A stretch of 64,000 nt of DNA from Branchiostoma floridae (lineage: Eukaryota; Chordata; Leptocardii; Amphioxiformes; Branchiostomatidae). A program made the position numbers and the translations under genes. The stretch spans positions 10,341,599 through 10,405,598 of the forward strand of contig NC_049980.1 of assembly GCF_000003815.2 (NCBI RefSeq), given 5' to 3'. Under the pieces are notes generated by a model. The model saw only the letters and a program-made list of their open reading frames with translations. It was not told the origin of the DNA and did not search any database. The stretch's first letter is position 1. Every line of letters begins with the position of its first letter. This document shows, piece after piece, positions 1-64,000 of this stretch.

Positions 1-3000
1 CTTACCTCCGTGTGAGCATTGAGGAGGAAGTACAGTGAGTTCTTCAGAACTTGTCGTGTTTTTACTAAAGCATATGTTATATTAGAGCATAGCAGTGTGT
101 AAAATTGTAGAAGAATTGCTATTTGTTAACAGAAATCACGTAGTCTTCACAGCATTTTTTATGTCAAAATGATGATGCTGTAGTAGTAGTGATTGTTGTT
201 ATTTTCTTCACCAGCATATGAAAAAATGATTACCAAATTGCACTAAATCTTAGAATATTCATGGTTGTTTCATTTGTGTTTTTTTTTCACTGCAAATAGA
301 TGATACCATGATTATACATTTCCTATGTATTACTAGAAGTATTGTACTATATGTAATTAATTAAACCACAGACTTAAAACACAGCAAAAACTTTCATTCC
401 TCTTCTACCTCAATTTAAGCCTCACAAAAATAAATGTATTTACAGTATGAGAAAAGAATTGCAGTCCTAAGGACGGGACGTTACGCCGTTCACTGTTCAT
501 TGCGCTTGTTGAAAACAGCTAGAGAAATTTCCCCGGTACAATGAACCTGTAAATACTATACAAAGTGTCTGTTCTCTCTGTCACGACCAGTGGAAGACTA
601 GCTCTTCAGTGGGCTAAAACTGGATGGAGATCACTTTCCTTTGAAATTCCCTTTTCCCCAGAGAGACTCAGGAGCGTCTGCAGCGTCTCCAGCAGGATGG
701 AAGCGCCACCCGGCAGCAGCTGGCGGAACTGGAGCAGGACATCCGTAAGAACCAGCAGGAGCAGCGCCGCCACCAGACTCAGAAGATGAAGACTCAAGAG
801 AGCATCAACAAAATACAATATGTAAGTGGGGTTATCCTGTGTTTGTATAGACTTATTTCTGTTTGTAGTATACCTAGGCCATGTTGATTTGATCATATGG
901 TTGAAATCCTGTGTGCATCAATTTTCGGCCATTTCCAAAGATTGGGAAAAATTTAGTCATAGTAGCTGCAAAGTAAGCAAGTATATGCCGTTGAATGCAA
1001 AAAAATATCGTAAAACATCTACTAATATCATAGATTGGCAAGGTCATAAAAGAAGGTTTTAAAGAAAAGATGAAGGATATATCATTCAGTATAACATACA
1101 TCATGTAATCAAATCAACATGGCCTTATATATAGTTATAGCAAAACTCTAAAGTCCTTTTTAGTCTGTATCTCATGTAAGTATTTGAATATTCTGGTTTT
1201 CACTTTTTCCACCTCTCAGGAGATCCGTGACTTGCAGTCTGTTGAGGAGCCTACACCAGTGGATGTGTCAACCTTGGTAAGTCTTAGTCCTTTTCTTATC
1301 TGTGACTTGATTTCTTACTTAGAGCACATCATTCATGATAAGCATCAAGGACAAATACAATCAAGAAAAATTGCATGAGGTCTTTTGTTGCTTTTGGAAA
1401 GACTTTAAAGACCAAGGTTGTACTATAAAACCAACCCATAAAATCAGCTAATGTAAACTACCCGACCTCAGTCTGGTCCCATCCACCATGGTGTTCACAT
1501 TGGTGGAGGCAGGCTAAGACAGTTTAGCAAGTATCAGAGTTTCTCTTCAAGAGAGTTTTAAATGTACAGTCTTGAACAGCCGATTTTTGGGCATCCAAGC
1601 GAGGGTAGAAGTGAAGTATGTCTGCACATAGATTTATACACAATTCAACTTAGCAAAAGAGTTTTGAAATGTACGTAAGACAGTGTTGAACAGATAAGGA
1701 ATTTAAGCATGGCTGCACATATACGCAATTGAACTTAGCATCTCCTTCATCTTTTTCAGGAAGAGGAAGTGATGATGTATGATGAGCAGATCAAAAGCCT
1801 GGAGGAGAAGATGGAAACCATCGAGACTGACTTCAATGCTCAGAAGGAAGACCTGGAGGAGGCAGAGTCAGCTTACCAACAGATCGACCAGCAGATCCGG
1901 GAGCTGGCAGATAGTGCAGATCCACTGAAGGTGTGGGCCGCTTTTCTTGCTAACAGTTGAACTTGTACTAGAGGCCATCTCTACGTACCGACCACCTGGC
2001 CAATGTGACCACTTTTTGATGGTCCCTAAGATAATGTTTCCCATTGACACAGTAGCAGTATCTAGTATTTGATTACACTGCTGCTAGGATCCCTGACACG
2101 GGTGGGCAGAAGTCAGATAGTCTTCACACTGCGCTTCCATGTGACTCCATCCAGCGGGCTCACACTAGTTAGACCGCACACCTTGATGTCCCTCCTAACA
2201 CATTCTATCTAGGATTTCCTTGATATACCACGACCTCTGTTGCCTGACAATGTCAAGTAGAATCAAGAATCAATTAGCATTAAGAATGCTGTCTATAGTC
2301 AACACCTGTCCACATAGACCAGATTTTCTGTGTCCCTCTTGAGCTGTATTGACTGCCTTTGAATGTCCCCTTTAAGGCTAAATATGTCACATGCTCTAAC
2401 AGAAATGGAAACATAACCTTGTTTTAGGATGACCTTGGCCGTGCAGACATTGAGATTTCCCAAGCCAAGCAGCACAGGAAGCACTACGAGCAGAAACACA
2501 AGGAACACCTGAAGAAGATTGCCGACATGCAGAAGGAACATGACAAACATGCTAAGAAAGTGGAGGTGAGTGTGGAGTCCTTATTACCTGGTCTTACTTT
2601 CAATGACGCTCTGTTTAAGCCTCAAGGATCAAACTTGGGGTTTCAAGATCTATTACACATTTGTGCAATTATGATGTCTTTTTTATGTCTACTTGCGTTA
2701 CCCTCTTTCCCAGTAAACTCTACTTCTTAAAACGATGACTTTGTGAAATGTGACTTTGAAATATTTGACAGATTTACAGTGCTTGAAATACCCAAGTTGC
2801 ACACTTGCAAATGCAACCACAGTTTGCTTGGTGCAACTTAACTTTAAACCCAGGTAGTGCAGTGTGCAGCATGAGATTTTGCAGTTAGAACATTGCTTTC
2901 CCCCACCTAGGTGCATAAGCTTTTGTACTTATTTCTTGATAAGATAAAACATAAGCAGTAACGTGTAACTCAAAGATAATGGATAAGTAGCTGATTTGAA

Positions 3001-6000
3001 GAAAGTAATAACTTGGAAGTGGGCCTAACTGAAATGTTGATGGTTCAACCGGTTTTTGACTCGGGTTGCCGCCTGGGCTGATAAAAGTATATTAAGCACT
3101 GGATTTAATAACCTCATGTGAGACTTTTAAACCTTTGGATGGTATTCTTCCTGACTGAAGTAAGATCTTATATATTTTTTTCTGTCATCAGGAAGAGACA
3201 GGTAAAGCTTTTCAGATCTGTCCAGAGAGGCTGAAGGTGCGACGCACGGCCAAGAACATCGAGAACGAGATCGTTCAGATCCAGAAGAGGATAGCTCAGG
3301 AGGAAGTCAAGTGAGCCATGCTTTCTCTACCTCAGAACATGCATAGAGTATTGCTAAATAGTGATAATGATAATATATAACTTTATTGTGCAACCATTAT
3401 ACAAGGTACAAAGCATGGCATCTGCTGATACATAACTACAGTTCTATAAGGCTAATCTACTTGATGCAAGGGTGCATAGTATGGGATCTTGAACAATAAT
3501 CAGAGGGATTTCTAGCATCTAAAATTTTTTTATATATTTTCCTATGTATACCACACAGGGCTTGTCACATGTCATAATGTTGGTTGACTATTTGCCTATG
3601 CCAATAATGTCACCAAACTACTTTCAATATACCATCAGCTATACACCTGCTTGTTATTATTTCCTTAACTACATTGCATTGTTTGCACATCTGTGCTTTT
3701 TAGAAATTTTTGGAGAGAAGTGTTCATGGTTATTTCTGTTCAAAGGCGTGGCAATAGAGAGGAGGTGACCAAAGACTACTACGAATCCAGAGAACAGTTT
3801 GGGACCATCAAGGATCAGATTAGGGAGCTCAAGAGGTTTATCAAGGTGATAATTGTGCTGCATGTTCTAATCTAAACCTAAGTAGTCTTTATGACAGAAC
3901 TTAAGCCATGGTCCACTGTTCATTGTGCTTGTCAAAAAGAGCTCAATGAGCCTGTAAATAAAGTACATATCGTCTTCTCTGTCAAAACCAGTGGAAGACT
4001 AGCTCGTCTGTGAGCTTAACTGGATTGAGATCACTGTCACTTTTTTCTTCCTTTGGTTATGATCATATCCTTTGTAAAGCTTTGATCTGAGTGAACATGT
4101 CCTATGTCTGTCTGTGGTAACCTTTTTCCTTCCCAGTATATACTGTAAATATCGAAATATTTGCAGCAGTTTTATGTTCTCGGTTTTCGTGGTGGTCGCT
4201 TCACCGCAAACTCAAAATCAAATTTTTCCATTACAGTATACGACTACAGTATATGGCACTACTTCAAACTCAAAACCACAGCGAGCCCTCCATTTTTCCG
4301 CTACCCCGAAATTAAAATCCCCCCGAACTTAAATACAGTTACAGTAGAAATCTAACCATGTCTTTCCTCTGTTCTCAGAGTCTGGATGAGATCATGTTCC
4401 AGCGCCAGCAGTTGTACAAGGATTTCCGGCGCATGCTGGCCCTGCGCTCCAACCATTTCTTCATCAACATGCTGCACCAGAGGGGCTTCTCTGGCAAGAT
4501 GAAGTTTGACCACAGAGTCTGCACCCTCTCACTCGAGGTACACATATGTTTGTGAGACAATTGCGACCAGGCTTTTAGCTAGGATTTTATAATAGGGAGT
4601 CCAAACTTATTGGTGAGTCGCGGTAAGTGACAATTGTAGGGGGGTCTGGGGGTATCCACCTTCCATGGTGCAGAGTTTTTGATGGTTTTAAGTTAAAACA
4701 GTGCATTCTAAGGTATCCCAAGAGGCAAAAATACTGTTACATATGTGACAGTAGAAGACTATGACCACAGATGACCTGGTAGCATCCCTGGTCAATCAGA
4801 ATTTCATGCTTGTCAGACGATTTTCTCCCCAGAATAGGGAGTCCAGGGGCATCAAATTTCTTGTTATTCTAAGAAAAGGGAGTCCAGATGACTCGTTGAC
4901 GCATGCCTGGCTAAAAGCCTGATTGCGATGGTCACGACAGTGGCTGAAGTTTGGATGTCATACTGTGAGCACAAAAGTTTTTTAGGGCTTTATTACCTCC
5001 ATGAAAATGAAGGTATTGTTTTTGGTCTGTGTATTTGTCTTGGTGTTTGTCTGCCGTTATTTAAATGCTTTAGAGTGACAGGATGTGAGGCTGTGTAGTC
5101 AGAGGTTAGTGAGATGGAAAAGTTGGCTTGTTCTGGATTGTTTTGTTTGTATGCCGATGAATGTTCACTTCAATAGAATCTGTTGAAGTGTACCGAGAAG
5201 ACAGCATGTAGGGCTGAGGTAGATATGTCCATTCTGATTGCATATATGTGTGTTCCTCAGGTGCAGTCAAGTGAAAGTAACAAGCAGGTGACGAAGGACA
5301 TGCGTTCCCTGTCTGGCGGGGAGCGTTCCTTCTCCACCGTGTGTTTCATCCTGGCCCTGTGGGACTCCATGGAGTCTCCCTTCAGGTGTCTGGACGAGTT
5401 TGATGTCTTCATGGTGAGGAGCATCTTCCTATTGTCACATCTGCCTATTGTTTTTGACATACTTTGAAAGTGATTTCTCATAGCCATTAGAAAATGTTTC
5501 ACGTGTGTTCCTCAAGCTAGTGTCTAAGTTGGTACAGAGAATGGCATTTGTACATCGATGTGTTACTAAAATCTGGAAATTAATCAAGTGCTTATAGACG
5601 CAATGATTATTACTGCAGTGATTATTAGCTCTTTGCCAGTTGTAAAATGGATGCCGAAGAGATAATCCATAATGTATGATTCGGTAGAGACCAGTAAAGC
5701 TTACCATTCAATGTCCAGTGAATTCTAGATAGAACCTGAGGTCATGCTCTTTGAACATGCATTATATGCATTACATGCATCAGAGTTACTTTCAGGGCTC
5801 AAAATACTTTTTTCTGCATACCTGCACCGGTGCAGGTAACATTGAAAATTACCTGTACCAGACAAATTTTACTTGCCCCACTCTAAATTTAGGAAGTATG
5901 GATTTTACTAAAATTGTTCATGAACCATTGCTATTTTTTCTTTTGTACTTTATAGGTAGTAACAGTCAATGCAGCTAATCAATTCATATGCACCTGCATC

Positions 6001-7540
6001 ATATGACATTTATGTATAAAATCCAGTACATGGACCAGTGCAGGTAGACACCAGAAATACCTGCACAACTCCAATTTTACCTGCACTAACCTGCATCTGC
6101 AGGTGGTATTTCGAGCCCTGCTTTGGTAATGAAACTGTACATGAATAAATGTAGACAAATCAAGAGGTTTGGCCAAAATGATGAGTAGTAGACAGATGTT
6201 GTTCCAGTGACATGTGAGTTAATGATGTGACATTATCCTGTGTGCAGGACATGGTGAACCGGCGCATCAGTATGGAGATGATGATGAAGGTGGCCCAAGA
6301 TCACCGCCACAAACAGTTCATCTTCCTCACACCACAGGACATGAGGTAGGTGTGCTGCACTCTCTTCTAAACTCCAGATATGCTTATTTTGTTATTGGAG
6401 AGTTGTTTGCGCTTGCAAAAAATAAATTTTGGAAGGTCCAACTTCCTTATGAAGCAAAGTTGAACTGTAGTTTCCATTACGAAAGATGACATACCCAATT
6501 TTACACTGTCCAACTCCTGTCTTTTTTTAATAGAGACCTCTGTGATGTCATGTAATGCAGATAGAACATGTGACTCAGTGAGCAGTTGATCATAAGTTTT
6601 CTGAGATTTCTGGCGCCCCATCTCTTTCTGCAGTTTATGATCCACTGGTTATTGAGCCATGTGTTCTATCTGCATAATGTGATGTAACAGGAGTGGTAGT
6701 TTGCTTGTTAAACATTTCAAAGTCTGATGTTTATGCTGGAAACTACAGTAGTTTAACCTTGCTTAAGAATGATTTCTACCAACACAGAACTTTTAACTAC
6801 TCAACTTCTTCTAAGGCTACATTTGGAATGGCTGGTTGTTGGTGTAGGCCTATTTTTCTCCAAGTAGAAAAGCAGCTTTGGTGTGAATTCCACATATAAT
6901 ATAATCTTACTATTAGGTAGTAACATAAACTGCAACTGCAGCCATACCACTAGTTGAAGTGGGGAGGTAGATTATACTGCGTTCTTGTGCACCTACATGA
7001 TAAAATCATGGCTTAGCAATACTGTAGATGCATTTAAGTTCGCGGGGATTTATTTTCGCAGCAGTGGGAAAACGCGGTGGTTTTAAGTTCGCAGTATCGC
7101 CATTGACTTGAGTAAAAATACTATAATGGAAAAATGTTTGCGGTGGTTTTAAGTTTGCGGTGAAGTCGCCACCGCGAAAACCACGAACATCAAACCACCG
7201 CAAACATTTCTGCATTTACAGTAACCTCCAATATCAGAGAAACTAATGAACGCTTCGGTTTATTTGTACATATTGTTTGTTGTCCTCTGGTTGTCTTACT
7301 GAATGTAACACGTTTTGTTTTTGTTATTTATGTAGTGGGCCCCCTTGGAAATCAATTTCAAATAAGTTGTAGGGGCTACCCACATGTCTTGAGATGAATA
7401 AATAAAAATACAGTTCCCACAGTTACCTGAGAGACCAGTCCATCATGCGGATGTGGCGTATGCCGGACCCAGACCGCGGAACGGGGGTCCTGCCGTTCGA
7501 GAGGAGAGTTGAGGAGGAGGATGACGACCGCAGGAACTGA
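1..7540 (+). CDS. SMC6: SMC6, structural maintenance of chromosomes protein 6 (3' part, 11 exons)
   Basis: Coding exons read as 1-34, 662-821, 1220-1276, 1760-1930, 2428-2565, 3192-3310, 3746-3845, 4379-4537, 5261-5413, 6248-6345 and 7423-7540 (TGA). All junctions are GT-AG and keep one frame, giving about 434 C-terminal residues. The early exons encode a Glu/Gln/Lys-rich coiled coil. Exon 5261-5413 carries the ABC signature LSGGERS and the Walker B stretch [11 protein letters not shown]. Exon 6248-6345 has the D-loop (DMVNRR) and the H-loop-like FIFLTPQ. The protein ends in an acidic tail (EEEDDDRRN). The order and sequence match SMC6, the ATPase partner of SMC5 in the nuclear SMC5/6 complex for recombination repair and replication-fork stability. 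The N-terminal head (Walker A) and hinge lie left of the window. Introns are full of transposon remnants. Identification is firm; exact exon ends are by eye. Confidence 0.93.
470..640 (+). repeat. Interspersed repeat, copy 1 (SMC6 intron)
   Basis: About 150 bp similar in direct orientation to 3892-4041. Shared blocks include CACTGTTCATTG, CCTGTAAATA and CCAGTGGAAGACTAGCTC, and both end in GGAGATCACT or TGAGATCACT. It lies in the intron before the exon at 662. No ends or target duplication could be fixed, so its class is unknown. Confidence 0.6.
877..1124. mobile_element. MITE with 17-bp perfect terminal inverted repeats
   Basis: The element begins GGCCATGTTGATTTGAT and ends with its exact reverse complement. 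It is 248 bp, AT-rich and encodes no plausible protein. It lies in an SMC6 intron. The flanks (CCTA left, TTAT right) do not give a clear target duplication, so the superfamily is open. Confidence 0.8.
1405..1740 (+). repeat. Interspersed repeat with partial internal duplication
   Basis: This segment is similar in direct orientation to 10578-10805. Both contain GGTGTTCACATT followed by AGTGGAGGCAGGCTAA or TGGTGGAGGCAGGCTAA, and CAGTTTAGCAAGT. The last 85 bp (about 1656-1740) repeat the 3' half again, each half ending near CAATT(C/G)AACTTAGCA. It is non-coding and lies in an SMC6 intron. Confidence 0.6.
3361..3425 (-). repeat. Possible retroposon 3' tail (reverse orientation)
   Basis: Read on the minus strand this runs TTGCACAATAAAGT followed by AT-rich short repeats (ATTATCATTATC). 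An AATAAA-like signal next to a short-repeat tail is typical of LINE or SINE 3' ends. Only the tail is recognisable, so this is tentative. Confidence 0.35.
3892..4041 (+). repeat. Interspersed repeat, copy 2 (SMC6 intron)
   Basis: Second copy of the repeat at 470-640, same orientation, lying between the SMC6 exons at 3746 and 4379. It shares CCAGTGGAAGACTAGCTC. Non-coding. Confidence 0.6.
4141..4346. mobile_element. MITE with TACTGTA...TACAGTA ends, copy 1
   Basis: A roughly 206-bp element whose ends are TACTGTAAAT and its near complement. It is the reverse complement of 7020-7223 over its whole length, including the GCTTCACCGCAAACT block and the end CCGCGAACTTAAAT or CCCCGAACTTAAAT. It sits in an SMC6 intron. 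TA flanks at the left hint at a Tc1/mariner-type TA target, but this is not secure. Confidence 0.7.
4568..4921. mobile_element. hAT-type MITE with 8-bp target duplication
   Basis: The ends are CAGGCTTTTAGC at the left and GCTAAAAGCCTG at the right. The flanks are ATTGCGAC (4560-4567) and ATTGCGAT (4922-4929), an 8-bp duplication with one mismatch. CAGGG-like ends and 8-bp target duplications are typical of hAT transposons. It is 354 bp with no coding capacity, in an SMC6 intron. Confidence 0.8.
5793..6120. mobile_element. MITE with CAGGGCTC ends and nested palindromes
   Basis: It begins CAGGGCTCAAAATAC and ends GTATTTCGAGCCCTG. Inside the left end lies ACCTGCACCGGTGCAGGT, a palindrome, and ACCTGCA words recur near the right end. 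The ends resemble the hAT-like elements nearby, but the flanks show no clear 8-bp duplication. SMC6 intron. Confidence 0.65.
6541..6688. repeat. Fold-back repeat in last SMC6 intron
   Basis: Two inverted arms of about 35 bp, each containing GCAGATAGAACA, enclose about 75 bp. The inner flanks pair as well (GATCATAAG with CTTTATGATC). It is probably a short MITE. The spurious reading frames here are not genes. Confidence 0.6.
7020..7223. mobile_element. MITE with TACTGTA...TACAGTA ends, copy 2 (inverted)
   Basis: Inverted copy of the element at 4141-4346, with several GCGGTGGTTTTAAGTT words and a CACCGCGAAAACCACGAAC block. About 204 bp, in the last SMC6 intron. Confidence 0.7.
7330..7412 (+). 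repeat. Probable LINE-type 3' tail
   Basis: The block GGGCCCCCTTGGAAAT, then GGGGCTACCC and an ATAAATAAAAATA tail, looks like the 3' end of an L2/CR1-type LINE. A shorter relative (GGGACTACCC ... ATAAATAGATAAA) is at 10185-10240. It ends only about 10 bp before the final SMC6 acceptor, so it contributes to the polypyrimidine-poor region there. Confidence 0.45.
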
Positions 7541-7612
7541 GTGTTGCAACGTGTTCTTTACATGATGATCAACTTCTGGAGAGTATGTTACATATATACG
7601 TTATGTAAGGTA

Positions 7613-7965
7613 CAGGGCTCTAGCCAGCGTCCGTTTTTCCGTCAATTGACGGAAATTTGCTGCGTGTGACGGAAAAATTTTAAAACCAATCCGTCAACCT
7701 TGACGGACAAAATTCCTTGGTGGAAGCTACAGGTGGCTTGGGGGACGCCGTCCACGGCCGTAAAAGCTACACACTGTTTGTTTTGCTATTGTTATGATTG
7801 TTGACAATGTGTGTCGGTGCCCTTTCGCATACGATAATCTCATTAAAACCCGTTTTTCAAGGTCTCAGTTCAGTCCTTCTAACTCCTGGAATAATTGATT
7901 TTCGCGGTTTTTGCGACGATGGAAATTTGCTGACGGAAAAAAATTTCGAGCTGGCTAAAGCCCTG
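7613..7965. mobile_element. hAT-type MITE with perfect 8-bp target duplication
   Basis: The ends are CAGGGCTCTAGCCAGC and GCTGGCTAAAGCCCTG. It is flanked on both sides by GTAAGGTA (7605-7612 and 7966-7973), a perfect 8-bp duplication typical of hAT. Internal words such as CCGTCAATTGACGG are palindromic. 353 bp, non-coding, 72 bp after the SMC6 stop codon, so probably inside the 3' UTR. Confidence 0.88.
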
Positions 7966-8446
7966 GTAAGGTATCTACGAGAACTTGGATGACATCTAGG
8001 GTTAACTAGAAGCTGTATTGTAATGTATTTATCTGATACATCAGAAAGGGCAACATTTATTGATGACTGCACATTCGTCATAGGCTGTCTGCTACCATCG
8101 TACTACATTCATGTGAACTGTATGACAGAACTGTCGACCAACAAGAACCTATGACAGCCCATTTTCATAAAAACACAGCTGAATTTTGTACAACATATTA
8201 AAATGACTACCCCGAGAATGCTCTGTTATTAAGTTATTATGCATATGAAAAATGTGACCTGACCCTAATACAAGAATATTCCTTTCTGAAGAAATATAAA
8301 TTTTCCTTATGATCCAAACAGTTTAGCAAGCAATATCACTCCATGGATTCTTGTCAAATAAGTTCTTAACTTATTGACCTTTCTACAAAATGTGTATCCT
8401 GTAGCACTCATAGTATTCATAAGGGACAAGTGCAATGGGTCTGCAT

Positions 8447-8868
8447 TAGGGCTGGGTATCGGTACAGTGTACCGGTACAAAACTGGTTTTTCTTATTGGA
8501 CCGGTCCAGAAAAACTGGACCTGAAAAAACTAGGTGGACCGGATGTTGGACCGATTAGAAAATTAACAGATTATTTTATCAGGCATTCACACGTTTTGGC
8601 ACTTGCAGGTGGAAGAAAATAACAAGAGTGAAGTAGAATAGAGTTTATAGTAATTTCTACCACGTTTTACAGCCAATCGTACAGGTGCAGTTAGCGTTGT
8701 GGGATTTTGTTAGTCTAATACTCCACCAAATAGATCTCTTTGTAGTGAAGAGGACCATTGATATGAGTCATACTGCATCAGGTCCAGGTTCAGGTCCGGA
8801 CCTGGACCTGATCCTTTGGACCTGAACCGGACCTGTACCTGGATTTTCTGTACCGGTACCCAGCCCTA
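8447..8868. mobile_element. hAT-type MITE with perfect 8-bp target duplication (TAGGGCTGGG family)
   Basis: The ends are TAGGGCTGGGTA and TACCCAGCCCTA. It is flanked by GTCTGCAT at 8439-8446 and again at 8869-8876. 422 bp, dominated by ACCGGTAC- and GGACCTGAACC-type words. Non-coding, in the SMC6 3' region. Confidence 0.88.
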
Positions 8869-9313
8869 GTCTGCATTGTTGAGTTAGGGAAAGAGTTCTC
8901 CATTCAGAGGAAAGCGTTACATTATTTATTGAAGCAGTACTTCAATGCCTCATATGGTCATGATCCAAATGTAGCCAACAATTTGCAGCATAGTATGTGA
9001 AGAGTTGATAAGATATACCATACTAGTACATTCCGTTATGTTTATTTGTTCAGTACTAACATTTGATTTCCTTCTTTTCTCTTATTCCTTTAACCCTGTT
9101 AGTATTCCTAAACTGACTTTGTTTTCTGTTATGTTGAAGATAGATGTTACTGTCTGTTTCTCACCTTTAATACATTATAGTTGCTGATACCCTTATATAG
9201 CAGCCGTTATTCGTCAGGACTCGCCATTGTCTGGTGAGACATGGGAAGTCACTGACGTACAGTGTAAATCTGTAGTTGTAATGACAAAAACTTCTTAAAA
9301 GAAATACATTATA

Positions 9314-9648
9314 CAGGGCTCTAAATTCATTTTTAGGATTAGGTGCACTGGTGCACCCAGCTTAAAAAATTGGGTGCACCAAAATATTTTTGGGTGCACC
9401 ACTTAAATTTGTAGTAGAATGTCAACAAAACCTGATAACAAAACATAGTTACAAGCTATCAAATTCGTAATCAAGTAACATAACAGACATTTTATTATCT
9501 TTGTACCACTTAGATGTCAAGAATATGATGTATACTAGTGTACTTGATATCTTTCCATATACCCTGTGCACCCACTTAAAAAAATTGGGTGCACAGCTCC
9601 AATTTTGGGTGCACATGGGTGCACATGCACCCAGTATTTCGAGTCCTG
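9314..9648. mobile_element. MITE with CAGGGCTC / GAGTCCTG ends
   Basis: The left end CAGGGCTCTAAATTC pairs with the right end GTATTTCGAGTCCTG. The inside is rich in GGGTGCACC words, including the palindromic GGTGCACTGGTGCACC. Its architecture parallels 5793-6120. No clear target duplication. Confidence 0.6.
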
Positions 9649-9897
9649 ATGTACTTTGCTTGGAAGAACTTACCATCTTGAATTTTACAAACCGCTTTTG
9701 TAAGAATGACGATCATATGTTTTAGTAGTGAAGCCCAGATCAAACCAGGATCCATTGGCTGTCTATGTTGTAAAAAACACTAACAATCAGTTTCACATCT
9801 TTTCTTTATTTGTTCCAACATAGATGGTCATATTACTTTACTATGTAGTTTCCTAGATTGTTAAGTTCTAAATTAACTTTGTTCCTTTATGACTAAA

Positions 9898-9903
9898 AAT
9901 AAA
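9898..9903 (+). terminator. Candidate polyadenylation signal of SMC6
   Basis: AATAAA followed by GT/T-rich sequence (TTTCTTGTATCTTGTGTG). It is the first clear canonical signal downstream of the SMC6 stop and would give a 3' UTR of about 2.4 kb containing several MITEs. A weaker ATTAAA lies at 8197-8202, so an earlier end is possible. Confidence 0.4.
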
Positions 9904-10302
9904 GAAAGTTTTCTCACTTCACATTAGTTTCTTGTATCTTGTGTGCCTCATTGTCTGGTGATGATTTTGATGTAAGGGAAGGCAGCTTTACAGTTGACCA
10001 ATCAATGATCGTCAGCGGTCTACAAGGTGCTGAATAGATGAATTCCATGGTTTTAGTTATCCCACCCTGCTACACTTGTGTATAGTATGTTCATTGTATA
10101 GTCCATTTCTCTGTCACCACTAGCACATTGCTCACCGTATACAACTTTCTCATCCGACTCTATATTTGACATCTACATGTGCGTTGTTTTTTAATAGAAG
10201 TCTTGTTGGGACTACCCTTAAGATGCATAAATAGATAAAAAGTATAGACAATGAGTTGTGTAGAAGATGCCGAGGGATCACTGCCAACTTGTACCTCCGC
10301 CA

Positions 10303-10532
10303 TCATGATGTCCCCTCATCATCATCACCGTTTTCTTCCTCTCCATCTTTTCCTTCTTCCCCTTGTTCCTCAGACTTTTCTCCAGATTTGTCTTTCTTGA
10401 AGCCGAATACTGAGGCCAGGGTGTTACTGATGGTCTCCAGCTCCTCACCATGCCCCTGGGCAGTGCTGACCAGACCGGAGACAGTGCTGGCCAGTTCGGA
10501 CAACTGTTCGGCCATACTGGTGATGTTCCTGT
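10303..10532 (-). CDS. Small acidic coiled-coil-like protein, last exon
   Basis: On the minus strand the acceptor CTGCAG precedes an exon from 10532 to the TGA at 10303. From the internal ATG (AGT ATG GCC) it reads about 70 residues: a heptad-like helix (MAEQLSELASTVSGLV, then EELETISNTLASVFG) followed by a very acidic Glu/Asp/Gly/Lys tail. The helix resembles that of the gene at 12341-12745 (pattern TV.GL..T.Q....EL.TIS.TL), so the two are probably tandem paralogues. A donor (GTAAGC, minus strand, 11041-11036) with upstream sequence open in this frame suggests a preceding exon ending at 11042, coding or 5' UTR. The gene converges on SMC6. I do not recognise the family. A minus-strand AATAAA at 9810-9805 could be its poly(A) signal. 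Confidence 0.55.
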
Positions 10533-10577
10533 CTGCAGAAAGAGATGACATATTTATTGCTGTGGTATGACGTTTCA

Positions 10578-10805
10578 TTTCAAAGACCAGGGTTGTACAA
10601 TCACCCAATAAATTCAGCTAAACGTTAACTACCAGCCCACAGTCTGGTCCTAGCCACTGTGGTGTTCACATTAGTGGAGGCAGGCTAATACAGTTTAGCA
10701 AGTTACATTGAAGTTACTCTTGGTTTGAAATGCACATAAGCCAGTAGTCTTGAATATATAAGGAACTGAAGTATGGCTGTTCATATACACAATTCAACAT
10801 AGTCC
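10578..10805 (+). repeat. Interspersed repeat related to 1405-1655
   Basis: Direct-orientation relative of the SMC6 intron repeat, sharing GGTGTTCACATT, AGTGGAGGCAGGCTAA and ACACAATTCAAC. It lies in or just upstream of the small minus-strand gene, in its presumed intron. Confidence 0.6.
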
Positions 10806-12340
10806 ACAAGTCAGCTTACAAAGATTATAAAGCATTATAAGCTGGCCATGGCCTGACTGGAAGTGTGTCACAGACAATTTATCCCAGATACAACAGCCCT
10901 GCAGAGCCCCAGTCTACACTGGTCTCTTTGACTACAAACTAAATTATTAATTTTACTAGGCATCAACCCATTTTCACATGTATTAAAAGAAGAACCAATT
11001 TCAGCATGGCAATGTTGTTCCAACAAAAAATAGATGCTTACCTTTGATGATTAACAGAAAACTCAGTCCAAATCTTGGCAGGTGTTCAGCTCCTGTTGCA
11101 CAAGCGACAGTCCCGGAGATGTGATGCTTTGTTACACAACTGCTTCACGATGTCATCCATGGAGGGGTGGCCTTCTACGCGTCATTTTTTACTTGGGGCT
11201 ATTTTTTAATTGTCGGTAAATCAAACTGTTGTTTATATTAGAACACGGATATGACTTGTGTATTGGCTAATTGAATGCATATTCATTTCGTGTTTTGAAA
11301 AAAATAGGCAAAGGAATTAATGTTTCCATCCAGCTTACTATGATGGTATAGTCCCAAACTAGTCCTACCCAGCTTTCCACAACCCCAGGGGAAATACGCA
11401 TATGATTAATTGGTGTTGATCCGCGATTTGACCCCCAAGACAATTCTGTCGGGGGTCAGGTAAAACTGGGCCATAGAAGTATTATCCTTTTTTTCATGAT
11501 ATACTGCCGCGGGCATCGCTGACACGGTGCCCTGTGTTACATACATCTCTCACATCCTTCCTATGGCCTGACCAGTAGAAGGTCCTATGTACCAAGGCCA
11601 CTGTCCTCGGGCAATCGACGTACGTCATGCAAAGTGCCTAGTGTACAACGGCCCATCCAGACTGACTACGCTGGCTATTATAGGGAGAATATTTTGAGGA
11701 GTTTTGCTTGCAGAGGAGTTGGACGGCCGTGCAGGGGAAGTATTTACCTTAGCGTGGGCTGACTCCCCTGGCCAAGTTCCCAGTTTCTGCCGAATTCTAC
11801 TATCCCTGTACCCCGTAGGAAGGCCTGGTGGAGGCTATTAGGAGAATATTTCATAGACGTCATAATTACAACGATTCACCTACATGATATTTTAGAGGTG
11901 GAATTTGTTTTTTAATGCTACAGTAGATTTATGAAGGCAGCTGCTGCGAAAATATCATACATAATAAAAACGCCATATACATGTATGGTACAGCAACATC
12001 ACTTTTTACTCAGTAAACATTATAAAATCTATTGTATTGATTGCATAGCTGATGAAGATAACTATATTGTACTATATTTTAATTCAGCTGTAAACTACGT
12101 GACGGCACTTGGACCACACAAAAATATGTTGTTGTAAAAAAAAAAGAGTTAAAGCGGCAGGATGTTATGCTTTCAAGAAAGTAATGGAAATTTAAAAAAT
12201 GTCCGGAATTCTGATACAGTAAATCCAAGTGAGTAGGAAGCCCAAACAGATGACTAGCCACATCACCCACCATTATGGTTTCAGAACCAGAAGAATCATG
12301 AAAGTTAATGAAATATTGCCATTGCCGATCGACAGAACAG
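10806..12340. other. Intergenic or intronic, no recognisable gene
   Basis: Apart from the minus-strand donor near 11041 and a possible exon 11042 to about 11163, nothing here reads as a conserved exon. The sequence is AT-rich with stop codons in all frames. Confidence 0.4.
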
Positions 12341-12745
12341 TTAGCTCTGGACAGCTATCTTAGACAGCTGCTGTGACATCAGAGCATTCTCCTTCTCCAG
12401 CCTCTTGGTTTCCTCCTCCATCTTCCTCATCCACTCGTTCATCTGCTCGGTCATCTTTGTTAACTCCACTATCTTGTCTCCCACCGGTCCGTCTCCTGAC
12501 GCATTGCTGTCTCCATCTTTTGAAGCTGTCTTGTTGCTGATCACTGCTGTCTTCCCTGCCTTGGTGGTAGTTTTCCTAGCCCTGCCTGTGGCTCTGTTTG
12601 CTTTCAGGCGCTTGGTGCGCCCCACCAGGTTCCCCAGGGTGCCGGAGATGGTGCTCAGCTCCGTCATGTTTTTCTGCACGGTCCTCAGCAGCCCGAACAC
12701 GGTGGTCTTCATGCTGAGGATCTCCTTGCCAACGTCGGTTGTCAT
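12341..12745 (-). CDS. Small coiled-coil-like protein (134 aa), paralogue of 10303-10532
   Basis: The minus-strand reading frame from ATG at 12745 to TAA at 12341 gives 134 residues. The N-terminal helix (EILSMKTTVFGLLRTVQ, then ELSTISGTLGNLVG) is followed by a basic stretch (RTKRLKANRATGRARK), a Gly/Ser/Asp linker, and a strong C-terminal coiled coil (MTEQMNEWMRKMEEETKRLE). The frame is open a little further upstream (16 codons to a TGA), and a weak acceptor (ACACACAG) sits inside that stretch, so this may be a last exon with an upstream start. Helix similarity to the gene at 10303 suggests tandem duplication. Nuclear or cytoskeletal roles would be guesses; I do not recognise the family. Confidence 0.6.
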   Translation of the reverse strand: MTTDVGKEILSMKTTVFGLLRTVQKNMTELSTISGTLGNLVGRTKRLKANRATGRARKTTTKAGKTAVISNKTASKDGDSNASGDGPVGDKIVELTKMTEQMNEWMRKMEEETKRLEKENALMSQQLSKIAVQS

Positions 12746-13281
12746 CGTGTCGAATTCGTGTGAAATATCCTCTTGACTCTGTGTGTGATTTCAAGTTGGC
12801 ACAACACACCGATTTAGCCTGTGATGACATTAAAAAGGAAGGGGGTAAATGGCGATGGTTGCATTTTGAAGAAACGACTGATTTTATTTTTTCATGTGGG
12901 CCATATAAAGCATTGATTTAAGGTCACAGTTCATCATGTCACAACCGATTCTTGAAGATAATCCACGTCAAATTACCTCAAACAGAAAAAAAGGTAAGCT
13001 AGAGAAACGTAACGACTTAGCCTCTCCCCAACAACTGTTTGAATTGCTTTACAGACTCTTGGTGGGTTTACAATATGACACAACTACGATGCTTGAAAAC
13101 AATCCACATTTATGGTGACGTCAGTGCAAGTAAAACAGCATAGGCCTCTATGCTACAAATAAACCCTAGCCTTTATTGTACACTGCAGTTATCAGTCTAA
13201 TGTACAGCTCTACAAAATATTAAAGTCATAATTAAGTTCCGTTTTCCGTCGTTAACGTCGCGCATTCATTCATCATTGAAG

Positions 13282-13348
13282 ATGTCAGACTTACCAAGCT
13301 CGTCAAGGAAAGTCCAGGGATATGTCGGAAGAGATGTGGTGTTTACAA
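13282..13348 (+). CDS. Candidate orphan first coding exon
   Basis: An ATG opens 22 codons (MSDLPSSSRKVQGYVGRDVV...) ending at a good donor, A|GTATGT. It lies about 540 bp from, and divergent to, the 12745 start, as a shared promoter would produce. The only in-phase partner I see is 14869-14963 (acceptor TCTGTTGTGTAG, 31 codons then TGA), which would make a protein of only about 53 residues. Nothing recognisable; weak evidence. Confidence 0.2.
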
Positions 13349-14140
13349 GTATGTGTAAGACCTTTAATTTCTCTCAGATTTGGGGGTGATACTTTGTACA
13401 TCTTCCCCAAAAGAGGACTTTTTTTCGGTTGCTAACCTCTGAAGAAAATCAATAATGTATGTGTTGTATATTTATAATGTAAACCTAAATGATGAGTATC
13501 AATCACTAACATAACGAATTGAGCTAAAGATAACTTAATTTGTTATATTCTATTTTGTTTTATTTTGTAACATTACCCAATGATGGTTTCTCCCCTATAT
13601 TTTGCAATGCGTAGCTCAAGTGTGGTCACACGTGAGGTTGCCATTTAACCCCCTAATCGCACAACGCTATCTGCTCGCCTTCGGGGTATGTTTACATCTT
13701 CAGTTGAATGTCGTTCAACACGAATGAAGAATGCGGTCAATTAAACGTTTTCATACCTTAGCGTCGTTAGACAGTATAATGTGTCTACTAAGAAAAGTGA
13801 TAATTACGTTCGCGCAGTATCTGCTGCAATAGTACCAGCAGAGAATTGGACGCTTTATCTTTGTTTACACAGAGTGTAATGAAGTGTAAGATGTTTTCAT
13901 TCAAGGTAGGGTGACTTTAAACAGAGAGAGTCGCGCATAGTATTATGATTTTTTCAAAGAAGATACTAGTAATTTGCAACGAGCCAGATAACTAGTGGGT
14001 GAGATACCCTATCCAACACGACTTGTTTTGTATAAAACGTTCATGTCTTAAACATAAGTTAGACTGACAAGGAATGTTGCCCAGGGCGATTCAGATACTA
14101 GTACTGACATATTTGGTCTCACACCACAGTTTCACACCTA
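13349..14140. other. Intergenic, nothing recognised
   Basis: No exon-like sequence, repeat end or RNA gene was seen on either strand. Confidence 0.4.
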
Positions 14141-14670
14141 AGGCCACAGCAAGTAAATTTTATGGATGACATCCTCTGCAGACTGCAAAAATAGTGAGAT
14201 AGGGCGAAAAAAAAACAAGATGGGTAAAAAAAACAAGATGGCTAAATTTTCAAAATAGACACTATGAATGTTGTAAGAAAAGTTAAAGTGACAAAACATG
14301 GTAGTACTGACCACAAATAATTCATTCCTGTATTAAAGAAGTGAACTAGCGTAGTAAAAGTGACACTAGTGTGGTAGACTGGTATCACTTACCAAGTTGG
14401 CAACTTCACCTATGACTTCCATAGTGGTGGCAATTTTGCAACTATCCAGCTGGTTTCACTTCTATAACTACAATCATGGCTACCTCGCTAATGTCACTCC
14501 TACAAGTACAATCATTAGGCTCCAACACAACATACTTTCCCATTTTTGTACTTTCTTGTCATGTTGACCATCTCCGAAGAAGAAGAAAAAATCTTGATTT
14601 TTTTTTCTGAAATCAGGCAAAAATTAATGAGCGCGCGGATGTCATCCATAAAATTTACTTGCTGTGGCCT
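14141..14670. mobile_element. MITE-like element with about 34-bp perfect terminal inverted repeats
   Basis: It begins AGGCCACAGCAAGTAAATTT and ends with the exact inverse; the pairing runs through TTTATGGATGACATCC. The 530-bp interior has stretches such as AAAGAAGTGAACTAG and GGTATCACTT that recur in a decayed copy at 48142-48558. The flanks (CACACCTA, AACGTGAA) do not match. Non-coding. Confidence 0.8.
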
Positions 14671-15596
14671 AACGTGAAGTACAGCAGGTAACGTTTAACA
14701 ATACTTCCCAGCCATTGCCACATGCAGGTCATAAGACATATATTTTTTACATAAACCGTTGTAAACTCCACGCACAAAGTACAAAATTCAAGTGCAATAC
14801 TGTGGTAACGTGTTAAGCTATACTTAGCTGTTTTTGTTTTCAAATGCTGTTTTTCATCTGTTGTGTAGGAGCAACCGTCGACACAACCGTGTTTTTCACA
14901 ACAATTCAAGACACGTCCTTGCCATTCTCCTACAGCAGAGTACCGTCAGTCATTTATTCCTGACTGTACTCTGCTTTCCTTCCCTTTTGCCGGCGGTATT
15001 ACCCGCCCTACTTATTAGATATTAATGAGCTTGCCCTTATATGGGCAGTCAGCCGTTGGGAATCGGGCGTTGGCATGGTGAGCAAACAAAGTCATGGTAA
15101 TACGTAACATGATTGGCTGGTAGCTTCCCAGCGGCCTTTGCGAGACAGCTTCACGACAACAAGAAGCCCAAGGAAGGCCTGTTCTCTGATTGGTTGACAG
15201 CTTGTTTGTGGCGACAATCATAATACCCGTAGATAGGCCCTGGGACAGCAGGGCCCCATAAGGTAAATGCCGTTGGGGACCGGGCGTTAGGAGGATGGTC
15301 CTTGCGGTCGGCATGGAAGCCATAAACAAGAGTGTGGCAGCGGCGACAATACCGCAAATACCGCACGTACAGATATGTGACACTACTGATCCCATGTCGA
15401 GTTTGAAGTTGACACATGCGACTTAATCCGGCACTTCTCCCTGGTAACTCGTGACCGCTTATGACCGATACATCACCTCGTATGTAAACAGTGCAAGTAA
15501 CTGCCAATAACAAGCGGATCCTCATGCACCATTGGGTGAACCTTTCATTAAATGATAAAAATCAGTGTGCGCTTTTTGTAAACAGAAATTTGACAA

Positions 15597-15962
15597 GATC
15601 ATTGGTAAATATTTTTGTTTTGAAAACATGTCGCGCTTAATTTCATTATAATTTTTGTGGCGGATGTGTTTTGGTCTCGTTTCCCTGTTTTCTTTCTCAT
15701 CCCTGACTGATGCGTAATGAATGAAGTTGTTTATCCATTGAAATGTCCTGAAATCAGTTTTTTACATTCCATGCAACTTAATAGCTGATCAAAACTTTGA
15801 TAACATTATCGGTCAATATTTTTGTTTTGAAAAAAAAAAACATGTCACGCTTAATTTTTTTATTATTTTGTGGCGGAGGTGTTTTGGTCTAGTTTTCTTT
15901 CTCATCCCTGACTGATGCGTAATGAATGAAGTTGTTTGTGCTTTGAACTGTCATGAAATCTG
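15597..15962 (+). repeat. Tandem duplication, two copies about 208 bp apart
   Basis: Copy 1 (15597-15756) and copy 2 (15803-15962) share AATATTTTTGTTTTGAAAA, CATGTC(G/A)CGCTTAATTT and CCTGACTGATGCGTAATGAA. Copy 2 differs by a longer A run and a small deletion. Non-coding. Confidence 0.75.
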
Positions 15963-16123
15963 GCTTACCACAAAGTAGAGGGACAAATGTATTTATCAGA
16001 ACGCGCTTCCGTGCTCTGGGTGTAACCGTGTTCATGACGGTGTAACAGTTTTCTTGTATTTATGACGATCGTTGTATAAAGAATCTCGAGCTCACTACAA
16101 ACGCATTGATTTACCGATATACA

Positions 16124-16129
16124 TTTATT
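16124..16129 (-). terminator. Candidate poly(A) signal of ankyrin/SOCS locus A
   Basis: AATAAA on the minus strand, about 470 bp beyond the stop codon of locus A. It is the nearest canonical signal in the right orientation. Confidence 0.4.
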
Positions 16130-16600
16130 TACACCGGCAACAAAATAATCTACAGAACGAAGTCTCCATATGTACACCGAACGCATAACACTATCAGTCT
16201 TCATAATTTCATTCAGCCAGGCAGCATACTGTGTGTCACAAGGAAAGTATAGAAGACTTGATCATACTTGGTGTAACCTTTCCTTCCTGTCCACATTACC
16301 ACGCATCACCGTAAGCTGGGATGCAACAGTTTGGGTGGTAAAGCTCTACAGTTACCCTGTTGGTCGGTTTAATGGATTGTCTTAATTGTTCCAAGTGAGT
16401 TTTTGGCGACGCCTCAAGGGCTAGCCTAATAGTTTAGTGTCCGTTTGTCAAGAATTCCCCAAATTGTACAGGTATGTCAGGATTTTTCCGCGCGTGCGCA
16501 GTAGGATTTTTTGCGAGCAAATTTCCTTCAAATTCTTTTAGCATTTTGGTAAAATAGAAGATAACATATGTCCATGCATATAGTTTGTAATCATTTGTTG

Positions 16601-19600
16601 TTAGTGCAGCCCTGCTTCCCCTGGTTCCAAAAGAAGGTATCTCTTCAGCCGTGGAGCGATCCCAAGTTGGGATATCACAGTGTGGCACCTTCGTCCCAGG
16701 AAATCTCGCAGAGAAGATCTCGCGAGATGTTGCAGAGAGCCAGGACTACTGCCCAATGTTTCAAACGCGTCATAGAAGTCCCGAAATTTGACTAAAGCAT
16801 CTTTAGGTATTGATTCCATCCATAGGCTCGGTACCTTAACTCTTGGGTAAGCATTAATAAGTACTTCGATGGTGGGCGGGTATGAGGCACACATGACCAG
16901 AACGCGGTGAAAGATTTCGGGAAAAATCCGCCAAGCGCCGAAGTTCAGCAAAATTTGAACACATTTCTCTGGTTTCCCCTTCACCACTCCTTCGGCGCCC
17001 ATACCGGCTATTTCAGATGCTGCCACTGCGTCGAACAGTGGAGTCTTGAGAAAGTAGTCCCGCGCATTGATCTCTGAACCTTTTCGAACGAGTATTTCCA
17101 CCAGCTTGTGGTCCCCCTTGCGAGCAGCATTGTGGAGAGGCAACTTCTTTTCCTTGTCCTTCAGATTGACATCTGCACCCCACTGGATGAGTTTCTCCAC
17201 CGTGTTGTGGTAGTAGCTGTCTCCCTCCGTGCAGGTGCAGGCCAGGGCCAGAGGCGTGTCTCCTTCGTTGTTGGTTGCGTTGGGATCGGCGCCTTTCTCC
17301 AGGAGCAGGTCTACCAAGTCAAAGAGCCCGTTCTGGGCGGCCACGTGCAGGGGCGTCTCCTCGACATCGTAGGTTTTCGCGTTGATGTTGGTCCCTCTCT
17401 GAAAGTGTACATCGTATACGTAGTCAAACAACAATCAATAATACGAGGTACGTTTAAGCAAATCTTCTCGTGAGGTGAGGTGAAATGTAATATTTGGCAA
17501 AGACACGGTCCACAAACTCGACTTCTAGCATCAGTGCCATCTCCATGATCCAATGCCATCTCCAATGCCTTGTTGACCAAGCTCCCCTAAGGTACGCTTC
17601 CTGCCAACACAGGAAGCGTACCTTAGGGGAGCGACCAAAGCACAACACGGCTGGATTCCAGGCTACTTCTTTCATTTGACCAAGGAGATTATCGGGAAAG
17701 GTTTTAAACTAAAAGAAGGTGTATGAGAACCATGTGGCCTTTTATCTTTACACCGTCTTCTTGTTGACCCTCAATAGATGATTAATCAAAGTATGAATTA
17801 CCCGTAGCAGCAGCTTGGCGATCTTTAAGTAGTCTTTCCCACAGCACATGTGTAACGCCGTCTTCCCGGTGTCTTCTGTCTCCAAGTCCACGTCTGCGCC
17901 ATGGTTGATCAGCAACTGAAAGTCGAAGATCGTACGTTAGGTTGACTCAAACGAAAGAAAAAAAAGTTTATTGATTGCTGAATTAATTCTTAGCACAGTA
18001 TCATTAGTTCATGACAGAGTTGAAACGGTGTTTTTGTCCCTAGTGCCAGAAGTAAAAGATTACATTCGACTTCGTACAGCACTCGTTTGGTACGTACAGA
18101 TGACAACATTATTCATACCACATACGTACATGTAAGTTTGACCAAGGAGGTATTTAACCTCCTTGACCTTGATTTTACCACATATCCATACCACCGGTAA
18201 GGATCCCAACGCAGCACAGTGGAATTTGGACCGCTTTTAAAATTCTTGTTGTAATTAGTTTTAAATGAAAAAGAATTGTTTTCTTTAATATCTCATTTGA
18301 AAAACTATAACTGTGACCAAGAAAGGGTATTTATAATTTTGAAATGCCAACTTTTGTAAAAGAATAAATAAAGCACAAAGAACCGTAGAATTTCACAGCT
18401 TAAGTTGTGCAATTGTATATATATCAATGTCTCTAACTTGCGCCATCATATTCATATGGTATGCAGAGGGAAAAAAAACTTTTCACATAACTAAACTTGG
18501 AGGCCTAATATCGAACTTGACCTTCGTTTTTCCGACCCCAACCCATAATACACAAAATAGAGATATTGACTTATAAAAAAACTTCTAAGCTTATAATGTC
18601 AACAAATATATAAACCGACAAACACACAAGCAAACAGCCCCGAAAACATAACCTTGGCGAAGGTAATCAATGAAAAGTGAATAATTTCGTTGTTTAAATG
18701 TACATGTAATTTCAGTGATCACCTGTACGGCGTCCACATGTCCCCCGTCCACAGCGGCGTGCAGAGGAGACCAGCCGTTGGGAGAGTAGTTGACATCAGC
18801 CCGCCTGTCCAGTAGGTGACGCATGCACTCTATGTACCCTTTACTAGCGGTGATGTACAGCGGTGTGGTGTACTCCTTCACAAACGTCATGGACCAGATT
18901 CCTGAAGGAAAATGACATGTTTGGTGTTTACACACGAATAGTTTTCAGATATGAAATATAGAATAGAGCTTCAGCTTCATTTATTGTACTCCCAAAATGT
19001 GATCACAATACATACATAAATTCAATTCGCTTCAGATAAGAAACAATTGATGTGTCAGATGATGTGACGTTAAATCATTTGAGACTCAAGTAACGTTTTA
19101 AAACTGACAGGTATAACAATCTCAAAAACAACTTTTTAAAGTACGATCGTTATCTGAAGGTGAAATATAGAAAAATGTCTCCCCCAAAATGGCAATATCA
19201 AGTTGATAAGAATTGCTCCATGTATGAATATGTATTGATGTGTAACTTTACATCTTACATCAGGAGATATCGTATATTTGGAGCTGTGATCCCCAAGTAA
19301 ATATAAGGATCCGGATCACCAACAGTGTTTTTCGTCTGATATTGATTACTCTTTTTAACAGTCTCTTAAGCCAGTTGGACTAAGCCCCAACTTTCTCCAT
19401 TTTATAACCACAGACATCACCCGCATAGTCAGACCGACATCTTGGACCTGATATAACACTGGTACGGCCCAAAATAGCCTGCACTGCCACATGGGGTTAT
19501 AACTATGCACCACTGAATCACTGATACTGTCGCAGTCAATGACATTATCATTAACCCTGCCTTAGTTTAGATCTGTGAAACAGATTTTAGAGCTCCCATT

Positions 19601-22600
19601 ATGTCAAAACAGACATTACATGGCTATGAATCACACTTGTGATTGTCGACTATCGCCGCTTACGTATTTGCCTGGCAGACAAGCCCTTTGTCTCGTTCTT
19701 TATGTAATCCTGCCATGGGATCAACACGTCCTCCCCATCCTCGGTCTGTGTGAACGGCTTCACTTCCAAGACGGCGTTGACGTTCACTCCAATCTTAAGG
19801 AACCTCTTCACGTCTTCGACCTTGTCCTTCTCGAGGACTCTGTAAAAACGATCTCTCAAGCTGAGGTCCATGTTTGCATCGTCTGTTGGACGATTCGTTG
19901 ACATGAACTTGACAGTGTATTCCACACCCAACTGTTTAATACGTAATGCATCTGGCGCGTACCAGCCATGGGCTGGGATGGACAAGGGTCAGGCCTCTGT
20001 TCTTGTGAACACACATCGAAGATCATCGAACACAATCTCAATGGAAATATATAACTGTCAAGTTAAACCTGAAACCAAATGACGCGTGGCATTGCATGTA
20101 TGATGCGCCAAAATGGCAGACAAAAAGTCTGAAGTTCAAATTCTATGTCTAAGCCTACATAGGTATACAGTGGAAGCCAGTTAATTGCACACCAAATTCA
20201 CTGACAAATAGGCAGTGCAATTAAGGTTTCTACTGTATTGTATTTGTAAATGTGTGTTGAGCTGGATATTGACTTGAGAAAGTATATGTATAGGATGGCG
20301 GGTACAGACATGGCCACTGGATTTCAAAAATAAGTCCCATAACGTACCGAAGCAGACATATGCAAAGTCAATCATACTGTCAATGTTTGTAAACAGTACG
20401 TTTTTGTATACTGTTTAAATCAACAATGATGTGATTCAAAATCATGAACTTCTAGTTCTCGTCATGTTTTCATGTCGACAGTGTGCTTCTTTATTATGCT
20501 TTTGTTCAGATCAAGAGAGCGTGCACAAATTTTAGACCCACCGTAATATTTCCTTTTCTGTCTCGGATCTAGATCCTTGGTCTCCCTCTGCACGTGCTCC
20601 AGCCATGTAAGCACACGAACCTCCCCGTTTTCTTCAACAAACGGTTTCACCTCCAACACGGCGTCCACAGAAATCCCCTTAGAGAGGAAAATATCGAACT
20701 CTTCCCTCGCGCCCTTCACCAAGGCCCTGTAGAAGTTATCCTTCAGTGCGGTGGACATGTCTGTGCGCTATCTTCCTCTTCTTCTTTGTGTTTAGGTGGC
20801 CACCATCATCTTGTTGATGCTTCTGCTACTCTTATCTCTTATGGTATGTCCAGTCGTACCAAAAGCAGCATCGCCAAATGCGCACTGCCATCATCAGCAT
20901 ACATATCAAATCTACGGAGGGCACTTGTGCCAAGATCATTGTTGTTAGTCGTCGTCAGTACTTGTGACCGTAGGGGTGTGATTTTGTAGACATTTGTCAA
21001 GCTATACAATTGTAACCAAAAAGGTGGAGGCTAACTTGTTCTGACGCCTAGATTTACAAAACATTTTGATATCATATTTCATAATATTATATCATGTCAA
21101 TATATCCAATCCACCGTCTAGGTCTTGGTGCAATATTCCCGGAAATCGTTGTTTCAATACTCTGGAAATCAATACCAATCCGGAAATCGTTGTTTCAATA
21201 CCAATGCAGCTACAACGGTTGCAGGTTTTCGTTTAAGAACACTCATCATTGTCGAAAGGTTTGAATGTCTTTGAGATAAAACCAGGTATGAAATGCAAAT
21301 GCCACAGATAAAGATTTTAATTGCATCGATCCTGTTAAGCATTTTCTTACTGATAAAGAGATACGTTTATAGACATCAGACTCCTAGTATACTTTATGAA
21401 CAATGTTACGTTGTGTTCATTATCAATACCAAACTCGTACTGACTGTGATAGAGAGCAGACCCTTTGGTCGTTTTCCTGTAGTACTCCATCAATGACATC
21501 AGCTGTTCCTCGCCATTTTCGTCCTTGTAAATCTGTTTGACCTCCAACACGGCGTCTACGTCCATGCGCCTGTCCAGGAGAGTTTTTACACCGTCTAGGT
21601 CTCCCTCGGATAGGGACTGGAAGAATCGGTCTTTGGAAGTGTACGCCATCTTGGGAGCTTAATGCTGTTATTGGATACAGCTACTCGAGCCGAGAAAGAA
21701 ATACCATCGTGGTTTCTCTTACCCATCAGATATCTGTACCTACGACGTGAATAGAAACAATTCCTATAGCAATATAATATAAGATACGTAGACACCTAAA
21801 TTATCCCCGATTAGTTTCAACTATCTGTCTGATCATGTACCTGTTGAAGCCGGAAGTTAGAATTGGACGTCTTCTCGTCTTACAATGTCAAATCCAATCC
21901 TTGAAATGGCCGTGATCTGACATAGTTTCACCACCTGGATCACTTCGTCTTTGTATGATATAATGTCTATTTGTAATTAATGATTTTCCATTGCAATGTA
22001 ATCACAGTACCGTTTACGTAATTGCGTAGTCATAAGTAGAGACTACTCAAGTCTACATGACACCCACCACCCCCCACCCCGGCTCTCCATAGACTTGTAC
22101 TGCTCGGCAGTCTGACTTCAATACAATGCAGAAAGTAAGGAAAAGACCTTTGTGAACCCCCCACCCCGTCGAGTCAGTGCCCCCCGATATGATAGCCAGT
22201 GGACCAAAGGGCATTTCATCTATGTACGGGAAACATTCCGCGACGCCATATACAGGAGGATCATAACAAGCCAAGGGGTGGACCATAATATACCGAGGGG
22301 GTCAATATGGCGTAATTGGGGCATGATAAATTAATCTGAACTCTGAGAATAACAGGAAGCCGTTAATGAATTAGCCGATTTATGAAAGTCACAATTTATG
22401 GAGCCAAACGTTCGGTGATACTAATTATCACATATGATCTGTTATGTTATGATATGACGTGTAGGGTTGTGTTTATATATGACGGACCATGTTCATTTCA
22501 ATACATGACTGCACAAAAACTCTGCAACGAAATACAAACATTAAAGAGCAATTTCTCCAGTCTCACTTACCCTGTAAATCGTATTCTTGTGGTTCTTTAT

Positions 22601-22929
22601 ACATCAACTCCAACGGCCCTTTCCAGGGACGCCGTTTTAAACATTCGATCACCCTCCCCATAGCGGGTCCTCCTCTTTGAGACTATTTTGAGAGCAGGAC
22701 AACTCAGAGAAGGTCAGCGTATAAGGGAGGAAGACTACTCACCCTGTATGTCATATTCCCAACATTCCTCTCCGTCCCATTCCCACAGCTTGTTAACCGG
22801 CCGTCTGTGGTTCTCAAGATAGGTCAGAACTTTCTTCTCAGCGCCTTCGTTCAGCGCATCGAAGAAAGGATCTGTGACTTCTCTTTTGAAATGCTGGCCT
22901 TCTCTAACGTACCACTGCCAATCGGCCAT
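16601..22929 (-). CDS. Ankyrin-repeat/SOCS-box protein, locus A, with four alternative first exons
   Basis: The constant body is exons 18901-18723, 17915-17802 and 17398-16601 (TGA). It starts two bases before a codon boundary and can join any of four upstream first exons (19871-19664, 20758-20542, 21649-21430, 22929-22743), all ending in phase 1. Predicted proteins are 425-436 residues. The body has about seven ankyrin repeats (for example TPLYITASKGYIECMRHLL and TPLHVAAQNGLFDLVDLLLE, with GAD-N turns). It ends in a SOCS box: BC-box-like SLQHLARSSLRDFL, then LGIAPRLKRYLLLEP. ASB-type proteins use ankyrin repeats to bind targets and the SOCS box to bind Elongin B/C and Cullin-5. The core Cul5-box proline position (LPLP in typical ASBs) reads LGIA here. 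Alternative promoter use is inferred, and the orthologue is not identified. Confidence 0.82.
17581..17632. repeat. Perfect 23-bp inverted repeat, 6-nt loop
   Basis: Arms 17581-17603 and 17610-17632 are exact reverse complements around CCAACA. It lies in the intron between the last two body exons of locus A. Perfect pairing implies recent origin. Confidence 0.9.
18144..18164. repeat. Short palindrome AAGGAGGT...ACCTCCTT
   Basis: Arms 18144-18151 and 18157-18164 around ATTTA. A close relative is at 29749-29768. Both lie in introns of ankyrin/SOCS loci and may be the cores of small MITEs. Confidence 0.6.
19664..19871 (-). CDS. Locus A first exon 1 (proximal)
   Basis: ATG at 19871 opens 69 codons plus one base, ending at donor C|GTAAGC. 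It encodes a cap with RDRFYRVLEKDKVEDVKRFL, then VNAVLEVKPF. This start was chosen over two upstream in-frame ATGs because the paralogous first exons begin at the equivalent point. Joined to 18901 it makes an Arg codon and a 432-residue protein. Confidence 0.75.
20542..20758 (-). CDS. Locus A first exon 2
   Basis: ATG at 20758 opens 72 codons plus one base, ending at donor G|GTGGGT. The cap has KDNFYRALVKGAREEFDIFL, then VDAVLEVKPF, clearly homologous to the exons at 19664 and 21430. Joined to 18901 it restores Gly and gives 435 residues. Confidence 0.75.
21139..21225 (+). repeat. Short local direct repeat
   Basis: CCGGAAATCGTTGTTTCAAT occurs at about 21139 and 21180, linked by related CTGGAAATCAATACCAAT words. 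It lies between first exons 2 and 3 of locus A. Confidence 0.7.
21430..21649 (-). CDS. Locus A first exon 3
   Basis: ATG at 21649 opens 73 codons plus one base, ending at G|GTATTG, a weaker donor. The cap has KDRFFQSLSEGDLDGVKTLL, then VDAVLEVKQI. The start codon sits in CTCCCAAGATGGC, almost the same context as first exon 4. Predicted protein 436 residues. Confidence 0.7.
22743..22929 (-). CDS. Locus A first exon 4 (distal)
   Basis: ATG at 22929 opens 62 codons plus one base, ending at G|GTGAGT, a strong donor. The cap has DPFFDALNEGAEKKVLTYLE and ends CWEYDIQG, resembling the VWDYELQG end of the locus C exon at 30284. The start lies in ATCCCAAGATGGC. Its 5' flank faces locus B about 1.6 kb away. 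Predicted protein 425 residues. Confidence 0.72.
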
Positions 22930-24242
22930 CTTGGGATCGCTGTGTGTATTTTTTTCTTCCGGCTATTTTTCTTTTGTCAAACGGCCGATCTAATTAAATT
23001 ACTCGTTTTGTGATTCCGATGTAGTTGTTTGCAGCAAAGATAGATAAATATGCTACTGTATAGAGTACTATACAGTTATTACAAAAGGAAATGGCGAAAA
23101 ATTTGGAATAGATGAAGCTTTTTTGGTTACCTTTTTATATTTTTCCTATAGAAATTCATAATGATTTAGATCATTTTCCATTAGTCTAGTTCAAAATTAC
23201 CATATAAGTTTAGTTGTTTTTCTTTTTCATCCATTAGACCACTTGTGAACATGAACATAAAGATTATTATTATTAACATGTTCAACAAAAGGGTAAAAGA
23301 ACAGTGTGAACATTTGTGTGGTTTGATGAAAACAGGTGTCACTTCACTTCTCTCTTTTTCCTTTGCGTACTGCAGAGAAATGCGTTCAGATTCGCCATAG
23401 TACTCACAATTTCATTGGGTTTGCCGACTTATACATAACAATTCGTAACACAAAAACTGGAAAATAAACCCGTTAACTAACTGATACGCTTTGATGACGT
23501 TTTGCACACACCACGAGATTAAACTCTTTTTATTAAGAAAAACGGCAACTTGTAAAAAAGAATACGATAGAATAAAAAAAGAATACGGACCAGTTGATGT
23601 GTTGTCCACGGATGAAATTTATTGAAATCAATGACCAGTGACTGTTGACGTGATGACGCCGTGTTTACTTCGTGTCACGCGCTGGCCGGGTGTTTTCCGT
23701 TCACAATTCCGTGATGACGACAAGGATTAAAATAGAGAAATGTCACAAGGAACTAACCATTTCAGAACGGGGGTAGACAGTAAGTAGCTATTGAATGATT
23801 TTTCTGAAGAGGGGAATAGAAAATAGGAGAGAAATGCACTGCACTGACAGTCCGTTTATTTAACAAAAGACAATAAAGTAACGTTAACCCATTTTCACTA
23901 TACAAATGGTGAATATCTATTGCTATTTTTGGCTGTGAAGAAAAGTTGATTTCACTTTGATTCCCTGATGACGTAAACTCAGGTTTATCCGACTGGTCAC
24001 ATGCACGGGGCATGAAAATTAATTTCATGTAAAACCATCAATATGAGTTGTGTCATAAATATTTTTCACCATTCCACTACGTCATGGACCTTGAACAATC
24101 ATCCAAGGGAGGTCATTCTTGAACAATTACGTCATTTTTGGAAGCGGGGATTGGTGCGTGGTCACGTGGTGTCCACTAAGTCACGAGGCTCGTTGCGCAC
24201 AAGTTTCAAACTCATGTCGTCAGTGTTTACTTCTTTGCGCCG
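22930..24242. promoter_or_regulatory. Divergent intergenic region between loci A and B
   Basis: About 1.6 kb separates the distal first exon of A (minus) from the B start (plus). No exon is seen. It probably holds both promoters, but no specific element is identified apart from the TATA box listed separately. Confidence 0.4.
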
Positions 24243-24249
24243 TATAAAA
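24243..24249 (+). promoter_or_regulatory. Candidate TATA box of locus B
   Basis: TATAAAA in the context GCGCCGTATAAAAAACT, 281 bp upstream of the B start codon. Transcription would start near 24275. A GC-rich upstream edge fits a focused promoter, but there is no transcript evidence. Confidence 0.45.
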
Positions 24250-24523
24250 AACTGACTCACGCGTCCTAGTTTCTCAGAAAAACTGAGAAGGGGAAAGAGA
24301 AGTGTAGTCATCTGGCCGACTGAAGAATCTTCCTCCAGAAGTTCGTAGAGACGTCGACTGTTACTTTCTTTGCATTGGTCAAAGGCGGTTTTGGACTTGG
24401 TTTCAGGCGGTTAGAAGTAGTTTTTGAAGACGAAAACAGATTTGGGAGAGGACGGGTTGGTCTAATCTGGACAGGAGGAAGTAAGGATACATTCCGGTAA
24501 ACTTTTTCGTTCCACCAACAAAC

Positions 24524-27496
24524 ATGGATTTCATCAAGGATTTCTGCAAGGGTTCGTTTGGATCCTATCTGTCTGACGCTCAAGAAGGCTTCTTGGAGAA
24601 ACTTCTGAAGTGTCTTGAGCGGGAGGAGAAGTGGACTAAGGAAGACGCGTGCTGGTTCTACTCCGTAGTGAACGATGGGGACTTGAAGAACATGTTGAAG
24701 ATGTTGAACCGCCATGTTGGACAGGTGGACGCCAAGCTGGAGGTCCAGTACAAAAATAACGACGAACTGATGGAGTATATCTACCAGAAGGGAGACGTTA
24801 GACAAGTTGCCCCTGGTAAGTACTGCTTTTACTTTTTACACAACATTATATCGCTAGTTAAAAGATAGGAGATAGAAGGATCATGGTCGACGGAGTTCGT
24901 CCAAAAATTTAGAGGGTTAAGTCCTAATAGTGTTGATTCCAGTGTTGGGTGTAAAGTGTTAGTATCTTTATACAACAGGTTCTTTATACTTTTTGACAAC
25001 TCGGATAGCTGGCCTCTTAAATAGGTAGCGAGCCCAGAGCACATAGTGTTACTTTATATTTGAACTGTGGACCACAGAAATCATTTGTAATATTTCGTAT
25101 CGTATCAACCATGTACTGGTAAACGTTCCAGACATGTTTGTTTCGTCATCCCATATTTGTGTAACTTTAGAGTAAACAGCCAAACCGGCAACAGATGGTC
25201 ACGAGATATCAGAGGCAAAGTGCCAGAGTTTTTGCGCATCAACATAACTTGTTTACCGGATTTGTCCTTGTCAAAAGACTTCCTTTATTTGAAGGAGACT
25301 TCATTAAGACTTGAATATCTTCGTTATCTCATGAAGGGCAATGTAGTGACACCATTGAAACTTAAGATTAAATATGTATCGTTTACATCAGATTTTACAT
25401 ATTTGTAGCTCATCAAATGAATGGCTCAGTGTGAATCACAGGGAGGGTACATCTACTATATGTAATGTTTTCAGTGAAATCACGATTTGGAATGACTCAT
25501 ATCAGCCCAAATAGATCCTGCCACTGTTGACACCCATTGCAGCTTGTTTACAACTCCAGGACGCATAAAACCTCTCCCAAGTTTGGCAGTGACGATGTAG
25601 TTTTTGTTGTACGACTTTTGAACGACTAAATTAAAAAAAAATGGCTGAAATAAGAGTAAAACTTTTATCATTTTGTAACATAAAGATCTTGACAGAGAAC
25701 GATGCATTTTTCTGCTCCAGGGGTGTGGCAAATGATCTACGACACAGAATACGTCACCCCGCTGTACGTCACCGCTAAGAACGGGTACGTGGACTGCATG
25801 CGGCACCTGCTGAACCGCCAGGCGGACGTGGACTACGCTCCCAGCGGCTGGACGCCGCTCCACGCCGCGGTGGACGCCGGGCACGTGGACTGCGTCAGGC
25901 TGCTGTTGGACTACGGTGCCGACATCACCACGGAGACAGACGACGGGCTGATCGTGTTGCACCTGTGCTGTAAGCCTGGGGAACAGTACGTCAGGTGTGC
26001 GGAGGTGTTACTCAAGGTGAGTAGGTATTCATTTGCTTCTGTTAATTTCCTCCAGAGCATTCTCGTCAAAGTAAACAGACAGAATTATCCTTTGGTCGAT
26101 AAAGGTTAGACATCCAGGTGGTAAGATACGGCAAAAAGCAGTAACTCAAGCAACTGGACACGTACAGGATTTAGGAAATGGTCAAAAGAATTTGCGGATG
26201 TGATTTTGGCAACGTTCTTTGTACGTCTGCGTCGACGATTACCAATAACGTCGCATTGCATTCGGAATAGTAAATCATGTATCATGCTATATAGCATGGT
26301 TTGAGGAGCTAGCATTACCTATTTTTTTTTCATATGTATAAAGTACGTTTCATACGAACATCTTTTTACCCAGGCCAGCACAGAGCAAATCAACGAGAAA
26401 TCATGGGAAAAGCAGCAGACTCCTTTGCACATCGCCGCCAGTAAGGGTCTGGGTGGGTTGGTGGGACTGCTCCTAGAGAAGGGTGCAGATCCTAACGTTA
26501 GGGACCTGGACAAGGAGACTCCCCTACTCCTGGCTGCCTACCTTACCACTGGTGAAGACGGCTATCTCATGACCTGTCGGAAACTGGTACAGGCCGGGGC
26601 CGACGTCAACGTTCAGGATAGCGAAAAGTGAGTCAGTAGAAACTGTTATTCACCGTTAAAGATGAGTTATAGCCTCTACCAGGCTCCACAGGTCGCTAGG
26701 TCCCAAACTCTACTCCTCAGCCAGCTAACTCGTCTGGTACTAGTGTCGTATCTGTCTTATTTGCCAATTTTTGCCATTTTTTTAGCGACCTATGCTATGG
26801 AGCCTTGGGAGATGTCTTGGGAGATTTCAGTTGGGTTTAAAGGTCATTGTAAACTCTGCGATGTGTTATATGGTAAACTTACTGTTGATAGTTATGACCA
26901 AAGTTGCTTATACATTTTGTTTACCTTGGCATCTTATGTTTTTCAGCCAAATCGCTCTCCACAAAGCCTGTCGTAATGGTGACGACAGAATGGCGACGCT
27001 TCTGGCCGTCAGTGGGTCCGACATCAACCACAGAGATTATTACTTTAAGACCCCGCTGTTTGAAGCCATAGCGGCCTCAGAGCTTCTTGCCCGAGGTTAC
27101 TCCAAGGACGCAGTCAAGGGCAAACCGGAGGGCTGTGTCCAGGCCATGGTCAACAACGGCGCCTGGAGAGTCTACCCGACGGAGTTTCACCAGATTCTGG
27201 CGCAGTGCGCCGGACATCCGCCCACCATCGAAGTGCTGGTCAACTCGTACGCCTCCGTGCACATCACCGCTCTGTGGCGGGAGTCCATCCCTGATGACGT
27301 CATGGAAGAACATGGCGACTTCTACAGGGCGTTTCTGAGTCTCGGGAAAAGTCCCGCCACGCTGCAACATCTCGCGAGAAGCTCGCTGAGGAAAGTTTTT
27401 GGAAAGAAATGTCAGAAGGTTGTTGACGGGTTAGCTATAGCTCCGGGACTGAAGAAGTACATTCTCCTTGTTCCGGGGGAGGCAGGGATGCACTGA
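24524..27496 (+). CDS. Ankyrin-repeat/SOCS-box protein, locus B
   Basis: Exons 24524-24815, 25721-26016, 26374-26627 and 26947-27496 (TGA) join in frame to 463 residues. The first exon is the longest of the nine caps (97 codons) and ends VDAKLEVQ, then LMEYIYQKGDVRQVAPG. The body has about seven ankyrin repeats (TPLYVTAKNGYVDCMRHLL, WTPLHAAVDAGHVDCVRLLL, TPLHIAASKGLGGLVGLLLE). The end is SOCS-box-like: LQHLARSSLRKVFG, then LAIAPGLKKYILLVP. As in A and D, Ala replaces the Cul5-box core proline. One body intron (after LLK) is shared with A; the intron before QIALHKACRNG is not. By family it would be an Elongin B/C-Cullin E3 adaptor. Target unknown. Confidence 0.85.
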
Positions 27497-28124
27497 TCGA
27501 CGAGGACGATATTCAGAGCTCTGTACATTTACGGTCAAACTCAATGGTGCAATTAATGGGAAAACCAATGCAATACTGAATTGTTATATCAATGCCAACC
27601 TAGGATAGATATACGGACTGAAATGCTATAACAATGATTTGTATAATATCTATATAAGCTGCATGCGTATCAATATTAGAACCTAGGCGGAAAACCGCGC
27701 TACTGGATAGGTCTTTATGACTGTACGTATTAAGTCAGTTGACAGTATTTATTGTCGTTGTTTAGATTGTTGTAGTGGTGAAGAAATGAGAGTTATCATA
27801 AACATGTAAGAGAAAGAGAACTACAAGTAAAGTGTACGAGGATGGAATCATGTAATGGTGATGGAAATCTTTATCTAAGATTAAGGTTGTTTGCGGAAAG
27901 GTGGTTGATCATAGTTGATGTGAGGAATTGGTGAAGGTATTTGTTTATAAGGGAAGAAAAAATCAAATGTTGTTGTACCTGTTCAACAGTTGTATAGCTT
28001 TGTTAAAATACTTAAAAATTGTATATGTTGGTAACCCATGGAACATGGAAATTAATTGACATCTTATGCTGTATACATTTATCTCAAGACTGTCTGATAT
28101 CCTTTTTTTACCCCGAGAAATAGA

Positions 28125-28130
28125 AATAAA
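28125..28130 (+). terminator. Candidate poly(A) signal of locus B
   Basis: AATAAA followed by GT-rich GTGTTGTCTTC, giving a 3' UTR of about 630 bp. Confidence 0.6.
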
Positions 28131-28523
28131 CAAGAAAATGTATACATCGTGTTGTCTTCTTTTCGCAGTTACTTCATTTATCTATTCATTTGTTCAGCTT
28201 TTTCATTAATATCAATAAGTCGATACTGCTGAATTTACATCAATAGACCTATTTGGACATATATAGCAAATCCACTTATCACTTATTTGTGGCACTAATT
28301 CACACTAAATGGCTTCTGTGTAACACAGAAATTCGTTTACCATAAAGTGAAAAAAGAAAATAGGTGTCACATATACGGTCTCCTCTCCGCTTTTATGGCG
28401 AACTAAACTCGCCGTTTATAGCCTCAGACATTTTGGACAAACGCGCCTTTTTCGTCAGGACTGTACAAAAAATTGCTGATATGTTATAATTACAAGCACA
28501 ATAATCCATGTAAGCGAGAAATC

Positions 28524-28728
28524 ATGGCAACGCCGTCTACAGAGCTAGAGATACAAAGCTCTATTGCATTATATGATATTTTCAGGAAAGGTTCTATAGA
28601 TGAAGTCAAATCACTTTTGTTGGCAGGAATTGTGTCCGCCAATGCAGCCGTGGAAACGCCGGAGAAAGACGACGACGAGCTGGTGGAATATGTTTTGAAG
28701 AAAGGCGAGATAAGGTTTGTGGGACAAG
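28524..28728 (+). CDS. Locus C first exon 1 (distal)
   Basis: 68 codons plus one base ending at donor G|GTAAGA. The cap has SIALYDIFRKGSIDEVKSLL and ends ELVEYVLKKGEIRFVGQG, close to the end of the B first exon. It begins only about 400 bp after the B poly(A) signal. TATAATT at 28483-28489 is near the start. Confidence 0.72.
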
Positions 28729-31700
28729 GTAAGAAATCTACGTACCGCAGATACCCAATGCACTCCATGTCAAGTTGTCAACTACTGAGCTCCCTTTTTG
28801 CTTGATGGCGACCGCTGAGCGACCGTACAGCGACCAACTTTCACTTGTGTGACCCCTGATTTCATGATTGAAAGATGTGGTGTAAGATGAAAAGTATATG
28901 ATTGAAGAGACACAAAACACACAATACGTAACAGAATTACAGTTCTTTGTCTATAAACATCGTTGAGCGGCGATCTGTCAAATTTGGTAGCTCAACGATC
29001 ACAGTCTCTAGTGTGAAAAGGTCTGTTAGCAACATATCACATGTGGATAGCTAGTACGTGACTAAATACACGTACTTGTACTGTGTTGGCTGTTGCTCGC
29101 ACCATCGCATCTGCTTGCAATTCGGGACAGAGAAATAGATACTGTGAGTCATTGTAACCAGATTTGTAGCACGTTACAAAAGCTGGAGCTCGGCCAAACG
29201 CCCCCCACCCCCGTTTACATCACGGTCAGTCCCAAACCAAGATGCCGCCGGCCGCAGCCCGCTTTCGCCAACTCCTGGAAGCAGGAGACAAGAAGGGGGT
29301 AAAGGAACTGGTGACCAATGGCTGCGATGTGAATATGGAGTTTGTAGACAAGGTTCTGACGGAGGACGTAGGTCGGGAGGTTGCTCTGGGTGAGTCCGTG
29401 CGTGGAAAGGCGCATCATGTGTCCTCACACTAGTACTAGATCTAGATAGATGGTTCACGGCCATGTTGAATCTTTGACTGCTCAATAACAAGGGTGAGTA
29501 CTAGTTATCGGTTGGGTATCAGAATGACGCTAGTCGTTAGCTACACATCTTTGAAGGTATAAACTCCTGGACCTAGCCCCTATAGTTGACTTCCAACATC
29601 CAGGTCTCTATATCTTTGTATTTCTTTTATTCATTCATCTTGGTAGTCTCTTCAGTTGTATATCAACAATGATTCCAAGGGAGCATATCGCAAATCTGGG
29701 CACTCAGCGACAGCCAGAAGAACCTTTTATTATCATTTCGTGGTACCCAGGAGGTTATATAACCTCCTTGGTGGCAGGCCCACACGACTATAGATGTGAA
29801 TTCTGGAAATGTCTGTGAGGTATAAAGGAATTCGCGTCCCCTTCCCACGCGCTAACTGTTCATATTGGGCCTATCTCTCTGGCCTGGCAGGCATCCTTAT
29901 ACACTCAGCTTGGTCCGTTTTGGAAGGTAGTAACCGATGGGGAAATGGACAATGCCTAAAAGGATAGAAACCATGCTACAGAATATCATGTCAACAAACT
30001 ATTTGTCACACATAATATTGACCAAACAATATTCCATTTCCTTTATCTAAAAACTCATGGGGCACTGAATTAGAAGAAGTGTTATTTGTGGAAAAAGTAC
30101 ATAGACTAAGATGTTAACCTCTTATAAACCATTGATTAATCTATAAGGATGATGATAGTTGATCCAAAGAACCAACGCCCTACAAACACCTGCAGTGCGC
30201 ATGAGCAGTCCGCCATGTTGGATAAGACCTAGTACAGGGGTAAACATAAGTTAGTTCGGCAGGAGAGATACAGGAGACCGATCATGAGTGTAGACGAGAG
30301 GTACCAGGCCGCCTGTAAGGATGGCAACTTGGAAGGCATCAAGGTGTTTGTCAGGGACGGATTCGGCATCAATAGGGACTTTGAGCATAACAACGAAGTG
30401 TGGGATTATGAGCTGCAAGGTAAAGAAAAGAAAAGAAAAAACTTTGCTCGTGCGATCCTAACGTTATGCTTTCCTTCACTAGTAGATATCATGAGGTGTC
30501 ATTCGTTGCAATATATCATTCTATATTTGATTGCAAATCACTAATATGACTATGTCGCACGTGCACGAACGATACTATAGAAAATGAAGAAGAGTGATTG
30601 TCGTTCTGGTAATGTATGATTCATTTGAACTTGACCATTATATCAGTAGAATTTTACAACACTTGCCTGTAAAACGATAGATGATAAAATTAGTGTGAGT
30701 CAAATCATTTATCACACATGAACAACATCGATCGTCGTTGAATCATAATATCCACGTTGTTGTCCCATGCGGAGGCAAACGGTCTATTTTGAGCAAGGCT
30801 AAAAGCTGCACATTACGTCACTCGATCTTTGCGGTACGTTATTTCGTTTTCTCCACGGACTACCAAAACCAGAACACGTTCTAACAGATTAGTAGGCATC
30901 ATTTACATAGCTAGGATGTACTGATCATGACTATCGTTCTGTTGCTTGTACGTATACATTTGAGGAAACAATATGAAACAGTGTTAATGTTGCTGTTGAC
31001 ATATTGCGGCGCTGTTGCTATTCCAGGCATGCACTGGCCCGCTTACACAGTTAGGGCACGGAGGGCTCTCAGCGTATGATCGTCGTGCGATCACAAACCA
31101 TCTTGGGTTATTAGTCGTACATGTGTGTCGTATGAAATTCAGGCATCTTGTTACGGAAAAGGCTGTCTTAGATCCTTGTCGGTGGTTGGTCCTGCCGCAG
31201 CTTGCTTGAACATTCAAGGACAACAAAATCCTGCAACGACCAAAGACGTACGTGACCGCACCCTCACGCAAACACACGGCATAGTAGAACCCTGTGCCAT
31301 AAACAACATTAATGTGGTAAACCTTGCCACTACTGAACCGGAGAGGTTTATCAGGACTTGACGCGTTGAATTAAAGAAACAATAGACATTGAGTGAACGA
31401 ATATTCCAACATGAATGAATGTAAGATATTGTGTATAACGATAAATAAGAAATAATTGACACAAAAAGACACAGAACAGCTAAAATAGCGGACTGAAACA
31501 TCTGTAACGTGTTTGAGCTGTGGTCCTTTCCTAGAGACGTTTTCATCAGAGTGAATTGAAAAATCCGCATAAAGTAAGGGCATATCATTGGGACCTGTCA
31601 GTGAGTTGAACATTCGACCAACTAATGACACGCGTTGAAAATGATGAAAAAAACATGGTAAAATAATTTAGATTCCGAACAATCAAATCACATGTTTGAT

Positions 31701-32808
31701 GACGCGGGGCTAACGTTGTTTATGTTTTACTGCAGGTCTGTGGTCCATGTCTTATGTGACAGAAGTGACTACTCCGCTCTTCATAGTGGTGTCCAACGGC
31801 CATGTGGACTGCGCTTCCTACCTACTCCGCATGAAGGCGGACGTCAACTACGCCCCGACCAACGACGCCCCGCTCCATGCGGCCTGCAAGCTGGGGAACG
31901 CCGAACTAGTGGACCTTCCGCTCGCCTACAAGGCTGACGCGAATCAGATGAATGAGGACGGATACTGTCCCCTCCACCTCTGCGATACAGGATCCTACTA
32001 CAAGTGCGCTAAAGCATTAATCCGCAGGGGGGCGGACATTGAGGGTGCGTCCTGGTACGAAGGAGACATGCCTTTACACAAGGCGGCTGAGAAGGGCTTG
32101 GATGACTTGTGTAGCCTGCTGGTAAACCACGGTGCCGACGTGAACGCGAGAAATGGCAATGAGGCAACCCCCCTGATCGTAGCTTGCGAGAAGAGTACGT
32201 GTGAAAGTAAATACGCCAACGCCGTTCGGAAGCTGATCGCTTTCGGTGCGGACATAGACGCCCATGACAGTGACACGGAGGCTGCTCTCCACAAGGCGTG
32301 TACAACGGCAGATTTTGAGGTTGTAAAAGTTCTAGTCGAAGGTGGAGCCGACATCAACAAGAGGGACTATGACGGAAACACTCCGCTTTACCATGCTATC
32401 TGGTCATCCACGCTAGAGGCGAAGCGGGACCTGGCACAACAGTGCGTCCGATTTCTTTTCAGCTCCGGGTCCTGGGGCATCTGGGCTGGGTCCTTCCATA
32501 GAGTGCTGCGGTCAGTATCCGTGACCCCCGAAGTCATAGAGATCATCTTAAACACGTACGCGAATATTCCCATCTCCTACAAGTGGCGTCAGAGCATCCC
32601 CGATTACGTTTACGAGGAGAACAAGGACTTTTATGACTGGCTTTTCAAGATGGCGCTGTCGCCTCGTTCCCTGATGCACCTGGCCCGTTTCTCCCTGCGA
32701 CAGTTCTTGGGCCGCAGGTGTTACCAGGTCTTCAACAGTACTAGTCTCGCTATCCCTGACCGTCTCAAGCAGTATCTTCTGTTAGAACCACAAGGCATTG
32801 TACATTAG
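28524..32808 (+). CDS. Ankyrin-repeat/SOCS-box protein, locus C, with three alternative first exons
   Basis: The body is one intron-less exon, 31736-32808 (TAG), opening with GT that completes a Gly codon. Three upstream exons (28524-28728, 29242-29389, 30284-30419) each start with ATG and end G|GT in phase 1, giving 425, 406 and 402 residues. The body shows about seven ankyrin repeats (TPLFIVVSNGHVDCASYLL, APLHAACKLGNAELVDLPL, MPLHKAAEKGLDDLCSLLV, TPLIVACEK) and a SOCS box: SLMHLARFSLRQFL, then LAIPDRLKQYLLLEP. This is the only copy in the window that keeps proline at the Cul5-box core (LAIP), so it is the best candidate for a conventional Cullin-5 adaptor. No AATAAA lies close downstream; ATTAAA at 33235-33240 is possible. 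Confidence 0.85.
29242..29389 (+). CDS. Locus C first exon 2
   Basis: 49 codons plus one base ending at donor G|GTGAGT. The cap is MPPAAARFRQLLEAGDKKG, then VKELVTNGCDVN, and ends GREVALG. A GC-rich start context (CCAAGATGCCGCCGGCC) contrasts with the AT-rich surroundings. Confidence 0.7.
29749..29768. repeat. 20-bp perfect palindrome
   Basis: AGGAGGTTATATAACCTCCT reads the same on both strands and is related to the palindrome at 18144-18164. Confidence 0.85.
30284..30419 (+). CDS. Locus C first exon 3 (proximal)
   Basis: 45 codons plus one base ending at donor G|GTAAAG. The cap has DERYQAACKDGNLEGIKVFV and ends VWDYELQG, resembling CWEYDIQG of the distal A exon. It is the shortest cap. The intron to the body is 1.3 kb and contains no other exon that I can see. 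Confidence 0.73.
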
Positions 32809-34720
32809 AATGATATATTATAACATATATAAACCTTCATCGCATCGCCTTGTAATACTATTTGTTACAGTGTATATGATTATGTAACTATTTTCATCAA
32901 TCCTTTTGAAAGCTAGTCAACATAGGGTATAATATGGAGATCATTCTGCAACGCAACAAAACGTGCTGTTTTTTCAAGGCTCTGATAGACTTATCACGTT
33001 TGCCATATCTTTAGGAGACTGAGATAATGATAAAACCATGATTGGATAATCTAAGAGTCGACTATTGGTGCAGTGGAAAGTATCCATTTGTAACGTTACG
33101 CGCTATCTGCGTTAAAAGTAAGAGTACGGGTGAAATGTTGTCAAATGTTAAATGCAACTTCATGCTTTAAATGCGTGCAAATAGGCTAAATATCAACTCT
33201 CATAATTCCACCGGGTGCCATAATGCCGCCATGAATTAAAAGTGATTTAAAGAGAAATACAGCAAAACATGCGTTGTTTGTTTAACATTCTTTACAGGTC
33301 TTGTTTTGTGGCTTCTGACATAAGGAATTTTAGGCAGGTCAGACCAGCAAATACGTTCTTTTTCTTACGAAAACAAAATCAGCAAAACATATGCCAGTTG
33401 GTAACTACGTGTAATATACTAGTAATCTTAGCTAAAGTTAGCTACCATAGCAGTAGCATTCGATACGCGTTCAAATTTAAGTTTCTTTCTTTTCTTCTTT
33501 ACCAGATCAATATCACAGCGTGCAATGTGGCAAATTTGCTAAGTGACATAACGCCAAATATATTACAACATATTACTGAAACATATCAAAGGAAAGTAGA
33601 CAGGACAAGAACAGAACATCCTGCAAATATATCAAGAGCACATCCAGCCAGCATTACATTCAGGGTCAACGATATCTCCAAGTAGACCCTGTGGTAGCAT
33701 CACTCGTACGTAGATCCTAGGCCGGCTACACTACTTTGCCAGCTTTTGATACACTATTATGCTACCGTAGGATCTGCTTGGAGATTAGGGTCAACGCTCT
33801 GTGTCGAAGACCTAGTGCGCGTGCGCAAAAAGACATGGATACGTCACTTGAGCACTTACACAAGGTCATTTACAGCAGACAAAAAAAGGAACACGTGAAG
33901 CCTTCGTGATCTCCGCGTGAAACATGCGAGGAATGTTTGTGACCCAAGTTTGGATCAACCAATTATTCCATAAAATACCAATCATATATATCCGTTAAAC
34001 ACCAATCCCTTGATGAAATATCACATGTTCTGAAATGAATTGTTGGAATGAAACTTGCACTTCTCTCTTGCTTCTATCACACAAACACGCTGGCCTTTTG
34101 AATCGGCGCAGGTATGGAGTTTCACTGAAGCGTAAAAAACAACAACAAAAGCCTTGGTCTAGGCCAACTCAACAGGTGTGTGGGGAAGAAATAGCGCCAA
34201 TATTTAGAACCCTTTAACGTCCACCGTTATTTACTGTACGTACTTGCCCCCAACCAAGCAGATGCAACACGGCCACATCGTTTGACTCTGAAGTTCGAGG
34301 TGGCATATTAAAAAAAAAAAAACGTAATGTCTTGTCATAATGGACTCTTCTAACATTAATGTGGAATCTTCCAATGTGATGCAACCTTGGCTCTGCCCCG
34401 CCTACACACAGGGTTACCGTGCACGTGGTGACAGGTTAGTCAGATTGTTTGCGGACTTGGATACCGAGGTGTTAGGCACGTTTGGTGACAGTGAATTTTA
34501 AGAAGACCTCAAGACACGACTGTAATGGTAAGTACAAATGACTGTACATGATCAAACTTTCTTTTAATGTTATAAATTAAACGTCAGGCCGGTACTTTAA
34601 ATCACTAGATTGACACGGAAGCCAGACTTGCTGTTTGTGCACTCACCCATGCGGCTTATTGTTTAGATACATCCCTGTCGTCTAGTGATATGGTCTGCCA
34701 CGTTACTTTAACCAGGTTTA
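32809..34720. other. Intergenic between locus C and the carboxypeptidase gene
   Basis: No supported gene. An open frame at 33269-33685 (138 codons) is low-complexity and unlike its neighbours. An inverted repeat lies at 33665-33795. Confidence 0.5.
33665..33795. repeat. Inverted repeat with about 36-bp arms
   Basis: The left arm has ATCTCCAAGTAGA and GTGGTAGCAT. The right arm is the inverse (ATGCTACC, then TCTGCTTGGAGAT and GGTCAAC). A likely small MITE. Confidence 0.6.
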
Positions 34721-34925
34721 TAATGCTAGTTCACCTTAAAACCTATATCCGTTGTTACAAATGCGTATATAGGGATTTAAAGTCGACGGACGGTGGTTTT
34801 AAGCTGCAATGCTTTGCAAATATTGTAATTTGGAACCACTGTCCGTCGACTTGAAAGCCCTATATACACTGTCCTTAAAAACAGCGGGTATAGGTTACCC
34901 CGCGAAGTAAGGTGAACTAGCGTTA
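34721..34925. mobile_element. Largely palindromic MITE with TA flanks
   Basis: The outer ends TAATGCTAGTTCACCTTA and TAAGGTGAACTAGCGTTA pair. The inner parts pair too (AAGTCGACGGAC with GTCCGTCGACTT, and TATATAGGG with CCCTATATA). TA lies on both sides. Palindromic MITEs of this sort have been described in amphioxus (the LanceleTn families), but I cannot confirm membership. Confidence 0.75.
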
Positions 34926-34929
34926 TATA

Positions 34930-36374
34930 TTCAACAGCACCGAAGTTAAGACATAGAAATTGAGACACCTGAGAGACACGTAATTTTGGTGCCCTTATAT
35001 TGGAGGTGGGCAAAATAGAGACACTGCGTACCAGGGTACACTTGTTGACATTGCGTGACGTTGTAACTTATCTACAGCATGACTTGCAAAGTTTTTCCCC
35101 TTTCGCGCTATTTCAATATGTCGCACCAAACTATTCTTATGTTACTTGTTCTTTAACGCTTTCATGCTTTAGTAACTTAGTACTATTCATTTCTGTAAGC
35201 GTTTTAATAAGGATAAGGATCTGAGGTTGTTGTTTTTCCTTGATATTTATGTTCACAGCGCATTGTTCCGTATCGGAAACCTGTATTGCATCATCTGACA
35301 AGTTCCCTGAAATACAATTGCATCATCCCAGACCAACAGTGTCATACCATAGACCTCGTGTTTCTGGGTGTAATTTGTGTCCCACCGGTGATATCCGGAT
35401 TTTGTCATTTTTAAAAGACAACGACAGTCATTGGTCATACCTCCCACGTTTAAAACATTTCCGCTTTCTGGGCAAAGACGTCGACTAGGCGACTTGCCCA
35501 ACCGGTCGTCAAGACATGATGCATATATGAATATATGATAATTGTAGGAAAAACAAAATCTTGAATTGGTTGTAACGTTACCAAACACAAAAGGCTCATG
35601 ATGAAATTTGTTATCCCCAAAATGGATGTATATCTATAATCTTTGATAATATGTTTCTATAGCTTTATAGGATCTATTTGTATATAACACACATACATGT
35701 ATGGTGTGCTTGGTACTAATGATAGGCTAAGCAGAGAGTCACTGAATGCTATAATGCATTGTGTAACTCCGCCATTGTGTCACTCACAGCGCTCTTCACG
35801 GTGTTTGAACTTCATGAATGTCTCACATGTATTTTTAGGTACCAGTTGTCTGGTCTGTCCACTGTACACCATGACTGCAAACATACTGACTACTTGTACT
35901 GATACTTTCCGTGACACTTACTGCGTGGGGAAAAACTCCAAGTGCAATATTTGACAAACAAACGCATGCCTCGCCTTTGTTTGTACTTAGGCCATGTTAC
36001 AAGATACAAAATGACTTAAATGGGTATCGCAGTGTTGCCACTGAATAAAGACCAATTTACAAAGTTCTGTGATATGACAGGCGCGCAGCACGTGACGATA
36101 ACAGCACATATGTTTCCATGGCCTTCCCATGTTTTGCAGGGAAGTTGTAGGTGAATGTCGTGAAACAATATTTACTCCACGGTGATGAGAATGTGAAGGG
36201 AACACGGTTCATAGGTAACAAGCAAAGCGTTTCATGCATTCATTTACACCACTCTGACACACTCAGGGCCAGTAGCAAAACTAAGGCAACATTTCTCTTG
36301 GTTACTAAGAAATTAGAAACATTGTCGAATTTGTCGGATATATTTCTAAACTTTTGAATTGCGGACATCAACAG
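34930..36374. other. Upstream region of the carboxypeptidase gene
   Basis: No exon, repeat end or RNA gene recognised. It presumably contains the promoter, but no TATA box is convincing. Confidence 0.35.
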
Positions 36375-42023
<5,649 letters not shown>

Positions 42024-42192
42024 AAAAATTGATGTGGTCCAATGGCATTGTTTGGAAATATTTCCATATAGAATCTATTGACTAGGTACAGTACATGTAT
42101 TTTTAATTGTCGAATATCTATTTTTCTTGTATGGTCTGCACATTCAATGCAAATGAGTTCGTTTTACCGACATAGTCGGATCACTTCCTTGT

Positions 42193-42198
42193 AATAAA
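42193..42198 (+). terminator. Poly(A) signal of the carboxypeptidase gene
   Basis: AATAAA 170 bp after the stop codon. A second (CCAATAAAGAAAG) is at about 42496. Confidence 0.6.
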
Positions 42199-42338
42199 TG
42201 CTCCCTGTTACATTCATTGAACAAAATAGCACTGACAAAGAATAGACTATAATGAATATGAAGTGTCTATGGTTGCTACACTAGTAAGCTATTCCTTTGA
42301 ATAATGGCCCAAGGCGCCTCCGGATTTTAACTTCTTTT

Positions 42339-42396
42339 AGCAAGTTGGTCATAACAATTAAGCATTAAAATGCTTAATTGTTATGACCAACTTGCT
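42339..42396. repeat. Perfect 28-bp inverted repeat with 2-nt loop
   Basis: Arms 42339-42366 and 42369-42396 are exact complements around AA. It is downstream of the carboxypeptidase poly(A) signal. Confidence 0.9.
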
Positions 42397-42828
42397 TTAA
42401 TCACTCTAGTTGGCAATTTGCCTTTTGTTTTGTGGCTTTTAAAGTTTTGCTTACGATGAAAAGGCTAGGTCTTCAAAGGGCCAGAAAGGTTTCCAATAAA
42501 GAAAGAATTCTAAACGAATGCATGAAACTGGCGTTTATTTCTAATCAAGATCTCAAAGTATCAAGAGGATCAGCGTGCTTCATGGTGTCTTGAGTAAACA
42601 TTTAGGTACATGTAATGTTACTTAGAGGAAAAGAATGTAGGTAGAGGAGAAAAACGCATCACTAACTTGTTAAGTTCATTTTGCATATTATGCCATGTAA
42701 CGTTATCATAAGAAGAACAACAAAACTCAACTTAAGATATTGTTAACATCGATCAACCCTCATAATTTCAGTGGGTGCCACCAATACATGTAATGGCATG
42801 AAACGTTTAGTTTGTTTTCGTGACCTAG

Positions 42829-43501
42829 ACCCCGTTCACACTCAAAAAAATGAAGCGGCTTCAACGTCGAAGCCGCTTCAACGGGCAAGCCGCTTCAAAA
42901 AAATTACGTTCACACTCATTTCAGACAATCCGATTAATCGCACACAATTCCGTACCTGAACTTCAGGTACTTTTTTACAACATTGTTTGTAGGTTTTCTC
43001 AAACCCACTCTTAATAGTCTTATATCATGATCCAGAGAGAAAGATGTTCAAAGATATGCTTGTTTTTTGTGATTTTTTTTTAGCTTGCTGTGTTTCCTCT
43101 CTCTTCGCGTGATAAAAAGCTTTGTTTGCTTCCCATTCCGCTTGCCTTGACTCTACAGCGTTTTTTTTCTTTCCAGACATTATCATTGGGCACAAAAATC
43201 AGTAACGTGAGCAAACCTGTCAATGTGGCGTGTGTTTCTGCTACCGATACCTGGATATATAACCTCCAACAGGGGGCAAATCGGAAATTTGCATAGAATC
43301 TATCCCGCGTTGCGTTCACACTCGCGATTTCAGCCAAGCGGCTTGTTCACAAGTGTCTCAAACTACCTCCCAGGGATGGATTGCAAACGAGCCGGATCGG
43401 TGAAAATCCAAGCCGCTTGGAGCGTTCACGCTCAAGAAAACGATCCGGATCAAGCGGCTTCCACGTTGAAGCCGCTTCATTTTTTTGAGTGTGAACGGGG
43501 T
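42829..43501. mobile_element. 673-bp element with ACCCCGTTCACAC ends and CCTAG target repeat
   Basis: ACCCCGTTCACACTCAAAAA at the left is inverted at the right, with pairing continuing through GAAGCGGCTTCAACGT. The sequence CCTAG is at 42824-42828 and again at 43502-43506. The interior repeats AAGCCGCTT words. Non-coding. Confidence 0.8.
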
Positions 43502-43904
43502 CCTAGATAAGTTTAGCTAGTTTCCCCGAAATCAGGTCTTTCCTTAAGATGCAGGGGATTTGTAAACTTTCTTAATCAATTATGTAAATAAGTACCTGAT
43601 GAACATAATTAGTATTTCATTATATAAATGAAACGCTGTCATATATGAAGCCAACAAAACTCAACTGAAGGTATTGTTAACATCAACTCTCATAATTTTA
43701 CCGAGTGCCACTAATATACACCACATAAATAAACAGAAATGATTGATATGCTACTATCATGTCCTGCTGATATATCTGCCTATGTCGGTCAATTTATATA
43801 TAACTCATTTAAGAAACGAGACAATATTATACTGTCCTGAACCAGCACATAATGCTAGCCTGATTGTCAATACTTTATACCATGTGTAAAATAGATTAGT
43901 TTCC

Positions 43905-44021
43905 TAGATTTTTAGATACTAGTAACTCATGTAGTAACTGTTCTGTATGTATGTATTGTATGTACAAGTTGCCATACACTGTATCCTGTACAGGTGTCAT
44001 GCAATAAAGTTCTTCTTCTTC
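43905..44021 (+). repeat. Probable retroposon 3' tail
   Basis: GCAATAAAGTTCTTCTTCTT ends a short block, a signal plus TTC-repeat tail typical of non-LTR retroposon 3' ends. Confidence 0.45.
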
Positions 44022-44778
44022 CGTCATGTGGTGGTATCATGGCACCTGGCGGTATTTAATATGTGAGTTGATCTAAGTCCGAGCAAGGAGTTTTAAAATC
44101 TTCTTGGTCGGAATATTTCCCTTGTTGGAAGGAAGTACAGTGAAAATCTTGCATTGATTGGTCGCAAGCGAATTACGAAACACTATCCTCCATCTACAAC
44201 GTAAAACGTTATCTAACGTTACTAACAAGAACGTATTTAACAAATGAAACACATTTTATCAGTCTGTGTACCCACTATGAAACCGAAAGAAACATATTTC
44301 AAACAGTTGTCACTATTTCACCAAGCTTTTAACACCTAAGTGATCACCAAAAGACTATATTTCTACTAAAAGTACAAAATACCACCATCATACAGATCGT
44401 GGGACAGTTCATTAACCACTGCCTTCAAAGAAGAAGCCAAACCCGACAATAGTATCCATAGTATTACGTATCAAGTTGATTAGACACTAGTTTTATGTAT
44501 CACACTATCTAACGTTAACGTTACTTCTCTTAGTTCTTGAGACTGTATATGCAATGAGCCCTCGGGCATGATTTTGCAAATAAAAGTTCAATTTAACTTA
44601 GATCATGTAACTACAAGTCAAGTGTGACAGTCGTTACATATTAACCGTAAAACTGAAGTCGTTTGAAAGTTTTCTGCATTGATTGTCACGTCACTAGTGT
44701 TTTGCATGCAGGTCAGTGCTGAATCGCTAGGTGTCGACAGGGTCAACTGGGGATCACCAGCTTACCTACGCCAGCAAA
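44022..44778. other. Upstream region of locus D
   Basis: No extra first exon is recognised here, unlike loci A and C. TTTTGCATGCAG at 44700-44711 looks like a splice acceptor and could mark an upstream non-coding exon. Confidence 0.35.
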
Positions 44779-46962
44779 ATGTCTACACCGGAGAAACCTG
44801 TAGATCTCTGCAAACTGTCGGCTGCCAATGCCTCAAAAATGTCCCACTTGTCTCGGGACAAGTTTTACTATGCCCTGAAGACCGGGGACCTTCCAACCGT
44901 GAAAATGCTGGTCAAATTCGGCGAGAGTGTGGACGCCAAACTCGACATGAAGTTCAAGAATGTTCTAGAGGAGGAACAGTTGACGTTTGAGCAGTACATC
45001 GAAAGGGCAGTTGAAAGAGGTAATTGGAAGTCATACTGTAGGCGATTAATGTATTTTATAAACGTATAACTCTTCTTGTTCAAATACGGTGAGCTGTCAT
45101 GCTTGGAAATACTAGTTTTATGTGAACTAGGTGACGTGTTATTATTTTGGTGTGCTGCCCCCCTCCCACCTCTAAATTTGGAAGTAGGGGCCTTTTTTGG
45201 CGACGCTATAGGTGCGAGCCTGTTAATCTACTACTAGTGTAGGGGAGCAAAGTATGAGACACACACTCTGTACTTGCCTGGTCAGAACTGAGATGTGGAC
45301 AGACTAGGGTCTGTCCCTTTATTGAAGCCTTATCAGAAACATATGTGGGGTGGCCCTGTCATAGGACCACCAGTGGTCATCTTCCTGTTTTCTCAGTCTT
45401 ACATCCATTATGGATTCCATATGTACTTCAAATACTAGTAACTATATTCCCAATTGTAGGAATTGAAGAAAAAATGTAATGTCTGTAAATTCTGTGCATG
45501 TTGCATTAACATCTTTGTATCTGGAAGTACAATGGGTCTGAATTCAAGTTGGTCCATTGGATATCTGTTGGGAGAACTGTCTGAATCCTGACATTTGCCT
45601 AATGTTACCAGTATTGTCTATGTGAAACTGAAGGTATTTTCCTTGGGGAGGATTCTATGTTTACATTTCATCACCAATTGATAAATGACTAATACATTTG
45701 CATGTCCCACTAGTACCTTTATCTGGCTAAACACATGTGACAAGTTTGAAATTAAACTATATAGAATGGCCATGGTGTCAGTTTAAAGATGTCTCATCAT
45801 AGTTGAAACATGAAAGAATCTTAAAATTGGAGCAGACACTTAAGTACCAGATCCTTAATGTTCATGTCTCTTTGTACCTCCCACAGGTTTCTACTCGGTG
45901 ACCTCAGCCCGAGAGATCACCACACCCCTGCAGCTCGCCGCAACAAACGGGCACAGCGACATCGTAGAGTACCTCCTGGCCCAGGGTGCAGAGGTCGACT
46001 TTGCACCAAAAGAATGGACGACGCCCCTTTCCTCCGCGTGTGAGAACGGACATGCGCAGTGTGCCAAGCTGTTGGTAGAGTATGGAGCTGACGTAGAGTA
46101 CTACAACAAGAGTGGGCTGTATCCTATACACCTGTGCAAGAAGGGTGACTACCTGGGGTGTGCCCGAGCACTGCTGGAGCACGGAGCCAATCCGAATGCG
46201 CGTACCGAGGACAAGAACAGTAGCACCGCCCTCCACATCGCGGCCGAGCTGGGCTATGCCGACCTGGTTGAGCTGCTGTGTAGTCGCGGTGCGGACCCAA
46301 ACCTGAAGGATACGGAGAAGGAGACCCCCATGACGGTCGCGTGCTATTTCACGACGGGCGAGAGGAAGTTTTACGACACGGTGGCAAACTTGATCAAGGG
46401 AGGTGCGGATCTGCAGGAGACAGACAACGACCATCTGACGCCGCTGCACACCATCTGCCGCAGGGGGGATCACAACATTGTCAGACTTCTGATCGAAAGT
46501 GGATCAGAGCTCAACTCCAGAGACTGGTACGGCAAGACGCCGATCTGTCACGCGCTGGAGTCCACCATGTACCGAAGAGAAGCCGGGAGACCGGAAGTGT
46601 GCGTACAGCTGCTCCTGAACAATGGCGCCTGGCCGGTCAATCCGAAGACTCTCTTCAAGGTGTTTGAGCTGTGCGGGAGAGCCATTCCTAGCATCGAAGT
46701 CCTCCTGAACTGTTATGGCACCTTGGAAGCAGACAGTAAGTGGAAGAAGGTGCTCCCAAGGGATGTGTTTGAGGAGAACCAGAGTTTCTACGAGGCCGTG
46801 TTCGGGTTGGGAAAGTCCCCGCCTACTCTACAGCATACGTGCAGGACTGTGGTCCGTACACTTCTAGGGGCACGATGTGAGAGGGTCATCTCGGAGCTGT
46901 CAGTGGCACCTAGGTTGAAAAGATACCTGTTGTTAGAGCCTGGTGAGGGAGGGCTTCATTGA
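44779..46962 (+). CDS. Ankyrin-repeat/SOCS-box protein, locus D
   Basis: Exons 44779-45019 and 45887-46962 (TGA) join in phase 1 at a Gly codon and give 438 residues. The first exon carries the shared cap (SRDKFYYALKTGDLPTVKML, then VDAKLDMKFKN). ATG at 44839 (MSHLSRDKFYYALK) is an alternative start closer to the paralogues. The single body exon has about seven ankyrin repeats (TPLQLAATNGHSDIVEYLL, TPLSSACENGHAQCAKLLV, ALHIAAELGYADLVELL, TPLHTICRRGDHNIVRLL) and a SOCS box: LQHTCRTVVRTLLG, then LSVAPRLKRYLLLEP, with Ala at the Cul5-box core proline. High third-position GC sets it apart from its AT-rich flanks. Like C it has no body introns. Expected role: substrate adaptor of an Elongin B/C-Cullin E3 ligase. 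Confidence 0.86.
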
Positions 46963-47065
46963 CTTTCTACTACCACAGCATCAAGGATTTCTGGTGTATA
47001 GTTTTATAATTATTCATGCCCGATGTAAGTCATTTTTCATAGTGCTGTCATAAATCTGCTGTTTC

Positions 47066-47071
47066 AATAAA
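47066..47071 (+). terminator. Poly(A) signal of locus D
   Basis: AATAAA about 100 bp after the stop, followed by T-rich sequence. Confidence 0.65.
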
Positions 47072-47879
47072 ATTCTAGTTCATTTCAGTTTTTCAGTTAT
47101 CTATGACATAATTCATTATCACATATATTCTAAAAATGTCTGAAATTGTCGTCTTAACATGATTCACATCCCAGTGTCAATGGTGTTATCTAGAGGACCA
47201 GAAAAAGAAGTGGTATTGTATGTGACATTGCCTGTATTTATTTACACTATCAGTTGCCGGCTCTATTGATTGGTGGGTTATCAAGCTGTTAAATAACTGA
47301 GAAAAAAACCCATGGTCTGTTGTAGGAAGTCCCTTCAGCACCAAGGGCAGATCCTTCACTGTACATAAAAATTGGTACTTGTATATTTCTGTGAAAAATA
47401 ATGAGAGATACATTTTGGTAAATAGTGAGGTACAGTGGTCATGTTTGGCATGTGTTGCTACTAGATAATCATTGGAGCAAGAATATAGACATTATTAAAG
47501 ATTTAATTGCGATGATTTGTCATGAATTTTATTGCTACACATGAAAATACTTAGCAACAATCAGAAATTAACACATTGTTGATTTCTTCACATCCATAAG
47601 CCAACTCTATAAGGTTTCCTTTCATTTTTTTTTAAATTCTCACTTGCACTTGTCGATTTACCAGTCTTTATGAAATGGTACATGTGGTGATTCAATTTTG
47701 CGTTAGAGAGGAAATTGAGTGTTCACGGTGGTTGTCAGTGATCACATACTGTACAGCAATGGAACCACCGCTAGTTCCTAATAAAAGTCGTATTCAAGTG
47801 GTGCAACCACCTCAAAGACTTAAGAATTGCAGTAAATGTTAATGTTACAACCATACCATGATCAAATGAAATGCAGCAA
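47072..47879. other. Intergenic, nothing recognised
   Basis: AT-rich sequence with no exon-like stretch or clear repeat ends. Confidence 0.4.
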
Positions 47880-48070
47880 TTGCATGGTCGGGTTCTTTTA
47901 CATACTACTACTTGGGGTGTGGCTCTCTCCAAACACGGGACCTCCATTTAACATCCTATCCGAGGGACGGAAAGTCCCAAGGGCACAAGATTGTTAGCAT
48001 GGCAGGGTTCGAACTCGTGACCTCTTGGATCTGAGCCCAATGAACTGAGCACCGATTACGTCACGCGATC
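47880..48070 (-). mobile_element. tRNA-derived SINE
   Basis: Read on the minus strand from about 48069, the sequence has an A-box-like GTGACGTAATCGG and a B-box-like GAGTTCGAACCC about 50 bp later, as in a tRNA-type Pol III promoter. It is followed by a non-tRNA body (TTAAATGGAGGTCCCGTG, GAGAGCCACACCCC, AAAGAACCCGACC). That body resembles SINEs widespread in marine invertebrates. It is not a working tRNA gene: the arms do not fold fully. Confidence 0.75.
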
Positions 48071-48141
48071 TCACAAGTATAGAATTGAAGGCCATGACCT
48101 TCAATACCAATCAAGTCTGGAGTGAAAATACTTTCGTGCAA

Positions 48142-48558
48142 CGGGACGAAAAAAAACAAGATGTGTAAAAACCAAGATGACTACACTTTTAAAATAGACA
48201 CCATAAATGTCGTAACAAGATTTGAAGTGACAAAACGTTGCATCACAACTAACAAGATATCCATTCCTGTATTAAAGAAGTGAACTAGTGTAGTAAAAGT
48301 GATGCTAGTGTGCCACACTGGTATCACTTGCTAAGTTGGCAACTACATTCATGGCTTCCAACTATCCAACAATTTTCACTTCTGCAACTATAGTTATGGC
48401 TACCTCGAGGTCCCTAGTGTCACTTCTAACGTTACAAGTATAATTATTAGGCTATTTTGGTCTATCTGACCATCCCCGAAGAGGAAAAATGATATTTTTT
48501 CTGAAACCAAGCGAAAATTAATCAATATGTCATCCATAAAATTTACTTGCTGTGGCAT
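48142..48558. mobile_element. Decayed copy of the 14141-14670 MITE
   Basis: It shares AAAGAAGTGAACTAG, GGTATCACTT, TGGCTACCTCG and the right end ATAAAATTTACTTGCTGTGG with the intact copy. The left inverted end is missing. Confidence 0.75.
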
Positions 48559-49573
48559 AAGATACATATTGAAAGAAACAAGTGAAAGTTATATAAGTAA
48601 AGTGTGTATATATACTTCGAATGCTTGCACATATGAAGACAAGTCTTGAAATCGATGAGATGAAATTCAAAACGAATTTAACAAGTTATCATATATACAC
48701 GTAAAAGGAAAACTGCACATCATTTTTAAGTAGGTTTGATACATAGATAATGTTCAGCTTGTACATGTCGCTGTGTTATTTTTGAGATCCAATATCGTTC
48801 CGTAACCACTTCTGAAACATATTGAAATTAACGCCAAGACTGACATGATCACCGAAGTAATAAAACTCATTGTCATTACATTAGATTAGTCCATTTGGAA
48901 GATTGTTGGGGGGAACCAATTTTCACGGCGGAGTAAATATCTTAGCAGGGCCGTGAAAATCGTCGTATCGCTCCTCAACCATTTCGCAAACATGTTTTAA
49001 AAGATTCCTGTGTCTGCTAGACAAAGAATCGGTTGATTATCGAAGAATTGGAACCAAGATAAATTAGTTTGCCCCTTTCTTTTTTGTCCAGTTTGGATTA
49101 CCTCACAGTGTCCTGAGTACGAGATGCCGGGGCATCCAAGATGGTGGTCCGACCAAAACAAAAAGACGTCGGGTACTATTGAGAATCGCATTTTTGCTCT
49201 CCCACTGTAGTGGCTTCATATACGTGGATATCACTTGCAGTCGAGGAAGGCGGCACCTGTTGTGGACTTCTAAGATATATCTGGTTGACTTTATTGTCAA
49301 AAGGGCTCGTAATACCGTCACCAGGATTTTCGTCATTTCAAGGGAAATTTGAAGAAGAATCTTCATGAATGACATGATAGGACAACACAGGCCGCCTGGT
49401 GCTACACAAACGTCTGAGGTGGGTGGTTTCCTCGTTGCAATTTGTTAGATATCAATAGTATTATCTCCTAACTTATTGTGACGTTAACGTTGATAATAAC
49501 GTTCGTTATATACAGTTCAGTCAGGTGTTCCTGACAAGCTGGAAAGTTCGTTTCCGTTGATGAAGTATGTGAC
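48559..49573. other. Intergenic, nothing recognised
   Basis: No gene or clear repeat boundary seen on either strand. Confidence 0.35.
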
Positions 49574-50345
49574 GTAATTAATGTGCTGACGAATGGTAAA
49601 GCGGTATGTGATGCTGATTACGTTATAGCGGAGCACCTGAAGTATGCAGGTCCCCGGCTGACTGTATTATCGTCATTGTTGTTTTTCAGCTGTGCTCCGA
49701 TACGATTTTGTTTCAATTAAAAATTTAGGCTACTTATCATTGAATCTCATTACAATCATTACGAAAAAAAAATCACAATATCACTAACAGAGACAGCTAC
49801 AGCCCGATAGGGGTTTCCACTCCGATCTGTTATCCGATCTGTTGAGTGCTCGAAAGATTGCTTTTACGGCGCCTAGATGAATTTTTACATACATTTCCAG
49901 ACTGTTTCTCTGTTGACAAAAATACCAGTTCGTCTCTATTTGATGAAGGCATGAAGCGTGTCATGTACACATTGTTCTGGCGATGTATAGTTGCGTCCAA
50001 TTGTGGTCACAATATGCAACGTAGCTTGGGCGCTATTCGCAAACCACGAGTAGCTTACAACAGTGCCTGCATGATTTTGTTCGGTTATACAACGAGTGCA
50101 AGTGCTAAATGTTTGTTTTATGGAGCAGATGCTTTTGAAGCTAGGAGAAGAAAATTCACACCTCATCCGGTTATTCTATTCAGATACGTTCAATCACAAC
50201 ACATTCTGGAGACATTAAAACAGCATTATCCTCAAACACACTGGCTAATCCAACTCTACATTTACTGTATACGTTTCGGTATTTATATTCTTGTCTTGTG
50301 TTTTCACATTTATTGTTTTCCTTTGATATGGACCAAGTCCTGAAA
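49574..50345 (+). pseudogene. Internally deleted LINE (reverse transcriptase remnant)
   Basis: From 49574 the frame reads LTNGKAVCDADYVIAEHLK, then YAGPRL, an N-terminal motif of non-LTR reverse transcriptases (usual form NGKA.G.D.I..EHLKYAG), and stops by about 49731. From 49846 a second open stretch to TGA at 50341-50343 contains RVAYNSACMILFGYTTSASA, matching the thumb-region motif RVAYN.A...L.G....SAS of the same protein class. The region between them, which should hold the catalytic YADD box and several hundred codons, is absent. A dead, internally deleted LINE of RTE, CR1 or a related clade; the clade is not determined. Confidence 0.72.
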
Positions 50346-50514
50346 TAAAGCTGAGATAATAATACGTTAGCTATCTAACGTTATCTGTATTCAGATATCT
50401 ACATTTAACGGTGCTTCAGATAATTAACTTTCTGGTTTACCTTATAAAGATTAAATACACTATATATGTTACATCATAGGGAAATATTTTCAAGTTCACC
50501 CAAATTCCAGTCAG

Positions 50515-50741
50515 ATTTTCAGGAGGACCAATTCTCACAGCCCATCTCAAGTGTTTGGTCCGCCAGTGAAAACTGGTTTCTCCTTACTCTCCAAGTAGAG
50601 GTTGGTGGGAAAATCCGTGACGTTTTCCTTTCATCTGTTTTTTCCCACCACCGGTGGGAAGGCCGATCGAAAAAAAACGGTGAAAGGAAAAGGTCACGAT
50701 TTTCCACACCAACTTCTGCTAGAATAGTTCCTCCTAAAAAT
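50515..50741. mobile_element. Fold-back MITE
   Basis: The outer ends ATTTTCAGGAGGA and TCCTCCTAAAAAT pair. Inside, about 50-bp arms (TTTTCCTTTCA, GGTTGGTG, GGGAAAATC) are inverted around CCACCACCGGTGG. No coding function is credible. Confidence 0.7.
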
Positions 50742-51121
50742 ATTCCAAATGGGGGATCTAAGTCATAACAATCAGTCTTATAACTCAGAAATCATTCTTG
50801 ACATTGTGATTCATGATGTTTAACGCATAACACAGTATTTAGGGGCGACCGCGTGGTCAAAAGTAGATCGGGAACAAAATACTGCGTCGCAGTCCTTGAA
50901 AGGCCATAAAATTTTTCTGTGCACGTCAGCGAGTCGGAAACTGTGGTGGATACTAGAGGAATAGTTTTTTAGAATTTTTTATAACTGTATAATTTGGGTT
51001 ACATTGTTAAGCCAAGTAGAATTTCGCGGACGAATCCTATTCCCGCTACTTCCGTCTGTCGACTGCAGTATATTGACCTCCGCTGGGGGTCATTTAAAGT
51101 GTTTTTTCTGGGAAAACGAGC

Positions 51122-54100
51122 GGGCAAACTTGGTATCATTCGAAAGGTCCAGAAGTGAGGAATCGAAGGGTGAAAACCGCAAAATATTCGGATACTTCCT
51201 TCTCGAGTTATTCGTGAGCATAGGCACTCTGTTTAGGGGCCACCACTGGCTATTTTTTTTAAACACCGCCTGTCACGGCGCTTGGTAGGGTGGTGACTTA
51301 AGACTGCGATTGTAGCTTAGAGTTCAAGTTCCGGCCCGGCAAACTTGGTATCATTCGAAAGGTCCACAAGTGAGGAATCTAAGGGTGAAAACCGCACAAT
51401 ATTCGGATACTTCCTTCTCGAGTTATTCTTGAGCATAGGCGCTTTGTTTAAGCGCAACCGCTGGCTATTTTTTTGAAACACCGCCTGTCACGGCGCCTGG
51501 TAGGGTGGTGACTTAAGACTGCGATTGTAGCTTAGAGTTTAAGTTTCGGCCCGGCAAACTTGGTATCATTCAAAAGGTCCACAAGTGAGGAATCGAAGGG
51601 TGAAAACCGCATAATATTCGGATACTTCCTTCTCGAGTTATTCTTGAGCATAGGCGCTCTGTTTAGGCACAACCGCTGGCTACTTTTTTGAAACACCGGC
51701 TGTCACGGCGCCTGGTAGGGTGGTGACTTAAGACTGCGATTGTAGCTTAGAGTTCAAGTTCCGGCCCGGCTAACTTGGTATCATTCGAAAGGTCCAGAAG
51801 TGAGGAATCGAAGGGTGAAAACCGCAAAATATTCGGATACTTCCTTCTCGAGTTATTCTTGAGCATAGTCGCCCTGTTTAGGCGCAACCGCTGGCTATTT
51901 TTTGAAACACCGCCTGTCACGTCGCTTGGTAGGGGGTCACTTAAGACTGCGATTGTAGCTTAGAGTTCAAGTTCCGGCCCGGCAAACTTGGTATCATTCG
52001 AAAGGTCCAGAAGTGAGGAATCGAAGGGTGAAAACCGCAAAATATTCGGATACTTCCTTCTCGAGTTATTCTTGAGCATAGGCGCTTTGTTTAAGCGCAA
52101 CCGCTGGCTATTTTTTTGAAACACCGACTGTCACGCGCTTGGTAGGGTGGTGACTTAAGGCTGCGATTGTAGCTTAGAGTTCAAGTTGCGGCCCGGCAAA
52201 CTTGGTATCATTCGAAAGGTCCACAGGTGAGGAATCGAAGGGTGAAAACTGCAAAATATTCGGATACTTCCTTCTCGAGTTATTCTTGAGCATAGGCGCT
52301 TTGTTTAAGCGCAACCGCTGGCTATTTTTTTGAAACACCGCCTGTCACGGCGCCTGGTAGGTTGGTGATTTAAGACTGCGATTGTAGCTGAGAGTTCAAG
52401 TTTCGGCCCGGCAAACTTGGTATCATTCGAAAGGTCCAGAAATGAGGAATCGAAGGGTGAAAACCGCAAAATATTCGGATACTTCCTTCTCGAGTTATTC
52501 TTGAGCATAGGCGCTCTGTTTAGGCGCCACCACTGGCTGTTTTTTTTTTTAAACACCGCCTGTCACTGCGCTTGGTAGGGTTGTAACTTAAGACTGCGAT
52601 TGTAGCTTAGAGTTCAAGTTCCGGCCCGGCAAACTTGGTATCATTCAAAAGGTCCACAAGTGAGGAATCGAAGGGTGAAAACTGCATAATATTCGGATAC
52701 TTCCTTCTCGAGTTATTCTTGAGCATAGGCGCTCTGTTTAGGCAAAACCGCTGGCTATTTTTTTGAAACACCGGCTGTCACGGCACCTGGTAGGGTGGTG
52801 ACTTAAGACGGCGATTGTAGCTTAGAGTTTAAGTTTCGGCCCGGCAAACTTGGTATCATTCGAAAGGTCCACAAGTGAGGAATTGAAGGGTGAAAACTGC
52901 ATAATATTCGGATACTTCCTTCTCGAGTTATTCTTGAGCATAGGCGCTCTGTTTAGGCACAACCGCTGGCTACTTTTTTTAAACACCGGCTGTCACGGCG
53001 CTTGGTAGGGTGGTGACTTAAGACTGCGATTGTAGCTTAGAGTTCAAGTTCCGGCCCGGCAAACTTGGTATCATTCGAAAGGTCCACAAGTGAGAAATCG
53101 AAGGGTGAAAACCGCAAAATATTCGGATACTTCCTTCTCGAGTTATTCTTGAGCATAGACGCTCTGTTTAGGCAAAACCGCTGGCTATTTTTTTGAAACA
53201 CCGGCTGTCACGGCGCCTGTTAGGGTGGTGACTTAAGACTGCGACTGTAGCTTAGAGTTCAAGTTCCGGCCCGGCAAACTTGGTATCATTCGAAAGGTCC
53301 ACAAGTGAGAAATCGAAGGGTGAAAACCGCAAAATATTCGGATACTTCCTTCTCGAGTTATTCTTGAGCATAGGCGCTTTGTTTAAGCGCAACCGCTGTC
53401 TATTTTTTGAAACACCGCCTGTCACGTCGCTTGGTAGGGGGGTCACTTAAGACTGCGATTGTAGCTTAGAGTTCAAGTTCCGGCTCGGCAAACTTGGTAT
53501 CATTCGAAAGGTCCAGAAGTGAGAAATCGAATGGTGAAAACCGCAAAATATTCGGATACTTCCTTCTCGAGTTATTCGTGAGCATAGGCGCTTTGTTTAA
53601 GCGCAACCGCTGGCTGTTTTTTTGAAACACCACCTGTCACGGCGCCTGGTAGGGTGGTGACTTAAGACTGCGATTGTAGCTTAGAGTTCAAGTTCCGGCC
53701 CGGCAAACTTGGTATCATTCGAAAGGTCCAGAAGTGAGAAATCGAATGGTGAAAATTGCAAAATATTCGGATACTTCCTTCTCGAGTTATTCTTGAGCAT
53801 AGGCGCTTTGTTTAAGCGCAACCGCTGGCTGTTTTTTTGAAACACCACCTGTCACGGCGCCTGGTAGGGTGGTGACTTAAGACTGCGATTGTAGCTTAGA
53901 GTTCAAGTTCCGGCCCGGCAAACTTGGTATCATTCGAAAGGTCCAGAAGTGAGGAATCGAAGGGTGAAAACCGCAAAATATTCGGATACTTCCTTCTCGA
54001 GTTATTCTTGAGCATAGTCGCCCTGTTTAGGCGCAACCGCTGGCTCTTTTTTTGAAACACCGGCTGTCTAGGCGCTTGGTAGGGTGGTGACTTAAGGCTG

Positions 54101-57100
54101 TGATTGTAGCTGAGAGTTCAAGTTGCGGCCTGGCAAACTTGGTATCATTCGAAAGGTCCGCACGTGAGGAATGGAAGGGTGAAAACTGCAAAATATTCGG
54201 ATACTTCCTTCTCGAGTTATTCTTGAGCATAGGCGCTTTGTTTAAGCGCAACCGCTGGCTATTTTTTTGAAACACCGGCTGTCACGGCGCCTGGTAGGGT
54301 GGTGACTTAAGACTGCGATTGTAGCTTAGAGTTTAAGTTTCGGCCCGGCAAACTTGGTATCATTCGAAAGGTCCACAAGTGAGGAATCGAAGGGTGTAAA
54401 CTGCATAATATTCGGATACTTCCTTCTCGAGTTATTCTTGAGCATAGACGCTCTGTTTAGGCACCACCACTGGCTGTTTTTTTTTTAAACACCGCCTGTC
54501 ACTGCGCTTGGTAGGGTTGTAACTTAAGACTGCGATTGTAGCTTAGAGTTCAAGTTCCGGCCCGGCAAACTTGGTATCATTCAAAAGGTCCACAAGTGAG
54601 GAATCGAAGGGTGAAAACCGCAAAATATTCGGATACTTCCTTCTCGAGTTATTTTTGAGCATAGTCGCCCTGTTTAGGCGCAACCGCTGGCTACTTTTTT
54701 GAAACACCGGCTGTCACGGCGCCTTTTAGGGTGGTGACTTAAGACTGCGATTGTAGCTTAGAGTTTAAGTTTCGGCCCGGCAAACTTGGTATCATTCGAA
54801 AGGTCCACAAGTGAGGAATCGAAGGGTGAAAACCGCAAAATATTCGGATACTTCCTTCTCGAGTTATTCTTGAGCATAGACGCTCTGTTTAGGCAAAACC
54901 GCTGGCTATTTTTTTGAAACACCGCCTGTCACGGCGCCTGGTAGGGTGGTGACTTAAGACTGCGATTGTAGCTTAGAGTTTAAGTTTCGGCCCGGCAAAC
55001 TTGGTATCATTCAAAAGGTCCAAAAGTGAGGAATCGAAGGGTGAAAACCGCATAATATTCGGATACTTCCTTCTCGAGTTATTCTTGAGCATAGGCGCTC
55101 TGTTTGGCACAACCGCTGGCTACTTTTTTGAAACACCGGCTGTCACGGCGCTTGGTAGGGTGGTGACTTAAGACTGCGATTGTAGCTTAGAGTTCAAGTT
55201 CCGGCCCGGCTAACTTGGTATCATTTGAAAGGTCCAGAAGTGAGGAATCGAAGGGTGAAAACCGCAAAATATTCGGATACTTCCTTCTCGAGTTATTCTT
55301 GAGCATAGTCGCCCTGTTTAGGCGCAACCGCTGGCTATTTTTTGAAACACCGCCTGTCACGTCGCTTGGTAGGGGGTCACTTAAGACTGCGATTGTAGCT
55401 TAGAGTTCAAGTTCCGGCCCGGCAAACTTGGTATCATTCGAAAGGTCCAGAAGTGAGGAATCGAAGGGTGAAAACCGCAAAATATTCGGATACTTCCTTC
55501 TCGAGTTATTCTTGAGCATAGGCGCTTTGTTTAAGCGCAACCGCTGGCTATTTTTTTGAAACACCGACTGTCACGCGCTTGGTAGGGTGGTGACTTAAGG
55601 CTGCGATTGTAGCTTAGAGTTCAAGTTGCGGCCCGGCAAACTTGGTATCATTCGAAAGGTCCACAGGTGAGGAATCGAAGGGTGAAAACTGCAAAATATT
55701 CGGATACTTCCTTCTCGAGTTATTCTTGAGCATAGGCGCTTTGTTTAAGCGCAACCGCTGGCTATTTTTTTGAAACACCGCCTGTNNNNNNNNNNNNNNN
55801 NNNNNNNNNNNNNNNNNNNNNNNNNNNNNNNNNNNNNNNNNNNNNNNNNNNNNNNNNNNNNNNNNNNNNNNNNNNNNNNNNNNNNNNNNNNNNNNNNNNN
55901 NNNNNNNNNNNNNNNNNNNNNNNNNNNNNNNNNNNNNNNNNNNNNNNNNNNNNNNNNNNNNNNNNNNNNNNNNNNNNNNNNNNNNNNNNNNNNNNNNNNN
56001 NNNNNNNNNNNNNNNNNNNNNNNNNNNNNNNNNNNNNNNNNNNNNNNNNNNNNNNNNNNNNNNNNNNNNNNNNNNNNNNNNNNNNNNNNNNNNNNNNNNN
56101 NNNNNNNNNNNNNNNNNNNNNNNNNNNNTATTCGGATACTTCCTTCTCGAGTTATTTTTGAGCATAGTCGCCCTGTTTAGGCGCAACCGCTGGCTACTTT
56201 TTTGAAACACCGGCTGTCACGGCGCCTTTTAGGGTGGTGACTTAAGACTGCGATTGTAGCTTAGAGTTTAAGTTTCGGCCCGGCAAACTTGGTATCATTC
56301 GAAAGGTCCACAAGTGAGGAATCGAAGGGTGAAAACCGCAAAATATTCGGATACTTCCTTCTCGAGTTATTCTTGAGCATAGGCGCTCTGTTTAGGCGCA
56401 ACCGCTGGCTATTTTTTTGAAACACCGGCTGTCACGGCGCCTGGTAGGGTGGTGACTTAAGACTGCGATTGTAGCTTAGAGTTTAAGTTTCGGCCCGGCA
56501 AACTTGGTATCATTCAAAAGGTCCACAAGTGAGGAATCGAAGGGTGAAAAATCGCCTAATATTCAGATACTTCCTTCTCGAGTTATTCTTGAGCATAGGC
56601 GCTCTGTTTAGGCAAAACCGCTGGCTATTTTTTGAAACACCGCCTGTCACGTCGCCTGGTAGGGTGGTGACTTAAGACTGCCGATTGGTAGCTTAGAAGT
56701 TTAAGGTTCCGGCCCGGGCAAACTTGGGTATCATTCGGAAGGGTCCACAAGTGGAGTAATCGAAAGGGTGAAAACCGGCAAAATATTGGGATACTTCCTT
56801 CTCGAGTTATTCTTGAGCATAGGCGCTCTGTTTAGGCAAACCGCTGGCTATTTTTTTGAAACACCGCCTGTCACGGCGCCTGGTAGGGTGGTGACTTAAG
56901 ACTGCGATTGTAGCTTAGAGTTTAAGTTTCGGCCCGGCAAACTTGGTATCATTCAAAAGGTCCACAAGTGAGGAATCGAAGGGTGAAAACTGCATAATAT
57001 TCGCATACTTCCTTCTCGAGTTATTCTTGAGCATAGGCGCTCTGTTTAGGCAAAACCGCTGGCTATTTTTTTGAAACACCGGCTGTCACGGCACCTGGTA

Positions 57101-57329
57101 GGGTGGTGACTTAAGACTGCGATTGTAGCTTAGAGTTTAAGTTTCGGCCCGGCAAACTTGGTATCATTCGAAAGGTCCACAAGTGAGGAATTGAAGGGTG
57201 AAAACTGCATAATATTCGGATACTTCCTTCTCGAGTTATTCTTGAGCATAGGCGCTCTGTTTAGGCACAACCGCTGGCTACTTTTATGAAACACCGGCTG
57301 TCACGGCGCTTGGTAGGGTGGTGACTTAA
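51122..57329 (+). repeat. Satellite array, about 215-bp unit, block 1
   Basis: About 29 head-to-tail units including the gap. The marker AACTTGGTATCATT recurs at 51342, 51557, 51772, 51985, 52199, 52413, 52632, 52847 and so on, mostly 213-215 bp apart. Each unit also carries TACTTCCTTCTCGAGTTATT, GGTAGGGTGGTGACTTAAG and TGTAGCTTAGAGTTCAAGTT. Units differ by a few percent. Long antisense open frames recur in every unit but only reflect its length and low stop density. Confidence 0.97.
55786..56128. other. Assembly gap (343 N)
   Basis: A run of N inside the satellite array. Its flanks match sequence elsewhere in the array, so its true length is uncertain. Confidence 0.99.
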
Positions 57330-60300
57330 GAGCAGATGTCTGTAAGGATCAAACAATGGTGGCAAAGGTAAAAAAATCGATTTGGCTCATATTTTGCACA
57401 ATGATAGTACTTGGTCCACAACCCCTCAAAATAGCTTTCTTTTAGATCAAAACTCCTTGTTGCCATAGTAACGGGCCAACAAAGTTTTCTGGCCATTTTC
57501 CCCAATTTCCGCATCTCAAAAACACGGAAATCGGCATACTTTACGGCATTGTCACTCCAACACCTTTTATTGTATCGTCAAAACAAAACAAGATCTGAAT
57601 AGACCAACATTTTGGCTTTTTAGAAATTGTTGTGAAATTTCCAACGAGATAAAATTGAGTTCTTGGGCAGCATCAAAACAATACAATGTTTCAAGCTTCA
57701 AAATAACGTAATTTTTGGCCCAACTTTGTAACGACATAAGTGCCGAGCTGGTAATTTTTTTGACTTGAAACTTGTACCCTGTATAGATGATTGATATATC
57801 TATCAAATGCATTGTTGCAAAGTTTGGGGTCTTGTTTGGTTGTCACGTGGTCGTCCTCAAAAGTAGGCCAGTTTTTGCGTTTGACGAAAATTGTGAATTT
57901 TAGCCTTGTTCAAAGTACTACATGTGACAAAATAAAACAGAATTCTAACTCAACTTCTTGTCAAAGAGAGATCTATGTATTGTCTATTTAATAAATGCTT
58001 GAAGAGTTTTAGATCGTGACGTTTAGTCACGTGGTTGTCCCTGGAAGTAGGCCATTTTTTTTGCGTTTGGCAAAATTTTGAATTCTAGGCATGTTCAAAG
58101 GCTTTTCTGTGACAAAGTGAATTTGAATTCTGATTCAACTTCTTGTCAAAGGGAAACCTAGGTATTGCCTATCTAATAAATGATTTCAGAGTTTTGTGTC
58201 ATAAAATGTAGTCCCGTGGTTGTCCCTGAAAGTAGGTCACTTTTTTTGCATTTGGCGAAAATTGTGAATTTTAGCCATGTTCAAAGTGTTTTCTGTGACA
58301 AATTGAATTCAAATTCTGATTCAACTTCTTTCAAAGAGAAACCTAGGTATTGCCTATCTAATAAATGATTGCAGAGTTTTGAGTCATGAAATGCAGTCAC
58401 GTGGTTGTCACTGAAAGTAGGTCAATTTTTGCATTTGGCGAAAATTGTGAATTCTAGCCATTTTACCATTCTAACCAAGTACTCTACATGACAAAGCAAA
58501 TTAGAATACTGATTCAACTTCTCGTCAAAGAAAGAAAGATCTATGTATCGCCTAACTAATAAATGCTTGAAGAGTTTCAAGAAGTGATTTTTAGTCACAT
58601 AGTTGTCCCTGAAAGTAGGCCATATCTAGATCTATCAAATGAATTCTAGTGAGCGTCCCTTTAGATACGCATTACAGAACGTAGCTGAAACAATATTTCA
58701 TATTATGTATTGCATATCACTATTTTAAAAGACACAGAGGCCATGCAACACTAATCTTTGATCAAACACTGTATTCAATTCAGTATCAGTCATTGTAGTG
58801 CCAATCCAATACTCATTGACATCGTTTTAACGTTTAAAAACGTTTGAAATTTGCACATTGTAAAATGTTAGCAAAAACAAACTTTCCAAAAGTCATCTGC
58901 TCCAAAGTATCAGAGTCTTCTAACATAATTTCTCTAAGCCTGAATAAGAACACTTCAAGTACATTTTATAACGTTTCAGATCTCTCAAAACCAAATAGAT
59001 AATATATACTAGAGTTCCACGACCCCATACATTCGCCAAATAATTCTACCCTTTACAACTACTGTATTAATTGTTTTGGTCATTAATTATGCAAATAAGA
59101 TTTTCATTTGTATAGATTCTATTACTTTTTTATCTCCTCCACCGAATAACAGATGTAAACAATCTATGTTAAAAAGATTTTCATCGCATTTTGTAATAAT
59201 TTATGCAAGTAAGGACCTCATTTGCATAACTAATGTTCAACAATAATGTTCACCTGAACATAACTTCCAAATGCTACCAGTAAGAAGTTCCCGTCATTTA
59301 CAACAATGACATCGGAGCATTTTCTAATCAATTATGCAAATTGGGTCTTTATTTTGCATGATATGTATTGATCAATATTCTTTCCTATTTCAGTTACATT
59401 TGCCACTTTCTAATGGTCCTATAATGGAACTGGGCGTGTTTAATTGTTTTCCTAATTATTTATGTAAATTAGATTCCGATTTGTAAAGTAAATATGTATT
59501 TATATAAAGCATCTCTTAAGCTATCTACATACCAAAAATCATGACAATCCGTTAACCCCTTCTTGAGTTATTCTCTTTCAAAGCTTGAGTTATTCTCTTT
59601 CAAAGTCCTACATTAAACCTGTCCTGCAGTTTCAAAACAAGCCGCTAGGAGGCATAAACCTACACCACTTACTCTCGGCATCAAGACCTGTCTACCACTA
59701 AAAAATCATAGCCGCAGCATGTTCAGAACTCGACATATCAAACCCGGAAATTCCTTTGCAGTACCTTAACAGGCCGCTAGGCGGCCCAAAATCTATTCGT
59801 TTCCAAGTCTCATACCCACATACCGAATATCAATACAATCCATTTAGGCGTTCTTGAGTTATTCTGGTCTTCTACAAACATACATACAAACGCTACCCAA
59901 AACATACCTTTTGGGCGAAGGTAAAAACGCTCTCTTTAATTCTAGGAGTAAAACATAAACATCTGAAAATGGGGACAACTAACGCCAACCAACCAATGAG
60001 GACAACCAACGCCAAGATCCAAACCTTTACAATTAATTGTTTGACAGCCAATACCTACAGCTACATTTGACAAAAAGTTTAATCATAATTCTATTCCACT
60101 TTGCTAAGCATTGTACTTTGGATGCAGCTAAAGTTTACAATTTCCATCTAAAGTGACCTACTTTCAGGGACAACCACGTGATTAAATGTCACAATCTGAA
60201 ACTCTACAAACATTTATCATATAGGCGTTGTCTACATTAACCTTTGATAAGAAGTTGAGTTAGACTTCTTTTTACATGTAGAGTACTTTGAACATGGCTA

Positions 60301-61241
60301 AAATTCACAATTTTCGCCAAATGCAAAAAATGACCTGCTTTCAGGGACAACCACGGGACTACATTTTATGACACAAAACTCTGAAATCATTTATTAGATA
60401 GGCAATACCTAGGTTTCCCTTTGACAAGAAGTTGAATCAGAATTCAAATTCACTTTGTCACAGAAAAGCCTTTGAACATGCCTAGAATGCAAAATTTTGC
60501 CAAACGCAGAAAAAAGTGGCCTACTTCCAGGGACAACCACGTGACTAAACGTCACGATCTAAAACTCTTCAAGCATTTATTAAATAGACAATACATAGAT
60601 CTCTCTTTGACAAGAAGTTGAGTTAGATTTCTGTTTTATTTTGTCACATGTAGTACTTTGAACATGGCTAAAATTCACAATTTTCGTCAAACGCAAAAAC
60701 TGGCCTACTTTTGAGGACGACCACGTGACAACCAAACAAGACCCCAAACTTTGCAACAATGCATTTGATAGATATATCAATCATCTATACAGGGTACAAG
60801 TTTCATGTTTTAAAAATTACCAGCTCGGCACTTATGGCGTTACAAAGTTGGGCCAAAAATTACGTTATTTTGAAGCTTGAAATATTGTATTGTTTTGATG
60901 CTGCCCAAGAACTCAATTTTATCTCGTTGGAAATTTCACAACAATTTCTAAAAAGCCAAAATGTTGGTCTATTCAGATCTTGTTTTGTTTTGACGATACA
61001 ATAAAAGGTGTTGGAGTGGCAATGCCGTAAAGTATGCCGATTTCCGTGTTTTTGAGATGCGGAAATTGGGGAAAATGGCCAGAAAACTTTGTTGGCCCGT
61101 TACCATGGCAACAAGGAGTTTTGATCTAAAAGAAAGCTATTTTGAGGGGTTGTGGACCAAGTACTATCACTGTGCAAAATATGAGCCAAATCGATTTTTT
61201 GACCTTTGCCACCATTGCTTGATCCTTACAGACATTTGCTC
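57330..61241. mobile_element. 3.9-kb fold-back transposon inserted in the satellite
   Basis: The left end GAGCAGATGTCTGTAAGGAT and the inverse of the right end (GAGCAAATGTCTGTAAGGAT) begin arms that stay highly similar for over 1 kb (left to about 58640, right from about 60150). The 1.5-kb centre is AT-rich and encodes nothing. TTAA lies at 57326-57329 and 61242-61245 (CTTAAG on both sides); an uninterrupted satellite unit has it once, so the element sits at a duplicated TTAA or CTTAAG target. TTAA fits piggyBac-type insertion, but the end sequence is not diagnostic. A non-autonomous element. Confidence 0.85.
57842..58630 (+). repeat. Tandem repeats of about 185 bp in the left arm
   Basis: GTCACGTGGTTGTCCCTGAA-like units start near 57842, 58026, 58211, 58396 and 58593. 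The right arm holds four inverted counterparts near 60705, 60523, 60337 and 60169. Confidence 0.8.
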
Positions 61242-64000
61242 TTAAGACTGCGATTGTAGCTTAGAGTTCAAGTTCCGGCCCGGCAAACTTGGTATCATTC
61301 GAAAGGTCCACAAGTGAGAAATCGAAGGGTGAAAACCGCAAAATATTCGGATACTTCCTTCTCGAGTTATTCTTGAGCATAGACGCTCTGTTTAGGCAAA
61401 ACCGCTGGCTATTTTTTTGAAACACCGCCTGTCACGGCGCCTGTTAGGGTGGTGACTTAAGACTGCGACTGTAGCTTAGAGTTCAAGTTCCGGCCCGGCA
61501 AACTTGGTATCATTCGAAAGGTCCACAAGTGAGAAATCGAAGGGCGAAAACCGCAAAATATTCGGATACTTCCTTCTCGAGTTATTCTTGAGCATAGGCG
61601 CTTTGTTTAAGCGCAACCGCTGGCTATTTTTTTGAAACACCACCTGTCACGGCGCCTGGTAGGGTGGTGACTTAAGACTGCGATTGTAGCTTAGAGTTCA
61701 AGTTCCGGCCCGGCAAACTTGGTATCATTCGAAAGGTCCAGAAGTGAGAAATCGAAGGGTGAAAACCGCAAAATATTCGGATACTTCCTTCTCGAGTTAT
61801 TCTTGAGCATAGTCGCCCTGTTTAGGCGCAACCGCTGGCTATTTTTTTGAAACACCGGCTGTCACGGCGCTTGGTAGGGTGGTAACTTAAGGCTGTGATT
61901 GTAGCTGAGAGTTCAAGTTGCGGCCTGGCAAACTTGGTATCATTCGAAAGGTCCGCACGTGAGGAATGGAAGGGTGAAAACTGCAAAATATTCGGATACT
62001 TCCTTCTCGAGTTATTCTTGAGCATAGGCGCTCTGTTTAGGCAAAACCGCTGGCTATTTTTTTGAAACACCGGCTGTCACGGCACCTGGTAGGGTGGTGA
62101 CTTAAGACTGCGATTGTAGCTTAGAGTTCAAGTTCCGGCCCGGCAAAAAAAAGGTCCACAAATGAGGAATCGAAGGGTGAAAACCGCAAAATATTCGGAT
62201 ACTTCCTTCTCGAGTTATTCTTGAGCATAGGCGCATTGTTTAGGCAAAACCGCTGGCTATTTTTTTGAAACACCGCCTGTCACGGCGCCTGGTAGGGTGG
62301 TGACATAAGACTGCGATTGTAGCTTAGAGTTCAAGTTCCGGCCCGGCAAAAGAAAGGTCCACAAATGAGGAATCGAAGGGTGAAAACCGCAAAATATTCG
62401 GATACTTCCTTCTCGAGTTATTCTTGAGCATAGGCGCTCTGTTAAGGAGCAACCGCTGTCTATTTTTTTGAAACACCGCCTGTCACGGCGTCTGGTAGGG
62501 TGGTGACTTAAGACTGCGATTGTAGCTTAGAGTTTAAGTTTCGGCCCGGCAAACTTGGTATCATTCGAAAGGTCCACAAGTGAGAAATCGAAGGGTAAAA
62601 ACCGCAAAATATTCGGATACCTCCTTCTCGAGTTATTCTTGAGCATAGGCGCTTTGTTTAAGCGCAACCGCTGGCTATTTTTTTGAAACACCGCCTGTCA
62701 CGGCGCCTGGTAGGGTGGTGACTTAAGACTGCGATTGTAGCTTAGAGTTCAAGTTCCGGCCCGGCAAACTTGGTATCATTCGAAAGGTCCACAAATGAGG
62801 AATCGAAGGGTGAAAACCGCAAAATATTCGGATACTTCCTTCTCGAGTTATTCGTGAGCATAGGCGCTCTGTTTAGGCACAACCGCTGGCTACTTTTTTG
62901 AAACACCGCCTGTCACGGCGCTTGGTAGGGGGGTGACTTAAGACTGCGATTGTAGCTTAGAGTTTAAGTTCCGGCCCGGCAAACTTGGTATCATTCGAAA
63001 GGTCCACAAGTGAGGAATCGAAGGGTGAAAACCGCAAAATATTCGGATACTTCCTTCTCGAGTTATTCTTGAGCATAGGCGCTCTGTTTAGGCGCAAGAG
63101 CTGTCTATTTTTTAAAACACCGCCTGTCACGTCGCTTGGTAGGGGGGTCACTTTAGACTGCGATTGTAGCTTAGAGTTCAAGTTCCGGCCAGGCAAACTT
63201 GGTATCATTCGATAGGTCAACGAGTGAGAAATCGAAGGGTGAAAACCGCAAAATATTCGAATACTTCCTTCTCGAGTTATTCTTGAGCATAGGCGCTCTG
63301 TTTAGGAGCAACCGCTGTCTATTTTTTTAAACACCGCCTGTCACGTCGCTTGGTAGGGGGGTCACTTAAAACTGCGAATGTAGCTTAGAGTTCAAGTTCC
63401 GGCCCGGCAAACTTGATATCATTCGAAAGGTCCACAAGTGAGGAATCGAAGGATGAAAACCGCAAAATATTCGGATACTTCCTTCTCGAGTAATTCTTGA
63501 GCATAGGCGCTAGCTCTGTTTAGGAGTAACCGCTGTCTATTTTTTGAAACACCGCCTGTCACGTCGCTTGGTAGGCGGGTGACTTAAGACTGCGATTGTA
63601 GCTTAGAGTTCAAGTTCCGGCCCGGCAAACTTGGTATCATTCGAAAGGTCCATACGTGAGGAAGCGAAGGGTGAAAACCGCAAAATATTCGGATACTTCC
63701 TTCTCGAGTTATTCTTTAGCATAGGCGATCTGGTTAGGCGCAACCACTGGCTGTTTTTTTTAAACACCGCCTGTCACGGCACTTGGTAGGGTTGTAACTT
63801 AAGACCTGCGATTGTAGCTTAGAGTCCAAGTTCCCGCCCCGGCAAACTTGGGTATCAGTCGAAAAGTCCCCCAAGTGATAAAATCAAGGGGTGAAAACCG
63901 CAAAAATATTCCGAAACCTTCCTTTCTCCGAATTATTCCTTGAACCATTTGGCGCCTCTTGTTTAAAGCCCCCAACCCGCTGGTCTTTTTTTTTTTGAAA
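61242..64000 (+). repeat. Satellite array, block 2 (to window end)
   Basis: About 13 more units of the same satellite in the same orientation, resuming exactly where block 1 was interrupted (TTAAGACTGCGATTGTAG). Units near 62150 and 62350 lack CTTGGTATCATTCG. The last 200 bp contain many single-base insertions, which look like sequence error. Confidence 0.95.

What the first reader, a model, noticed from the sequence alone, without database searches (positions are those of the whole stretch)
16601..46962. Nine paralogous first exons with one splice phase feed four ankyrin/SOCS bodies
Seen: short ATG-starting exons at 19664, 20542, 21430 and 22743 (minus) and 24524, 28524, 29242, 30284 and 44779 (plus) all end one base into a codon, eight of nine with G|GT. 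All encode a related cap (aromatic, a G, then V-K and a hydrophobic pair, often followed by VDA.LEVK). All four bodies start with two bases completing that codon. Inference: a variable-first-exon system that gives one E3 adaptor body several N-terminal caps, comparable in logic to UGT1 or clustered protocadherins. I know of no description of this for SOCS-box genes.
Basis: partly seen in the sequence, partly recalled or inferred. Interest (0 to 1): 0.85.

Follow-up and report, generated by a model that had tools for sequence, protein, structure and literature searches.

The report
Swappable first exons of ubiquitin-ligase adaptors
In a lancelet-like genome, two of four neighbouring genes for ubiquitin-ligase adaptors each have several related alternative starting exons, which probably let one adaptor carry different front ends; the principle is known from other genes, and RNA data are needed to prove it here.

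Summary
Nine short ATG-starting exons lie where stated, end one base into a codon, and each reads without a stop into the next body downstream. Left-out caps are found by a profile of the other eight at E<=0.0018 in 8 of 9; for 22743, 28524, 29242 and 30284 those scores (9-20 bits) are near what an ordinary ankyrin N-cap elsewhere reaches (16.8 bits).

Corrections: the split is 4+1+3+1, so only body 1 (four caps, perhaps five) and body 3 (three) are candidate arrays. Bodies 2 and 4 have one cap each; a carboxypeptidase gene separates body 4. Cap 21430 more probably ends at 21445.

Bodies are ankyrin + SOCS-box (ASB-type E3 adaptors). The cap core is a degenerate N-terminal ankyrin repeat. tblastn finds no body remnants between caps. 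High dS with dN about 0.5 suggests protein-level selection on three body-1 caps. Best reading: variable first exons that swap the N-cap of the substrate-binding stack.

Not unprecedented: human ASB10 has alternative 5' exons giving two N-termini (PMC3724959); UGT1, GCNT2 and PCDH are first-exon arrays (PMC1885805). No RNA evidence was available.

The parts
22743..22929 (-). cap of body-1 array (62 aa + 1 base), most 5'; weak homology to the other caps
   Evidence: donor AGG|GTGAGT; leave-one-out E 0.0018, 15.2 bits; no pairwise z above 4
   Evidence: donor AGG|GTAAGT; similarity to cap 22743 reached by 29 of 1000 shuffles; weak
21430..21649 (-). cap of body-1 array; end as given has a weak donor, better end 21445
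   Evidence: leave-one-out E 2.1e-13
20542..20758 (-). cap of body-1 array (72 aa + 1 base)
   Evidence: leave-one-out E 6.4e-10
19664..19871 (-). cap of body-1 array, nearest to the body; donor TAC|GTAAGC, junction residue Arg; another in-frame ATG 11 codons upstream
   Evidence: leave-one-out E 8.5e-13
18723..18901 (-). body 1 exon a, common acceptor ttccttcag|GA at 18901
17802..17915 (-). body 1 exon b
   Evidence: scripts used 17918; the flank printed puts the CAG of the acceptor at 17916-17918
16601..17398 (-). body 1 last exon with ankyrin repeats, SOCS box and stop
   Evidence: Pfam Ank 6.2e-25, SOCS_box 2.9e-10
24524..24815 (+). only detected cap (ordinary first exon) of body 2
   Evidence: donor CTG|GTAAGT; leave-one-out E 8.2e-7
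25721..27496 (+). body 2: exons 25721-26016, 26374-26627, 26947-27496
   Evidence: SOCS box over cut-off
28524..28728 (+). cap 1 of body-3 array; best pairwise match is cap 24524
   Evidence: z 15.8 with 24524; leave-one-out E 9e-4
29242..29389 (+). cap 2 of body-3 array
   Evidence: leave-one-out E 7e-5
30284..30419 (+). cap 3 of body-3 array; weakest in the profile test
   Evidence: leave-one-out E 0.12; z 6.4 with 29242
31736..32808 (+). body 3, single exon, common acceptor ctgcag|GT; ankyrin repeats + SOCS box
44779..45019 (+). only detected cap (ordinary first exon) of body 4
   Evidence: leave-one-out E 3.1e-8; AlphaFold helix pair 23-35/38-46, block pLDDT 69-82 there, mean 59.9
45887..46962 (+). 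body 4, single exon; ankyrin repeats + SOCS box

Best explanation
A cluster of four old duplicates of an ASB-type gene (ankyrin repeats + SOCS box, substrate receptors of Cullin-5 E3 ligases). The mRNA of each starts with a 5' cap exon that supplies the start codon and a degenerate N-terminal ankyrin capping repeat, spliced in phase 1 to the body. In two of the four genes (body 1: four caps, possibly five; body 3: three) there are several caps, giving a variable-first-exon array: a transcript starts at one cap and its donor is spliced to the common body acceptor over 0.8-3.8 kb. One ligase-recruiting body thus carries alternative N-caps, which probably changes substrate choice or place of expression. 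Shown here: coordinates, phase, donors, open joins, relatedness of most caps, constraint on three body-1 caps, one body per array, no body remnant found between caps. Inferred: separate promoters, actual splicing, change of substrate.
For: Caps related (pairwise); all joins open; a phase-1 donor is sole best or tied best in ten of ten cap frames. No ankyrin/SOCS piece between caps by tblastn of bodies 3 and 4 at E<=1. dS 1.8-3.0 against dN 0.46-0.54 among caps 19664/20542/21430, third codon positions differing most; in 2,000 neutral runs per setting an exon stays intact in 0.2% (20542) and 0.5% (30284) at 0.75 changes per site. The cap core aligns to ankyrin repeats of solved proteins, and cap 44779 is predicted as a helix pair at low overall confidence. 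The C-terminus of body 4 has full-length relatives only at this locus. TATA-like sites lie within 400 bases upstream of six of nine caps; about three expected. Precedents: ASB10 alternative 5' exons (PMC3724959); the N-terminal ankyrin repeat and N-terminus of ASB9 bind creatine kinase (PMC7280518).
Against: No RNA evidence. No shared upstream element: no 8-mer occurs in four or more of nine 300-base upstream stretches (random sets average 0.9). Cap 21430 lacks a strong donor. For 22743, 28524, 29242 and 30284 the profile score is near that of an ordinary ankyrin N-cap in another gene. The dS values are near saturation and therefore rough; for the body-3 cap pairs tried dS could not be estimated at all. 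The cap tree is unresolved. A cap may not be strictly needed: body 2 has an in-frame ATG 19 bases before its first exon base, and bodies 1-3 have a Met at body residue 5.
Confidence: 0.62

Rival explanations
1. Leftovers of whole-gene duplications: the extra caps are first exons of former ASB genes whose bodies were deleted, and only the nearest cap of each body is used.
For: Four related bodies show that whole-gene duplication happened here; caps 24524 and 28524 are each other's best pairwise match (z 15.8), so cap 28524 may have come with a body-2/body-3 duplication. Cap 21430 has a weak donor.
Against: tblastn of bodies 3 and 4 finds no trace of a lost body between caps; the three closest body-1 caps are so diverged that unused ones should have lost frame, ATG or donor, yet nine of nine keep frame, ATG and a GT.
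Confidence: 0.17
2. Only a subset is used: a main first exon per body plus one or two minor alternatives, with no regulated cap choice of consequence (ordinary alternative promoters).
For: No common upstream motif; donor scores range from 4 to 8 of 9.
Against: Protein-level constraint on three caps of body 1.
Confidence: 0.15
3. Some caps are not first exons but internal exons joined to another cap (multi-exon N-terminus), or belong to short separate transcripts.
For: Candidate 22571 could be an internal phase-1/1 exon 70 bases after cap 22743 (read by eye).
Against: All nine begin with ATG and have an in-frame stop 4-40 codons upstream.
Confidence: 0.06

Closest known systems
Human ASB10 (ankyrin repeat and SOCS box 10)
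   Same: ASB gene whose alternative 5' exons give different N-termini on one ankyrin/SOCS body (PMC3724959, Introduction read). From recall only, vertebrate ASB10/ASB18 bodies resemble these four, including the start '.LW....TTPL'.
   Different: Two described N-termini, not a tandem array of paralogous caps; no ASB10 or ASB18 sequence was available here, so orthology is untested.
ASB2 alpha/beta
   Same: SOCS-box ankyrin gene with isoforms; ASB2 beta as the predominant skeletal-muscle isoform is in PMC8594701 (passages seen). That the isoforms differ in first exon is recalled.
   Different: Two isoforms; not an array of homologous caps as far as recalled.
Multiple-variable-first-exon clusters: UGT1, GCNT2, clustered protocadherins
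   Same: Tandem variable first exons on common downstream exons (PMC1885805, abstract read).
   Different: There the variable exon encodes a large domain (recalled); here it encodes 45-97 residues with an ankyrin N-cap on an E3 adaptor. A specific promoter before each first exon is stated for UGT1 (abstract of PMC3325998, listing), not shown here.
ASB9-Cullin 5 ligase
   Same: ankyrin + SOCS-box receptor; its N-terminal repeat and N-terminal segment contact the substrate (PMC7280518, passages seen).
   Different: I saw nothing on alternative caps of this kind there; a splice variant ASB9-2 is mentioned.

Membership tests
ASB family (ankyrin repeat + SOCS box) | several ankyrin repeats | tested here: met
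   Pfam Ank E 6e-25 to 2e-45 for bodies 1 (last exon), 3 and 4; body 2 by tblastn to 3 and 4
ASB family (ankyrin repeat + SOCS box) | C-terminal SOCS box | tested here: met
   PF07525 over cut-off at all four bodies; E 3e-10 to 7e-10 for the three scanned
ASB family (ankyrin repeat + SOCS box) | binds Elongin B/C and Cullin 5 | not testable with these tools
   biochemical
ASB10/ASB18 subfamily | orthology to vertebrate ASB10 or ASB18 | not tested
   no vertebrate sequence in reach; PDB search of the body-4 C-terminus gave only ASB9 at E 0.45-0.96; resemblance is recalled
Multiple-variable-first-exon cluster | tandem homologous 5' coding exons with own ATG | tested here: met
   (body 1: four, of which 22743 weakly; body 3: three, of which 30284 weakly)
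Multiple-variable-first-exon cluster | common phase and one shared downstream acceptor | tested here: met
   one body per array
Multiple-variable-first-exon cluster | each first exon has its own promoter | tested here: inconclusive
   no shared motif; TATA-like site upstream of six of nine caps, about three expected
Multiple-variable-first-exon cluster | transcripts join each first exon to the constant exons | not testable with these tools
   no RNA data

The most novel reading that the evidence does not exclude
A chordate E3 ubiquitin-ligase adaptor locus works as a substrate-selector cassette: promoter choice among four (or five) and three paralogous ankyrin N-caps puts different front ends on one Cullin-5-recruiting body, a protocadherin- or UGT1-like logic applied to targeted protein degradation outside vertebrates.
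Probability: 0.45. Interest if true: 0.75.

Novelty: new member of a known kind. Interest (0 to 1): 0.5.

Why it matters
In the one ASB-substrate complex cited here the N-terminal repeat touches the substrate (PMC7280518). A natural array of alternative N-caps on a constant body would be a ready-made experiment on which residues set specificity. It would add a non-vertebrate first-exon array in an intracellular degradation pathway (the Ugt1, Gcnt2 and Ugt2a organisations are called vertebrate-specific in the abstract of PMC1885805). It would also make it testable whether the alternative 5' exons of human ASB10 are an old chordate arrangement (inference; orthology untested).

Tried and rejected
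Shared promoter element: none found. Haplotype copy of the body-1 array for a polymorphism test: among 40 listed DNA matches only the window itself covers more than a repeat of about 50-70 bases (40 of 271 candidates scored). Other SOCS loci with caps: 20 of the 50 SOCS-box places listed outside the window were fetched and searched with the cap profile. Eight ORFs scored at E<=1, the best single stretch 16.4 bits (L028, an N-terminal ankyrin repeat of another gene); the stretches seen cover only the ankyrin part (about profile positions 11-43 of 72), none with the cap's tail. The other 30 places were not examined that way. Genome search with cap 19664 found three places, all in the window (itself, 20542, 21430), but missed the six more distant window caps, so it speaks only for close relatives. 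A possible fifth family member on C8 proved a copied fragment of body 3 (84% identity over 67 aa; no cap at E<2 in 8 kb). Cap tree unresolved, long branches. Tenth cap 22571 kept as a weak candidate. Pfam on the caps given (24524, 44779, 20542, 19664, 21430): nothing near a cut-off. Paper searches, ten of ten used: no listed title concerned this locus; 'SOCS box' with 'alternative first exon' gave one paper, on SOCS1; 'amphioxus', 'SOCS box' and 'ankyrin repeat' gave one, on a fish transcriptome.

Known slips: body-1 exon b was taken three bases too long, so body-1 lengths are one residue too long.
Full report
Setting. The window is contig C2:10341599-10405598 of a 513.4-Mb, 431-contig genome.

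Observation. All nine cap exons were found at the stated places with ATG, open frame and a GT one base into a codon. Eight are G|GT, one (19664) C|GT. Joining each to the next body downstream on its strand gives one open frame with a single terminal stop in nine of nine, also with the alternative end of cap 21430. Junctions read G-(I/L/V)W.M or GFYSV, with Arg in place of Gly for 19664 and for the alternative end of 21430.

Are the caps related? E-values were 2.1e-13 (21430), 8.5e-13 (19664), 6.4e-10 (20542), 3.1e-8 (44779), 8.2e-7 (24524), 7e-5 (29242), 9e-4 (28524), 0.0018 (22743) and 0.12 (30284, outranked by a body ORF). With the nine-cap profile the next hits after the nine were body ORFs at E 0.029 and above. 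A result that tempers this: in 20 fetched SOCS-box loci an ordinary N-terminal ankyrin repeat of another gene reaches 16.8 bits with the nine-cap profile, as much as 22743, 28524 or 30284 do when left out. Five caps are thus securely one family. 28524 (z 15.8 with 24524), 29242 (7.1 with 21430) and 30284 (6.4 with 29242) are joined by pairwise scores; 22743 has no pairwise z above 4 and rests on position, ATG and phase-1 donor.

What the cap is. Against PDB sequences the cap profile matches repeats of ankyrin proteins over profile positions of about 8-34. Whole-chain E-values there sum many weak stretches; single stretches in the three printed alignments score 0.9-8.6 bits. An AlphaFold model of cap 44779 (mean pLDDT 59.9, low) has a helix pair at 23-35/38-46 in its best part. 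The cap core is best described as a degenerate ankyrin N-cap.

Donors. A nine-position consensus count (consensus recalled) puts seven of nine cap donors among the best 4% of all GTs in the window; 19664 scores 6 (reached by 16%) and 21430 scores 4 (reached by 72%). Scoring every GT in each open frame without regard to phase, a phase-1 site is sole best in eight of ten frames and tied in two.

How many caps per body? Body 1 (18901 to 16601, minus): 22743, 21430, 20542, 19664, and perhaps 22571. Body 2: 24524. Body 3: 28524, 29242, 30284. Body 4: 44779. A zinc carboxypeptidase gene on the plus strand (Peptidase_M14 in ORFs at 36309, 38090 and 39317; a sub-threshold regulatory-domain match at 41622) lies between body 3 and cap 44779, so body 4 looks like a separate ordinary gene. 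Introns from cap to body would be 762-3,841 bases.

Arrays or leftovers? tblastn of bodies 3 and 4 (E<=1) shows no piece of a body between caps. Among 19664, 20542 and 21430, dS is 1.8-3.0 (near saturation, so rough) and dN 0.46-0.54. In a neutral simulation without indels an exon like 20542 keeps ATG, frame and GT in 0.2% of runs at 0.75 changes per site and 0.85% at 0.5; for 30284 the figures are 0.5% and 1.75%. DNA-level similarity between cap regions, apart from overlaps of the stretches given, is one 25-base coding stretch around VDAVLEVK in two pairs. Retained use is therefore more likely than decay for these three caps. For the other caps the argument rests on intact frames and donors.

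Does a body need a cap? The ORFs of bodies 3 and 4 have no ATG between the upstream stop and the acceptor. Body 2 has one in frame 19 bases before its first exon base, and bodies 1-3 have a Met at body residue 5, so a capless start is not excluded.

Genome-wide. The 123-residue C-terminus of body 4 has eight matches at E<=0.1: four strong ones, all in the window. The fifth, on C8, is a copied fragment of body 3, and the rest are weak. Cap 19664 finds three places, all in the window, but this search missed six of the nine window caps, so distant caps elsewhere are not excluded. The four bodies share 37.5-55% identity. Bodies 1 and 2 have introns; bodies 3 and 4 are single exons.

Mechanism. Best reading: transcription from different starts chooses the cap, which is spliced to the acceptor downstream. 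The SOCS box recruits the ligase (established for ASB proteins) and the cap alters the first repeat of the substrate-binding stack. In ASB9 the N-terminal repeat binds creatine kinase and the N-terminus enters its active site (PMC7280518, passages seen). Promoters, splicing and substrate change are inferred.

Known context. [quoted passage not shown] So the claim that no such thing is known for SOCS-box genes fails. First-exon arrays are known for UGT1, GCNT2 and protocadherins (PMC1885805, abstract read). My ten searches showed no array of paralogous caps on a SOCS-box gene.

Verdict. Real and probably functional; a new member of a known kind, with one clear experiment (RNA 5' ends and junctions) outstanding.

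Noticed in passing
window 36309-42020 (+): Zinc carboxypeptidase gene (Peptidase_M14 in three ORFs, sub-threshold CarboxypepD_reg match) with a hydrophobic, signal-like start, lying between body 3 and cap 44779.
   Followed up: partly
window about 20768-20836: A dispersed repeat of about 65 bases with dozens of copies in the genome lies just upstream of the start codon of cap 20542; a second repeat stretch is near 20175-20245.
   Followed up: no
L029 6701-6901 (C8:16956200): A fragment of body 3 (84% aa identity over 67 residues, ending inside the SOCS box) copied to another chromosome; no ankyrin part or cap seen in the 8 kb fetched.
   Followed up: partly
window 31736-32808 and 45887-46962: Bodies 3 and 4 are single exons while bodies 1 and 2 have introns, one at a matching place; intron loss or retro-copying within the cluster is possible.
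   Followed up: no
window 22571-22661 (-): Short ATG frame ending EYDLQ + G|GTAAGT, like the ends of caps 22743 and 30284; may be a tenth cap or an internal exon.
   Followed up: partly
window 25702 (+): In-frame ATG 19 bases before the first base of body 2, which could give a capless body-2 start.
   Followed up: no
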